Part shown: one piece after another, positions 1 to 48,304 of the stretch
Position numbering within the stretch: position 1 is the first letter of the stretch
Layout of the letters: every line of letters begins with the position of its first letter
DNA from: a virus
Virus record (IMG/VR): IMGVR_UViG_3300032116_000333
Coordinates: 1-48,304 of that record
Length of the DNA stretch: 48,304 nucleotides
Reading direction: 5' to 3' (one strand)
The notes under the pieces: model-generated
Database searches by the model: none
What the model saw: only the letters and a program-made list of their open reading frames with translations
What the model was told of the DNA's origin: nothing
Position numbers and translations under genes: made by a program

Positions 1-1417
1 CTCTTACGCGACGGACATAAAACTGAGAATAACGTGGGTGAATGCCTGATGCGGAATCCACCAATTGAGAAACAGTGCCTGAAGGTTTAACGCAAGTGAT
101 TGCAGCCGACTGTGGAACACCAAGAGCAAAGGCGAGTTCCTTATTGACTTCAACACAGTGTAAACGAATTTCATCCAATGCATCCGCCAGTTTCTGAGAC
201 GGCTTATTTAGAAGTTTGCTGTCACAAATACCTGTCAACGATACACCCAACAAACGCTCTTCATCGCAGTTGTTCTTCCAACGCTTGTTTATATAACGGA
301 AGTCTGTCAACGTTGATTGAAGTGTACCAATGATCGTAGCCAAACGAGCCTTGCGCTTCAATGAGTCAACATCATCATTTGCGCGAACAACAATCTCAGA
401 AAGATTGCAGAATTCAAATGGACGCAAAATAATTTCAGAACATGGATTTGTACCAAACTCATGCTTTGGATCGCGACGACCATTCTTCGCAGCAACAGCC
501 TGTGATGCAGCACGTGAGAAAATACCACGCTCACCAGACTTTGACATATACAGAGCATGCCATTCATTCATGAATGTGTCCATGTCTACTTGTTTGTCAT
601 ACACCGCTGAAATGTTTGCCAGTGCACGTTGTCCATTGTGTGTCCACCAGTCACCCGACTTTGCATGACGCAATTGGTCATCGTTGAGGTCGGTAAGAGA
701 AATGAGAGCACTACGGCGAACACCACCGCAAACAACAATATCAGCAATCTTGCAAACAATGTCATGACACTCCAACGTTGATAGTTTCCTACCACGTGCC
801 TTCATAAAGATATTGAGAGTGAATTTAATTAAATCAACCAATGGTTCTGGTCCACTCGCACGACCACCAAAAGTCTTTAAACGCTCACCCGCTGGACGTA
901 CTTTTGACACATCCCATTTTGGAACTTTTCCAGAATACAAAAGAGAAATGATCTCACGATATGCTGAAGCCCAACCAATCTTGCTATCAGCAATGACAAC
1001 AGTTGTGTCTGTTTCATGAAGTTCTTCTGGAACTTCTGGAAGTTTATTTGTGTACTTTGATTCAACAGAGAATCCGACGCCAGTTCCGCACATGAGAATG
1101 TACATGATCTCATCGAATGCTTTTGGTGTATCAATGGCGACATAGGAGCAATTATATCCAGCCACTTGATCTTTTTCCAAAGCAGGACCAGCAGTCATCA
1201 AGCAACGCATTGACGGCATTACTTCGAGATTTAAAATTGCTGTACGCAATTCTTCCCATGGAACTGTTTTGTTGTCGTTTGTTTTTTCTTTAAAGAAACT
1301 AATATAACGATCTACAGTCTCATCCCATGTCTCGCGACGACCTAGTTCGTCATTAAAACGAGCATAGCGCGAAATGTGAATGAAATCCTGATAGATCGAT
1401 GGAAGACGTGTTGCCAT
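1..1417 (-). CDS. nrdJ: Adenosylcobalamin-dependent (class II) ribonucleoside-triphosphate reductase, C-terminus cut off by window edge
   Basis: This enzyme would reduce ribonucleotides to deoxyribonucleotides with vitamin B12 as radical source, feeding phage DNA synthesis. About 472 codons are present and the frame is open to base 1, so the C-terminal part is outside the window. Visible family marks are a CGTGVGFSVE stretch, an FGGRASGP stretch, GGVRRSA, the active-site NPCSEI with its Cys and Glu, and VKPSGTVSQL. These resemble the monomeric Lactobacillus-type RTPR (known family) more than NrdA. Two ATGs lie in tandem (1420 and 1417); AGGAG sits 6 nt before the second, so 1417 is preferred. 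It follows thyX by 10 nt, consistent with a nucleotide-supply operon. A T4-type phage would normally carry NrdA/NrdB, so this is a replacement by a class II enzyme. The class call is confident; the exact subgroup is less so. Confidence 0.93.
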   Translation of the reverse strand, partial: MATRLPSIYQDFIHISRYARFNDELGRRETWDETVDRYISFFKEKTNDNKTVPWEELRTAILNLEVMPSMRCLMTAGPALEKDQVAGYNCSYVAIDTPKAFDEIMYILMCGTGVGFSVESKYTNKLPEVPEELHETDTTVVIADSKIGWASAYREIISLLYSGKVPKWDVSKVRPAGERLKTFGGRASGPEPLVDLIKFTLNIFMKARGRKLSTLECHDIVCKIADIVVCGGVRRSALISLTDLNDDQLRHAKSGDWWTHNGQRALANISAVYDKQVDMDTFMNEWHALYMSKSGERGIFSRAASQAVAAKNGRRDPKHEFGTNPCSEIILRPFEFCNLSEIVVRANDDVDSLKRKARLATIIGTLQSTLTDFRYINKRWKNNCDEERLLGVSLTGICDSKLLNKPSQKLADALDEIRLHCVEVNKELAFALGVPQSAAITCVKPSGTVSQLVDSASGIHPRYSQFYVRRVR

Positions 1418-1427
1418 CATTTGCTCC

Positions 1428-2090
1428 TTATTCTGTTGCTATGAATTGTGTTGAAAGAGGGAATACCTCAGCGATAACCTTTGCGCACTCTTTCGCTATT
1501 TCCATATGCTCTTTCTGAGTGCCATTACCGCTGCGGAGTTGTATATAGTGAATCCACGATCTTAATGTTCCGCTCATATACATGCGAGACATAATTAATC
1601 CTTCAGGAAGCAATGCACGCGCCTGTTCTTTTGCGATACCGTTCGCAATTGCCCAGTTATAATGGATCTTAACTTGTTCAATCAAGTCTTGTTGACGCTT
1701 ATCCCATTCATATTGAAGCATTACGTCAACACCTTCAGAGATAGAATTCTGACGATTCTTCGGATCCTGAAGACGAGCCTCACGTGTTACAAATTCTAGA
1801 TCCTTGGTGGGATCAGCGTAGCGCTGTGAGAATTCTTGAAACGAAAAACTGCGATGACGTAAAATTTGACGCGCAATGTCACGCGTCGTTTCAATTTCTA
1901 GGCACATTGTTGCCATCTCAAGCGGCGACCAATGTTGATGCTTAACCAAATATTTGATTAATTTTTCTGAAGTCTCACTATTCATTTGATTGGAGGGATT
2001 GGACACTCTTGCGCAGAAAGCCACAAGATCCGTTGGCGTATCCAATCCCTCCAAAACTGGTTTGGAATATGAAACAAGAGATACCTTCAT
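1428..2090 (-). CDS. thyX: Flavin-dependent thymidylate synthase ThyX
   Basis: ThyX methylates dUMP to dTMP using FAD and methylenetetrahydrofolate. The diagnostic ThyX motif RHR-x3-S-x5-S-x-RY pattern is visible at about residues 78-91 (RHRSFSFQEFSQRY), and the length, 220 aa, is normal for the family. The start at 2090 gives a typical N-terminus (MKVSLVSYS); the frame is open further upstream but would run into the preceding gene. The gene lies 1 nt after a small unknown ORF and 10 nt before the class II reductase. The pair supplies dTTP and other dNTPs without the td/NrdAB enzymes of T4. Confidence 0.96.
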   Translation of the reverse strand: MKVSLVSYSKPVLEGLDTPTDLVAFCARVSNPSNQMNSETSEKLIKYLVKHQHWSPLEMATMCLEIETTRDIARQILRHRSFSFQEFSQRYADPTKDLEFVTREARLQDPKNRQNSISEGVDVMLQYEWDKRQQDLIEQVKIHYNWAIANGIAKEQARALLPEGLIMSRMYMSGTLRSWIHYIQLRSGNGTQKEHMEIAKECAKVIAEVFPLSTQFIATE

Positions 2091-2091
2091 A

Positions 2092-2349
2092 TTAAAAATC
2101 CTTAACGTCGAATTCGATCGTCTTATGTTTAACTTCTTGCGTTGCACCTTCAGACGCTAACATCTGCGCGCGAACATATGCATCTTTATATTCTGAATAA
2201 AGAGAATCATCAAACCACCACCAACGATCAAAAAAATATTTTGGTGCGCGGCGATATTCCACATACCATTTTCCAGCATGATACTGCAATCGTACTTTTG
2301 TGATTGGGTGTTTAACAATCTCTAAACCAAGATCGTCTAGTGTAATCAT
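2092..2349 (-). CDS. Small conserved-type phage protein, function unknown
   Basis: An 85-residue protein with an aromatic-rich centre (WYVEYRR...YFFDRWWWFDD). No signal peptide, membrane segment or known motif is visible. A TTG start at 2367 is possible, but the ATG at 2349 has an AGG about 8 nt upstream and overlaps the primase stop region only slightly. It sits between primase and thyX in the same orientation, with 1-2 nt gaps, so it is surely co-transcribed with them. I do not recognise a family. Confidence 0.75.
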   Translation of the reverse strand: MITLDDLGLEIVKHPITKVRLQYHAGKWYVEYRRAPKYFFDRWWWFDDSLYSEYKDAYVRAQMLASEGATQEVKHKTIEFDVKDF

Positions 2350-2351
2350 AC

Positions 2352-3434
2352 TCAACACCTTTTCCAATTTGTAAACTTCAGTTTGGCTTCTAAACCACTG
2401 AAAGTGTTGGTATCAATGATACTCTTAATTTGTTCAGAAGTCAATCCGTTCAATATCATTTCATTGATATCCTTACCGTTTACATTTTCAGGGAACAAAC
2501 AAACCTTATAACCTTTACCAATAGACTTTTCAATCTGCTTTACAATATCTTTATTGCGAGGCTCGTTATCATAAACGAGCACAACATCTAGGTTCGAAAG
2601 AACTGCTGCCACGCCGCCCAAATTACTATCGCCAGAGGCAACGCAATTCGGGAGAAAATAAGAATCAAACTGTCCTTCAAGGACGTAGATTCGAGTTTCT
2701 TTCCGTAAACGGTGCAATCCAAACACTTTCTTCTCATCTGAGACCTTTACAGTGACGTATCGTATTTTCGACTTCGACGACAAAGCCCTCCCCGCGACGT
2801 TTGTTACCTCACCCTTTTCGTTAGTGTAAAAGAGTACGATACGCTCGTCGTTAGGGACCTCGTCTTTACCGTGTTGGGGGAATTCTTTATCTAGAAAATC
2901 CTTGAAGTGTTCTGTATAGAATATCTCTTTCCAGAACTGCTTGGGGATTTGTCTCTTTTGTATATAGTCACGCGCAGCGTGATCTGCACATAAATTCTCT
3001 ATACTATAATGTGCAAACGCTCTTGTTGTTCTCTCCAGGCTTTCAACTGTCTCTCCACTTCCTGCGGACTTGTTGAGAGTAGACTGGAGTCTGGCGTAGG
3101 CGTTCCCCTTGAGTTGTTGGAAATCAGGCTTCTTGATGTTAGAGCCGTATCCTGTTTGACCAACTGCATATCGCTCGAGGGCGTATTGTTTATAGGCTCC
3201 ACTATCAACTTCCTGTAAAAACTTCGCAAACGTCGTAGACTTGTTGCAGTTGTGACAGATGTAGTAGTAGTCGTTGGACTTGCGATAAACATAGCCGCGA
3301 GCCTTTAGTTTGTTCTTCTTCGAATCACCACAATACAAACAGCGAAAATTGAAAAGATCTTCTTTTTTTTGCTTAAATTGTTGTAAACGAGATGAAATTA
3401 ATAACAGATATTTTCGATCAATATAAACACTCAT
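2352..3434 (-). CDS. 61: DNA primase, T4 gp61-like
   Basis: It would synthesise RNA primers on the lagging strand together with the gp41 helicase encoded at 35031-36416. The N-terminal zinc-binding domain shows C32-x2-C35 and C60-x2-C63, with the typical CLYCGDS and YICHNCNKS contexts. The TOPRIM half shows an LEGQFDSYFLPN stretch and an acidic VLVYDNEPRN stretch further on. At 360 aa it is close to T4 gp61 in length. The ATG at 3434 is the first in frame. Unlike T4, primase and helicase are not adjacent; about 32 kb separates them here. Confidence 0.93.
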   Translation of the reverse strand: MSVYIDRKYLLLISSRLQQFKQKKEDLFNFRCLYCGDSKKNKLKARGYVYRKSNDYYYICHNCNKSTTFAKFLQEVDSGAYKQYALERYAVGQTGYGSNIKKPDFQQLKGNAYARLQSTLNKSAGSGETVESLERTTRAFAHYSIENLCADHAARDYIQKRQIPKQFWKEIFYTEHFKDFLDKEFPQHGKDEVPNDERIVLFYTNEKGEVTNVAGRALSSKSKIRYVTVKVSDEKKVFGLHRLRKETRIYVLEGQFDSYFLPNCVASGDSNLGGVAAVLSNLDVVLVYDNEPRNKDIVKQIEKSIGKGYKVCLFPENVNGKDINEMILNGLTSEQIKSIIDTNTFSGLEAKLKFTNWKRC

Positions 3435-3473
3435 AAAACATCACAAAAACGCCAACGGAATTAATAGTATATA

Positions 3474-3818
3474 TCACTTAATGTCAAAAGGCAAACCTAA
3501 TTTCGAAATGAGCCAACCAACAACAACGGCGCCACCCATCACAAGCCAGCGCCATTTATTTAAATCTTCTATTTTTTGTTTTTCTATTGCGTGTTGCGCA
3601 GCCATTTCTTCGCGCAATGACTTCATCTCTTGTACTAGATCTACTCTTAACTCATCCATCATTTGCTGGAGTTCTTTTCGATCTTCGATTTGACGTTCGT
3701 CTAGTTTGTCTAGTGTTCTATCAAACTTCTCGTAGATGACTGAGAAGAAGGAGACCTTCTCTCGTATTGCAGCGACCTCAGTCTCTATTTTACTTAATCT
3801 GCTTTCGAAGTCAATCAT
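3474..3818 (-). CDS. Coiled-coil protein with one C-terminal membrane segment, XhlA-like
   Basis: A 114-aa protein. Residues about 1-85 form heptad-rich charged helix and residues about 89-106 form a single hydrophobic segment (WLVMGGAVVVGWLI). This layout, a cytoplasmic coiled coil followed by one C-terminal transmembrane helix, is that of XhlA-type haemolysin/lysis proteins in known phages. It lies at the downstream end of the lysis-type gene group, 1 nt after a 52-aa gene. A lysis accessory role is inferred from shape and position only; a structural coiled-coil protein is an alternative. Confidence 0.8.
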   Translation of the reverse strand: MIDFESRLSKIETEVAAIREKVSFFSVIYEKFDRTLDKLDERQIEDRKELQQMMDELRVDLVQEMKSLREEMAAQHAIEKQKIEDLNKWRWLVMGGAVVVGWLISKLGLPFDIK

Positions 3819-3819
3819 T

Positions 3820-3978
3820 CTACTTTACTGCCTTGCTAGTTGTTTTTATACCTGCTTGACGCAATTTTCTTGCACGGCAGTGGGCTTTTTGTGAAAATCC
3901 TTTAGGGCTGGAACAATCAATACTTTTCTTGTATTTGCTGCTCCATCCTTCAGAGATGAATTGTTTAAATGCAAGCAT
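3820..3978 (-). CDS. 52-aa basic protein with T4 internal-protein-like N-terminus
   Basis: A short ORF between two genes whose start overlaps the previous stop as TAATG. The protein begins MLAFKQFISEG, which matches the T4 internal-protein capsid-targeting pattern (M-x2-[FY]-x2-[FY]-[LI]-x-E, Glu at residue 10). After it comes a cysteine-containing core, SIDCSSPKGFSQKAHC, followed by Arg/Lys-rich sequence. I recall this core as a recurrent module in T4-like marine phage proteins, but I know no function. Alternatively it is a DNA-binding tail of a larger ancestral protein. Confidence 0.8.
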   Translation of the reverse strand: MLAFKQFISEGWSSKYKKSIDCSSPKGFSQKAHCRARKLRQAGIKTTSKAVK

Positions 3979-4262
3979 TATTTATTTTTATTCTTTTCCT
4001 GTAAGATCGCTAACTCGCGATCTGACATTCTATCCCAAATGCTTGGCGTTTCTTGATGTTTCTTTTCAACAATACCGTACATATGTTTTAACATATGTGC
4101 ACGAGTTGCATCGTCTTCTAATCTTTCTTTACAGAGTTCATCACTTGCTTTAGTTTTCCAAATTTCTGGAAACACACCATGTACTAATAAAATGAATGCG
4201 ATTTTCCATGCGCGAAACAAATGTTGAAAGTAACCATAACCGACTTCATTTAGGTGGGACAT
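3978..4262 (-). CDS. DUF6356-like small membrane-associated protein
   Basis: A 94-aa protein beginning MSHLNEVGYGYFQHLFRAW, followed by one hydrophobic stretch (IAFILLVHGVFPEIW) and a charged C-terminal half. The MSHLNEVG...YF.HL..AWK...IL.VHG.FP.IW pattern is that of the DUF6356 family (recalled). The ATG at 4262 is chosen over a GTG at 4271 because GGAAAG lies about 8 nt upstream of it. It overlaps the o-spanin gene by 17 nt and ends as TAATG with the next ORF. Its place beside the spanins suggests a lysis-period role, but this is not shown. Confidence 0.85.
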   Translation of the reverse strand: MSHLNEVGYGYFQHLFRAWKIAFILLVHGVFPEIWKTKASDELCKERLEDDATRAHMLKHMYGIVEKKHQETPSIWDRMSDRELAILQEKNKNK

Positions 4263-4422
4263 TTTTAACACTTTCCGCTTGAGGTGTAATTGTTTTTAAT
4301 TGTTTTGGTGGAGCCATCAATTCTTTTGGTGGTTCAGGCATTTCAATCTTCGGCACCAAACGAGTTAATGGATTTGCGCAACCAGCAAGAACCAAAAAAG
4401 AAAGAGCGATTATGTATCTCAT
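4246..4422 (-). CDS. Outer-membrane spanin lipoprotein (Rz1-like o-spanin)
   Basis: A 58-aa lipoprotein with a short signal peptide ending in the lipobox LVLAGC, followed by a proline-rich tail (PEPPKEL, APPKQL). A very short, Pro-rich lipoprotein directly after an i-spanin gene is the classic Rz1 arrangement. Its ATG overlaps the i-spanin stop codon (ATGA). The product would sit in the outer membrane and pair with the upstream i-spanin to fuse the two membranes at the last step of lysis. This implies a host with an outer membrane. Confidence 0.88.
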   Translation of the reverse strand: MRYIIALSFLVLAGCANPLTRLVPKIEMPEPPKELMAPPKQLKTITPQAESVKNVPPK

Positions 4423-4970
4423 TTCGCTTCTCCTTTCTTCCAAGGCATTTCAGGAAGTTTAATGTCTAAACCACGATCAGCGTTTTGTTTATCAACAGAT
4501 GCTTTAGTCTCAAGAATCCATGATTGCAAACTAACTAGTTGCTGCGCATTTTGCAAACAAATAGAATAATTAGCAAGAACAGTTCCGAGAGCCTGATTGT
4601 CTTTTACAACTGAATCAGTATCATCTGAAGCCATCTCAGGATTTAGTTCTTCACCTTTTACACTAGTATCGTGCAAGTAAACCCAACCATTTGTAAGATT
4701 AAACTTACCAGGAACTTGTTGTTCAGCAGCGTCGCGATAAATTGTTTCCTTTTGAGTCACAACTTTAATCTTATCAACATACTCAGTAACAACTCGTTCT
4801 TTGATGTTGGCTTGTTCTTTCTCAAGTTCAATTTTTAACTGCTCTGCTTCGTTCGCAGCTTTTTGAACCATAACTTCGCCAGCGTCAGATCCTTTTTTAT
4901 AGCCTGCAGCAAATGCGCCGCCAACTAAAAGAACCACTGCAAGGATCTTATATGGTAATGGTATAAGCAT
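4419..4970 (-). CDS. Inner-membrane spanin (Rz-like i-spanin)
   Basis: A 183-aa protein. One N-terminal transmembrane segment at about residues 8-23 (ILAVVLLVGGAFAAGY) is followed by a long charged helical region (about 33-80) suited to a periplasmic coiled coil. The C-terminal half contains NYSICLQNAQQLVSLQSW, a pattern I associate with T4-like phage Rz proteins. With the overlapping lipoprotein gene downstream it forms a two-component spanin for outer-membrane disruption. The ATG at 4970 precedes the membrane segment by seven residues, as expected. Confidence 0.88.
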   Translation of the reverse strand: MLIPLPYKILAVVLLVGGAFAAGYKKGSDAGEVMVQKAANEAEQLKIELEKEQANIKERVVTEYVDKIKVVTQKETIYRDAAEQQVPGKFNLTNGWVYLHDTSVKGEELNPEMASDDTDSVVKDNQALGTVLANYSICLQNAQQLVSLQSWILETKASVDKQNADRGLDIKLPEMPWKKGEAK

Positions 4971-4973
4971 AAT

Positions 4974-5141
4974 TTAATCTCTTGGCCAAATGTTACTTTC
5001 AACTGCATCATTCAACCACATGCTTGCTCCCAATAATTTTGAGTAAAGCCAATATGTGCCATTTGATAAAAACAAAAATAGAGAAGCAAGCCATTTAAAC
5101 AAATAAATGAATGGTATAGCGAATGGTTCTAAAATAAACAT
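4974..5141 (-). CDS. 55-aa hydrophobic protein, probable small membrane protein
   Basis: A short ORF that fills the gap between the nuclease and i-spanin genes. Its ATG overlaps the nuclease stop (TGATG) and it ends 3 nt before the i-spanin start. The sequence is rich in Phe, Leu, Ile and Trp, with one long hydrophobic stretch from about residue 7 to 27 and a second weaker one around 30-43. No signal peptidase site is evident. A holin, antiholin or spanin helper is possible from position; the sequence itself does not decide. Confidence 0.72.
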   Translation of the reverse strand: MFILEPFAIPFIYLFKWLASLFLFLSNGTYWLYSKLLGASMWLNDAVESNIWPRD

Positions 5142-5563
5142 CAGTTACACCAACTTGCTTTCTTTTCACCAAAGTATTGGCGAGCGTGACCGTTTTGAAT
5201 TAATAGTGCAGAGAGTCTCTGCCCATCAACAATTAGATCACCAAGGACGCGACCACCAAACTTATCGTGCTCTTTTAATTCAACTTTGATTGACTTTGCA
5301 TTTGCGACAAGATTTTTGGTAAACGCACTGGCTGCTTCAGCGGCTTTTGCTTCCTCTGGACAACCAGCACGCGCACCCTTTTCTGGAGTGTCAACACCAA
5401 GAACGCGCAAACTTAATTGCGGTTTCAAAGGTGCTGGCATAAATGGTGCTTCGAACACCACTGTATCTCCATCACTAACTTTCAATACTTTGAAGTCGTA
5501 AGGATTTGCAAGAGCAGCAGATGAGAAACTTAATGCGATAAGTGCAATAAACTTCTTCATCAT
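5141..5563 (-). CDS. Secreted thermonuclease (SNase/micrococcal nuclease family)
   Basis: A 140-aa protein with a clear signal peptide (MMKKFIALIALSFSSAALA, cleavage after about residue 19). The SNase fold marks are all present: DGDTV (31-35), RVLGVDTPE (53-61) and GGRVLGDL (103-110). R53, D58, E61 and R105 match the catalytic Arg35, Asp40, Glu43 and Arg87 of staphylococcal nuclease. Such enzymes are calcium-dependent and cut DNA and RNA. Export to the periplasm would keep it away from phage DNA until lysis, when it could degrade host nucleic acid or extracellular DNA. It overlaps the upstream EF-hand gene by 4 nt. Confidence 0.93.
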   Translation of the reverse strand: MMKKFIALIALSFSSAALANPYDFKVLKVSDGDTVVFEAPFMPAPLKPQLSLRVLGVDTPEKGARAGCPEEAKAAEAASAFTKNLVANAKSIKVELKEHDKFGGRVLGDLIVDGQRLSALLIQNGHARQYFGEKKASWCN

Positions 5564-5817
5564 ACTGCCTTCTTCTTGCGACCTTTCTTAACTTTCGCAG
5601 CCACTTCTTTTACGTCTGCAAGATCAACTTTTCCGTCTTTGTTGACGTCAAGAGCATTTGCAGCATGAGCCTTAGCATCAGCAGCAACTTCTTTAGCGGC
5701 AACAAGAACATCTTTGTGATCTACAGCACCGTCATTGTTAGCGTCTGGCTTTTTCCATAATTTCCAAACAATCCAACCCGCAACAACAACTAATAGTAAC
5801 ACAACTAATGTACTCAT
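5560..5817 (-). CDS. Membrane-anchored protein with two EF-hand/dockerin-like calcium loops
   Basis: An 85-aa protein with an N-terminal transmembrane segment (about residues 4-21). Two 12-residue loops follow, DANNDGAVDHKD (25-36) and DVNKDGKVDLAD (57-68). Both keep acidic or Asn residues at positions 1, 3, 5, 9 and 12, as in EF-hand or dockerin calcium sites. The tail is very basic (KKGRKKK). It immediately precedes a calcium-dependent-type nuclease and overlaps its start. Calcium binding is well supported by sequence; the partner and role are unknown. Confidence 0.85.
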   Translation of the reverse strand: MSTLVVLLLVVVAGWIVWKLWKKPDANNDGAVDHKDVLVAAKEVAADAKAHAANALDVNKDGKVDLADVKEVAAKVKKGRKKKAV

Positions 5818-5834
5818 TATCTTCTCCTGTTATA

Positions 5835-6074
5835 TTAGGCAACAGGTGGTTTTTTTGGTGCAAACTTTTCTGCAACCGTTGTACCAAGACCACCCAACAC
5901 GATCATCATCATTGAGTCGTACATAAACTTCTCAACAACGAATCCCCAAAACAAATTCAATACGAATGCAAGTGACACCAAGAATGCCGCTAAAAACGTA
6001 ATGACTCGCTTTGATGAAACCGAACCGTTTTCACCGTCCGATAGCATTGATTTTAAATTTGCTAATAGATTCAT
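5835..6074 (-). CDS. Two-helix membrane protein, candidate holin
   Basis: A 79-aa protein: a short polar N-terminus containing SVSSKRVITF, a transmembrane segment at about 24-48, a short loop, a second hydrophobic stretch (about 54-67), then EKFAPKK. The SSKR...F...EKF layout with two membrane segments is common among small phage holin-like proteins. A strong AGGAG lies 6-7 nt before the ATG. Its position at the head of the nuclease/spanin group supports a lysis role. The membrane protein at 20509-20922, next to the endolysin, is the competing holin candidate. Confidence 0.75.
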   Translation of the reverse strand: MNLLANLKSMLSDGENGSVSSKRVITFLAAFLVSLAFVLNLFWGFVVEKFMYDSMMMIVLGGLGTTVAEKFAPKKPPVA

Positions 6075-6225
6075 TTTTGTCTCCTAATACATTTTTTGCA
6101 AAGTTTACAAAATTCATATACTTGATCGCGACGTTATAGTCGTGGGTCAGTATAAGAACCCGATTGCGAAAACTCACAATATATCGCTTAGATGCATTGC
6201 GGAGGCATAATGTTTCCATTATCAT
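6031..6225 (-). CDS. Possible 64-aa protein of unknown function (doubtful)
   Basis: This ORF fills the otherwise empty 150-nt gap between the coiled-coil membrane gene and the candidate holin, and overlaps the holin start by 44 nt. Its ATG lies 3 nt after the previous stop. The sequence is basic and has no recognisable motif or strong membrane segment. The spacing is what a real gene would show here. The overlap with a gene that has its own strong ribosome site, and the lack of any familiar pattern, keep confidence low. Confidence 0.35.
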   Translation of the reverse strand: MIMETLCLRNASKRYIVSFRNRVLILTHDYNVAIKYMNFVNFAKNVLGDKNESISKFKINAIGR

Positions 6226-6228
6226 TTC

Positions 6229-6768
6229 TTATTTAGCCAAAGGATTTTCCCAAGCCTTTTGAATCTTTTCATCAACTTTCTTCTCTAGTTCTTTCAATTT
6301 AGCGTCTGTTTCGCGTTCGATCGCTCTCAATCGGGCTGACATTTCGCGGTCTGTGACGCCGACAAATCCGCGGACTTCCTTATCGAGTTCGCGATTACGT
6401 CTTTCGGCTGCATCTACATCGGCTTGAAGGCTATCAATATCGCCTTTTAGATCTGAACGAACGTCGCGGAGAATATCGCCGCTTTCGTCGACCATGACGA
6501 CTGCATTATCGACGCGCTCTTCCATCTTGGTGATGCGTTCGTTGATGGCTGATAAATCTGGAGCAACGTACTCTTGAATCTGTTGCTTCATATCCATATA
6601 ATCTTTATAGAACTCGAAGGCTCCATAAAGACCACCAAGAACCGTGGACACAATACCGCCAGCGATCATAAGTTTTGCTGGTGTGAAACTGTAACCGCCA
6701 ATGCTGATTACTGTATTTGGGTCAACCGCTGCTTCTAACTTGTCGACCTTCTCGTCTAAATCGCTCAT
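6229..6768 (-). CDS. Coiled-coil protein with one membrane segment
   Basis: A 179-aa protein. A short acidic helix (1-15) is followed by a hydrophobic segment (about 32-50, LMIAGGIVSTVLGGLYGAF) and then a long charged coiled coil (about 55-175) rich in Glu, Arg, Asp and Lys. I recall similar proteins in T4-like marine phages next to the 6793-7236 type gene. No enzymatic motif is present. It could be a membrane-tethered spacer or virion-associated protein; nothing decides. Confidence 0.82.
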   Translation of the reverse strand: MSDLDEKVDKLEAAVDPNTVISIGGYSFTPAKLMIAGGIVSTVLGGLYGAFEFYKDYMDMKQQIQEYVAPDLSAINERITKMEERVDNAVVMVDESGDILRDVRSDLKGDIDSLQADVDAAERRNRELDKEVRGFVGVTDREMSARLRAIERETDAKLKELEKKVDEKIQKAWENPLAK

Positions 6769-6792
6769 CTATTTGCTCCTTGTTTTTATACT

Positions 6793-7236
6793 TTATCTCG
6801 TTATAATATAAACAAATCCAAATATTCCAATTGCAAACATAACAAATAAAATCCCGATGCAGATCATCAGTGTAATTTCTTCTTGCCTTTGCGCGGCTTC
6901 AATTTCAGCGCGTCGTCTTGCTTGCGCTGCTGCTAATTCCATCTGCGCATGCATTTTCTGAAACTTCACCCAATCATCCCATAATCCAGGGCGCCCAGCA
7001 ATCAGCATATAGTCTTTGAGTTCTCTTTCCTTTCTTCGTACTTCTTCTAATGCGAAAAATTCTTCTAGTCGGCTACGCTCATTTGCAGGTGTTTCAATAA
7101 CTTTCTTTTCTAACTTTCGTTTACCTTCAAAGAAACTTCCTAATTGACCTGCACACTCACCTAATTCTCTGCCGTTAGAGACAACCTCCTTGATAACAGC
7201 ATATGCAGCATTGATTGCTGCGAGTTCTGCTAACAT
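6793..7236 (-). CDS. Conserved-type phage helical protein with C-terminal membrane segment
   Basis: A 147-aa, mostly helical protein. The middle contains the patterns LGSFFEGKRKLEKK, LEEFFALEEVRRKERELK and GRPGLWDDWVKFQ, which I recognise as a recurrent family in T4-like marine phages without known function. An Ala/Gln/Arg-rich helix leads to a C-terminal transmembrane segment (about 124-145). Its ATG overlaps the stop of the large secreted protein upstream (TAATG), so the two are probably translationally coupled. Confidence 0.83.
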   Translation of the reverse strand: MLAELAAINAAYAVIKEVVSNGRELGECAGQLGSFFEGKRKLEKKVIETPANERSRLEEFFALEEVRRKERELKDYMLIAGRPGLWDDWVKFQKMHAQMELAAAQARRRAEIEAAQRQEEITLMICIGILFVMFAIGIFGFVYIITR

Positions 7237-9809
7237 TACTTATACTGTTCTTCGATCATTTTTTTATAAGTGTCTGTGTTTCCTTTTTCAAGGAAGTAAG
7301 AGCCACGAACATTGTCCTTAATAATAACACCTTTGTAAATATCTTCTGGTTTATACCATACATTATTATCACGAATCATTGCAGTTCTGTAGGCGCTCAC
7401 ATCAGTATCTGCGCCCATAGCAGCAACAATACCAGATTGATCTGCGTCCATGTAGTTTTTATTAATTTCTTCCTGCTCTTTTGCATTTGCAGCAACGACT
7501 TCATCTGCTCGCTTCTCGGCGTCAGACTTTTCTTCTTGCTTGTTATTTAATACACCAGCAACTTCAAGGTTTGTGACATTAGGTGCTAGATTAAATGCAT
7601 TTGCAAGAGCAGGGTCATTGGCAATCGTAATCTTTTCTTCTTCAGAGAAACCAGAGTTATTAATTTCTTCTTGTTTCTGATCGTTTGATGCGGCAACGAC
7701 TTGCTGGACAAACTCAAAGTCACCATCAGCTTTTTCTTCAATCACAGGCTTGATATCCATTTGCATAAGTTCAGCAAAGGTATCTGTTTGCTCGTTTGTT
7801 TGAGTTTCAGTAGCAGCAACCATTTCAATCTTCTCTTCCTGTGCTTGCTCAACTCCAGTATCAATGATTGTTGTTCCGCTTTCTATCTCATTTGCTGTTT
7901 CTGTTTGTGCAACAACCTGTTGCTCAGTTTCTGTTGTCATAGATCCAGTAGAAGAATCTTCAAATACAACCTGTTGAACTTCTCTTCTGCTGCCATCATC
8001 AACTTCTTCTGTTTTATTGGCTGCAGCCATAGCAACATCTTCAACCATGGTTGTTTGACTACTATCTGCAGAAGCAACAACTGTTGTTTGTGTTTCACTA
8101 AAACTCATAGCAATTGATTCTGCTTGACTGACAGACTCAGCGGCTGACTGCTCTGTCTGACTCATTGTTGACGCAAGGGCTTCTCTACCCATCTGTCGTC
8201 CTGTTTCTAAAGTCTCAGAGGCAGAATCAGATGATTCCATCATTTCAGTTTTTTGTTCTTCTTCTTTGGATTCAATGCTTGTTGTTTCTTGGACAACAAA
8301 AGATGAGGAAGATGATTGAGTTGTTGAAGTTCTTGTCGAACTTTCTGTTTGTGTTGTAGTTGCAGCAGAAGCGGATGCAGAAGAACCAGAGGCTGCAGCA
8401 GTTGCATCTGATGCAATGGCGAGAGCACCTTCTAGTGTATTCTTAGAGATTGCATCAGCAAGGATTGCTGCCTTTTCGTCATCTGACAATTCACGATATG
8501 CCGCTACAACTGCAGGAAGGGATGGTTCAGAAGGATCTTCGGCAGTTTCTTCAGCAACTAACACTTCTTCCTCTTCTGATGCTTCTTCTTCAGAACTATC
8601 AGCAAGCATTTCTTCTAAATTCTCATCAGCAGCATCGCCTGATTCTTCATCAGCAACTAATACTTCTTCCTCATCTTCAATCACTTCAGTACCATCAGAT
8701 GAGCCATCGTCTGAACCATCGTCAGAACCTGTCTCTTCAGATATGCCAGGGTCTGTTTCTTCAATAGATGCTAACACTTGCTCTGGATCAGAATAGTCAA
8801 TAGTGCCATCATCAATACCAAGTGTGTCAATAATGCAACTTGGATCAAATGGATCTAATACACAATCCACAGTTGGTGGTTGTTCTTGAAAACTGTAATA
8901 TGTTCCAGAGGTTGGAGTGCCTTCTGTATAAAGGAATAGATAATCTGAATCTGGTCTTTGTATAGAGGTAATCTTTAATGCTTCACCACCAGAACTAACT
9001 GCAGTCCAACCAACTAGATCTTCACCCTTTGTGGCAAGCTGGCTAAACAATATAGGGTCGTTACCCTTAAAAATAAAAATGTAATCACTGCCAGGAGCAC
9101 TGACATTCATACCAGCAAGACCGCCAGAAGTTGGCAATGGAGGTGGCATGTAATTAATCTGAAGCATTGCATTGTCAACGCTAGGACCGTATAATCCACC
9201 CCAGAAGCCAGCATCGTTACCAGTAAATTCTAATCTTGCGCTCGTAAATAAAAAATCAGATTGCACATGGCTATACCAACCAAAATTTTGCCAAGCACTT
9301 TGCGCTTCTTGTCCAAGTAGACATAAACCAAGGATTTCAATACCACCGATGCAACCAATATTTGCTGTAGATGGTGTACCGCTTAATAATGTAAAAGAAT
9401 TGTTTAATCCATTTGTATCATAGAACTTTAAAGTGACAGAAAATGGATCAATAGGACCATCAATGCTAGAGCAGGATCCACCAATAAAATTACGACAAGA
9501 ATTATTCAAATCAAATGAAAATATAAAATTAAATAGGTTTGTTTCGTATTGAGAAAGATCAATATCTTGATACAATGTCCCTTGAACATAACTAAATGTG
9601 TATAGTTTTCCATCACCTGCTGGGACCCAATCACCAAGAGGAAACCCTGCTTCCTTCCATGCACCGCATGTTGGTGCACCAGACACACAGTTGTCCATTG
9701 TTGGATTTACAACAATATTTGGAACATTGACTGCATTGGTCCAATCTAGCTGCTGCGCATTAAGCGCAGCACTAGAGAGTAGCAATAATAGAGCGAGTAA
9801 TCGCTTCAT
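7236..9809 (-). CDS. Large secreted acidic low-complexity protein with globular ends
   Basis: An 857-aa protein. It has a signal peptide (MKRLLALLLLLSSAALNAQ), a globular N-terminal part (about 20-300) containing cysteines and several aromatic beta-type segments, then a very long Glu/Ser/Thr/Ala-rich disordered region (about 340-770). The C-terminal domain ends with a pattern (MGADTDVSAYRTAMI...YKPEDIY) that I recall from other T4-like marine phage proteins. The Glu-rich region would be highly extended and negatively charged. Its start overlaps the previous stop as TAATG. Function is unknown; an extended virion appendage or secreted factor are both possible. Confidence 0.85.
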   Translation of the reverse strand: MKRLLALLLLLSSAALNAQQLDWTNAVNVPNIVVNPTMDNCVSGAPTCGAWKEAGFPLGDWVPAGDGKLYTFSYVQGTLYQDIDLSQYETNLFNFIFSFDLNNSCRNFIGGSCSSIDGPIDPFSVTLKFYDTNGLNNSFTLLSGTPSTANIGCIGGIEILGLCLLGQEAQSAWQNFGWYSHVQSDFLFTSARLEFTGNDAGFWGGLYGPSVDNAMLQINYMPPPLPTSGGLAGMNVSAPGSDYIFIFKGNDPILFSQLATKGEDLVGWTAVSSGGEALKITSIQRPDSDYLFLYTEGTPTSGTYYSFQEQPPTVDCVLDPFDPSCIIDTLGIDDGTIDYSDPEQVLASIEETDPGISEETGSDDGSDDGSSDGTEVIEDEEEVLVADEESGDAADENLEEMLADSSEEEASEEEEVLVAEETAEDPSEPSLPAVVAAYRELSDDEKAAILADAISKNTLEGALAIASDATAAASGSSASASAATTTQTESSTRTSTTQSSSSSFVVQETTSIESKEEEQKTEMMESSDSASETLETGRQMGREALASTMSQTEQSAAESVSQAESIAMSFSETQTTVVASADSSQTTMVEDVAMAAANKTEEVDDGSRREVQQVVFEDSSTGSMTTETEQQVVAQTETANEIESGTTIIDTGVEQAQEEKIEMVAATETQTNEQTDTFAELMQMDIKPVIEEKADGDFEFVQQVVAASNDQKQEEINNSGFSEEEKITIANDPALANAFNLAPNVTNLEVAGVLNNKQEEKSDAEKRADEVVAANAKEQEEINKNYMDADQSGIVAAMGADTDVSAYRTAMIRDNNVWYKPEDIYKGVIIKDNVRGSYFLEKGNTDTYKKMIEEQYK

Positions 9810-11377
9810 TATTCACCAGCTGGTTTTGCTACTGGAAGATCTTCAGTTGTATCTTTTTTCCAAACTTCCCACCATCTCTTACGGAAGTCTGGTCTTTCTT
9901 CTTTGTTAGCAGCCCACTGTTCGTTGGCTTCTTTACCAATCTTACCCATATACGGGCAAGGTGTGCCAGCCATTTCCATAGCCTTAAACACGCGCTCGTC
10001 TTGGCACATCATTGATACAGCAGCAACTTTCATACCCATGTCATATAGAGTCTTGGAAAGTTTTAATCTTTCGCAATTCATATCGCGAACTGCCTTACCA
10101 GCAGATAGACCAATGACCTGTGTTTGAACGGCACCTGAGACGCCACTGACGCAGACATCCTGGCTATATGTTGAGATCATAGGCGCGATAGCACTAGCAG
10201 GTGGTGCCTTAATCTCTTGTTCTACCTTTGTAATGTTTTCGTTACGATTGATGTTCGTATTTGTATTCTCAGTCTTTACATTGCTTTGGCTTGTGCTTTC
10301 AGACTTATTAATATTCTCGTTCTTATTTACAGCCGTTGAAGTGCTTACATTGACATTGTTATTATTATTCGTATTTGTGCTAGTGCTATCGCTTTTATTG
10401 ATATTCGTATTTGTTGAAACACTGTTGTTATTGTTATTATTCGTGTTTACACTTGTTGAGTTATTGTTGTTTGTGTTAACATTGTTTGAGTTAATCGTTG
10501 TATCGTTCTTATTGTTATTATTATAAGTGACTTCACCAGACATGTTGTTATTATTGTTATTCGTGTTGGTAGAAGTGCTCACATTATTATTAAAGTTTGT
10601 GTTTGTAGACACAGAGTTATTGTTATTATTATTCGTGTTCACGCTCGTAGATGTGTTCACATTGTTATTATTATTCGTGTTCACGCTGGTTGAAGTATTC
10701 ACATTGTTGTTGTTATTTGTGTTTACGCTCGTTGTCGTATTCACATTATTATTGTTATTTGTCGAAGTCGTATTATTCGTATTCTGATTGATATTTGTCA
10801 AAGTACCAGACTGAATGTTATTATTCGTATTCACATTCGTATTGGTATTTGTATTCGTAGAGGTGCTGGTGCTAACATTATTGTTGTTGTTATTATTCGT
10901 TAAAGTACCAGACTGAATGTTGTTATTTGTATTCACATTCGTATTGGTATTTGTACTATTAACGGTAGAGGTGTTAATGTTAGTGTTGGTATTATCACTA
11001 GTTGTAGTGTTATTGTTATTATAGTTTACCGTACCACTGTTAATATTATTATTCGTATTTACATTGGTATTGGTATTTGTAGAGGTCGAAGTCGAAGTGT
11101 TTGTGTTCACATTCGTATTCGTATTATCAGAAGTCGAAGTAGAGGTCGAAGTGTTCGTATTCTGATTAATATTCGTTGCAGTACCAGATTGAATGTTATT
11201 ATTCGTATTTACATTCGTGTTGGTATTGTCCGAAGTCGATGTGGAGGTCGAAGTCGAAGTTGAAGTAGATGTTGTATTAACATCTGAGGTCGTATTGACC
11301 GTAGAAACTGTAGTTGTCTGGGCGAATGCCTGTGCTGCGCCGACTGCGAATAGTAGCGCAAAAAGTAACTTTCTCAT
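9809..11377 (-). CDS. Secreted Asn/Thr/Ser-rich repeat protein with conserved C-terminal domain
   Basis: A 522-aa protein. A signal peptide (MRKLLFALLFAVGAAQAFAQ) is followed by about 360 residues made almost only of Asn, Thr, Ser and Val. A subrepeat of the type NTNTNVNTNNNIQSGT occurs four times in slightly different forms. The C-terminal domain (about 395-522) is normal protein, with four cysteines, GLSAGKAVRDMNCERLKLS and KVAAVSMMCQDERVF. I recall this domain as conserved in T4-like marine phages. The gene is first in a TAATG-coupled group and is preceded by a consensus late-promoter box. The repeat tract could form a beta-rich stalk or an aggregation-prone fibre; this is inference. Confidence 0.87.
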   Translation of the reverse strand: MRKLLFALLFAVGAAQAFAQTTTVSTVNTTSDVNTTSTSTSTSTSTSTSDNTNTNVNTNNNIQSGTATNINQNTNTSTSTSTSDNTNTNVNTNTSTSTSTNTNTNVNTNNNINSGTVNYNNNNTTTSDNTNTNINTSTVNSTNTNTNVNTNNNIQSGTLTNNNNNNNVSTSTSTNTNTNTNVNTNNNIQSGTLTNINQNTNNTTSTNNNNNVNTTTSVNTNNNNNVNTSTSVNTNNNNNVNTSTSVNTNNNNNNSVSTNTNFNNNVSTSTNTNNNNNNMSGEVTYNNNNKNDTTINSNNVNTNNNNSTSVNTNNNNNNSVSTNTNINKSDSTSTNTNNNNNVNVSTSTAVNKNENINKSESTSQSNVKTENTNTNINRNENITKVEQEIKAPPASAIAPMISTYSQDVCVSGVSGAVQTQVIGLSAGKAVRDMNCERLKLSKTLYDMGMKVAAVSMMCQDERVFKAMEMAGTPCPYMGKIGKEANEQWAANKEERPDFRKRWWEVWKKDTTEDLPVAKPAGE

Positions 11378-11424
11378 TTTCTCTCCTGACTTTTATGTCT
11401 TTTAGTATAACAAAAACATAAATT

Positions 11425-11448
11425 ATAGTTTCTGCACTCGGAAACTAT
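11425..11448 (-). promoter_or_regulatory. 8-bp hairpin in the 5' leader of the Asn/Thr-rich protein gene
   Basis: Arms at 11425-11432 and 11441-11448 are perfect inverted repeats (atagtttc / gaaactat) around an 8-nt loop. The hairpin lies between the late-promoter box at 11497-11504 and the ATG at 11377, so it would be transcribed in a leader of about 110 nt. Sequence downstream on the minus strand is U-rich but interrupted, so it is not a clean terminator. It may protect the mRNA end or modulate translation. Confidence 0.5.
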
Positions 11449-11496
11449 GTAAATCAGCAGTTAAATGACAAACGTCAATTCTTTAGTAATTATACC

Positions 11497-11504
11497 TATT
11501 TATA
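11497..11504 (-). promoter_or_regulatory. T4-type late promoter box (TATAAATA)
   Basis: The minus strand reads TATAAATA exactly, the known -10 element of T4 late promoters recognised by gp55-containing polymerase. It lies in the largest intergenic space of the window (11378-11551) and points to the secreted-protein group at 11377-6793. No upstream -35 element is expected for this class. Confidence 0.7.
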
Positions 11505-11508
11505 ATGC

Positions 11509-11524
11509 CAACGGTTTTCCGTCG
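11509..11524 (-). repeat. Short hairpin upstream of the late promoter
   Basis: The minus strand forms a 6-bp stem (CGACGG / CCGTTG, one G-U pair) closed by an AAAA loop, about 27 nt beyond the stop codon of the LamG fibre gene. It could slow polymerase or protect the fibre mRNA 3' end. No U-run follows it directly, so it is not called a terminator. The remaining bases of 11378-11551 show nothing else I can support. Confidence 0.35.
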
Positions 11525-11551
11525 CTTTATTTTAAGATGCAAAAAACGTAC

Positions 11552-14500
11552 CTATTTATCCTTAAACTTCGCAGTTGGTGCAGTGAAGTTGGCTGTGTAA
11601 CGAGCATAACCTTTGGTGATGCGAAGATCGTCGATGTAACCACTAAAATCGTTTGTAAGAGTTGACAACTGCTCACCGATACATAAACGGTTAGTATTAG
11701 TGAGATTAGTTGAATCAGTTGCAGAAGCGACTTGTGTGCCATCAATAAACAATCTATTCGTTGATCCAGAGCGAGTGACAGCGATATGATACCAAGTATT
11801 TGTTGTGATTCTAGAAGTAGAAGGGTCTTGCAATAATATAGTGCTAGCGCCAACTAAGAATGTTATTGATGTTCCTATTGATCTCCAATATAGCTGCCAA
11901 CTATTTGCATTTCCAGATACCCATTTATCTAACAGTACTCTATTTGTACTTAACGCTGAGAAATTAATCCACAATTCTATAGTAAAATCGCCAGTACCAA
12001 AATCTAAATTAGGAGATGATGGGATTGTAATATTGTCACCAGTTCCATCAAAGGCAATCGAACCACTACCATACTTGTACTGTGCAGTGCTGACTTTTGC
12101 ATCACCAACTGTTTCAAAAACATTCTTCGCTGTTTGATCAAAGATTCCAGCGTTGGTGAAGTTACACAACAAGGATGTGTTAGCGATGTTCGTAAATGGT
12201 GCTGATGGTGGAATGAATGGATTGGTGTAGAGAGCAGTACCTTTCACTATACGAAGTCCAGATAGATATCCATTTAAATAATATCCTCCTGTGCGGTGAG
12301 AACCAATTGTCAATGCATGAGTACTGTTCATCAATGCCGCAGAAAGTGTTGACGTTCCTGTCAACGCACCATTATTAAAATATCTAATTGTGCTGCCACT
12401 TCGCGTGACAGCAAAATGATACCACCTACCAACAGTGATATTTGGTATTACAGACGCATTAAGCACACCCCAAGATGATCCATCAGCGGAAGCCGTAAAT
12501 ACTAAACCGCCGCTGCTAGTATATAGAATATAAGGTGAAAATGTTGATGCCGCATCCCATCCTTTGGATACAATTACTTGGCTATCAGCAGCAGAATTAA
12601 AATAGACCCAACCTTCAATTGTAAAATCAGTAAATGCATCTAAAGCAACATCATCAGCGATACTCAAATAATCTCCAGTGCCATCAAAATATGCACTACC
12701 ACCAACATTCGCTGTTGAATATGCAATGTTTGCATTAAAAGTTTGCCCAAACGGATTAAACGTTCTTGGTATTGCATCACCATTGCGCGTGATCGTGAAT
12801 GCGTTGGTACTGTTGTCAATCAATGTTGCAGATTGACATGTAAGTAATGCCGTATTGGCATCTGAAGTAAATTGTGTTGTTGATGGCGTAAAATTGGCTG
12901 TATATCTTGCACTATTTGAAACTCTTAAATTAGAAATATATCCTGGCCAATTTTCATTACCTGAACTCCAAGAACCAATATATCCCGTTGATCCACTAAA
13001 TGCTGTACTAGTAGTTGTATCTAAAACCTTTGTTCCACCAATAAAACCAAACACATTAGAAGATTGTTGAACAACTGCAACATGAACCCATGTATTTTGA
13101 ACCAAATTTGTTGCAGCCGTTGTTGCAGAAAAACCATAAAAACGAAGTTTCCCTGCATCTAATAACATTCCCATACCAGTATTGGTTATAAAAATATCAT
13201 GAAAGCCAGAGTGATTTCCTGTATAATATACCCATGCTTCAATTGTTAATGGTCCAGTTCCTATAGAAGATAATGTTGATCCAGCATTGTAAGTTAGATA
13301 GTCTCCAGTTCCATCAAAAAACACGCTATGACTGTTTGAACTTAAGAGACCAGATGAGAATGGCGAGAACGATTGAACAGACACATCACCAGCGCGTGTA
13401 ATTGTAAAACTATTTGGTCCTTCGTCAACAAAACGATTTGATTGTAATACAAGTAATTGTGTATTTGCAATAGGAGTTAGTGGTGCAGTTGGAGGAGTAA
13501 ACGCTGCAGTATAGACGGCAGTTCCTTTCACAATACGAACATTTGACATGTAACCAGTTATTACACCTGCTCCTGGGCTAGTTGCACTCGAACTTATATG
13601 AAGCGCAGCAGTGCTTCCCGCTATATTAGTGCTATCCGTTACTGTGGTTTCTAATACACCATTAATAAACAATCTTAAATTAGTTCCACTTCTTGACACT
13701 GCAAGGTGATTCCATTTATTTGCAGAAACAGTATTTGCTGAATATGCTTTAAACGAACCTTCAGACCAAAATGCAACTCTATTATTTGCTAAAACTTCAA
13801 ACGAACTACCGTCGCTAGCATTATATTGTCCTACCAAAATTACGTTAGTGCCGATTGATGTTTGATATGTCCAGCATTCTATTGTAAAATCGCCAGTTCC
13901 GTAATCCCATGCAGCGTTATCTGGTACAGTTATATAATCACCAGTTCCATCAAAATATCCTGACCACCCAGTTTGACTAAATGGCGAATAACTTCCTTGA
14001 GTTGCATTACCATTTCTTGTAATCGTAAAGTTATTATTGCTTGAATCTAAGAACGTATGATTGTTTTGATTATTCGCACCATCAGCATGAATCAACAGAA
14101 CATTATTGGCAAACAATACACCCTCGCCCGTCGTAGCAGTAAGGCTAAATGCTCTTGAGGAACTTTGATTTTGAGCATCTATTGCATTCACAGTAAAGTT
14201 ATAAGTCGTATCAGTTTCTGGTGGTGTTGTGATCGTGCCACTGATAACGCCATTTGACGCAAGTGTGATGCCGCCTGGCAATGAACTACCAGCAGCCAAT
14301 GCATAAGTCAATGGTGCATCACCAGTTGCGGATAAAGAAATATTAAATGTGCCAGTTGCATCTTGTTCAGCTAAAGTCGCACCAGTTACCCATGTTGGTT
14401 CGCCAGATACCTGCAATCCAGGAATTAATATTGCAGTCGCACCATCTTCTGGATTAATCACATAAACAGGATATGTTGCAGAAGAAAGAGCAGGACCAGT

Positions 14501-14767
14501 AAATGATAAATTGCTTGCGCTGATATAAGAAACGGAAGGAACGTTATTGCCGTTAATAAAAACAGTTGAGTTTGATTTAAAACCCGAGCCTGTGATATAG
14601 AGAGTTTGACCGCCATTCGTATTTGCAGCAGTATCATCATCAGGATAAATGATCGTTGAGATTTTAGGACCACCACCAGCCGAAATAGTCGTATTTAACG
14701 CAGAGGAAATTTGCGTTGTGCTAATTGTTCCTGACTGAATTGCACCACCTGATAGTTTACCTGCCAT
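11552..14767 (-). CDS. Large adhesin/tail-fibre protein with IPT, Ig-like and four LamG-like domains
   Basis: A 1071-aa protein. The N-terminus (1-30, MAGKLSGGAIQSGTIS...) resembles phage fibre attachment segments. An IPT/TIG-like domain follows (about 35-120, with GGQTLYITGSGF), then a putative-Ig domain (about 125-212, with LPGGITLASNGVISGT). Four concanavalin/LamG-type domains follow (about 218-430, 440-630, 640-850, 860-1071). Each LamG carries a recurring FDGTGDY or FDGTGDN signature followed by FTIE.W and a late IVKGTA/LRITKGYARYT segment. Such domains bind glycans in known proteins, so a receptor-binding or capsule-binding role on the virion is likely. Its N-terminal 120 residues are duplicated in the gene just upstream. 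Confidence 0.88.
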   Translation of the reverse strand: MAGKLSGGAIQSGTISTTQISSALNTTISAGGGPKISTIIYPDDDTAANTNGGQTLYITGSGFKSNSTVFINGNNVPSVSYISASNLSFTGPALSSATYPVYVINPEDGATAILIPGLQVSGEPTWVTGATLAEQDATGTFNISLSATGDAPLTYALAAGSSLPGGITLASNGVISGTITTPPETDTTYNFTVNAIDAQNQSSSRAFSLTATTGEGVLFANNVLLIHADGANNQNNHTFLDSSNNNFTITRNGNATQGSYSPFSQTGWSGYFDGTGDYITVPDNAAWDYGTGDFTIECWTYQTSIGTNVILVGQYNASDGSSFEVLANNRVAFWSEGSFKAYSANTVSANKWNHLAVSRSGTNLRLFINGVLETTVTDSTNIAGSTAALHISSSATSPGAGVITGYMSNVRIVKGTAVYTAAFTPPTAPLTPIANTQLLVLQSNRFVDEGPNSFTITRAGDVSVQSFSPFSSGLLSSNSHSVFFDGTGDYLTYNAGSTLSSIGTGPLTIEAWVYYTGNHSGFHDIFITNTGMGMLLDAGKLRFYGFSATTAATNLVQNTWVHVAVVQQSSNVFGFIGGTKVLDTTTSTAFSGSTGYIGSWSSGNENWPGYISNLRVSNSARYTANFTPSTTQFTSDANTALLTCQSATLIDNSTNAFTITRNGDAIPRTFNPFGQTFNANIAYSTANVGGSAYFDGTGDYLSIADDVALDAFTDFTIEGWVYFNSAADSQVIVSKGWDAASTFSPYILYTSSGGLVFTASADGSSWGVLNASVIPNITVGRWYHFAVTRSGSTIRYFNNGALTGTSTLSAALMNSTHALTIGSHRTGGYYLNGYLSGLRIVKGTALYTNPFIPPSAPFTNIANTSLLCNFTNAGIFDQTAKNVFETVGDAKVSTAQYKYGSGSIAFDGTGDNITIPSSPNLDFGTGDFTIELWINFSALSTNRVLLDKWVSGNANSWQLYWRSIGTSITFLVGASTILLQDPSTSRITTNTWYHIAVTRSGSTNRLFIDGTQVASATDSTNLTNTNRLCIGEQLSTLTNDFSGYIDDLRITKGYARYTANFTAPTAKFKDK

Positions 14768-14775
14768 TTGAGCCT

Positions 14776-15147
14776 CTAATAATTTGTAACTGATAAGCCT
14801 GGAGCGCGAACTCCAAATGCACCAGTTTCTGGATTAATTACATATACCAAGTACGTTCCAACAGAAAGCGCAGGAGTCGTAAATTGCACATTGCTTGAAC
14901 TTATATAAGTGACCGAAGGTGCTACTGTTGTGTTTATATAAACAGATGCGTTTGATGCAAAGTTTGAACCCAAGAGCGTAATCGTTTGACCGCCTGATGC
15001 TCTTGCTGAACTATTTGCCCCAAAATAAATTAAATTGCTCACTTTAGGACCACCAGAAGAAGTTATCTGCGTGTTGAGACTGGAGTCAAGCTTGCTTAAC
15101 TCGATCGTTCCTGCTTCAATTGCACCACCAGATAACTTGCCTGCCAT
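14776..15147 (-). CDS. Short IPT-domain fibre protein, paralogue of the N-terminus of the LamG adhesin
   Basis: A 123-aa protein that aligns along its full length with residues 1-122 of the downstream 1071-aa adhesin. Both start MAGKLSGGAI, both share GGQT...GS.F.SN..V.IN and PSV.YIS.SN, and both have YVINPE.GA near the end. It therefore holds the attachment segment plus one IPT/TIG domain and nothing else. It may be a baseplate or fibre adaptor, or what remained after a tandem duplication that gave the large adhesin. A late-promoter-like box lies 23 nt upstream of its ATG. Confidence 0.85.
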   Translation of the reverse strand: MAGKLSGGAIEAGTIELSKLDSSLNTQITSSGGPKVSNLIYFGANSSARASGGQTITLLGSNFASNASVYINTTVAPSVTYISSSNVQFTTPALSVGTYLVYVINPETGAFGVRAPGLSVTNY

Positions 15148-15169
15148 TTAATCTTCCTTTGTTTTTTGA

Positions 15170-15177
15170 TATTTATT
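15170..15177 (-). promoter_or_regulatory. Late-promoter-like box (AATAAATA)
   Basis: The minus strand reads AATAAATA in the short gap after the 15181-16611 gene, 23 nt before the ATG of the short IPT protein. It fits the NATAAATA form of T4-type late promoters. The same box with similar spacing recurs at 24979-24986 and 28923-28930. Confidence 0.5.
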
Positions 15178-15180
15178 TTA

Positions 15181-16611
15181 CTAATAAATCTCGCGCCACT
15201 GCAAGGCTGCACCGACTGATGCAATCTGATTTCCTGCTGTGGTAATTGTTCTAACCACGATTACATAAACTTCTGAATCTGTTGAGTCGAAGTTCTGCAC
15301 AATGATATTTTTCTTTGCTGCAGTCAATGCGCCTGATGCAACTGGAGAAAGGGAGTTCTGAGATGCGCCAGCAGGTACGAATCCTGTAGCAAATGACTCA
15401 CCATTAGTAATGGTATCTGCATTGATACAATATTCCACACCGCTTGATGGTGAAGCAGAAGTCCAAACAAGAGCACCAGTATTATTAGCCAAATATGATG
15501 AATTTGCAAGTTTACGAATTTCGTAGACGATACTATTTGTTTCAGTATGCAGAGCAATTTGATTTAAACGAACGCTGATTCGATTTGGAAATCCTTGGAA
15601 AGTATTTTTAAGTCGAATTGCAATTAATGGAAGTTCAGTTGCCGAAGGTGTTGCGGTTGATCGATTATTTGCAGTGATTGCAAAATCAATACCTGATTCA
15701 ATATAACCGCCTTCGCTGGCAACGGTAGAACAAATCTGTTCCATTACTCCACCAGTTCCTGGTCCTGTGTTTCTAATCTCACAGCGAACTGGAAGGTTTG
15801 GATTTGCGATATAAACTTCGTCTAGAACATTTGAGTGGAGATATTCGTGAGCAATAATCACTTTACCATCATGAACAAATCCGCAACGAACACGACCAAC
15901 ACCCAGCCATTGAAAGTCTGTATAGGTTAATTGAGTTTTGGTGATGTCTAGATTAAATCCACTCAATCCTGTTCCATCGCATTTATCTACATTCCAATCT
16001 GATTGTGGAACACGACGCTGGTAAGTATAAGGCACACCATTAATTGTTGTAACTACATTGGATTCATTTGCTGTATTGCCAGTATATGAGCGAATAACCC
16101 AGTTGAGCGTCTGTGTTGTATTTGCGACTAAATTTCCATTTGCCGTATCACTACCCACTTGTTCGAAGTAGATACCATCGCGATCATCGAAATATCCAGT
16201 TCTTTTCGTTACATTTCGATCTGGTGCACCAAAATTGAAAGAAGAAAAGATTAATTGACTCTTTCCTGGTTGATAGTGGTGATAAAATTTAGTCTGGTGA
16301 ATTGCATAAGCAGAAGAATTACTATTTGTAGAGAGTGTTGCTTGTGCTTTATTCATCTCAAATGTAACTGAGCCATTTGAAGTGACATCCAAAAAGTTTG
16401 GATCGATTGCAAAGAGATGCTTATAATCGCCGAGTGTGAACAATTCAGAAACACGAGTACGACCAAACGCATCTGGTGAAATGCCATTAATTGTGAGTGG
16501 CGTTTCTGAAGAATTAACAGTCACATTACCAGTAACAGGTAATGGATTACTTGTAGAAACCACAATACTATTATTTTGTGGGTTTACATTTTTATTAAAC
16601 AAATATGTCAT
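15181..16611 (-). CDS. Virion structural protein of T4-like marine phage type
   Basis: A 476-aa protein with no signal peptide. It contains a run of patterns I recognise from a virion structural protein family of aquatic phages: DAFGRTRVS near residue 47, YHHYQPGKSQLIFSSF (about 109-124), KRTGYFDDRDGIYFE, SDWNVDKCDG, WLGVGRVRCGFVHDG and LPVRCEIRN. It is mostly beta-strand in character. Its stop overlaps the start context of the collagen-like gene upstream by 1 nt. By position in the fibre block it is probably a tail or baseplate-associated protein; the exact site in the virion is unknown. Confidence 0.85.
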   Translation of the reverse strand: MTYLFNKNVNPQNNSIVVSTSNPLPVTGNVTVNSSETPLTINGISPDAFGRTRVSELFTLGDYKHLFAIDPNFLDVTSNGSVTFEMNKAQATLSTNSNSSAYAIHQTKFYHHYQPGKSQLIFSSFNFGAPDRNVTKRTGYFDDRDGIYFEQVGSDTANGNLVANTTQTLNWVIRSYTGNTANESNVVTTINGVPYTYQRRVPQSDWNVDKCDGTGLSGFNLDITKTQLTYTDFQWLGVGRVRCGFVHDGKVIIAHEYLHSNVLDEVYIANPNLPVRCEIRNTGPGTGGVMEQICSTVASEGGYIESGIDFAITANNRSTATPSATELPLIAIRLKNTFQGFPNRISVRLNQIALHTETNSIVYEIRKLANSSYLANNTGALVWTSASPSSGVEYCINADTITNGESFATGFVPAGASQNSLSPVASGALTAAKKNIIVQNFDSTDSEVYVIVVRTITTAGNQIASVGAALQWREIY

Positions 16612-17705
16612 TAGATGATTCTCCAGCCAGAACGATAAAGCATTTGCACTGCTCCGTTATCTATTTGCAAACTAAATCCATTTGCATCGTTATCTATAGT
16701 ACCGACGGCTAATATTGGATTATTTGAACAATTTCCCGATTCATCTTTAATTACAATCATTCTGCCATTGGTTGAAGCAGGAACTGTGATTGATACGTTT
16801 CCTGCATAATTGACACCAATGTAATAATCGTTTGCATCAACGGTGTATGTTGAAGCGGTTACGAGAGTCGTATTAACTGTTGCAAAACCAGCCGCGCCTT
16901 GTACACCTTGATATCCTTGTTCACCCTGTGTTCCTTGATATCCCTGTTCGCCTTGTGGACCTTGAATCCCCTGTTCACCTTGGAAGCCTTGTTCACCTTG
17001 ATGACCTTGGAAACCTTGATAACCCTGTGCACCTTGAATACCTTGTGCGCCTTGCGTTCCTACTGCTCCCTGAACACCTTGTGCACCTTGAACGCCTTGA
17101 CGCCCCTGCGCACCTTGTGCTCCACCGCCACCACCACCTGCGGCAAAAGTAAATTGTTTTCTTGCTTCGTTATATTGTACGAATAGACCATCAGCAGCAT
17201 TTGCGCGATCTAAATCGTCGGCATCCCAAATCTTAACAATACCAGTACCACCACCACCCCAAGTGAGTGTGCCGATCTTTTGCATCATCTCAGAGAGAGT
17301 GCGTTTGATACCTTCAATTTCTTTTCGTTCAAGAGTTGAAATAATTTTTGGCGCTGCTGTGTTCAACGCCTTCATTGTTTGTTTAACTAATTCACCTTGC
17401 GTTGGTTTAGTTATGTAATCAACTGTTGGAGGAACAACTTCTTTTGGAGGGACGGGAGGTGAAACACCACCACGATCAATATCAACTTCCGTAATAATAA
17501 CAGGTTGCTCAACAACCTTTTCAATTACAGGTTCTGGTTCAGGAATTGATTCTGTTATTGGCTCAGGTGGTGGTGCTTCTTCTTTAAAAAGAAGTTTAGC
17601 AAGTTTTTCTTCTTTTTCGATTGATTCGACAAGTGCTTGATCAACTGGTTGACCAAACATTCTCGCCATCTTGACGAGTAATTTTTTCTCTTCAAGTGTT
17701 TTCAT
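16611..17705 (-). CDS. Collagen-like tail-fibre protein
   Basis: A 364-aa protein in four parts. An N-terminal charged helix (1-45) is followed by a Pro/Glu-rich linker (about 46-100), a helical and beta segment (about 100-190), a collagen-like tract of about 26 Gly-X-Y triplets (about 197-276) and a C-terminal beta domain (about 277-364). The Y position of the triplets is almost always Gln (GAQ, GYQ, GEQ). Collagen-type trimeric rods with a distal globular domain are common in phage fibres. Neighbouring fibre genes support this role. The end domain is the likely contact surface. Confidence 0.88.
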   Translation of the reverse strand: MKTLEEKKLLVKMARMFGQPVDQALVESIEKEEKLAKLLFKEEAPPPEPITESIPEPEPVIEKVVEQPVIITEVDIDRGGVSPPVPPKEVVPPTVDYITKPTQGELVKQTMKALNTAAPKIISTLERKEIEGIKRTLSEMMQKIGTLTWGGGGTGIVKIWDADDLDRANAADGLFVQYNEARKQFTFAAGGGGGGAQGAQGRQGVQGAQGVQGAVGTQGAQGIQGAQGYQGFQGHQGEQGFQGEQGIQGPQGEQGYQGTQGEQGYQGVQGAAGFATVNTTLVTASTYTVDANDYYIGVNYAGNVSITVPASTNGRMIVIKDESGNCSNNPILAVGTIDNDANGFSLQIDNGAVQMLYRSGWRII

Positions 17706-17720
17706 AATCTTTAACTTCTA

Positions 17721-18752
17721 TTAAAATGTGATGCTGCCAGAGGCATTAAAGACATAAACTCTAAAGCCGCCAGAAACCGTAACTGTTGGACTACCAGTAG
17801 TTGTTGCTGCAGGGTAACTATCAGCATATTTAATAATCACGACACCTGAACCGCCTGTACCACCTGGCTGAACTGAAACGCCAGGGCTAGTTACTGCGTT
17901 TGGTGTACCGAAGGCTCCACCACCGCCACCACCGCCACCAGTATTTACTGTTCCTGCTGTGCCTGCTGCTGTTGCTGGAGTTGAACCACCACCCGCACCA
18001 CCACCGCCAGTACCACCAGGTCTCTGAGTAACAATTTGATTGTGTGGTGGATTTCTGCCGCCGCTACTACCGCCACCACCACCACCACGTGTTACTGATG
18101 ATCCAGAAATTGATGAGGCTACGCCATTACCACCTCTTCCTGCTGTACCACCACCATTGCCGCCAACAGTATTTTTTGATGCAGCTTCTCCGACTTCACT
18201 AGCACCACCACCGCCCCCAGAAAGACCACGAACTCCTGTCAAAGAACTGTATGGTCCAGGAGTATATGTGAATGTTGCTCCACCATTATTTCCTTGACTT
18301 GGCGAAGTTGATGGTGTGTTTCCTGCGCCACCTGTGCCCGCTACTGTTGTGGTTCCATAACCGCCACCACCACCAGATCCACCAGATCCACCCGCTGCAC
18401 CAAGAGAGGCAACTGTTGCACCGTTACCGCCACCAGCAGAAGTGATTGTGTGAAATACTGAACCTGAACCACTTGTTCCTGCGGCAAAACCTGAGCCACC
18501 GCCACCGCCCCCACCAATCGTGATTGTGTATGTTGTGCCAGAACTTACTTCGAAGTTTGCACCTTCTCTATAACCACCAGCACCACCACCGCCACCTGGA
18601 CCAGCACCACCACCGCCGCCACCAATCACAAGATAATCAATGAAAACTGGACCAGCAGCAGCGCCACCTGCAATTTTTTTTCTAACAATGCGAACGCTGG
18701 CGCCACCAGTAACTGAAATAGATCCGCTTGCAATTGTGGACAGTAAAGGCAT
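17721..18752 (-). CDS. Glycine-rich putative receptor-binding/fibre-tip protein
   Basis: A 343-aa protein. Most of it (about residues 45-310) consists of runs of four to eight glycines separated by short Ser/Thr/Ala/Pro segments. A YLVIGGGGGGAG start and a GGSGVVIIKY end to the Gly-rich part match a glycine-rich domain I recall from phage and bacterial surface proteins. Short beta-type caps lie at both ends. In T4-like gp38 adhesins, glycine-rich stretches form a polyglycine-II helix core that displays variable host-binding loops; the same design is inferred here. Low complexity makes exact homology uncertain. Confidence 0.83.
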   Translation of the reverse strand: MPLLSTIASGSISVTGGASVRIVRKKIAGGAAAGPVFIDYLVIGGGGGGAGPGGGGGAGGYREGANFEVSSGTTYTITIGGGGGGGSGFAAGTSGSGSVFHTITSAGGGNGATVASLGAAGGSGGSGGGGGYGTTTVAGTGGAGNTPSTSPSQGNNGGATFTYTPGPYSSLTGVRGLSGGGGGASEVGEAASKNTVGGNGGGTAGRGGNGVASSISGSSVTRGGGGGGSSGGRNPPHNQIVTQRPGGTGGGGAGGGSTPATAAGTAGTVNTGGGGGGGGAFGTPNAVTSPGVSVQPGGTGGSGVVIIKYADSYPAATTTGSPTVTVSGGFRVYVFNASGSITF

Positions 18753-18763
18753 TTTAATCTACC

Positions 18764-19318
18764 TTATACAAATTCAGTTTTTGAGCCAAGTACGGTATAT
18801 GTGTTTGTTGCAGTTTTAATGATTGTAAATCCGTAAGCATCAAGAGCATTAGTGTTTGCTGTTGGTGTAGTATTTCCTGACCATTTTGGTGTGATGCCTG
18901 TGCCATCAATTTGAACGTTTGCAATTACATATCCTGTTGCACCATTTTTAACGATTACAAGACTTGTGATTGATTGATTTGTTGAAACCAAAGAATCAAG
19001 TGTAGTTGTACTATTACCTCTAAAATTTACTGTAGAGTTTGCCGTTGCATCGTTTGTTAGATAAGTCACAGCGCCATCTAATAAGTTAACAGTCAAATTT
19101 GCACTTAACGCTGTAGCGCTCACATTCACACGTTCTTTTGTTTGCTGCAATGTTGTTGTGGTTTCCATATTCAAACCACCTGCAGAAATGGTAAGTTGTC
19201 CAGTCATTGTATCGCCAGACTTAAGAACTCTATCAGTAGGCAATATGTTTGATGCTAACTGAGTATTTGTTATCGTATTTGCAACGATTGTTTTACTTGC
19301 GTTTAATTTATCTGGCAT
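18764..19318 (-). CDS. Tail-fibre protein
   Basis: A 184-aa protein rich in Thr, Asn and Ser. It contains LKSGDTMTGQLTIS (about 32-45), a repeat unit typical of phage tail fibres, and the N-terminus NASKTIVANTITNTQLAS looks like an attachment helix. The remainder is beta-rich and resembles the trimeric shaft proteins of marine T4-like phages. It lies between the endolysin and the glycine-rich adhesin, 10-12 nt from each. Confidence 0.83.
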   Translation of the reverse strand: MPDKLNASKTIVANTITNTQLASNILPTDRVLKSGDTMTGQLTISAGGLNMETTTTLQQTKERVNVSATALSANLTVNLLDGAVTYLTNDATANSTVNFRGNSTTTLDSLVSTNQSITSLVIVKNGATGYVIANVQIDGTGITPKWSGNTTPTANTNALDAYGFTIIKTATNTYTVLGSKTEFV

Positions 19319-19327
19319 TTTTCTCTC

Positions 19328-20500
19328 TTATGATATGAAACCTGGTTTATACACAGTTTTACCTTTTTCTGTTAACGCAGTAAGTTTTTGTTTTCTGTTT
19401 TGATTTTTTGATGAAACAGATGCGTGAACCCAACCAGAGTTTGGTCCTTCTTTCGGATCATAGAACTCAAGAATGATCTGATCGAATTCACAATTTTCAG
19501 CAACCCATTTCGCTAGGTCTGGGTTTGGGAGTCCGTCGATTTCGAAGTCGACCGCTTCTCCATTGCAATGCTGACTTTTGCTGCTACCACCAACAGCGGC
19601 ATTAAGAGCAGCGCCCCGATACCCGCTATTAATACGAACAGGTTTACCGAAATGTTTACGAACTGGTTCAAGAATCTTTTCGCATACCATTTTAAGGTTG
19701 TTAGCGTGTTCTGCATTTGGTGTGTTATCAATCCTTTTTCGAATTGCAGTTTCACTTTTAGTAAACTCTTTCAAATTAAAATGTTCAGATAATTGCATTT
19801 CAGGATTTACTTTACCTGAGGATGCTACTGCAGATTTTGCAGCCGCTGGTGCTGCGGCAACTTTAGGTGCAGCAATTGCACCAGGTGCGCTCAATTGCGC
19901 GAAGTACGTTTTCGTCTTATTCTTGCGATCTTCCAAGCCGTGTGTACCACCATTAACTTTCTTACTAATGGATAAAATCGTAGCATCAGTCACTCCTTGA
20001 TCGCAAATTGTCCAAAGTTTATTTCTTTCAAAAAAGAACATCGCAGATTCAAATGCCAATTCCGTGGCAACGAGATCTGGATTTGTCATTACGTCTGGAC
20101 GATTACAATACTTTGAGAAAGCCAGATAATTATCTTTACCTGTCAATTGTAATGCACCACGTCCACGATATTTCCAACCGTCACCTGACGCTTCTGGACC
20201 ATTGCCCATACGACTCGCATAAACACGATTTGCAATTCTTTCTGGTTTGCGTTCGTATTGTAATGCAAGAGCATCGGTTGGGAAATATTTACCAAAAATC
20301 CCACGGAGACCTTTTGCTCCATAGTTTAAGTTTTCAGAGAATGCTTTGAATCCGCCAGTCTCATGAGCAGTTTGCCCAAAGAAGTGCGCTGCTCTTGCTG
20401 GAGATAATTTATAATAGGCAGCAGCAGCACGTAGAGTACCAGGACCCCACGCACCGTCTGCTGTTACGCCTATTTTTTGTTGAAGTGCTTTTAAACTCAT
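19328..20500 (-). CDS. Two-domain endolysin: GH19-type muramidase/chitinase plus M15 peptidase
   Basis: A 390-aa cell-wall hydrolase. A short peptidoglycan-binding-like start (LQQKIGVTADGAWGPGT, 6-22) leads into a GH19-type domain (about 25-200). That domain has the catalytic HETGGF (E47), SENLNY (E56) and YRGRGALQLTGKDNY (111-125). An Ala/Pro linker (about 203-228) leads to an M15-type D,D- or L,D-carboxypeptidase domain (about 235-385). Zinc ligands there are H311, D318 and H359 in the SQHCNGEAVDFE and WVHAS contexts. It would cut both the glycan strands and the peptide stems. There is no signal peptide, so it needs a holin. The gene precedes the fibre block. Confidence 0.93.
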   Translation of the reverse strand: MSLKALQQKIGVTADGAWGPGTLRAAAAYYKLSPARAAHFFGQTAHETGGFKAFSENLNYGAKGLRGIFGKYFPTDALALQYERKPERIANRVYASRMGNGPEASGDGWKYRGRGALQLTGKDNYLAFSKYCNRPDVMTNPDLVATELAFESAMFFFERNKLWTICDQGVTDATILSISKKVNGGTHGLEDRKNKTKTYFAQLSAPGAIAAPKVAAAPAAAKSAVASSGKVNPEMQLSEHFNLKEFTKSETAIRKRIDNTPNAEHANNLKMVCEKILEPVRKHFGKPVRINSGYRGAALNAAVGGSSKSQHCNGEAVDFEIDGLPNPDLAKWVAENCEFDQIILEFYDPKEGPNSGWVHASVSSKNQNRKQKLTALTEKGKTVYKPGFIS

Positions 20501-20508
20501 AAGTCACC

Positions 20509-20922
20509 TCAAGCGATTTCGTCTTCGTCTTCTTTTGCTGCATCTGCAACAACAGCACCAGCAGCAACACCGACAGCGCCTGCAACAACAAGTGGTGCAA
20601 CTTCAGCAACTGGTTCTGGGATTAAATCATCTGGTGTTGGATCACCAAGAGTTGGCTCTGGTGGCTTTGGTGCTTCTGGTTTCTTGTCATCTTTACCAAG
20701 CATAATACCTGATAGGATACCAGTCAAGAAAGTAGCAATTGGCGTAATCAACTCAAAGAACTTGGCGTCATTTGGCGATTGCTGCATTGGTTGAGTTACG
20801 AAGATAAGTGAGTAGAGAACTACAAACACAATTCCCGTAAGTGTAAAAGCAAGAGAAAGACCGACTGTAAATTTGAGTCGTGCCATCAATTCACTTTCTG
20901 TATAACGTGGTCCTTTAAACAT
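20509..20922 (-). CDS. Membrane protein next to the endolysin, candidate holin
   Basis: A 137-aa protein. Two transmembrane segments (about 19-42 and 57-78) are separated by a polar loop, followed by LGKDDKKPE, a Pro-rich linker and a third Ala/Val/Gly-rich hydrophobic stretch (about 107-128) with an acidic tail. It lies 8 nt upstream of the endolysin gene, where holins often sit. Topology suits a holin, but a structural or unrelated membrane protein is possible. The smaller two-helix protein at 5835-6074 is the other holin candidate. Confidence 0.78.
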   Translation of the reverse strand: MFKGPRYTESELMARLKFTVGLSLAFTLTGIVFVVLYSLIFVTQPMQQSPNDAKFFELITPIATFLTGILSGIMLGKDDKKPEAPKPPEPTLGDPTPDDLIPEPVAEVAPLVVAGAVGVAAGAVVADAAKEDEDEIA

Positions 20923-20924
20923 AA

Positions 20925-21191
20925 TTATTCTCCTGTAGATTCATCTATATTAGTTTCTTCTGCAGTTTGTTCTACAACTGGTTCTGCAGGTACTTCTTCA
21001 ACCTTCAATTCAATTACTTGTTTTGGCGGTAAACCGTTCAATGTGTCGTAGCAGAATCCATCTGCTTCACACGCTGGGCGATTGCATTCAGGATTATCCT
21101 TATTTGCAGGATCCTGACAAGGATATCTATATGTATCTTCACACCCAACAAGGGTAAATGACAAAGCAAAAAGTATAAGAGTATTTCTCAT
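20925..21191 (-). CDS. Small cysteine-rich lipoprotein
   Basis: An 88-aa lipoprotein. The signal peptide MRNTLILFALSFTLVGC ends in a lipobox (LVGC), followed by a short Cys-rich segment (YPCQDPANKDNPECNRPAC...GFCYDTL, cut short here to its key residues) and an acidic C-terminal tail rich in Glu, Val and Pro. The frame is open upstream, but the ATG at 21191 gives the correct signal peptide. I recall similar lipoproteins in T4-like marine phages. It would be anchored in the host membrane; superinfection exclusion is one possibility, but nothing proves it. Confidence 0.82.
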   Translation of the reverse strand: MRNTLILFALSFTLVGCEDTYRYPCQDPANKDNPECNRPACEADGFCYDTLNGLPPKQVIELKVEEVPAEPVVEQTAEETNIDESTGE

Positions 21192-21198
21192 TTTTGCC

Positions 21199-21354
21199 TC
21201 ATAACTTTGGTGGTTTTCTGCGTAAAATCTTTTTACCGATTCTCTTTTTAAGTTGTAACGCATAAACGTCAGATGGGTTCGTAAGAGACGGAACGCCACC
21301 TGCTGCAATTGATACTGCTGGTGCCTCTTCTTTTACTTTAATTCTCTTAGACAT
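21199..21354 (-). CDS. 51-aa basic protein
   Basis: A short ORF that fills the gap between the lipoprotein gene and the upstream conserved gene, whose end it overlaps by 22 nt. It starts MSKRIKVKEEAPAVS, has a central GGVPSLTNPSDVYALQLKK and ends with a very basic tail. The SLTNPSD.YA.QLKK pattern seems familiar from marine phages. No function can be given. Confidence 0.7.
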   Translation of the reverse strand: MSKRIKVKEEAPAVSIAAGGVPSLTNPSDVYALQLKKRIGKKILRRKPPKL

Positions 21355-21722
21355 TTTACCGCTTCCTGATCCAGACCAACATTACTTGATCGTATATGTT
21401 TACCGCGAATACCATAAATCGTTTCTGGCATAAAATTTAAAAACACCAAAAACGGTTTGATAATTTCGTAGTCTTTTTCATCCAACTTATAAAATAAAAT
21501 TCTTGTAGCACCTTCCACGCCGAACACATTATAAATCACAGTAATATGATTTAATATGAGACGACCTTTAAACTCACCCGAATCACGGTACTTTGTGATT
21601 AATCTTTTGATATACTGTATTCTGTTTAAGTCTTCTTCAAACTCACTAATTATAGCATTTGGTTTGCTATAACATTTCATAGCATATAATAAAAAATTAT
21701 CGTCATTCAAATTTTCAAACAT
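21333..21722 (-). CDS. DUF7207-type conserved phage protein
   Basis: A 129-aa helical protein beginning MFENLNDDNFLLYAMKCY, with YIKRLITKYRDSGEFKGRLILNH and FLVFLNFMPE later. This combination is a conserved family in T4-like marine phages, which I recall as DUF7207 (name uncertain). The ATG at 21722 gives the standard family start; four more upstream codons are possible. It overlaps the next ORF upstream slightly or abuts it. No enzymatic motif is seen. Confidence 0.85.
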   Translation of the reverse strand: MFENLNDDNFLLYAMKCYSKPNAIISEFEEDLNRIQYIKRLITKYRDSGEFKGRLILNHITVIYNVFGVEGATRILFYKLDEKDYEIIKPFLVFLNFMPETIYGIRGKHIRSSNVGLDQEAVKCLRELK

Positions 21723-21727
21723 ACGAC

Positions 21728-22123
21728 TTACCAACTTGTGTCGTCTGTTCTTCTCGTGCGCAATAAGAATGGAGAAATACCATAGTCAGTTGGATTTTCA
21801 TCTTCAGACTCAACTTCTTCAAGTTCATCATCATCTACGCCGAGTGCATCTAATTCGTCTTCATCGACGACGTTTGCATACACATCGTAACCTTGTGGGG
21901 TTAAGTCGTATGTGATATACAAGTAATGCCCAGTATAATCATTAGCACCATCTTTAAGTTCAAACAAGAACTCATCATCCCCCTTTAAATTTAAAGCAGG
22001 AAGGATGATTCCATGTTGACCTAAAGTCATTGCAATTGTATTGTGTGCAGTTGGTAGATCTAAAAATGGTTTTGCCAAAAATAGATCTAGATCTGCATTT
22101 AATTTATCAATCTCGTTTGTCAT
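21728..22123 (-). CDS. Conserved-type acidic phage protein, unknown function
   Basis: A 131-aa protein. The N-terminal half has AHNTIAMTLGQHGIILP and a beta-rich HYLYITYDLTPQGYDVYANV; the second half is strongly acidic (DEDELDALGVDDDELEE). I recall this pattern from T4-like cyanophages next to the DUF7207-type gene, without a function. It ends shortly before that gene and starts 6 nt after the 442-aa protein. Confidence 0.82.
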   Translation of the reverse strand: MTNEIDKLNADLDLFLAKPFLDLPTAHNTIAMTLGQHGIILPALNLKGDDEFLFELKDGANDYTGHYLYITYDLTPQGYDVYANVVDEDELDALGVDDDELEEVESEDENPTDYGISPFLLRTRRTDDTSW

Positions 22124-22129
22124 TTACAA

Positions 22130-23458
22130 TTACTTCTTTTTCTTACCAAGTGGGTGAAACACTACTGGATCAGCTGGTTTCTTTGTCATTGTCTTGCCAG
22201 GTGCGCCGAGTTTCTCACGAACCTTTTCGCGCAACTCTGCTTCGCCAAGTTTGACACCACGAGCATGTAATACATCTTTACGAGTAATCAAATGCTTTGG
22301 GTGAGCCTTTGCAGCCAATTGTTTTTCTTTTGGCGTTTTTGGTACTGTGCCAGCCTTCGCTTCGCTCATTTCGGCAAACTTCTTATCAACGTCGCTATAC
22401 TGATCTTTTGCAACAACAGAAACTTCATGGGCTTCTTTGTCTGTGAGCGTTGGAACGCGATCCTTTACGAACTCTGGGCTGAGCATTTTTGGCTCGCCTG
22501 GTGGAATGAACTTCCATGGCTTACCGCTGACTGTTGTTCCAGAGAAGTAGCGAACTTCTTCGTCAACTTTAGTTGAACCTTTTTTACTTACTGCAGCAGT
22601 CACTTTCGGAGTCATATCAACTTTTGGTTGTAACCCAGAATGATCTAAACGGCGAACTTTACCTCTAATAGAAGAAAGATCTTTGTTTAAATTTTTTGTC
22701 GAAACTGCACCGAATGCTTTCTTCCAATCTTTTGCACCTTCTTCGACTTCTTCAACTTCTTCCTTCATGTCTTTCTTTTTCATTCTCATAAGATTATCAT
22801 GAAATGCTGAAGCCTTAACTGGATCAGTTTTTGCAAGTTTGTCAAAGATCTTTTTGTTGTTCTTGTCAACATCAGTCTCTGTACCCAAACGCCACTCTGC
22901 TCGCCAGTGATATGGCTTGAGTTTCTTTTGGGTTTCATCGAGTTCGAGTTCTTCTTTCTTTATTGCTCGAACATAACTAGTGTCCATGTGTTTGGTTGGA
23001 GAAAAACCAATATCTTTATTGAATCCCTTGACGCCTGGTGCACCTGTGATTTTGCGACGCTCTTTTGCTGCTACAGCAAGACGATCTCTAAAATCTGATG
23101 CCGAGAACGACCCTGGTCGGACTCTGACATTTGATTTCCTAGGCAAACCCCTTTCAACATCAACAATACGAACTGCTTCGTCTGTTTGTTCGACTTCTTC
23201 GTCTAGATCTTCTTCGCCTTCCATATAGTTGGCGGCAGTAAGAACATAGTCTTCAGCAAGAGTAATCTTGCTCTGAACCCACTCAGGTAAGTTGGTGTCA
23301 TCTTCTAGCATGTCATGCAATCTCTGAGCATTTGTAATAATGCTCTTCAATTGTGACTTTGCCATGTCACCTTCGTAGTCGTACTCGCGTTCGTCTTTTT
23401 CTTCAACGAAATGTGTTTTGACGAGTAGATTTAAAAATGTATCTTTATATGAACTCAT
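22130..23458 (-). CDS. Basic, modular phage protein with repeated acidic protease-like sites
   Basis: A 442-aa protein. Residues about 25-80 form a recognisable helical domain (YDYEGDMAKSQLKSII...LPEWVQSKITLAEDY, shown in part) that recurs in marine T4-like phage proteins. The rest is basic, low in hydrophobics, and broken by acidic motifs: EEVEQTDEA (87-95), LELDET (171-176) and EEVEEVEEG (233-241). These have the form (hydrophobic/x)-x-E followed by Ala, Thr or Gly, like sites cut by T4 prohead protease. The same motif is repeated in the 820-aa protein upstream. I infer a virion-internal or scaffold-related protein; no enzyme motif is present. Confidence 0.83.
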   Translation of the reverse strand: MSSYKDTFLNLLVKTHFVEEKDEREYDYEGDMAKSQLKSIITNAQRLHDMLEDDTNLPEWVQSKITLAEDYVLTAANYMEGEEDLDEEVEQTDEAVRIVDVERGLPRKSNVRVRPGSFSASDFRDRLAVAAKERRKITGAPGVKGFNKDIGFSPTKHMDTSYVRAIKKEELELDETQKKLKPYHWRAEWRLGTETDVDKNNKKIFDKLAKTDPVKASAFHDNLMRMKKKDMKEEVEEVEEGAKDWKKAFGAVSTKNLNKDLSSIRGKVRRLDHSGLQPKVDMTPKVTAAVSKKGSTKVDEEVRYFSGTTVSGKPWKFIPPGEPKMLSPEFVKDRVPTLTDKEAHEVSVVAKDQYSDVDKKFAEMSEAKAGTVPKTPKEKQLAAKAHPKHLITRKDVLHARGVKLGEAELREKVREKLGAPGKTMTKKPADPVVFHPLGKKKK

Positions 23459-23459
23459 T

Positions 23460-24395
23460 TTACTTACCTTTTCTTTTTACTAGTAGGTTTTTGAGAGCAG
23501 CACGAGCGAGGCTGCGTGCACGACGTTGTCCTGCTGGGCGCTTTCCTGCAGGTAATGTTGACTTTGCAACAACTGGACCACCAAGAACTTCTTGTGCTTT
23601 GAGGCGACTTGTTTCTTCGCGATCAGTAGCAATGTCTTTCATTCTACCTTCTTTGAGTTTTGCTTTTTTTGCCGCTGCAAGATAAAGACCATAAGAAGTG
23701 CCAGCTTGTCGCTTTTTTGCTCTGTCTTCTAGTTCTTGCGCTCTTCTTTCGGCATCAAACTTTTGCTGCGCTCTTTTGACATATGGCTTCATTGGTTCGT
23801 GCGATTCAGCAAATTGCTTTGAGTATTTTGATTGAAGATCTCTCTTTAGATCTGCAGCATGTCCTGCAGCCTGACTGCGGCTGTGTGCTGATGGCATGCT
23901 TGCGTAAGCAGTTGCCGTTTCTCGGCTCTTTCCTTTACTTGCAACACCCTTGATCAATTGTCTCTTTAAATTTGCAATTCTCTTTTCTTTTGCATCCATC
24001 TCTTCACCCAAACGATAACCCTTAATTGGCATACCTGCGCGTGCCATTGAAATTGGATTGTCGTGCTCGGCGCCAAGTGGTTCACCACCGAATGCTCTGC
24101 GAAGTTTAAATTCTTTATTGCGAGCATTACGCTTTTCTACGGCTCTCCTAATCAATTCAATGCGATCAACTTTCTTTGGCTCAGCAGCCTTTGCTTTTGC
24201 TTTGTTGATTACAGCGACATCTTTCTTGGCTTGAGCGGCGCTCTTTTGTTCGCCTTCATAACCACCGCTCTTTAAGAAAGCCTGAAACTTTGGATTTTTC
24301 GCATGTACTTTCTTTAACTTGCTCTTGAGCGCTTCAGAACCAGAAGTAAAAACTTTGTGCCAAGCAGCATTTTCGTCTAAATTTTCGATTTCCAT
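23460..24395 (-). CDS. Very basic Lys/Arg/Ala-rich phage protein
   Basis: A 311-aa protein of mostly helical, highly charged sequence, rich in Lys, Arg and Ala along its whole length (for example KRPAGQRRARSLARAA near the end). A short acidic N-terminus (MEIENLDENAAW) is present. There is no membrane segment or catalytic motif. Its composition suggests DNA binding. It sits between the Dps-like gene and the 442-aa modular protein, which are also possible DNA-associated or virion-internal proteins. The function is unknown. Confidence 0.8.
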   Translation of the reverse strand: MEIENLDENAAWHKVFTSGSEALKSKLKKVHAKNPKFQAFLKSGGYEGEQKSAAQAKKDVAVINKAKAKAAEPKKVDRIELIRRAVEKRNARNKEFKLRRAFGGEPLGAEHDNPISMARAGMPIKGYRLGEEMDAKEKRIANLKRQLIKGVASKGKSRETATAYASMPSAHSRSQAAGHAADLKRDLQSKYSKQFAESHEPMKPYVKRAQQKFDAERRAQELEDRAKKRQAGTSYGLYLAAAKKAKLKEGRMKDIATDREETSRLKAQEVLGGPVVAKSTLPAGKRPAGQRRARSLARAALKNLLVKRKGK

Positions 24396-24416
24396 GCGAT
24401 TATCCTCAGTAACTAA

Positions 24417-24950
24417 TTAAACGCCTTTGAGCGTTGTAGCAACTTTCCAATTTAACTTGGAAAATGCTTCGATGTTATTTTGCAAAAAATTTGAGAAACC
24501 AATTTCGCCAGCGGCTTCTGCTGCAGCGTATACGGTTTTCAATTCACGAACTAGTTTTGATAGTTCGTCGTTTAGATTTGCAAGCATCTGACGTGGCTCG
24601 AGCATTGCTGAAGTGTCTTCAACAACTGAAGATTTACGAGCAAGAGTTGCTGGTGAGAGCATTACATATCCGCCGAGAATACGAATGTGCTCAGCATGAT
24701 TATCTACTGTGCCGTAAAGACCTTCGTAAACTTCACCAAATAGTGCGTGGTATTGTGGGAAGTTTGCGCCGTCGATGTTTAGGTGATAGGTATGTGCCTT
24801 CAAATAAACGCCGAAAATGTCAACAAGAGCCTTGTCAGCCATGCTTACAAGACCTGCTTTTTGAACTTCAACGTCTTCTTTTAGTTTCGTAGCCATAACA
24901 GCCTTCGCTGCGCCAGCCACTGAAAGTAATGATTTATCCTTAATGAACAT
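24417..24950 (-). CDS. Dps-like ferritin-fold protein
   Basis: A 177-aa protein whose residues about 35-170 follow the Dps (miniferritin) pattern: YLKAHTYHLNIDGANFPQYH, then GTVDNHAEHIRILGG. H56, H68, D83 and E87 match the intersubunit ferroxidase ligands H51, H63, D78 and E82 of E. coli Dps; the D67 equivalent is Gly with a Glu beside it. Known Dps proteins form 12-mers that oxidise iron with peroxide and often coat DNA. Here a longer N-terminal arm (about 30 residues with several Lys) could bind DNA or direct packaging. A late-promoter-like box lies 29 nt upstream, so expression with structural genes is likely. Confidence 0.82.
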   Translation of the reverse strand: MFIKDKSLLSVAGAAKAVMATKLKEDVEVQKAGLVSMADKALVDIFGVYLKAHTYHLNIDGANFPQYHALFGEVYEGLYGTVDNHAEHIRILGGYVMLSPATLARKSSVVEDTSAMLEPRQMLANLNDELSKLVRELKTVYAAAEAAGEIGFSNFLQNNIEAFSKLNWKVATTLKGV

Positions 24951-24978
24951 TATAGTTTACTCCTGGTTAGGTACGTTA

Positions 24979-24986
24979 TATTTATT
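24979..24986 (-). promoter_or_regulatory. Late-promoter-like box (AATAAATA)
   Basis: The minus strand reads AATAAATA, overlapping the stop codon of the 820-aa gene and placed 29 nt before the Dps-like ATG. It fits the NATAAATA form of T4-type late promoters and could give the Dps-like gene and its followers a separate late transcript. Confidence 0.45.
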
Positions 24987-27444
24987 TGTCGCCAAATTCA
25001 CGCTCAAATGCCTCGTTGACATCTACTGACTCACGACGCAAATCCTTATCGGCTGTGTGGTAGGTTTTGCCCTTTGTAATATAGGAATTTACACGAGCAT
25101 GACCCCACTGCTGTGGCGTGGTTCCTGGACGATGTCCAGAATTCCAAGCCGCAACGCCACGATTATAAACCTTTCTTAAAGTGCCAAGCGAAATGCCCGA
25201 CTTTCTCGCTTTATCGGCAAGTGACTTACCTGCTGATTCTTCCATCGTGCCCATTGCGGCTTGATGAATATGGCGATTTTGATGATGAATTACACGAGTA
25301 TCGCGAATGCGCCGCTCACGTTCTGTCTTTTTAGTAATTGCAGCATTATCAGTCATTTGCTCAGCAACGCGTGGCAATTCACGATAGGCTTTTGCTAATC
25401 CCTTTGAAGGAAGTTTCTTTGCAGCCTCACGACCCATTTGTAGTGCAGATCCACCAAATCGAACTTTACCGCTGATTGATGCATTCACGCCAGCCTGACG
25501 CAATACCTTTTTCTTGGCTTCTGCGTTTGCTTTATTGCGTTCATCAATTTGTTCTACGCTTTCATATGCAGCAACTGTATGACGGTGAATGACTGGTCCT
25601 GTTTGTTGAGGTTTCGCGACTCGCGTTTGTCTTTCAATAGTTGAGAATACAGCGCGCATATGTTTGTGGCTAACTGCTGGTTTCTTTTTTGCAACAGGTT
25701 TCTTTCGTAGAAAGGATAAGAAACCTTCAAATTGTTCGACTTCTTCGTTTGTCTTAGCGACTTGTTTTTTATCATATTCTTTGCGAGCCTGAGTCAGCAT
25801 TTCCTCGCCACGCTTACGGCTGGCATCGCTTGCAGTTTTTTCTCTGTCAAATGCGCGTTGTAATTTGACGGCTGCACTCATGCGCTTTGAGCCTTCATCC
25901 ACTTGCTCGGCTTCTTCTTTCATTTGATTAATGTATGATTTGAATTTGTCAGCAACAGTATCCCCTTTATGTCTGCTTATGTTGACAGACTTACCATGCA
26001 AACTACCACGGACTGTGTCATCGTCCTTGTCATGTTCTAGCCAGCCAACTTCTTTATTTCCAACAGAGACACTAAAGTGCCGCATCATTGGGTTTGCTCT
26101 TGAGCCTTTGAATACAGGAGACTCTTTAGGCTCAATTTTATATCCACGAGCCTCATCCACTTGCTCGACTTCTTCAAAATGAGCCTTCATGTGTGCTTCG
26201 GTGTCTTTCTTGGTTTGATTTGGACCAAGACCACCAAGTTTTGTCATGCGGCGAATATATTTTTTAGAAGCGGCAGCTGCACGAGCATTCTTATCTCGAT
26301 TCAAGAAGTTCTTGACATCAGATGATTTTGGGCGAGCGGCTGCTTCATAATCGAAGCGCATGTTGGCTTCATCAACCTGCTCGACTTCTTCTTTTACTTT
26401 TTTATATTGTTTTTGCAATATTTTCAATGCACCTGATTTAACTTCATCGCGTTTAACTGGATTCGCTTTTTTTCCTAATGCTAATCCTTCAGCACCACGA
26501 CTTGAAGATGGTTGAGATTTATCCATTTCATCGAGTGCAACTTCATGTAAGCGAACGTTGCTTACATGTGTTTTAAATATTGGGTAATAGTCATCACCAC
26601 GACCTAGTGTACTGCGCTTATAATCGCTGCGGAAATAAACATGACCACCTTCAACCTTTTCAACTTTACCAGTATTTTGACCACCTTTAATAGTTGAAAT
26701 GTGATCGCCGACCTTTGGTTTATAATCTGCCATCTTTTCTTCACCCATATGTTTGAAGTATTGAACTTGTCTTTCGCGCTTCATTGCGCCAGCCTTTGTG
26801 TCATAAGTTCCAAGATTGCGTCCAGTCTTTTTAGAAACAAGACGAAACTTACCATCAACCTTTACGATTGTTTCATCTAACTCTACGGACTCGTCCATTT
26901 TTGGACTGATTCCTTTATATTCTCTTTTAACACCTTCGCCGTCCCAATAAGCGCAGCACATTCTTTCTGTCACAAAGTCATGAATGTCCTCGTGATTGCA
27001 ATATGCTTTTATCTTAACAACTGCCTTTCCTGGCAATGTAACAAGATCAGCATGTTTAGACATTTCAACGTATGCTTCGTTTGGCGCTTTCAATCCACCA
27101 TATTCGTTCAATTCGCTCTTGTCGACTGGCTTCTCTGATTCCTTTACCCAGTGAATACAGTTAGCGCAATTTGTTCCTTCAATCTTTTCTGGTGCACCTT
27201 CAACAACAATACCAATTTGTTCACCGAACATTTTATGAAAACGTTTTGTGTATTTGCTTGGTTTTGTTTTTGCTGTTGCATCACCAGGTGCAGGTTTGTA
27301 TGCGCGTGGATCGCTGTCGGAAAGTTTTGCTGCCTTTTTCCAATGCGCAGCACGAGCCTTTGCAGTAGATTTACTTAAACCTGCCACATACTTCTTTGGC
27401 AATCCTGATTCTTTATCTTTTGCAACAGGAGGAAACTTTTTCAT
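24982..27444 (-). CDS. 820-aa modular polyprotein-like protein with repeated EEVEQVDE motifs
   Basis: A string of small basic modules separated by acidic motifs. Modules: residues 1-80, a basic segment (GLPKKYVAGLSKSTAKARAAHW) resembling DUF5824-type sequence; 90-170, a Cys cluster (C93, C96, C149, C163, C164) that may bind metal; 192-232, a VDGKFRLVSKKTGRNLGTYD module; 240-300, a KOW-like module (KPKVGDHISTIKGGQNTGKV); and 738-800, a SGISLGTLRKVYNRGVAAW...GTTPQQWGHARVNS module that recurs in marine phages. Separators include VVEG (80-83), KIEG (87-90), ELDET (188-192), EQVDEA (355-360 and 427-432), EQVDEG (513-518), EQFEG (570-574) and EQIDER (631-636). These resemble prohead-protease sites. 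Function unknown. Confidence 0.82.
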   Translation of the reverse strand: MKKFPPVAKDKESGLPKKYVAGLSKSTAKARAAHWKKAAKLSDSDPRAYKPAPGDATAKTKPSKYTKRFHKMFGEQIGIVVEGAPEKIEGTNCANCIHWVKESEKPVDKSELNEYGGLKAPNEAYVEMSKHADLVTLPGKAVVKIKAYCNHEDIHDFVTERMCCAYWDGEGVKREYKGISPKMDESVELDETIVKVDGKFRLVSKKTGRNLGTYDTKAGAMKRERQVQYFKHMGEEKMADYKPKVGDHISTIKGGQNTGKVEKVEGGHVYFRSDYKRSTLGRGDDYYPIFKTHVSNVRLHEVALDEMDKSQPSSSRGAEGLALGKKANPVKRDEVKSGALKILQKQYKKVKEEVEQVDEANMRFDYEAAARPKSSDVKNFLNRDKNARAAAASKKYIRRMTKLGGLGPNQTKKDTEAHMKAHFEEVEQVDEARGYKIEPKESPVFKGSRANPMMRHFSVSVGNKEVGWLEHDKDDDTVRGSLHGKSVNISRHKGDTVADKFKSYINQMKEEAEQVDEGSKRMSAAVKLQRAFDREKTASDASRKRGEEMLTQARKEYDKKQVAKTNEEVEQFEGFLSFLRKKPVAKKKPAVSHKHMRAVFSTIERQTRVAKPQQTGPVIHRHTVAAYESVEQIDERNKANAEAKKKVLRQAGVNASISGKVRFGGSALQMGREAAKKLPSKGLAKAYRELPRVAEQMTDNAAITKKTERERRIRDTRVIHHQNRHIHQAAMGTMEESAGKSLADKARKSGISLGTLRKVYNRGVAAWNSGHRPGTTPQQWGHARVNSYITKGKTYHTADKDLRRESVDVNEAFEREFGDK

Positions 27445-28895
27445 TTGCTTTCTTCTTGTATTGCTGTTGTCGTTAAACCAATTCCACCTGATGGTACTGC
27501 GCCCATGCGACCATCAAAGTAACTGCTCATTCCCATTCTTGCGACAGAAAGAGGAGAGATATCTTTCAATTTCTTTTTCTTAGACTTCTTATTTTCTTCT
27601 TCGCCAATGGTTGGCTCAGCAGACCTGGCAACGGCAATGCCGCCCCCTCTTGCATCTCCCTGACTACTTTCAAGGGGATTCTGTTCCTTTCGACGAATAT
27701 TTTTCTTTTTATCTTCGTCAGCACTTGTTTCAGCTTCCGCATAACTCTTGACATCATTTGTGACCTGTCCTGGTGTTAAGTGCTTCATAAAATTTGAAGC
27801 ATCGTTTGTCCCTGCTTCCAAAACTCTTTCATCTAAAAATCTTTCAACACCTTCTGACAATTCACGAAGCCATCCGCCAATTTCTGCTTTGCGGCTTTCT
27901 TCTGCAATAATAATATTTTCTGAATTGTCATAGATGAAGAATGTTTTAAATTCTTCAAAAAATGCATTCATGTTCTTTAGTGATTCATCGTAACGATTCT
28001 TACGAACTTCTTCATTAAATGTTTTCGAACCTTTCATCAAACGGAAGTTATTACGATTGCGCGAAACTTCATCTGATGTATAAACGAAAACCATGGCAGT
28101 ATCATAACCCATGGCTTCTAAAATTGTTTTTGCAATTTCAATCTTTCCTTTATTTTCGGCAGTACCGTTAATAATTACAGAAGGATAATCTTCTAGTTCA
28201 AGAAGATTCTTTTGTTCTAAAATTGCTTTATGCAGTTTATCTAAACTTAATTCAATTAAATTATGTTCATTGAATACAGAATGAATCAAGAAATCTTTAC
28301 CGCTTCCTGGTCCACCAACAAGAAATACTGCTTTATAACTTTCTTTGAGTTTAGTCATTCCTGCTTTTACCTTATCGTGTAGTTCAGCGCCTAATTTTTT
28401 ATCTTTATAATGAGATATGAAATCATTACGTTTGCCTGACGAAACCAAACCGCGAAGTTTTGAGGCTGACATACCCTCCGCACCTTCTGAGTCTGGATCA
28501 CGATGTCCTGCAGAAACAACTTCAACTTTCTTAATTTTTGGGAATTCTTTTGCGCGATATTTGTTTAGTAATTCGTGATATTCTGGAACGCGATCTGAGC
28601 CTGCAATTAGGGTAACGTGAGTATGCCCCTTACTTTCCAAATGCTGCATTGCATGAATAAGAGTACGAACCTTTGAATTTGAAACGACGTTTGCTTTTGG
28701 AAACAAACGACGCATCGCTGAAACTTTATCGTCGTGGGATAGCGGATTGCTACGACTATCTTGAGTGTGTGTAGGGAAAATGTAGTGAGCGCCGCCTGTT
28801 TTTTCGGCGTGCTCCATTGCGGAGTTTACTACTTTACCGTGACCTTCTTCTGTTGGAGGGTTAAAACGACCCCACACTAGTGTTGCTTTACTCAT
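27441..28895 (-). CDS. HIGH-type nucleotidyltransferase fused to a P-loop kinase-like domain
   Basis: A 484-aa protein. The N-terminal domain (about 1-150) has GRFNPPTEEGHGKVV, the (H/T)xGH nucleotide-binding motif of the NMN adenylyltransferase/cytidylyltransferase superfamily, and a later SASKLRG (143-149) like the family's ISSTxxR. The next domain (about 185-360) has a Walker A motif GGPGSGKD (194-201) and follows small-molecule or polynucleotide kinase layout. The last 120 residues are polar and contain VLEAG, a possible protease site. NadR-type enzymes join similar activities for NAD synthesis, but the substrate here is undetermined. Start at ATG 28895 gives the standard beta-strand opening; an upstream start at 28916 is less likely. 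Confidence 0.87.
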   Translation of the reverse strand: MSKATLVWGRFNPPTEEGHGKVVNSAMEHAEKTGGAHYIFPTHTQDSRSNPLSHDDKVSAMRRLFPKANVVSNSKVRTLIHAMQHLESKGHTHVTLIAGSDRVPEYHELLNKYRAKEFPKIKKVEVVSAGHRDPDSEGAEGMSASKLRGLVSSGKRNDFISHYKDKKLGAELHDKVKAGMTKLKESYKAVFLVGGPGSGKDFLIHSVFNEHNLIELSLDKLHKAILEQKNLLELEDYPSVIINGTAENKGKIEIAKTILEAMGYDTAMVFVYTSDEVSRNRNNFRLMKGSKTFNEEVRKNRYDESLKNMNAFFEEFKTFFIYDNSENIIIAEESRKAEIGGWLRELSEGVERFLDERVLEAGTNDASNFMKHLTPGQVTNDVKSYAEAETSADEDKKKNIRRKEQNPLESSQGDARGGGIAVARSAEPTIGEEENKKSKKKKLKDISPLSVARMGMSSYFDGRMGAVPSGGIGLTTTAIQEESK

Positions 28896-28922
28896 AGTTT
28901 TACCATCTGTTGGCAATAAGAT

Positions 28923-28930
28923 TATTTATT
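28923..28930 (-). promoter_or_regulatory. Late-promoter-like box (AATAAATA)
   Basis: The minus strand reads AATAAATA over the stop codon of the 28926-30092 gene, 28 nt before the ATG at 28895. Form and spacing match the other boxes at 15170 and 24979. Confidence 0.45.
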
Positions 28931-30092
28931 TTTTTCTTCCTTTTAGCAAATTAGAACGAGCAAATTCTGCACGATTTACTAATTTTGTTGGATGTCCATT
29001 ATGTACCATAACAAACCCTTCTGGCTCGGTTTTTTTACCGTCTATATGGTGTTCAAATTCAGTCGAGGAAGATAGAGTTTGCACTAGTGCATTTTTCGCT
29101 TTTTGAATAGCATGATGAATCTTAAACGCTTGGGCTAAATGTTTACCATTTCTGTCGACTTCGTTGTGAAATGCATTTAAAAGTTCGTGTTGTTTGAGTT
29201 TACCTTTTGGCGTTTTCTTCTTTTCGATCTCGCCTTCGTAACGATTGGAGACGAAAGAACGATAACCCTCAACCGTTGGAGTCGTATTTTCACGAACGGT
29301 GTGATTAATATAAAGGTCTAAATGATCTTTATGGGCTCGAGCCACGTGATACATCTCTGGATGAGAGGCTTGGTGGTGGCGAATTGCTGAATTTAGGTAG
29401 GTGCGAAACTCTTTTTGATTCTTTTCAGAGTGTTCGACTGGCTTTACGCCTGGATGAATAAGGTGAACGCTTGGGTGAGACCCAAATTTATCGTGATCTA
29501 CGTCAAACCCTGCAGTCATATTTGCAAGATCAGGACCGTGATACTTTGTGTGAACAACTAATCCGACGTGGGCTTTTGCGATCTTTTGACCGTGTTCTGA
29601 GTCTACAGGGGTAGAATAGGTGATTGTATTTGGAGTAAAATGATATTTACCGCCTTTTTTAGCCACATCACCCTTTGTATACATTAGGTCGCCTTGATAA
29701 ACGCCATGTTTTGGGGCGACTTTAGGTAAATGTCGAAGCGCAGTTTTAAGTTTTTCGACTAATCCAGGTGCGTGACCGTGATTGCGATCGATGTCGGCTT
29801 CACTATAATTGATTTTTGGATTAACGTTGAAAGCCGACTTACTGGCAACAAAGAACTTGCCCGTTTGTGGATGACGACCAAACACGATAGAAGGGGATCC
29901 ATCGTACTTGGTCGTCACTTTTGTAGTATTGAACGCACCGTTAAGTTTGTCGTTTACTGCTGAGAGAGCATCTACCGTATGGTGAAAACCTGTTTCACCG
30001 CTATGTAGAAAGTTATCTTCTGCGTGTGTTAAGTGCTTTAAATGCTTAACTGGTTCTATTTCTTCTTGTAAATAGGTGCTAAACGATAACAT
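28926..30092 (-). CDS. Ligase-like covalent nucleotidyltransferase (DUF6267-type) with capsid-targeting-like N-terminus
   Basis: A 388-aa protein. It starts MLSFSTYLQEE, matching the T4 internal-protein targeting pattern with Glu at residue 10. The core then shows, in order, the motifs expected of the DNA/RNA ligase and capping-enzyme superfamily: K62-Y-D-G (motif I, the adenylated lysine), GVYQGDLM (130-137, motif III-like), GLVVHT (177-182, IIIa-like), EGFVMV (358-363, motif IV) and KLVN (370-373, motif V). The family name DUF6267 is from memory. Self-nucleotidylation at K62 is a strong inference; whether it seals nucleic acid is unknown. It is followed by the nucleotidyltransferase/kinase gene after 30 nt. 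Confidence 0.85.
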   Translation of the reverse strand: MLSFSTYLQEEIEPVKHLKHLTHAEDNFLHSGETGFHHTVDALSAVNDKLNGAFNTTKVTTKYDGSPSIVFGRHPQTGKFFVASKSAFNVNPKINYSEADIDRNHGHAPGLVEKLKTALRHLPKVAPKHGVYQGDLMYTKGDVAKKGGKYHFTPNTITYSTPVDSEHGQKIAKAHVGLVVHTKYHGPDLANMTAGFDVDHDKFGSHPSVHLIHPGVKPVEHSEKNQKEFRTYLNSAIRHHQASHPEMYHVARAHKDHLDLYINHTVRENTTPTVEGYRSFVSNRYEGEIEKKKTPKGKLKQHELLNAFHNEVDRNGKHLAQAFKIHHAIQKAKNALVQTLSSSTEFEHHIDGKKTEPEGFVMVHNGHPTKLVNRAEFARSNLLKGRKK

Positions 30093-30128
30093 TTAAAAAC
30101 ATACTCTCCGCTCTGTGGGATATGAGTA

Positions 30129-30135
30129 TATTTAG
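30129..30135 (-). promoter_or_regulatory. Weak late-promoter-like box (CTAAATA)
   Basis: The minus strand reads CTAAATA in the 50-nt gap upstream of the ligase-like gene, 37 nt before its ATG. It departs from TATAAATA at two places, so it is only a candidate. Confidence 0.3.
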
Positions 30136-30142
30136 TTTCTTT

Positions 30143-30928
30143 TTAATTACTCTTCATTTTTGCAAGAGCAGCAGTCAACGCCTCACGAACTGGACGCATA
30201 GCAGGATGCGCTGGGATCGTGCAGGTAGAACGAGAAGCCAAAGTGGCTTCTTTGAATTCTTCTGGCGTAAACCATTGAACGTTATCAATACCCATTAACT
30301 CCACGAGTTCGTGCATATTGACCGAACCTTCGTTTACAAGATTCACAGGACCTGATTCGCCGTCTTCAATAAGATCGCATGCAACACGAACGGCTTCGTC
30401 AAGGTCAGTAAGAGAGTTTTGACCTGCGTCGATAAGTTTAGCGTTCTTGGCGTAATTCATCACCTTGGTTAGGTAATTCTTTTTCTCATTAAGACCAGTA
30501 AATGGCATGCGAATACGGAAAACAAGAGCACGATCCTTCAAATAAAGATCCGAAACGCCCTTGGTTACTGAATAGATGCTACCGAAGTAATTTGGATCAT
30601 CATTTACATGAGAGATCTCACCTTGGTAAATGCAGCCGCTCGAGAAGTGAGCCAAACGTGGCTTGTGCCAATTTTCTTCGCAGGATTTGTAAAGTAATGC
30701 TGGAAAAATGGCATTAGCGTAGGTGGTTCCTTCGCGATCTAATTCACAAGCATCGACATTTGGCGATCCTGTCATACCTGCACAGTTCACAACCCAATCA
30801 TAAACGCCATCTGCTGCTTCTGCCAACGCATTCTTATGATCGGAAATCGTCACAACATGATTGCGATTCATAAGTTCCGTTAAAACTTTTTTACCTGTCC
30901 ATCCACGCCCAACAACTAAAATTTTCAT
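30143..30928 (-). CDS. dTDP-sugar epimerase/reductase-like SDR (RmlD or NRS/ER-like)
   Basis: A 261-aa extended short-chain dehydrogenase. The NAD(P)-binding GxxGxxG-type start is VVGRGWTGKKV (5-15). NCAGMTGSPNVDACE, FSSGCIYQGE and FGSIYSVTKG (catalytic Tyr-x3-Lys) follow, then RIRMP. The GSPNVD.CE, SSGCIY and LRIRMP details match the plant-type NRS/ER enzyme, which does both 3,5-epimerisation and 4-reduction of the keto-sugar, better than bacterial RmlD (recalled pattern). Placed directly after RmlA and RmlB, it would finish a dTDP-rhamnose-like sugar. ATG at 30928 is chosen; a start four codons upstream is possible. Confidence 0.85.
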   Translation of the reverse strand: MKILVVGRGWTGKKVLTELMNRNHVVTISDHKNALAEAADGVYDWVVNCAGMTGSPNVDACELDREGTTYANAIFPALLYKSCEENWHKPRLAHFSSGCIYQGEISHVNDDPNYFGSIYSVTKGVSDLYLKDRALVFRIRMPFTGLNEKKNYLTKVMNYAKNAKLIDAGQNSLTDLDEAVRVACDLIEDGESGPVNLVNEGSVNMHELVELMGIDNVQWFTPEEFKEATLASRSTCTIPAHPAMRPVREALTAALAKMKSN

Positions 30929-30936
30929 AGCACACC

Positions 30937-31815
30937 TCAATTATGTTTTCCCAGTTTAATGATCTTCTGCAAATATTTACCATAGTCCGACTTAATATAC
31001 TTGTTTGCCGCTTCTTGAAGTTGGTATTCTGTAATCCAAGCATTACGATATGCAACCTCTTCAGGGCAAGCAATCATTGTTCCAGTTCGTCTTTGAATTG
31101 AACCAACAAAGGTTGATGCCTCTGCAAGTGATTCAAACGTACCAGTATCAATCCAAGCAATACCACGATTCAAATATTCAACTTTACAATCGTGATCTTT
31201 CATATAAAGATTATTAATGTCTGTGATTTCAAGTTCACCGCGAGCAGACGGTTTGATTTGCCACGCATAATCTACGACTTTATTGTCATAGAAATATAGA
31301 CCAGTTACAGCATAGTTTGTTGGCGCAACGGCTGGTTTCTCGAGAATTGCTTTTGGATCACCATGCTCATCAAGTTCAAGAACGCCGAAACGTTCTGGGT
31401 CTTGTACATGATATGCGAACAAAGTGCAACCTGTATTGTTCTTTGCGTAATTGAAACGGTTGATCAAATCATTACCGTAAAAAATATTGTCACCAAGAAC
31501 AAGAGCAACATCATTCTTACCAATCCAATCTTGAGCGAGACGGAAGCACTCGGCAATTCCGTTTGGCTTTTCTTGAATCATGTAATCAATTTTCAAACCC
31601 CACTGCGAACCATCTTTCAACAAACGTTTGAATTGTTCGCTATCATTTGGTGAGTTGATGATTAAAATATCGCGAATTCCCGCTAACATCAAAGTCACAA
31701 GAGGATAATAAACCAATGGCTTATCATAAACTGGTAGCAATTGTTTCGATGTCACTTCAGTACATGGATACAAACGAGTACCCATACCACCTGATAGAAT
31801 AATCCCTTTACGCAT
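30937..31815 (-). CDS. rmlA: Glucose-1-phosphate thymidylyltransferase RmlA
   Basis: It makes dTDP-glucose from dTTP and glucose-1-phosphate. The N-terminal nucleotide-binding motif GGMGTRLYP, KQLLPVYDKP, the central GDNIFYG with metal-binding Asp, EKP and ITDINNLY are all present. At 292 aa the protein has the usual RmlA length. It overlaps the RmlB gene by 8 nt and precedes the reductase by 8 nt, forming a three-gene dTDP-sugar operon. It draws on the dTTP pool that ThyX of the same phage feeds. Confidence 0.95.
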   Translation of the reverse strand: MRKGIILSGGMGTRLYPCTEVTSKQLLPVYDKPLVYYPLVTLMLAGIRDILIINSPNDSEQFKRLLKDGSQWGLKIDYMIQEKPNGIAECFRLAQDWIGKNDVALVLGDNIFYGNDLINRFNYAKNNTGCTLFAYHVQDPERFGVLELDEHGDPKAILEKPAVAPTNYAVTGLYFYDNKVVDYAWQIKPSARGELEITDINNLYMKDHDCKVEYLNRGIAWIDTGTFESLAEASTFVGSIQRRTGTMIACPEEVAYRNAWITEYQLQEAANKYIKSDYGKYLQKIIKLGKHN

Positions 31816-32758
31816 TATAATACTCCAAAGTTTTAATTAAGCCATCATTAATATTCGTTTTTGCTTGCCAACCCAAGTCATGAGCAATTTTACTCGCATC
31901 CATTGAGTATCTAAAATCATGACCTTTACGATCAGGAACAAAATTAATCCAGTTTTGATACATGTGAACTGGCTTACCCATCAGATCAAGGATGAGTGTA
32001 ATCATATCAAGATTACTCATCTCAACGCCACCACCGATGTTATAACGCTCACCTGACTTAAAGTTTTGACCAATAGTCAGCAATGCATCGCAGTGATCTT
32101 CAACAAACAACCAGTCGCGAACATTTTGACCTGTGCCATAAACTGGAATTGGTGTATTGTTCTTAATGTGACGAATCACAGTTGGAATGAATTTTTCTGA
32201 GTGTTGTCGCGGACCGTAGTTATTTGAGCAATTTGTCACAACTGCTTCAATGTTATGCGTGTTTACATAAGCGCGAACTAAATGATCGCTGGCTGCTTTG
32301 GTTGCAGAATACGGATTGCGTGGATTGTATGGTGTATTTTCTGTGAACGCTGGATCATCATGACCCAAACTACCATATACTTCATCAGTAGAAACGTGAA
32401 CTAATTTCCCTCCGTACTTTTTGATACACTTGAGGATATTGTGAGTTCCGTTAATATTTGTATCCAAGAAAACGTCGTCGCCGCGAATGGAATTATCCAC
32501 ATGAGATTCAGCAGCAAAATGGAAAGTAATATGCGGTTCGTAATCATGATACAAACTCTCCAAATGTCCGAAGTTGCGAATGTCGCAACGTTTGAGTTTG
32601 AGTCGCCAATCGTTCCAATAACCGTCTAAATTGCTTTCGTTTGCCGCATATGAACAATTGTCAATAACGATGATCTCATCTTCAGGATACTTTTTCAGAT
32701 GAGAGATTACGAAATTAGAACCAATAAAACCCAAACCGCCAGTCACAAATGTAGTCAT
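31808..32758 (-). CDS. rmlB: dTDP-glucose 4,6-dehydratase RmlB
   Basis: It converts dTDP-glucose into dTDP-4-keto-6-deoxyglucose, the common precursor of rhamnose and many deoxy sugars. Visible marks are TGGLGFIGSNF (NAD-binding), AAESHVDNSI, STDEVYG (catalytic Asp-Glu), YSATKAASDHL (Tyr-x3-Lys), NNYGPRQ.SEKFIP and GTGQNVRDWLFVEDHC. At 316 aa it is of standard length. First gene of the dTDP-sugar operon. Confidence 0.95.
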   Translation of the reverse strand: MTTFVTGGLGFIGSNFVISHLKKYPEDEIIVIDNCSYAANESNLDGYWNDWRLKLKRCDIRNFGHLESLYHDYEPHITFHFAAESHVDNSIRGDDVFLDTNINGTHNILKCIKKYGGKLVHVSTDEVYGSLGHDDPAFTENTPYNPRNPYSATKAASDHLVRAYVNTHNIEAVVTNCSNNYGPRQHSEKFIPTVIRHIKNNTPIPVYGTGQNVRDWLFVEDHCDALLTIGQNFKSGERYNIGGGVEMSNLDMITLILDLMGKPVHMYQNWINFVPDRKGHDFRYSMDASKIAHDLGWQAKTNINDGLIKTLEYYNA

Positions 32759-32781
32759 AATTCACCCAAGTTATAATTAAA

Positions 32782-34044
32782 TCATGCTGATGTAGCAATC
32801 AACGAAGTTAGGAGTTTTCCTTTTTCTATATAGTTTCTAATATAGGTAGACCCATCAGGTTTACCTTCTGCTTTCACACGCACTTCCAAAAATGATTCTT
32901 CATCTTTGTCTTCAATAATCATTCTTGGTTTACCGCTGGAGTCAATAATCTTTACTTTCAAATCCAAATTTTGAATTGCGCCCATCACTTTACCGAAATC
33001 ATAAACTTTAGCAGCACCACCAGCAAGTTGAACCAAAGTTACATTTTCTTCACCGCTTGTTGCAAACTTTTGTATACCACTACCCAAATTGTTTAACAAA
33101 GTCGTTTTAGTTCTTTTGTTTTTTAGCATAGTGTTCATTTTGTTTGACACATAATCATATACTAGATACACAGCCTTTTCAACTTTTTTCTTCTTTAAAA
33201 GGTTAGTGTAATCGTCTTCCAATTCTGAAACATCAATACCTGCAAGTTTATTCCAAAGTGTAATTTGTTTTTCAAACTCAGAACCGCCAACCTGACCGAA
33301 CTGTTTAACATCATCTGCTTTTAGAGAGATATTAACGTTTGTTGCTTTACCATCGACCTTAACTTTCACGTCAACCTTTGTGCCTTTCTGGTCACCGACG
33401 CCATCACTGATTACATCAATTACATTTTCTTGATTGTTTTCGTAAAGTAGTTTAGACCATTTCGTTATGGTTTGACCGTTTGCGTATTTTGCTGCCGCAT
33501 CAAAAAGATCACTGTACGAGTCCCATGAACTTTGATCTAAAAAGAATTTCATATTGGATTCAGCAAGCGACAAATAGAATTGAACTGTATCTTTGATTTT
33601 GGGATTCTTATTTGGTGATGGGAATGATTTTTCTACAACCTTACCATTTTTAGTTGAAAGGGAGGAAATGATTTCCTTTACTTTACTTGAGTCAATCGGT
33701 TGATTCTTATTTACAAATCGAGCAGCAATTGCTGCGGCAAGAATACCTTCAGCAATGTCGCCTTTGTTACCCTTGTCTTTAGGTTTATCAATAGCACCAA
33801 TAGCAACCAAACCGCTAGTTGTTTCTAGGATCAAATCTAAGGCTGCTCTTTCTGTACTGGATGATGATGCAAGTTGCGAGTACTTTTTCAATACTTGCTT
33901 GTTTTTATCGTTATTTTTTATAATGACAGTTTTGATGCCCGCTTTTATGCCAGTTCTACTATTCATAGAAGAACCAACAACACTTAAAAGACCAGCAGTG
34001 TATTTGGCTAACTGTCCTTTACTTGTAGTTCTTAATTGCGCCAT
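32782..34044 (-). CDS. Conserved-type phage protein, possible nuclease fold, function unknown
   Basis: A 420-aa protein. It contains GDIAEGILAAAIAARF (about 114-129), a central beta region with TKVDVKVKVDG and NISLKADDVKQFGQVGGSEFEKQ (shown in part), and a C-terminal FLEVRVKAEGKP...YIRNYIEKGKLL. The alternation D...(I/V)SLKA resembles the D-x(n)-(E/S)xK core of PD-(D/E)xK nucleases, and I recall restriction-endonuclease-like annotations for marine phage homologues, but this is weak. It lies between the metallopeptidase pair and the dTDP-sugar genes. Confidence 0.78.
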   Translation of the reverse strand: MAQLRTTSKGQLAKYTAGLLSVVGSSMNSRTGIKAGIKTVIIKNNDKNKQVLKKYSQLASSSSTERAALDLILETTSGLVAIGAIDKPKDKGNKGDIAEGILAAAIAARFVNKNQPIDSSKVKEIISSLSTKNGKVVEKSFPSPNKNPKIKDTVQFYLSLAESNMKFFLDQSSWDSYSDLFDAAAKYANGQTITKWSKLLYENNQENVIDVISDGVGDQKGTKVDVKVKVDGKATNVNISLKADDVKQFGQVGGSEFEKQITLWNKLAGIDVSELEDDYTNLLKKKKVEKAVYLVYDYVSNKMNTMLKNKRTKTTLLNNLGSGIQKFATSGEENVTLVQLAGGAAKVYDFGKVMGAIQNLDLKVKIIDSSGKPRMIIEDKDEESFLEVRVKAEGKPDGSTYIRNYIEKGKLLTSLIATSA

Positions 34045-34427
34045 TACTCATAAATTTTAGGATTTTGCTTCCCATAATTCCTCATTATAACACCAGCAAC
34101 GCTATTTGCTTCATTCTCAAAGTCACTGCCAGTTTCGCCAGCATTTCGGGTTAAAATTCCCTTCAAGTTTTGCTGATGATGAACCATTTCGTGAGCCAAA
34201 GTGCGAAGCACGTCAGCTAGGTGACGACCACCTGTATTTAAATAGATTTTCTTTTCGCTTGGACTATACCCACCGAAACTTTTGTTTTCAATTGCAACGT
34301 TTTTGTCTGGGATCAACTCAAGTGCAGGCATTTCTTCAAGTTGCAGGAAGTCGCGAACATAGTTCATAAAGTCATCTATGTGCTCGGTCTTTTCTTCTTC
34401 CTTCAGGTACTGTTTGAACTTCAACAT
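34044..34427 (-). CDS. HExxH metallopeptidase-like protein with capsid-targeting-like N-terminus
   Basis: A 127-aa protein. It starts MLKFKQYLKEEE, again the T4 internal-protein pattern with Glu at residue 10. The zinc motif H79-E80-x2-H83 (LAHEMVHHQQ) is followed by a Glu-rich downstream helix (GSDFENEANSVAG, E104 or E106 as third ligand). This is the minimal gluzincin-like arrangement and a recurrent small metallopeptidase in T4-like marine phages. Its start overlaps the end of the next HExxH gene by 56 nt. Confidence 0.85.
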   Translation of the reverse strand: MLKFKQYLKEEEKTEHIDDFMNYVRDFLQLEEMPALELIPDKNVAIENKSFGGYSPSEKKIYLNTGGRHLADVLRTLAHEMVHHQQNLKGILTRNAGETGSDFENEANSVAGVIMRNYGKQNPKIYE

Positions 34428-35034
34428 TGAGTTTATAAACCTTTTTTAAGAATTTTTTCCAAACTTTAGGATCGGCAGTACGAAAGTGCATACGATACAT
34501 AAAGATCGCTTCGCTTTCTCGCCAACCTATTTTATGGGCTGCTCTTAATTTATTTATATTCAATCTTTCGGCTTGAGTTTCGTATGCATGAGCGTCCAAT
34601 TCGTCTGGATTCCCATAATACATCGCCTTCAATTTATGCTGTTTTGGTTTAGGTTTATACTCTTTCTGTATGAGCCAATGACGCCCTCTTTGCTGATGTT
34701 TATGGCGATACTCATGATGAATAGCCCGAACAATCTTTATCGCCAGGTTTTTAGCACCCTTTTGAGTTATGATCGCCTTTTTAACTTCTTTTGGAAAGTT
34801 TAATTGAATGTATATGTGTTCGGGGATAATATCCCGTATTCGATAACAATAATGACCGTTTACAATTACATTATGATCTGGATAGTATTCTTCGTCAAAT
34901 CGACCTGAAGAAAAACAAACAATGTACTTCTTAAAGGCAGCATTTAACTCGCGGATCATAGAGGGAATATGCTTTTCGCCGACCCAATTTTCGGCAAGAG
35001 CAAAAACCTTCTTTTCGATCCGCTCTAACTTCAT
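34372..35034 (-). CDS. Second HExxH metallopeptidase-like protein
   Basis: A 220-aa basic protein with a zinc-type motif H107-E108-x2-H111 (HHEYRHKHQ) and a downstream YYGNPDELDAHAYE (139-152) supplying an acidic third ligand. The pattern GNPDE.DAHAYE after HEY.H is one I recall from phage proteins annotated as putative peptidases. It overlaps gp41 by 4 nt (ATGA) and the smaller HExxH gene by 56 nt. Catalysis is inferred from motif only. Confidence 0.82.
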   Translation of the reverse strand: MKLERIEKKVFALAENWVGEKHIPSMIRELNAAFKKYIVCFSSGRFDEEYYPDHNVIVNGHYCYRIRDIIPEHIYIQLNFPKEVKKAIITQKGAKNLAIKIVRAIHHEYRHKHQQRGRHWLIQKEYKPKPKQHKLKAMYYGNPDELDAHAYETQAERLNINKLRAAHKIGWRESEAIFMYRMHFRTADPKVWKKFLKKVYKLNVEVQTVPEGRRKDRAHR

Positions 35035-36416
35035 ACCTTGATGCCGCTAAACTTGTTCTTTGGTTTCTCGTATGACCCGCCGCGATCTAACTCTTGCCCA
35101 GAGTCAGCCAAGGTAGTTTGAGCAGCAGCCTCTACGTCGTATAGTTTCATCTTGGAACGATCAACTCCCACAACGAACCTTTTATTTAGGGTCGGGTCGT
35201 TATAACGATTCTTCAACTGCTTCACCATAATGTGATTCAGTTTTTCTAATTCCTCAGAAGTGATAAGCGCAAACATAAAGTCAGCCGTCGCAGGGAGACC
35301 GAACGACTCTGAAGTATCTTCCAAGCCAGGATCGGTATTGGTATAACCTGAACGAGTCGTTTGAGTAGCCGAAACGATCGGAACCTTAAACTCAACTGCC
35401 AAGCCGCGAAGTTCCTCGGCGATGGCTTTAATGTAAGAATACGAGTTTACGTTAGCGCCATGTTTCAGACGAGCAGAGGCGCAAATATTCAAATAGTCGA
35501 TGAATACGATATCTGGCTTGAAGTTCTTTTTGATTGCCAATTCATTCAACAGAGTACGGAAGTGAATAGAACCTGCCGATGCCGTCGGGTATTCTTTAAT
35601 GATCAACTTACCCTTGATGTTCTCTTTAATACGAGAGATCTTTCTTTCGTAAGTATCTTTCGGAAGATTGGCAAGGTCATCAAGTTTGACGTTAAGAAGA
35701 TTCGCGTCAATGCGCTCGGCGATTTTTTCTTCAGCCATTTCAAGGGTAATGTATAGAACGTTATAGTTCTGACTCAACGCACCTGCTGCCACATGGCACA
35801 TGAACAAAGACTTACCGACACCTGTACCAGCAAGTGCAATATTCAAAGTCTTGGTTGGCAATCCACCCTTTGTAATGCGATTGAAGAAGTCAAGATCAAA
35901 CGGAATGCGCTTTTCAACTTGATGATAAAAGTCAAATCGCTTTGACGCATCTTCAATATAGTCGTGACCGATATTAGGATCGAAGGATACTGAAAGCGCA
36001 TCTGAAAGAATTTTAGGAATTGCGCCTTTAGTCTTGTCGCTCTTTTCATCAAGAATATGAATAGACTCAAGAATAGCATTATGAAGTGCTTTCTCTTGAC
36101 AAAACTTTTCGGTCAGTTCAATAAGCCATTCAAGTTTACTTGAGTCATCACTCGCTTGAAGATTATCAATCAATTCATTTGATTGACGGAAATCTTCTTC
36201 GAATAAATTATCTCTCTGCGTAAGAGAGATATTGATGGCTTCAAACGAAGGAAGATTATTATACTTTAGAACATAACTCTGAACTTCTTCAAAAACGATC
36301 TTTTCAATTCTTTCTTGAAAGTACTCGCTTTTTAGAAACGGAAGAGTTTTTCTTACGAACTGCTCGTTTTTGAACAGGTTCTTCAATATAATCTGTTCGA
36401 TCTTCGTCAAATTCAT
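35031..36416 (-). CDS. 41: Replicative DNA helicase, T4 gp41-like (DnaB family)
   Basis: It unwinds DNA at the fork and works with the gp61-like primase. The 461-aa protein has an N-terminal helical domain, then a RecA-like core with Walker A AGTGVGKS (196-203), ITLEM, Walker B-like DIVFIDYLN and ATQTTRSG, followed by TSESFGLPATADFMFAL. All are typical of gp41/DnaB helicases. The first 113 nt overlap the 3' end of the upstream gene in another frame. It is in the T4-like block polymerase-UvsX-gp41. Confidence 0.94.
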   Translation of the reverse strand: MNLTKIEQIILKNLFKNEQFVRKTLPFLKSEYFQERIEKIVFEEVQSYVLKYNNLPSFEAINISLTQRDNLFEEDFRQSNELIDNLQASDDSSKLEWLIELTEKFCQEKALHNAILESIHILDEKSDKTKGAIPKILSDALSVSFDPNIGHDYIEDASKRFDFYHQVEKRIPFDLDFFNRITKGGLPTKTLNIALAGTGVGKSLFMCHVAAGALSQNYNVLYITLEMAEEKIAERIDANLLNVKLDDLANLPKDTYERKISRIKENIKGKLIIKEYPTASAGSIHFRTLLNELAIKKNFKPDIVFIDYLNICASARLKHGANVNSYSYIKAIAEELRGLAVEFKVPIVSATQTTRSGYTNTDPGLEDTSESFGLPATADFMFALITSEELEKLNHIMVKQLKNRYNDPTLNKRFVVGVDRSKMKLYDVEAAAQTTLADSGQELDRGGSYEKPKNKFSGIKV

Positions 36417-36804
36417 TATCTACTCCCCTCAACTCTTGTTCTAAAGATTTCATTCTGTCGTCGGCTGCCTTAATTGCATCTTCAAGAACAACCAATAAAA
36501 TGTCACCAGTTATTTTATTAAATCCTTCATCAAGAGTCAAGTCGCGTTTAAATTTACTGGGCTGTTGAATAACATCAACATCAAAAGTGGCTTTCGCTGA
36601 ACCGTCTGGTAAAGTCTCACCAACTTTAATTGCGCCAATAGAGAATACAACATCTTTGTACTTACCTTTAAGAATTTTAAAGGCAGCGACATGATTTTCA
36701 TTTTGATATAGTTTATCGTCAGAGTAGATTTCATAAAATCTTCCTCTACGATATTTGTAATCGCGATACCACGTATTGAATTTGTCACGAAGATTATTCA
36801 GCAT
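36304..36804 (-). CDS. Conserved-type phage protein with basic tail, overlapping gp41
   Basis: A 166-aa protein. A basic start (MLNNLRDKFNTWYRDYKYRR) is followed by a beta-rich domain (FYEIYSDDKLYQNENHVAAF, VFSIGAIKVGE), a helix, and a Lys/Arg/Ser-rich C-terminus. The ATG at 36804 overlaps the uvsX end by 11 nt. Its last 37 codons are read from DNA that also encodes the N-terminus of gp41. Both frames look like real protein. It has no known motif; its place between uvsX and gp41 suggests a role in replication or recombination. Confidence 0.8.
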   Translation of the reverse strand: MLNNLRDKFNTWYRDYKYRRGRFYEIYSDDKLYQNENHVAAFKILKGKYKDVVFSIGAIKVGETLPDGSAKATFDVDVIQQPSKFKRDLTLDEGFNKITGDILLVVLEDAIKAADDRMKSLEQELRGVDNEFDEDRTDYIEEPVQKRAVRKKNSSVSKKRVLSRKN

Positions 36805-37852
36805 CTTCCTGTTCCTTAACAACATCTAGGTTGCCAGCAACTGCTGAACTGAATTGATAGTTTTTACGAATCCATTCCTTAAAGGCATCATCAGCAAGAA
36901 TGCTATCCCAGAATTCAGGACATTCGGTGTCAGCCAAACGCCACTTCTTCGCATCAACTTCACCAGTGCCAGTATTGACCTTTGCGTACCAACCGACATT
37001 TGGCTTGGTGACGTGACCAGATTCTAGAGCCATTTCAAGAAGACCGCTATACTTGCTAATGCCACCGTCAAAACGAACAGTAACAGGAATCTTTGCCTTC
37101 TCTCTAACATATCGAGACTTTTCAACATTAATAATAAAATTGTACCCAATGAGATCTTGTCCATCTTTTTCCTGCTGGCGTCCGAGAATATAAATGTTAT
37201 CAGCCGAGTAATAGGAACCTGTTCCGCCACCGACGATGTCTTTTGGATACAAACCGATTTCCTTATAGGTGTGGTTGACTACAACCATCGGAATGTCCTT
37301 CAAGGTGAGGTGTGGGGTCACCATACGGAACAGGGATTTTATTTGCTTTGCGCGACTCATATCAGCAACTGACTTCTGATCTAGCGCGTCCTCAACTTCT
37401 TTCTTAGAAGCAAGGTTGCCGATAGAATCGATGACGATCATAACACGTTCGCCGCGCTCGATCTGAGTCAACTGCTGCATAATATCAAACTTCAATTGTT
37501 CAACATCCGTAATCGGAGTGTGAACAACGCGATCAGTGTCGATACCAAACGAAGTGAAATAGTTTTGCGGAGTACCGAACTCTGAATCATAGAAAAGAAC
37601 AACTGAATCGGGATACTTATCTTGGTATGCCTTTACCATCAAAAGACTGAATGCAGTTTTGAAGTGCTTTGAAGGACCAGCCCACATGGTGAGACCAGGA
37701 GTGAAACCACCATCAAGGTCGCCAGAGAACGCAACGTTCACGACTGGAATCTTTGTTTGAATCATGTCCTTTGCAGCAAAGAACTTGGAACGAGCAAGAA
37801 TTGCAGAATCCTTAATCGTCGAATTTTTCTTAATCTTATCAAGTAAACTCAT
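36794..37852 (-). CDS. uvsX: RecA-like recombinase UvsX
   Basis: It forms filaments on single-stranded DNA and drives strand exchange for recombination-dependent replication. The 352-aa protein has Walker A GPSKHFKT (59-66), the Walker B region MIVIDSIGNL, and the VVVNHTYKEIGLYPKDIVGGG loop typical of T4 UvsX. The C-terminus is acidic (KEQEDAE), as in the family. It follows the polymerase gene after 12 nt. Confidence 0.95.
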   Translation of the reverse strand: MSLLDKIKKNSTIKDSAILARSKFFAAKDMIQTKIPVVNVAFSGDLDGGFTPGLTMWAGPSKHFKTAFSLLMVKAYQDKYPDSVVLFYDSEFGTPQNYFTSFGIDTDRVVHTPITDVEQLKFDIMQQLTQIERGERVMIVIDSIGNLASKKEVEDALDQKSVADMSRAKQIKSLFRMVTPHLTLKDIPMVVVNHTYKEIGLYPKDIVGGGTGSYYSADNIYILGRQQEKDGQDLIGYNFIINVEKSRYVREKAKIPVTVRFDGGISKYSGLLEMALESGHVTKPNVGWYAKVNTGTGEVDAKKWRLADTECPEFWDSILADDAFKEWIRKNYQFSSAVAGNLDVVKEQEDAE

Positions 37853-37864
37853 TTGTATCTCTCC

Positions 37865-40417
37865 TTATGAGAAGAAGTCATCTAGGGAATTTGTTTTCTC
37901 GCTTTTCCAATTAATACTATTCAACACAATAGTCAATGGGTCAAGAAATGATTTCTGGAATTGAGTATCATAATCTAGATACGGTCCCAAGTCAAATTCT
38001 TTTGGGATAGTTGTTAGGAACGAGATCACACTACACTGTAATGGATTTGGTTCTTTTACATAAAGGAATTTGATCTTTTCGCCTTCTTTGATTTCTTGAT
38101 ACTTCTTTTCAAGACCCTTTGAACGGATCGCATTATTAAAAATAAGCGCACCCTTAACATGAATTGGTGTACCTTTCGCATAAACACTATTTTTGTCAGC
38201 ATATTCTTTTACACCATTCACTGATCGTGGAAACGCAATATCTTCAACAGGCAACGATTTAAAATGTCGACGGAAATCTGCAATGAACTGAATCAAAGCG
38301 TCTTGATCTTTTGTAAGAATAACTTCAAACGCTTCTTTAATCTTTTCACGACAAGCGTTCGGCGTTGATGACTTAACTGCTTCAAGACCCATGATCTTCA
38401 ATTTAGGCTTCTTGTATTCAACGCCTTCGTTATTATACACGTTGATCAAATATCTTTTCTTCGCAGTCCAGATTGCTTTATCCGCAAGAGCCTCGCGCTT
38501 CATCTTCATCTTCTGCGCATAAGCATTTACATATTCAGACAACTGTTGATACGAAGAATCAATATATGGCTGAAGTTTCTGTTCACAAAACTGATCCATC
38601 GCACGAATGATCTTAAGACGATCAACCTTATCAATATTTGGAATAGACTTTTTAATCATCGGACCAAGATTCAAGTAGATTGAATCGGTATCAGAAGCAA
38701 TTACATAATCAGCATTTCGCGTTTTAAGAATCTTATTGATGTAATCGTTAAGTTGATTTTCAATCCAACGAATTGATAACTGACCGCTCAAAGTAATCGC
38801 TTCAGCAATACGAATATCAAAGAAACGGAAGTACTGATTACCGATAGCACCGTAAGCAGAATTCAGCGTAACCTTTTTAGCCAACTGAATGTTATTGAAC
38901 TTTGCTATTTGCTTTTCAAGTTCGCGTTTCTCAGATTCAGAGACAGACTTCTCAAGCAACTTCTTTGCTTCCGTAGCCTTGTTCTTATACATGGCGCGAT
39001 CTTCATACATGCGCTCCATGATTTCAGACAAGAACCCTTGCTTACTGATATCAAACAACTGACCGTTTGGAGTCAGAGTTACTTTCAGTTTTTTCAAATC
39101 GGCTGTTGGAATATTACCAGCGAGTAATGAATCAACATTGATCTTACTACCATACGCTGCCATATAATTGCGCATGTCTGGCGTATAGTCTTTCGGTTCA
39201 ATGAGCATCTCTGGCGAAAGATTATATTGCATGATCAAGTGAGGATACAGACTGTTCAAGTCAAACGATGCAACCCATTCATGCATACCAAGGATCGGAT
39301 CCTTAACGAACGCACCAGCATATTGACTATCCTTCGCTGAGTTTTTGCGAGGAGGAATAACCATATGCTTGGCTTTAAGGGTATTGTATGTGATCGTATC
39401 CCACATTCTTACCTGCGAGAATACGTCATCATAGTTTACCTTGGCGTCATATGCCAGAGTCATCGCCAGTTCAATCAATCGAATTTTATCTTCAAGTTTC
39501 TGAACAAGTTCTACGTCGCGAATATTATACTCGATGAACTTCTGATAATCCAAACGATACAATTGATGCAGATTTTCGTATTCAGAATAATCGAGTTTAC
39601 GTTCACCTAATTCAACGCTGCAGATATGATCGAGTTTGTATGACTCTTGGTTTGGATTTGACGAATACTTACGATACAATTCGTAATAGTCAAGAATGGC
39701 AATACCCATCAAGTCATAACAAACTTGAACCTTACCTCTGAAGTTTACTTCGCTTGAAGAAACTTTACCCCATGGAGAAAGTTTCAACGCCTTATCCTCG
39801 CCAAAAAGGCGAGTGATGCGCTTTACGAGATAAGGGAAGTCGAAGAAGCGAACGTTCCAGCCACTCACAATATCAGGATAATATAAAGTCCACTTGTCGA
39901 TGAACTTTTCAATCAGTTCAAATTCATCCTGACATTTGATATACTCTGTATTCTCAAATGTATTATTGAACTCACCACAACCAAAGACATAGTTGCGACC
40001 ATTCATTCCAAGAGTGATTGCTGTAACTTCTTCGTTTGCTTTACTTGGTTCAGGGAAGCCATTCTCAGAACCCACCTCAATGTCGATATATGCAACGCAG
40101 ATATGAGTCAAGTCCCAATCAATTTCCTCTGGGAAGATATCTGAGATAAAAGCATATTCAAAACGGTTTGATCCATAAATTTCAAAGTTGTTTACATCTT
40201 TGAATTCTTCTATAAACGATCTGGCTTCGCGAATAGATTTGAATGTCTTTTCTTCAACATACTCTTTGTTTAGAGTTTGCCATTTGGTCGGTGTTTGAGA
40301 CTTCACATACAACTTTGGATTGTAGTGAACTTTTTTGCGGAATCGTTTACCGTCTTTAATTCCGCGAAACAACACATTGTCGCCTATAAGGGCGACATTA
40401 GTGTAGAATGCACTCAT
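37865..40417 (-). CDS. 43: DNA polymerase, family B, T4 gp43-like
   Basis: The replicative polymerase with proofreading exonuclease. At 850 aa it is slightly shorter than T4 gp43. Exonuclease motif I is YIDIEVGSE (D112, E114), motif II lies in WNVRFFDFPYLVKR, polymerase motif A is DLNSLYPHLI, motif B lies in KVTLNSAYGAIGNQYFRF and motif C is ASDTDSIY. The last residues (TNSLDDFFS) form the clamp-binding tail found in gp43 proteins. It is first of the polymerase-UvsX-gp41 block and overlaps the Sm-like gene by 4 nt. Confidence 0.97.
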   Translation of the reverse strand: MSAFYTNVALIGDNVLFRGIKDGKRFRKKVHYNPKLYVKSQTPTKWQTLNKEYVEEKTFKSIREARSFIEEFKDVNNFEIYGSNRFEYAFISDIFPEEIDWDLTHICVAYIDIEVGSENGFPEPSKANEEVTAITLGMNGRNYVFGCGEFNNTFENTEYIKCQDEFELIEKFIDKWTLYYPDIVSGWNVRFFDFPYLVKRITRLFGEDKALKLSPWGKVSSSEVNFRGKVQVCYDLMGIAILDYYELYRKYSSNPNQESYKLDHICSVELGERKLDYSEYENLHQLYRLDYQKFIEYNIRDVELVQKLEDKIRLIELAMTLAYDAKVNYDDVFSQVRMWDTITYNTLKAKHMVIPPRKNSAKDSQYAGAFVKDPILGMHEWVASFDLNSLYPHLIMQYNLSPEMLIEPKDYTPDMRNYMAAYGSKINVDSLLAGNIPTADLKKLKVTLTPNGQLFDISKQGFLSEIMERMYEDRAMYKNKATEAKKLLEKSVSESEKRELEKQIAKFNNIQLAKKVTLNSAYGAIGNQYFRFFDIRIAEAITLSGQLSIRWIENQLNDYINKILKTRNADYVIASDTDSIYLNLGPMIKKSIPNIDKVDRLKIIRAMDQFCEQKLQPYIDSSYQQLSEYVNAYAQKMKMKREALADKAIWTAKKRYLINVYNNEGVEYKKPKLKIMGLEAVKSSTPNACREKIKEAFEVILTKDQDALIQFIADFRRHFKSLPVEDIAFPRSVNGVKEYADKNSVYAKGTPIHVKGALIFNNAIRSKGLEKKYQEIKEGEKIKFLYVKEPNPLQCSVISFLTTIPKEFDLGPYLDYDTQFQKSFLDPLTIVLNSINWKSEKTNSLDDFFS

Positions 40418-40707
40418 ACGATCAATTGTTTAGGAGGGGTGACGATTCCACCGAACATTGAGCTGTAAGTGTTTTTAACTTCGTCCGTTGGGTTACCCAT
40501 TGTGACTACGTTACTCAGTCCTATTGAAACGAGCCTCTCGCCCTCTATCAGACTACACCAAGGCATGAAGCCAAACGTGAAACCGTCTTGTGATGGGCGA
40601 ATAACAATTGCTAGCGGATTCTTTAATGTGATGAGCGTTTCATCTTCAAGAGTTACCTCACCAATAATCTCTTCACCTGTAATTAATTTAAGAATTTTAA
40701 TATTCAT
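40414..40707 (-). CDS. Sm-like small phage protein
   Basis: A 97-aa beta-rich protein. The start (MNIKILKLITGEEIIGEV) followed by LKNPLAIVI and FGFMPWCSL, then a C-terminal helix and GGIVTPPK, matches a phage protein family I recall as Sm/Hfq-like (the LITGEEIIGEV strand pair resembles the Sm1 motif). Two ATGs lie six bases apart; GGAA lies 6 nt before the one at 40707, so that start is preferred over 40713. It overlaps the polymerase start. T4 has the RNA-binding repressor RegA near gene 43, so an RNA-binding role is attractive but unproved. Confidence 0.8.
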   Translation of the reverse strand: MNIKILKLITGEEIIGEVTLEDETLITLKNPLAIVIRPSQDGFTFGFMPWCSLIEGERLVSIGLSNVVTMGNPTDEVKNTYSSMFGGIVTPPKQLIV

Positions 40708-40978
40708 TTTCATTTCCTGTTTTTCTTTGTTTGGACATTGCCTTCCATCTCCTTACAGTAGGAGTGGTTTCAACTTCCTCTGGCGTCTCTATTATAACTC
40801 TTTCGTAACCGTCAAGCAAGGTTTTTTCCTTTATACTTCTCGGTAAATTGTTACAATAAAACACATCGTTGTGCATTGTCCAGGTATCTTTTCCAACTTT
40901 AAGATACCAACCCTGAAACTCTTTGATTTTTATTTCGTTGCGAGCGAAGTAATCACGCAACTCAGAAAGAGAGTGCAT
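40697..40978 (-). CDS. Small phage protein, function unknown
   Basis: A 93-aa protein with an aromatic-rich first half (FQGWYLKVGKDTWTMHNDVFYC) and a basic C-terminus. No membrane segment or enzyme motif is seen. It abuts the upstream 68-aa gene (TAATG-type junction) and overlaps the Sm-like gene by about 11 nt. Co-transcription with polymerase is likely. Confidence 0.75.
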   Translation of the reverse strand: MHSLSELRDYFARNEIKIKEFQGWYLKVGKDTWTMHNDVFYCNNLPRSIKEKTLLDGYERVIIETPEEVETTPTVRRWKAMSKQRKTGNENEY

Positions 40979-41184
40979 TATTCACCATCAGATGCGTCGC
41001 GATTCTCTGACGATTGTCGCTTCATCTTGAATCCAACATGATTAGCATGAGCAGCCATCATTGCTCGACGAAGATCACCACGTGCATGTTGATCACCAGT
41101 CCAGCCATAAACTTGACCCATTGTAAGCATACGCTTGATGCTGCGTGGGAGTTTAGCGTTAAAAAAATCACTACGATTAGCCAT
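40978..41184 (-). CDS. Small conserved-type basic phage protein
   Basis: A 68-aa protein beginning MANRSDFFNAKLPRSIKRML, with MGQVYGWTGDQHARGDLRRAM. I recognise SDFFNAKLPRSIKRML...GWTGDQHARGD as a well-conserved small protein of T4-like marine phages. Function is unknown. It overlaps the methyltransferase end by 8 nt. Confidence 0.83.
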   Translation of the reverse strand: MANRSDFFNAKLPRSIKRMLTMGQVYGWTGDQHARGDLRRAMMAAHANHVGFKMKRQSSENRDASDGE

Positions 41185-41773
41185 TTAATTCACCTTTATC
41201 AATTATCATTAAAATACTGTCGCTCTTTTCGTCAATTTGACGAAGGTCGAACACTTTAATACATTTTTGCAATTCACTTGGTACTGCATCTGATAGTTGA
41301 CGCAACCAACTGTACTCAACAATGTCCTCAATACACATTATACCATTATCTGACAATTTACTCAAATAATTTTTTACACAAAACAACATTGTATCTAAAG
41401 TATGGGGACCATCATCGATGATGATATCAAAGTAGTCGTCTTTAAAAAGGTTTAATGTTTCATTTTTGTAAGCATCACCAACAATTTCAATTATTCTTGA
41501 CTGATGATCCAATTTGTCACAGTGTTTGATATCAATTCCAACAACTGTTGCTTCAGGAAAGTAATCTCTCCACAACAGATGTGAACCGCCAGTATACACT
41601 CCTATCTCAAGAATGTTTTTTGTTAGTCGGAATCGTTTGAACAATTCACCATATGCACTTTCAACATATGAGTGTTTTTTATCCACCCAAGTGCATATCG
41701 TGTTGTCTGTAGAAAATTTATCTGTGTCGTATTTGTTTGTGCGACACAATTCAAGTAGTTCAGTACTATTCAT
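41177..41773 (-). CDS. SAM-dependent methyltransferase (CmcI/Methyltransf_24-like)
   Basis: A 198-aa class I methyltransferase. The SAM-binding motif I is ILEIGVYTGGS (about 54-64), motif II acidic end VVGIDIKH, and a DIIIDDGPHTLDTMLF stretch (DDG.H) typical of Methyltransf_24/CmcI and rhamnosyl O-methyltransferases. These enzymes methylate sugars or small molecules in known pathways. It closes the glycosyltransferase group, so methylation of the transferred sugar is a reasonable inference. Confidence 0.87.
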   Translation of the reverse strand: MNSTELLELCRTNKYDTDKFSTDNTICTWVDKKHSYVESAYGELFKRFRLTKNILEIGVYTGGSHLLWRDYFPEATVVGIDIKHCDKLDHQSRIIEIVGDAYKNETLNLFKDDYFDIIIDDGPHTLDTMLFCVKNYLSKLSDNGIMCIEDIVEYSWLRQLSDAVPSELQKCIKVFDLRQIDEKSDSILMIIDKGELNG

Positions 41774-42485
41774 TTAGTGCCTTCTCGCAACGAGCCCAAA
41801 ACATTTCTTGATTACCTGGATGAGCAATTTGGAAATTATGATAATAAAGGGGACCATGTTCTTCTGTCCCGAATGTTGTGCCAATACCATAAACTGGCAT
41901 ACCATCTTTCAACGCCCAATGTGGGTTTTGATCTTTTTCCCATCCATATTTGTGAGGCGCTTTATCGTAAGAAAGTGGCATAACAAGTTCAACAGGCATA
42001 TTCGCAGCCTCTGCAAGCCAAGTATATTCTTCGGCAACATCAGATCGCATAGTTTCCTGAGCAGATGGTTTCCCAATTTTCAAAAAAGTTTCTCGAGAAA
42101 GAGCGATGGCAGAAGGGGCAGCAAATAGATGTTGATCGTTCTCAATATGATTTGAACGTTGAACATTTCCAATAATTTTTCCTGCTGCAGCCTGTTCAAG
42201 ATAGTAATCAATCGAATGTTCGCTTAATGGAATACAATCAATATCAAGAATTAAAATTACGTCATGATCCAACTCTTGTTTAATTTGGGCTGAGGACATA
42301 TAATCTGGCGCAGCGCCATTAACAGTCCAAAAATAATCAATAAACTGACCATGAGTTGGTTGACCTTTTACTTGATATAGAGGCACTTTAGATTTGTTGA
42401 ATTTCTCAACAACTGCTCTTTGCAGTTCTGGTGTTTTATCCAGAATGTTGCCCATAAAGTAAGTTACGATACATGGATTTTTCAT
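41766..42485 (-). CDS. Glycosyltransferase-like protein with DxD motif
   Basis: A 239-aa protein with a short GT-A-like core: ILILDIDCIPLSEHSI (about 94-109) provides a DxD-like D-I-D for metal and nucleotide-sugar binding. GKIIGNVQRSNHI and FAAPSAIALSRETF follow. It is related to the shorter protein at 43305-43931, which shares IPL..(Y/H)SI...A..GKII and S(K)ETF/YxK(I/L)G(K/E)P. The C-terminus has YYHNFQIAHPGNQEMFW. Transfer of a sugar to a phage or host surface molecule is inferred; the acceptor is unknown. Confidence 0.82.
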   Translation of the reverse strand: MKNPCIVTYFMGNILDKTPELQRAVVEKFNKSKVPLYQVKGQPTHGQFIDYFWTVNGAAPDYMSSAQIKQELDHDVILILDIDCIPLSEHSIDYYLEQAAAGKIIGNVQRSNHIENDQHLFAAPSAIALSRETFLKIGKPSAQETMRSDVAEEYTWLAEAANMPVELVMPLSYDKAPHKYGWEKDQNPHWALKDGMPVYGIGTTFGTEEHGPLYYHNFQIAHPGNQEMFWARCEKALNE

Positions 42486-43330
42486 TTTGTACTCTCTAGT
42501 TTGTCTATTTCAGAAGAAAGATCAATCGTTAATTGATCATAGAATTTTTTGCGGGCTTGCAAAACTACATCATTAACTCTATGGTGAATGCCTCTATCGG
42601 CTTGATGATCTGATGCGGTCAAACGTCTTTGAATATTTTTCTTTCTTTTCAAAAATGATTCGGTGTATGGCGAAAGATTCATATGGCAAATTGCCAATTG
42701 ATCTGTTGCTCTAGTTAAATCCCAAAAATGTCTACCGACAGAATATACTGACGTGCCCAAATAATCAACATTATAGTTGTGAATACTTCTCATCCAACGA
42801 GTGTTTAGAATAACTCCCTCAGGCTTCTGTTGTTCAAAAACTTGGAAAGATTTGCCGCGATGTGGGTGCGGGTAATCTGACTTGTAGTGAACACCATGAT
42901 GGCGCTGCTTTAACAAAGAAATTTCTGAATCAGGTTCAACATTCTCATGTTCAGGTAAATCGTTCATTAGATGACACGGTATCAACACTTGTCGATTCAT
43001 TTTAAAATTATCAAGGAACGATAAATCTCCAATTAAAAACTCTGTTGCATTTAAAGTTGTAATCCAACTGCCAGGAAATTCTTCAAGAAGATCTTTTTCA
43101 ATTTTAGTTAAGACAACATCCCATAAAAAATTACTAACTTCTTTTTGTGTTACTTTATAATACCGCCAATGTGGAACGAACTTTTTGTAAAGTTCATATG
43201 TGTTATCATCGGAGTTATCATCACAATTAAAGTCAACAATAACTCCAAGATCAAACTTTTTTGCAGTGTGTGGTAGCCACCACTGCAGCATGTAGTGCTC
43301 AGTATCAGTGCTCAATACTACGATCTTCAT
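42482..43330 (-). CDS. Glycosyltransferase-like protein (GT2/GT92-type)
   Basis: A 282-aa protein. The start (MKIVVLSTDTEHYMLQWWLPH) and IVDFNCDDNSDDNTYELYKKF fit the N-terminal Rossmann part of Glyco_tranf_2_4-type enzymes. The expected D-x-D-E-F site is altered to TLNATEFL, so activity is uncertain. LNTRWMRSIHNYN later in the sequence resembles the family's R.iHNY segment. It overlaps the neighbouring genes on both sides and belongs to the same modification group. Confidence 0.75.
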   Translation of the reverse strand: MKIVVLSTDTEHYMLQWWLPHTAKKFDLGVIVDFNCDDNSDDNTYELYKKFVPHWRYYKVTQKEVSNFLWDVVLTKIEKDLLEEFPGSWITTLNATEFLIGDLSFLDNFKMNRQVLIPCHLMNDLPEHENVEPDSEISLLKQRHHGVHYKSDYPHPHRGKSFQVFEQQKPEGVILNTRWMRSIHNYNVDYLGTSVYSVGRHFWDLTRATDQLAICHMNLSPYTESFLKRKKNIQRRLTASDHQADRGIHHRVNDVVLQARKKFYDQLTIDLSSEIDKLESTK

Positions 43331-43931
43331 ACATACCTCTCACTAATACTTCTTCACATTTGTCCCAAAACTTTTTCTCATGATCCTCGCCACCAGATTG
43401 CCAAAAAAGATCTTTACCATCTAGCGAATACGTTTTTGTATTGTCGACAATACTACTTACAGTTAATGTTTGTATCGGAATACGATTTTTTCGCGCCGCA
43501 CTAAACAAATCTTTCATGTTTGGCTCACCCAGTTTTCTGTACGTTTCTTTACTGAAAGCAATACCATCGTATAGAGAAAAATTGATAATTTTACCTTCAG
43601 TTGCAGCATCAACTATAACTTGAATTGAATATGGTTCAAGCGGAATAATCTTACTATTCAAAAATACAATAACTTCTGCATTAACAGAACCTTTTGAATT
43701 TTCTTTCACATTCTTTGCGATTTCTGGATTAATTTCTTTAGGTGAACAATTGTTCATAATCCAAAGAAAATTTTGAAAATCCATAGATGACATATCTGTT
43801 CCGAACCCAAGTTTTGGGTATTCTTGAACATTAAATTTGTCGTATATTTCTCTTTGAAGTTCGATTGTTTTGCTTTTTACGCCAGCAAAATAAATGGTCG
43901 AAATCAAAACTGATGGTGTTACTTTTTCCAA
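43305..43931 (-). CDS. Divergent paralogue of the 41766 glycosyltransferase-like protein, DxD lost
   Basis: A 208-aa protein that reads as a shorter, diverged copy of the 239-aa glycosyltransferase-like protein. They share a similar start (FAGVKSKTIELQREIYDKFN), FLNSKIIPLEPYSI in place of LDIDCIPLSEHSI, and AFSKETYRKLGEP. The metal-binding DxD is replaced by NSK, so it is probably not an active glycosyltransferase. The start is TTG at 43931, with GGAG 7 nt upstream, inside the end of the preceding gene. A partner or regulatory subunit, or a decaying copy, are the options. Confidence 0.75.
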   Translation of the reverse strand: MEKVTPSVLISTIYFAGVKSKTIELQREIYDKFNVQEYPKLGFGTDMSSMDFQNFLWIMNNCSPKEINPEIAKNVKENSKGSVNAEVIVFLNSKIIPLEPYSIQVIVDAATEGKIINFSLYDGIAFSKETYRKLGEPNMKDLFSAARKNRIPIQTLTVSSIVDNTKTYSLDGKDLFWQSGGEDHEKKFWDKCEEVLVRGMYEDRSIEH

Positions 43932-44671
43932 GGAAGAACTCCATTATAACGTTTCAACATAACATCATTTCCATTCAAGAAAAATTCTCCTTGTACAGAA
44001 AGACCTGTGTTACCTACACGATATTTTACCGTATAGTCCAACACTCCGTCAAATTTTAATTTGTTATTTGGATGCATAAGCATTGCTGCAATCACACGAT
44101 CAATTTCAGGTTGACCTGGTTCACGGAACTTGCGATACCAAACTGGTGACATACCAACAGCGACTTGTTTCTTTACAAAGTAACAATTTACATCTACGAA
44201 AAAATCTCTCGCATCAAGAACAGAAGCCCACTTTCCTAAACTTTCACAATCATCAAAACAAATGAATTTACCTTCCTGATTGATAATTTTTCTTAGTGAA
44301 AACGCCCAATCTAAATCTTTTTCTTTTACCAAAGCAACTAATTTTTCAACATGATCTGGTTCAAGTGCATTATCTTCATCTAGGAAAATAAAATAATCAC
44401 CATTTGCAATAAAGCTGAGAGCACCATAGATGCGATGACCGTTATAACGATCAGTGCCTGTAGCAAAGGGTAGAACCATGAGTTGATCACTGCTACTTTC
44501 TCCTCTTGGAAAAGTTGCTTCATAAAGAACTGGATCGGCTTGTTTCCATCTTTCCTTTCCGTCAATAACAACGATATGTTCTATATCTTTATATGTCTGA
44601 GCACGAACAGATTCGATACACTCTTTTAGATGAGGATTGCCGACGCTTGCTGTAATAATACTTACTTTCAT
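43919..44671 (-). CDS. Family 2 glycosyltransferase
   Basis: A 250-aa GT-A enzyme. The start MKVSIITASVGNPHLKECIES, QTYKDIEHIVVIDG and FIFLDEDNALEPDHVEKL give the nucleotide-sugar binding fold and the DxD-type metal site (D-E-D). This is a typical GT2 family layout of normal size. It overlaps the oxygenase gene by 4 nt. With the dTDP-sugar genes of this phage, a dTDP-deoxysugar donor is possible. The acceptor (virion protein, DNA base or host glycan) is not shown. Confidence 0.9.
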   Translation of the reverse strand: MKVSIITASVGNPHLKECIESVRAQTYKDIEHIVVIDGKERWKQADPVLYEATFPRGESSSDQLMVLPFATGTDRYNGHRIYGALSFIANGDYFIFLDEDNALEPDHVEKLVALVKEKDLDWAFSLRKIINQEGKFICFDDCESLGKWASVLDARDFFVDVNCYFVKKQVAVGMSPVWYRKFREPGQPEIDRVIAAMLMHPNNKLKFDGVLDYTVKYRVGNTGLSVQGEFFLNGNDVMLKRYNGVLPWKK

Positions 44672-45420
44672 AATTGGCTTCTCTTTTTACAGAATTCCAT
44701 AATACTCGGATCATCATATTGATCTTTGTGTGGAGTGAAGAACGCTTTCTTTCGCGTCTCAGTTTCTAATGTGATTGGCGTTAAGTAATAAGTCGCTAAA
44801 CTCATTCTAGCAATTTCTTGAGGACAAGTCAACTCATCTGGCAATCCGTGCCAAGAGTTATGAGTTGTATCGAAAATGACTGCGCGATTAAATTTGTTTT
44901 CGTAACGCGCATAACATTCTTTTGGAAGATTCTTTTCGTAATCGTGCGACCAGAACTCTATTCCGCCGCCCCACTCTGCAACCCAATCAGGAGTTATGTA
45001 AACAATTACATTAAAGTTTCTGCGCAAAGGTAGTTTTGGATGTACAGAATAGTCTTTATGGATATTCAATTTGCCACCACGGCAATGCGAGTGCATTCCG
45101 CCGCCATGCAAACCATAGTCAGCATGAATCTCTGACATACCTGTAATGACTTTGAGTTTACTCACAAACTCTTCACTGCAAAGATAGTAAAGTGCAGAAT
45201 AAATGCTTGATGGGAATTTATCCCAGTGCGAACATGCTTTCTTTACTTCAACAGGATTATTGTACGCTACTGTCCAAACATCAGAATCGTGTTTAGGAAA
45301 TTCAGCGGCGATTTTATTTGCTAGTTCTTCTTCAAAAAAGTTATCAATTACAACATGATTGAAGGGTTCTGCTTTCTTGAACTTCTCGTTGAGTGAAACG
45401 AGATCTAACTCGTTAATCAT
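44668..45420 (-). CDS. 2-oxoglutarate/Fe(II)-dependent oxygenase (prolyl-4-hydroxylase-like)
   Basis: A 250-aa protein with the double-stranded beta-helix oxygenase signature. The iron ligands are H121-x-D123 (LNIHKDYSVHP) and H191 (NSWHGLPDEL), and R205 (ARMSLATYYL) would bind 2-oxoglutarate. NVIVYITPDW, GGGIEFW and AVIFDTTHNSWHG complete the usual strands. Such enzymes hydroxylate protein side chains or nucleobases and are common in marine T4-like phages. As first gene of the glycosyltransferase group it may create the hydroxyl to which a sugar is added (inference). Confidence 0.9.
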   Translation of the reverse strand: MINELDLVSLNEKFKKAEPFNHVVIDNFFEEELANKIAAEFPKHDSDVWTVAYNNPVEVKKACSHWDKFPSSIYSALYYLCSEEFVSKLKVITGMSEIHADYGLHGGGMHSHCRGGKLNIHKDYSVHPKLPLRRNFNVIVYITPDWVAEWGGGIEFWSHDYEKNLPKECYARYENKFNRAVIFDTTHNSWHGLPDELTCPQEIARMSLATYYLTPITLETETRKKAFFTPHKDQYDDPSIMEFCKKRSQL

Positions 45421-45430
45421 AAAATATCCA

Positions 45431-45466
45431 TCAGTGACATCGTATCCTTTATTTAGTCGTCACTGA
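45431..45466 (-). repeat. 8-bp inverted repeat around a late-promoter-like box
   Basis: Arms at 45431-45438 and 45459-45466 (tcagtgac / gtcactga) are perfect. The 20-nt loop holds CTAAATAA on the minus strand (45450-45456 core), a weak late-promoter-like box 30 nt before the oxygenase ATG. The outer arm overlaps the stop of the upstream gene. No U-run follows, so it is not called a terminator. Confidence 0.4.
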
Positions 45467-45723
45467 AAGACTACTCGCAAAATCCCTGCGAATAGTATAA
45501 CGCCAATGACGCCATTAAGAATCATCAACGCACGATCATTCCACTTGAATCCAACATAAAACCAACCTACAGCACCAATCCAACTACAAACTAAATCAAT
45601 CCACTGAAACTGGACTAAACCACTAGCGCGTATGGTGATGCCAATAAGAGTAATGATGCTTGCAGTCCATTTCACATACCACGTGATGTCATACTTTGGT
45701 GTTACTGATTTAAGTGTACTCAT
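45460..45723 (-). CDS. DUF6552-like small membrane protein
   Basis: An 87-aa protein with three likely membrane segments (about 16-33, 42-59, 65-85). The start region YDITWYVKWTASIITLIGI, WIGAVGWFYVGFKWNDRA and ILNG match a family in T4-like marine phages that I recall as DUF6552. No function is known. It overlaps the DUF1289-like gene by 4 nt. Confidence 0.83.
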   Translation of the reverse strand: MSTLKSVTPKYDITWYVKWTASIITLIGITIRASGLVQFQWIDLVCSWIGAVGWFYVGFKWNDRALMILNGVIGVILFAGILRVVFQ

Positions 45724-45902
45724 CTACGGCAACTTCCTTTGTTGGCTCTACGTTCGCGTTCTTCGCATTCGCGTACTACAAGTTTTTGTTCATCATGAGT
45801 CATTTTAGTCCAGCGAGATATTTCTTCTAATGTGCGAAAACACCCGACGCAAGTGCCACGTCGGGTGTCCATTTTACATATTCCTTTGCAGGGACTTCGC
45901 AT
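45720..45902 (-). CDS. DUF1289-like small cysteine protein
   Basis: A 60-aa protein with C5-x3-C9...C18-x2-C21 and a helical RTLEEISRW segment: the pattern SPCxxxCxMD...CxGCxRTxxEIxxW is diagnostic of DUF1289, a bacterial and phage family with a probable metal or Fe-S site. It is flanked by two small membrane proteins, with overlaps of 1-4 nt. Function is unknown. Confidence 0.9.
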   Translation of the reverse strand: MRSPCKGICKMDTRRGTCVGCFRTLEEISRWTKMTHDEQKLVVRECEERERRANKGSCRR

Positions 45903-46111
45903 TAATCCTTTAACTTTTCTTCCGCAATAAACTTGTTGAGATAGTAATCATATGCAAGCCAACCGAACCAAGCAACCATGCTCGCAAGGATTAACCACAT
46001 ACCAAGTTTAGGACCAAGCAGTCCAAGAAGAAAATAAACACCGACGCCTGCAACAAGCCACAGCGCCATCACCTTTGCGGTTTCAACTAAAGCCTTCGTT
46101 TTAACAGACAT
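45902..46111 (-). CDS. Two-helix small membrane protein
   Basis: A 69-aa protein with two transmembrane segments (about 13-31 and 35-54) and a short charged tail (FIAEEKLKD). It abuts the DUF1289-like gene (TAATG). No family recognised; a role at the host membrane during early infection is possible. Confidence 0.8.
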   Translation of the reverse strand: MSVKTKALVETAKVMALWLVAGVGVYFLLGLLGPKLGMWLILASMVAWFGWLAYDYYLNKFIAEEKLKD

Positions 46112-46120
46112 AAATCCTCC

Positions 46121-46441
46121 TTAACCTCGCCGCATGCGAGAGATATCTTTCATTTGCTCTTCATCAATAACAGGAACCGCATTGCTTTTGTGCATTGTCG
46201 CGATACCTTTTACCAAAGAACCTGTATACATCAGGCTCTCTCTTTTTTCTGTAAAGATTTTATCTGAGTTTAACGACTCAACCTTTCGTGCCTCATCTGC
46301 TCCGACTCTCGGACCATAAGACAGACTCGGCAACTTCTCAACACCAAGAATAGCAGACGACTTGCTATACTTCTTGGCAATCACACCTTTGACTTTGCGT
46401 TTCTTTTTAGGTTTGAAACGCGCAGCGCAATATATCATCAT
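46121..46441 (-). CDS. Small conserved-type phage protein, function unknown
   Basis: A 106-aa protein with a basic first part (RFKPKKKRKVKGVIAKK) and a C-terminus HKSNAVPVIDEEQMKDISRMRRG. The KSN.VPVI...MKDI..MRR ending is one I recall from many T4-like marine phages. No enzymatic motif is present. It overlaps the next gene upstream by 4 nt. Two ATGs lie in tandem at the start. Confidence 0.8.
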   Translation of the reverse strand: MMIYCAARFKPKKKRKVKGVIAKKYSKSSAILGVEKLPSLSYGPRVGADEARKVESLNSDKIFTEKRESLMYTGSLVKGIATMHKSNAVPVIDEEQMKDISRMRRG

Positions 46442-46626
46442 ACAGGATATGTTTCCACGTGGGTGTTATAGAAACGATTCAGTTCAAGAATTTTCGTTCG
46501 CATCTCGTGCGGTACAGGCATATCATGAATTGCATTCAAGGCAATCATAGAATTAGCAAACTGCCGCAACACTCGCAACTCTTCAGTTGTGCCACGAGGC
46601 AATACCTCAAAATCACCATTAGACAT
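46438..46626 (-). CDS. Small conserved-type phage protein, function unknown
   Basis: A 62-aa protein starting MSNGDFEVLPRGTTEELRVL. The FEVLPRGT.EEL..LR.FAN pattern is familiar from marine phages. It is mainly helical and has no motif of known function. The ATG at 46626 is preferred over an upstream alternative at 46638 because it begins the conserved part. Confidence 0.78.
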   Translation of the reverse strand: MSNGDFEVLPRGTTEELRVLRQFANSMIALNAIHDMPVPHEMRTKILELNRFYNTHVETYPV

Positions 46627-46638
46627 TATTTGCTCCAA

Positions 46639-46794
46639 TTAAATAATTTGACTACAAGAATATACAAGCAACAATATTAAGATAATAAAAATGCTTCCGA
46701 TGTATTCCCAAACGAAACCAATACAAGCAATAAAGAATTTAATCAATAGGATTGGTAACAATAACAGAAGCAATATTACTATCAAAAATTCCAT
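46639..46794 (-). CDS. 51-aa double-transmembrane protein
   Basis: A short ORF filling the 170-nt space between two small genes. The sequence is almost wholly hydrophobic: one segment at about 3-18 (LIVILLLLLLPILLI), a short turn with Lys, and a second at about 33-46, ending SCSQII. It starts 1 nt before the end of the upstream gene's spacing and shares the operon orientation. Such size and composition occur in toxic small phage membrane proteins, but nothing further can be said. Confidence 0.68.
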   Translation of the reverse strand: MEFLIVILLLLLLPILLIKFFIACIGFVWEYIGSIFIILILLLVYSCSQII

Positions 46795-46795
46795 A

Positions 46796-47017
46796 TCAAA
46801 CTTTTTCTACAAGTTTAGATAAAGTGTAATCGGCAATCTTGGCTCGAATCATCGTAGGAATATCCGTGTAAGGATCTTCCAAGAAATAAGAGCAACCATC
46901 CTTCCATGTATTGTACTTTACAAAGCGAGCGTAGTCAAGCATATGCTTTCGATTGCTTGCATCAAACGGAACTCTTGTCCTTGGCGCGAGAATAGAACGG
47001 CGATATTCACTTATCAT
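46796..47017 (-). CDS. Small conserved-type phage protein, function unknown
   Basis: A 73-aa protein with the well-marked pattern FVKYNTWKDGCSYFLEDPYTD followed by IPTMIRAKIADYTLSKLVE. I recall this from many T4-like phages as a conserved hypothetical. The ATG at 47017 overlaps the stop of the preceding gene (ATGA). No function is known. Confidence 0.83.
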   Translation of the reverse strand: MISEYRRSILAPRTRVPFDASNRKHMLDYARFVKYNTWKDGCSYFLEDPYTDIPTMIRAKIADYTLSKLVEKV

Positions 47018-47238
47018 TTGATTGCCCAGTTCCAATCTTCCTCAGAGGGAGTCACCAATCGTTCAGTCTCAATATCTCTAGCAAGATCGTCAATGACTTC
47101 GAATCCCAATTCAATCAGACGATCCTCGACATACTTCGGTCGAACGCCACGCAACTCCTCTTCCGTGAAGATTACAACAGCGCAACCCATTGCCTCAAGT
47201 TCGCGACCCAACTCAACAATTCTTGCCATGTCACTCAT
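47014..47238 (-). CDS. Small conserved-type phage protein, function unknown
   Basis: A 74-aa protein with AVVIFTEEELRGV and YVEDRLIELGFEVIDDLA. The VIFT.EELRG....YVEDRL.E.G pattern is familiar from T4-like marine phages. It is overlapped at both ends by its neighbours (1-4 nt), so it is part of a tight operon of small genes. Confidence 0.8.
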   Translation of the reverse strand: MSDMARIVELGRELEAMGCAVVIFTEEELRGVRPKYVEDRLIELGFEVIDDLARDIETERLVTPSEEDWNWAIK

Positions 47239-47471
47239 TAGTAATGCTCCGCATTGTAATCAATGTCACCAGGTTCAAACGTTAAATCATCATATGAAAC
47301 CATGTCAGTATCAGGCTCGTCATAATCCATATCGCGCTTTTCATACGCTGCGAGGATCTCATTTACTTCAGTTACAGACAAGCCAGTGATCTTTGCGATC
47401 TCTACTTCTCGTAGACCATCATGACGATACATCTCAATCACATCAATCTCTAAATTTTTAAAATAACCCAT
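47238..47471 (-). CDS. Small protein with helix-turn-helix-like segment
   Basis: A 77-aa protein. Residues about 8-40 (DVIEMYRHDGLREVEIAKITGL...VNEILAAYE) read as a sigma-70-region-4 or HTH-type helix-turn-helix, and the rest is very acidic (DYDEPDTD). The start at 47471 is chosen; an upstream extension would run into the preceding gene. A DNA-binding or transcription role is possible from the HTH. Confidence 0.75.
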   Translation of the reverse strand: MGYFKNLEIDVIEMYRHDGLREVEIAKITGLSVTEVNEILAAYEKRDMDYDEPDTDMVSYDDLTFEPGDIDYNAEHY

Positions 47472-47472
47472 T

Positions 47473-47736
47473 TTACACCTTTTGTATTCTGTGTTCGTAC
47501 TCAAACTGCGAAAGTTCTATTGGTACCTTCACTTGTTTTCCAACACGCGTGTAGTCTTGATTCGCAAAACTATCATACACGCAATCAATCAAGAAAACTT
47601 TAACATTGTCAATAATCGAAATTTCGCGAACAACACCGACAACGTAGCATTCAAACCCACTTCGAGGCATCATGTCGTATGCTTTGATGCACTCGCCGAC
47701 TTTCACAATGCTTTCAAATTTAGGTTTTCCTGCCAT
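47473..47736 (-). CDS. Small conserved-type phage protein, beta-rich
   Basis: An 87-aa protein with VKVGECIKAYDMMPRSGFECYVVGVV and a later RVGKQVKVPIE. The pattern KVG..I.AYD.....(x).YV.G.V is one I associate with small beta-barrel proteins of T4-like cyanophages. No function known. It abuts both neighbours. Confidence 0.78.
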   Translation of the reverse strand: MAGKPKFESIVKVGECIKAYDMMPRSGFECYVVGVVREISIIDNVKVFLIDCVYDSFANQDYTRVGKQVKVPIELSQFEYEHRIQKV

Positions 47737-47960
47737 TAGAAGGGAACCCCCTCTCCCATCGGAATCGAATCGCGCTCTTTTGAATACTTGCGATCACCAA
47801 GAACAAGAAGAAGATTGCTCGCTCGCTCAAGTTTCTCGGCAAGATCATAACAATTCTTCGCGTCAAGATCGTACTGTGTCGTCGTGTTCGCAAGAACAAG
47901 ATCGATACCGTTCACAATATCAATCGCTTCACTCAACAACGTTTCGTTTTCAATTTTCAT
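47736..47960 (-). CDS. Small helical phage protein, function unknown
   Basis: A 74-aa protein, mostly helical (LLSEAIDIVNGIDLVLANTT, LAEKLERASNLLLVLGDRK). The ATG at 47960 is the natural start since the preceding gene ends just beyond it. No motif recognised. Confidence 0.72.
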   Translation of the reverse strand: MKIENETLLSEAIDIVNGIDLVLANTTTQYDLDAKNCYDLAEKLERASNLLLVLGDRKYSKERDSIPMGEGVPF

Positions 47961-47961
47961 A

Positions 47962-48171
47962 TCAACCCCAGTCTTTAAAAGCGCCAGCGGCTTGGTTTTC
48001 TCTCCAGCCGCGAGTGTATTCTTCAATCTCTTCGAGAGTCATTTCTGACTGCTGAATCTCATCAGATCTATAAGTGCCGCCCACGAAATAGTGCGGACGA
48101 AACGATCGCTGATAGTAACTGTCGGCAGAACCACGATCATACGGACTGCCGTGATCACGATCGAGACGCAT
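47962..48171 (-). CDS. Small conserved-type phage protein (GSADSYY family)
   Basis: A 69-aa protein starting MRLDRDHGSPYDRGSADSYY, with RPHYFVGGTY and a C-terminal EEIEEYTRGWRENQAAGAFKDWG. The SPYDRGSADSYY...PH...GTY...E....E..FKDWG pattern is widespread in marine phages. Function unknown. Its ATG overlaps the upstream stop (TAATG). Confidence 0.82.
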   Translation of the reverse strand: MRLDRDHGSPYDRGSADSYYQRSFRPHYFVGGTYRSDEIQQSEMTLEEIEEYTRGWRENQAAGAFKDWG

Positions 48172-48304
48172 TACGCCACCACCTGAATGCGCGGCTCAAT
48201 CCACTCGTCGTCGAACATGTGCTGACCAGGAAGGGGAGCAACGAAAGTGTCAGACCAGAACCTCTCTTCAATCTTACCCTCCCACACACGCTTGATCTTG
48301 TTGG
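48171..48304 (-). CDS. C-terminal end of an unknown gene, cut by window edge
   Basis: The last 44 codons of a gene that begins beyond the window. The visible part (VWEGKIEERFWSDTFVAPLP...FDDEWIEPRIQVVA, in part) has no recognised motif. Its stop codon overlaps the next start (TAATG), in keeping with the operon. Confidence 0.6.
   Translation of the reverse strand, partial: NKIKRVWEGKIEERFWSDTFVAPLPGQHMFDDEWIEPRIQVVA

Follow-up and report, generated by a model that had tools for sequence, protein, structure and literature searches.

Three genes of the window, by which we mean the whole stretch of 48,304 nt that was analysed (IMG/VR record IMGVR_UViG_3300032116_000333, positions 1-48,304), encode proteins beginning with a ten-residue tag that agrees in its key positions with the capsid-targeting sequence (CTS) of the phage T4 internal proteins. 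The interpretation that we favour is T4-type capsid targeting of exchangeable cargo, to which we assign a probability of about 0.87; packaging, cleavage and ejection in the window phage are inferred. A sequence-only reading of this DNA had proposed capsid targeting, and the proposal is now strongly backed by three independent lines of evidence: the conserved positions are those of the T4 CTS, a weight matrix of the tags also picks out the T4 internal proteins, and tagged proteins of relatives are detected in virions by mass spectrometry (MS). The three ORFs lie where that reading had placed them, and all of them are on the minus strand, which it had not given (Table 1).

Table 1. Coordinates of the tagged proteins, their tags and two neighbouring genes in the window.
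Positions	Strand	Feature	Basis or remark
3820..3978	(-)	Tagged 52-aa protein, small and basic, Cys/His module after the tag	ORF and module comparison
3949..3978	(-)	Tag MLAFKQFISE, codons 1-10 of the 52-aa protein	Predicted cut before Gly11
24982..27444	(-)	820-aa candidate polyprotein with repeated EVEQVDE-type linkers (V-D-E or I-D-E)	
27441..28916	(-)	Untagged cytidylyltransferase/NMNAT-like domain and P-loop (zeta/AAA_33) kinase	Neighbour of the DUF6267 gene
28926..30092	(-)	Tagged DUF6267/phrog_455 protein, 388 aa, RNA-ligase-like nucleotidyltransferase, Lys62 in KYDG	Pfam, PHROG, alignment, model, fold comparison
30063..30092	(-)	Tag MLSFSTYLQE, codons 1-10 of the DUF6267 protein, next residue Glu	Within model residues 1-17, pLDDT <50
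34044..34427	(-)	Tagged HExxH metallopeptidase-like protein, 127 aa	DUF6782 match below the curated cut-off
34398..34427	(-)	Tag MLKFKQYLKE, codons 1-10 of the peptidase-like protein, next residue Glu	

In the CTS of T4 IPIII, positions 4 and 7 serve targeting and positions 8 and 10 serve processing, and the cut site of gp21 is L/I-x-E (PMC9026906). The three tags have aromatic residues at 4 and 7, Leu or Ile at 8 and Glu at 10, that is, at the same positions. The pattern deduced earlier, M-x2-F-x2-[YF]-[LI]-x-E, is matched by exactly three of the window's 67 called genes. The claimed likeness to T4 was confirmed in the T4 record, where ipIII and ipII both begin with MKTYQEFIAE; they have Tyr at position 4, not Phe, so the functional positions fit and the strict pattern does not. 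No homology of the three mature bodies to the T4 internal-protein families was found in Pfam or PHROGs, which gave DUF6267/phrog_455, weak peptidase matches or nothing. The statement that the three bodies are unrelated to one another stands only in part: at locus L330 a single polypeptide combines the Cys module with a homologue of the HExxH domain, and the same arrangement is seen, by sequence, at a second locus (L379). The peptidase gene of the window adjoins replication genes.

The frequency of the tag was compared with several backgrounds. When residues 2-21 of every N-terminus of the window were shuffled, the mean was 0.0025 matches and the maximum 1 in 2,000 shuffles, against the 3 observed, well beyond what chance gives. 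Across 13 records the strict tag was present at 14 of 2,271 gene starts vs 1 of 8,319 internal Met positions, and at the latter rate the probability of at least three matches among 67 genes is ~9e-8. A weight matrix built from 31 tags, with those of the window excluded, placed the window's three at ranks 1-3 of the 67 genes (scores 18.3 to 21.4; next gene -1.6). With a second matrix, made of 34 tags from the first 82 records, T4 ipIII and ipII tied at ranks 2-3 and ipI was at rank 5 of 284 genes. Orthologues carry related tags, such as MLKYKQYLKE/Q and MLSFRNYLTE/E (the slash follows the Glu). Among 92 distinct tags the fixed positions are encoded by mixed synonymous codons (Phe4, TTT 58 and TTC 26; Glu10, GAA 75 and GAG 16), and the mean pairwise identity of the tags was 0.54 for DNA and 0.43 for protein, a comparison that alone is no proof of selection on the protein.

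Virion proteins published for related cyanophages were then set against the tag scores. In S-CREM2, 50 of the 52 proteins detected by MS were matched to gene calls (145 and 174 were left out), and the five best matrix scores among 228 genes all belong to virion proteins, including a SAM hydrolase, a kinase and a cytidylyltransferase. At a score of at least 5, 4 of 4 are in the virion (hypergeometric p=0.0021). It is only this top tail that separates detected from undetected proteins, since over all genes the scores do not (Mann-Whitney p=0.88). The so-called Cas9 of this phage (gp12), for which no Pfam family was found, was considered as a tagged protein and not counted: its tag-like stretch starts at residue 16, and the gene scores -13. 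The sole tag match of S-SM1 is T4-GC190, a virion protein by published MS. One of the two tagged proteins of S-SCSM1 is in the virion, namely the NMNAT, which is annotated as a virion protein; the second is not marked so. Pooling the three phages gives 6 of 7 in the virion (~3e-4 under base rates, a rough figure). The S-CREM1 virion list, of 14 proteins in the part of the source available to us (PMC9964418), was left out of the comparison. An NMNAT was also reported in the virion of S-CBWM1 (PMC9602691), a phage that lacks an S77 match and has no tag in any of its 224 genes, so virion association can arise without the tag. Contamination is allowed as an explanation by the authors of the MS papers (PMC10665884, PMC9602691). 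Because the same tag marks enzymes in related cyanophage particles, it is probable that the tagged proteins of the window phage travel in its head and reach the host along with the DNA, even though no protein of that phage has been observed in a virion.

The prohead protease (peptidase S77) was matched in 11 of 15 records of the first set and 4 of 6 of the second. No S77 match was found in the 48-kb window, G004, G005 or G008, all four of which are fragments, and no head genes were found in the window. Of 15 records that have the peptidase or the Cys module, 6 gave an S77 match, and those without one include the large G014 (173 kb) and G015 (266 kb), which are not easily fragments. A dependence of the tag rate on the protease was considered and not retained: without S77, S-CBWM1 has no tag and S-TIM5 a single weak match (8.5) in 214 genes, but S-PM2, where the protease is present, has the tag in 0 of 267 genes, and these cases are too few. 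HTVC008M has one weak match in 208 genes, and its DUF6267 and NMNAT proteins have no tag. Similar sites were noted by eye in the major capsid proteins of several relatives (FLAE/A, FLSE/A and LLTE/A, for example). The scans of relatives took 80 of 198 and 80 of 595. The 103 distinct tagged proteins fall into 20 families by single linkage, which merges families through fusions, and into 37 at 50% mutual coverage, some of which have a domain in common. Many of the tagged cargo proteins look like enzymes, among them ligase-like proteins, CTP_transf_like/NMNAT, adenylate kinase, AAA_33 kinase and S-AdoMet lyase, and the set differs from phage to phage.

Three other explanations were weighed against capsid targeting. 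The motif was chosen by eye among the window's genes, which leaves room for a chance likeness of three A+T-rich N-termini; the shuffles, the internal-Met controls, the leave-window-out ranks and the related tags of orthologues leave this explanation hardly any credit. It is also very improbable that the N-terminus has another role, in translation initiation, membrane binding, as a degron or in docking to a replication complex. The position of the peptidase gene beside replication genes would agree with such a role, as would the short helix predicted, with low confidence, at residues 4-9 of the DUF6267 tag. However, it would not explain the Glu10 after [L/I]-x, nor the recovery of the T4 internal proteins by the tag matrix, nor the fact that the best-scoring S-CREM2 genes are virion proteins.

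The remaining alternative accepts the head location and assumes that the tagged proteins serve head assembly or DNA condensation in the prohead core, delivery being incidental. Mutants of T4 IPIII do assemble heads more slowly (PMC9026906), and the Cys protein is small and very basic after its tag. But many of the cargo proteins resemble enzymes whose substrates are nucleotides, RNA or proteins, with no evident role in head assembly, and the cargo set varies among phages, and for these reasons we regard the assembly role as unlikely, though less so than the two preceding explanations.

The largest of the three proteins matched DUF6267 in Pfam (4.5e-96) and phrog_455 in PHROG (1.2e-99). In an alignment of 25 sequences K62, D64, G65, E358, G359, V361, K370 and R374 are invariant, which we take to be motif I (K-x-D-G) and motifs IV and V of the ligase/nucleotidyltransferase superfamily. 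When the predicted model was compared with known folds, the top rows, 1-21, were RNA or tRNA ligases, 13 of them a single Naegleria protein (6vt1_A, Z 9.0, rmsd 3.8, 187 aligned); T4 Rnl2 (1s68) gave Z 7.5, rmsd 4.0 and 178 aligned. Foldseek alone gave a best E of 0.23, and the profile found nothing below E 0.23 among the sequences of solved structures. The protein thus models as RNA-ligase-like, its activity being inferred, and in the model the tag lies outside the fold.

The adjacent NMNAT-kinase protein has homologues elsewhere that are tagged or fused to DUF6267, and it is a possible co-packaged partner by inference. Ride-along tagging of the ligase-NMNAT pair was also considered: at least one tag is present in 14 of 15 split pairs. 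Since independence would leave 2 of 15 pairs untagged and 1 was seen, coordinated tagging is unsupported, and the idea of ride-along rests only on adjacency and fusion. The linkers of the candidate polyprotein gave 3 matches vs 0.0005 expected by shuffling, and this protein is inferred as possible further head cargo.

The module of the Cys protein has 41 aa counted from a Trp (W-S-x-K-Y-K-K-S-I-D-C...H-C), and the 42 residues after the tag contain 12 K/R and 1 D/E. It is portable: in other phages it is also located inside larger proteins, between hydrophobic-x-Glu sites. A Glu stands two residues before the Trp in 59 of 62 distinct contexts, and in the other 3 Met is exactly there; V/I/L/F-x-E follows the module in 18 of 20 fusions. 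Of the 80 Cys-module loci, 6 were not matched by the sequence expression. This border fits the T4 rule only loosely: two positions before the Glu, Leu or Ile is found in just 22 of the 59 contexts (Phe 25, Val 7, Met 2, Gln 2, Tyr 1), and among 28 short N-termini there are 16 that have the border Glu at position 9 instead of 10. As for the peptidase, 30 of 50 loci were looked at and 5 of the 30 have the tag. Its homologues in other phage groups begin with MRLKALLNE, MLVKEILTE or MKVTEILTE. No second tag code is claimed, because in G009, the only genome of that kind examined in full, the sequence expression finds such an N-terminus on one protein only.

By comparison with known systems, the closest are T4 IPI, IPII and IPIII (Mullaney and Black 1996, as cited in PMC9026906), whose CTS is likewise ten residues long, has aromatic residues at 4 and 7, an aliphatic residue at 8 and Glu10, is placed on unrelated proteins and is found in phages with the S77 protease. 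It differs in position 4, Tyr in T4 and mostly Phe here, in the cargo, small basic proteins in T4 whereas here enzymes are included and lengths reach 821 aa, and in P1', where besides Ala the new tags frequently have Ser, Glu or Lys. T4 Alt, a packaged and injected ADP-ribosyltransferase, is another enzyme carried as cargo; gp21 cleaves off its short N-terminal propeptide, which has 7 residues instead of ten (PMC9026906). For phage P1 DarB, as far as the accessible part of the source tells, N-terminal residues are enough for head targeting, although the number needed lies above 9 and does not exceed 30, and the Dar N-termini showed no consensus (PMC9024508). The ejected head proteins of the giant phage SPN3US also lose propeptides to a gp21-like protease, but in the portion of that paper at our disposal these are mostly much longer, several exceeding 100 residues (PMC5694885). 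Polyvalent proteins of phages and conjugative elements are multidomain, are thought to be packaged and injected, and include metallopeptidase domains; in the section available no common ten-residue tag was seen (PMC5512222), and the modules described here have hydrophobic-x-Glu borders.

On the T4 model, the aromatic residues 4 and 7 would dock a newly made protein on the prohead core during head assembly, the gp21 prohead protease (S77) would cut after Glu10 in [L/I]-x-E, and the mature cargo would remain in the head and pass into the host together with the DNA. The tag would be a detachable module that T4-like phages place on many unrelated proteins; in the window phage the cargo would comprise the RNA-ligase-like nucleotidyltransferase, the small metallopeptidase-like protein and the basic 41-residue Cys/His module. 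The inferred uses in the host may be early RNA repair, NAD salvage and anti-restriction. A wider proposal is that in aquatic T4-like phages one address code of ~10 residues loads an exchangeable enzyme kit, formed by the ligase-like protein with NMNAT and P-loop kinases, neighbouring or fused, to which a peptidase, S-AdoMet lyase, protein kinase or phosphatase-like protein is added variously. The Cys/His module, bordered by hydrophobic-x-Glu, would be excised in the head from tagged proteins and polyproteins and would represent a novel type of internal head peptide. The role of the kit would be to restore RNA and NAD, and to disarm restriction, ahead of any phage gene expression. We put this forward tentatively and with more doubt than confidence, because it is weakened by the loose module border, the large records without S77 and ligase-NMNAT tags no more frequent than independence predicts.

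The targeting principle is already known, and NMNATs, kinases and a SAM hydrolase had been reported in association with cyanophage virions (PMC10665884, PMC9602691); what is new here is the range of cargo and the bordered module. No description of this tag in cyanophages or uncultivated relatives was found in the open-access papers searched, subscription papers being mostly outside the search. A shared, experimentally understood tag offers a reason for the presence of enzymes in cyanophage virions, and it allows the proteins that a T4-like phage may inject to be predicted from sequence. Protein delivery by phage heads also gains new tags and cargo. Uncharacterised genes of aquatic phages become testable cargo, with a hint of counter-defence that is made beforehand and would act before transcription.

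The three proteins that the sequence-only reading had singled out by their N-termini were borne out, all on the minus strand, as are almost all the genes read from the 48,304 bases of this fragment of a T4-like phage (G000). They start MLAFKQFISE/G (Cys protein), MLSFSTYLQE/E (DUF6267) and MLKFKQYLKE/E (HExxH peptidase-like protein), the slash marking the predicted cut after Glu10. Counting homologues from different records separately, the strict pattern M-x2-F-x2-[YF]-[LI]-x-E occurs at 14 of 2,271 gene starts (13 records), versus a single one of the 8,319 methionines in the interior of these proteins. The enrichment at N-termini over shuffled sequence, by which the tag was to be judged, was met in the window, with 3 matches observed versus 0.0025 expected when residues 2-21 were shuffled (maximum 1 in 2,000), and the Poisson probability of these matches at the internal-Met rate is about 9e-8. 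By a weight matrix of 31 tags from which the window was left out, the three genes rank 1-3 of 67 and the next gene lies about 20 units lower. Among 92 distinct tags, mean pairwise identity was 0.54 for DNA and 0.43 for protein, and Phe4 is written TTT 58 times and TTC 26, Glu10 GAA 75 times and GAG 16; taken alone, this codon variation is no proof of selection on the protein.

Positions of the features discussed
Feature	Record	Position	Strand	Observation
Cys protein	window	3820-3978	minus	tagged
Ferritin-like domain protein	window	24417-24950		Pfam 2.4e-14; PHROG label DNA binding protein; adjoins the 820-aa protein
820-aa protein	window	24982-27444		EVEQVDE-type linkers repeated between dissimilar segments; DUF5824 C-terminal
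DUF6267 protein	window	28926-30092	minus	tagged
HExxH peptidase-like protein	window	34044-34427	minus	tagged
220-aa protein	window	34372-35034		second H-E-x-x-H stretch, HEYRH; overlaps, at its end, the beginning of the gene for the tagged peptidase
Cys protein orthologue	G004 (IMG/VR relative)	43108-43269		starts MKSFKTYIHD/AW, Asp at position 10
gp61.1 (L183)	T4, NC_000866	18966-19130		starts MKTFKEFIKE/D
Gene run	L036 (locus)	10001-14469		three or four neighbouring genes in a row scoring >5.1
Gene run	L032 (locus)	10001-13313		three or four neighbouring genes in a row scoring >5.1
gp12	S-CREM2, OR473000	7704-10313		annotated Cas9, in virions; tag-like stretch starts at residue 16

In the part of PMC9026906 available to us, the first ten residues of T4 IPIII are described as enough for packaging, with residues 4 and 7 serving targeting and 8 and 10 processing, and gp21 as cleaving after [L/I]-x-E. 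The window tags retain these four positions, which agrees with the proposed likeness to the T4 internal proteins. A matrix of 34 tags from the first 82 records, to which T4 contributed only background composition and no sequence, placed ipIII and ipII tied at 2-3 and ipI fifth among 284 T4 genes. The top match, above the known internal proteins, was the unknown gp61.1, which on this evidence of sequence may be considered a candidate additional small internal head protein; no mention of it in that role was found in the literature searched, as far as the texts were accessible. The same source, again in its available part, reports that Asp at position 10, as seen in the G004 orthologue, permits targeting and inhibits processing in T4 (PMC9026906).

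Support for packaging comes, in relatives only, from published virion lists. In S-CREM2 (52 virion proteins in the accessible part of PMC10665884, Table 3), the five top-scoring N-termini of 228 gene calls are all in the table: gp154 cytidylyltransferase, gp14 kinase, gp6 SAM hydrolase (Pfam S-AdoMet_lyase), gp136 and gp13. At a score of at least 5 this amounts to 4/4, versus 50 detected of 228 (p=0.0021), and lower scores gave no signal for virion detection (Mann-Whitney p=0.88). Contamination was not excluded by the authors (PMC10665884). The sole tag match of S-SM1 is SSM1_190, of the T4-GC190 family, reported in what was available of PMC3037559 as detected in S-SM1 virions and undetected in those of S-PM2, whose homologue is untagged; the older S-PM2 study also missed other virion proteins. 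In S-SCSM1 a tagged NMNAT is annotated as virion protein and a second tagged protein is not so marked. Pooling these three phages, the only ones with usable virion lists, 6 of 7 tagged proteins (score at least 5.1) are in the virion, with a rough base-rate probability of about 3e-4. S-CRM01 encodes a tagged protein kinase, SCRM01_130c, and a kinase was detected in its virions (PMC10665884, partial text); that both are one protein is our inference. The Cas9 annotation of S-CREM2 gp12 looks doubtful, and no Pfam family was found for it at E 0.01.

The S77 prohead protease, the family of gp21, was present in 6/6 named phages and 5/8 IMG/VR relatives in the first search and in 4/6 additional named phages; none was found in the window, a 48-kb fragment. 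Sites resembling that of the tag were seen by eye in the major capsid proteins of several relatives (FLAE/A, FLSE/A, LLTE/A). Of 15 records with Cys module or peptidase, S77 was matched in only 6; among the negative ones several are short, but the large G014 (173 kb) and G015 (266 kb) lack it too. S-PM2 has S77, yet no tag match, and HTVC008M has a single weak one, as does S-TIM5, which lacks S77. No tag was found in S-CBWM1, also without S77, whose virion is reported to contain NMNAT (PMC9602691, available in part). These cases indicate that the tag is neither universal nor the sole route into the virion. Among peptidase loci, 5 of the 30 examined (of 50) carry it.

Scoring of 7,822 gene calls, among them redundant loci, gave 103 distinct proteins at 9 or more; single linkage sorts these into 20 groups and a requirement of 50% mutual coverage into 37, of which some have a domain in common. 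Pfam matches above cut-off were DUF6267, CTP_transf_like, AAA_33/zeta-type and adenylate kinases, S-AdoMet lyase, DUF6321 and DUF5661; a protein-kinase match lay below it, and a protein that combines a D-x-D-E-T motif with a weak match to LNS2 is read by us as a putative HAD phosphatase. The gene runs in L036 and L032 suggest cargo operons. Within the window, the 820-aa protein looks like a putative polyprotein for the prohead protease, and the Ferritin-like protein is possibly further virion cargo. The 220-aa protein had neither Pfam nor PHROG match.

The window DUF6267 protein is assigned as RNA-ligase-like with moderate confidence. K62-x-D-G, Q133, D135, E358-G-x-V and K370...R374 are invariant across 25 homologues. 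The AlphaFold2 model (mean pLDDT 88.4; residues 1-17 below 50) gave a best E-value of 0.23 by Foldseek alone; in a second structural comparison, rows 1-21 were RNA or tRNA ligases (6vt1_A, Z 9.0, rmsd 3.8, 187 aligned). Next to its gene, in the window as in many relatives, lies a gene for an NMNAT-kinase. In 45 distinct cases (tag threshold 5.1), all 7 DUF6267-NMNAT fusions are tagged; the 15 split pairs carry the tag on DUF6267 only (5), both (5), NMNAT only (4) or neither (1, HTVC008M), and of 23 cases with no NMNAT seen nearby 9 are tagged and 14 not, many of these scoring 5.0. Coordinated tagging of the pair is not supported by these counts, since independence predicts 2/15 untagged pairs and 1/15 was seen. 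Co-packaging of a complex remains possible, on adjacency and fusion only.

For the Cys module, a 41-residue Cys/His unit counted from its Trp, 80 of at least 595 related stretches in viral contigs were kept: 30 tagged at a score of at least 5.1, 44 not and 6 unparsed. It is also embedded within larger proteins. Of 62 distinct contexts, many of which are related to one another, 59 have Glu two residues before the Trp and the other three have Met at exactly that position. Two residues before this Glu there is L/I/V/M/F in 56/59 (Phe 25, Ile 14, Leu 8, Val 7, Met 2), the T4 L/I rule being satisfied at 22/59. Where the N-terminus is short (type MKTFKQFQE), 16 of 28 distinct cases place the border Glu at residue 9 and 6 place it at residue 10. 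Stand-alone modules run exactly 41 residues from Trp to stop in 38/42 distinct cases, and fused ones are followed by [V/I/L/F]-x-E in 18/20, with one further F-N-E by eye. Glu at both borders, wherever there is something to cut away, is the pattern that a protease-released module would show, with a loose fit to the T4 cleavage rule. After its tag, the window protein has 42 residues, 12 Lys/Arg and 1 acidic, modelled as two helices (pLDDT 78.4 overall, residues 1-6 of low confidence). At locus L330 the module is joined across L-P-E/T-W to a homologue of the window peptidase (37% identity, 108 residues), L379 appears to have the same arrangement, and at L317 it is joined to a CTP_transf_like domain; thus the window cargo types are linked by fusion in other phages.

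Most likely, the tag would dock these proteins on the prohead core, S77 would then remove it, and the mature proteins would be ejected together with the DNA; all three steps are borrowed from T4 and none is shown here. The capsid-targeting sequence was already proposed as a means for T4-like phages to load various proteins into heads (PMC9026906, in the part available), so the principle is known. As far as our searches of partly accessible literature show, what is new is the wide range of enzymes among the cargo, the connection with virion enzymes of cyanophages that had lacked an explanation, and the Cys module bordered at both ends. Inferring from the enzyme families, the likely uses in the host are RNA repair, NAD salvage and, through S-AdoMet lyase, anti-restriction.
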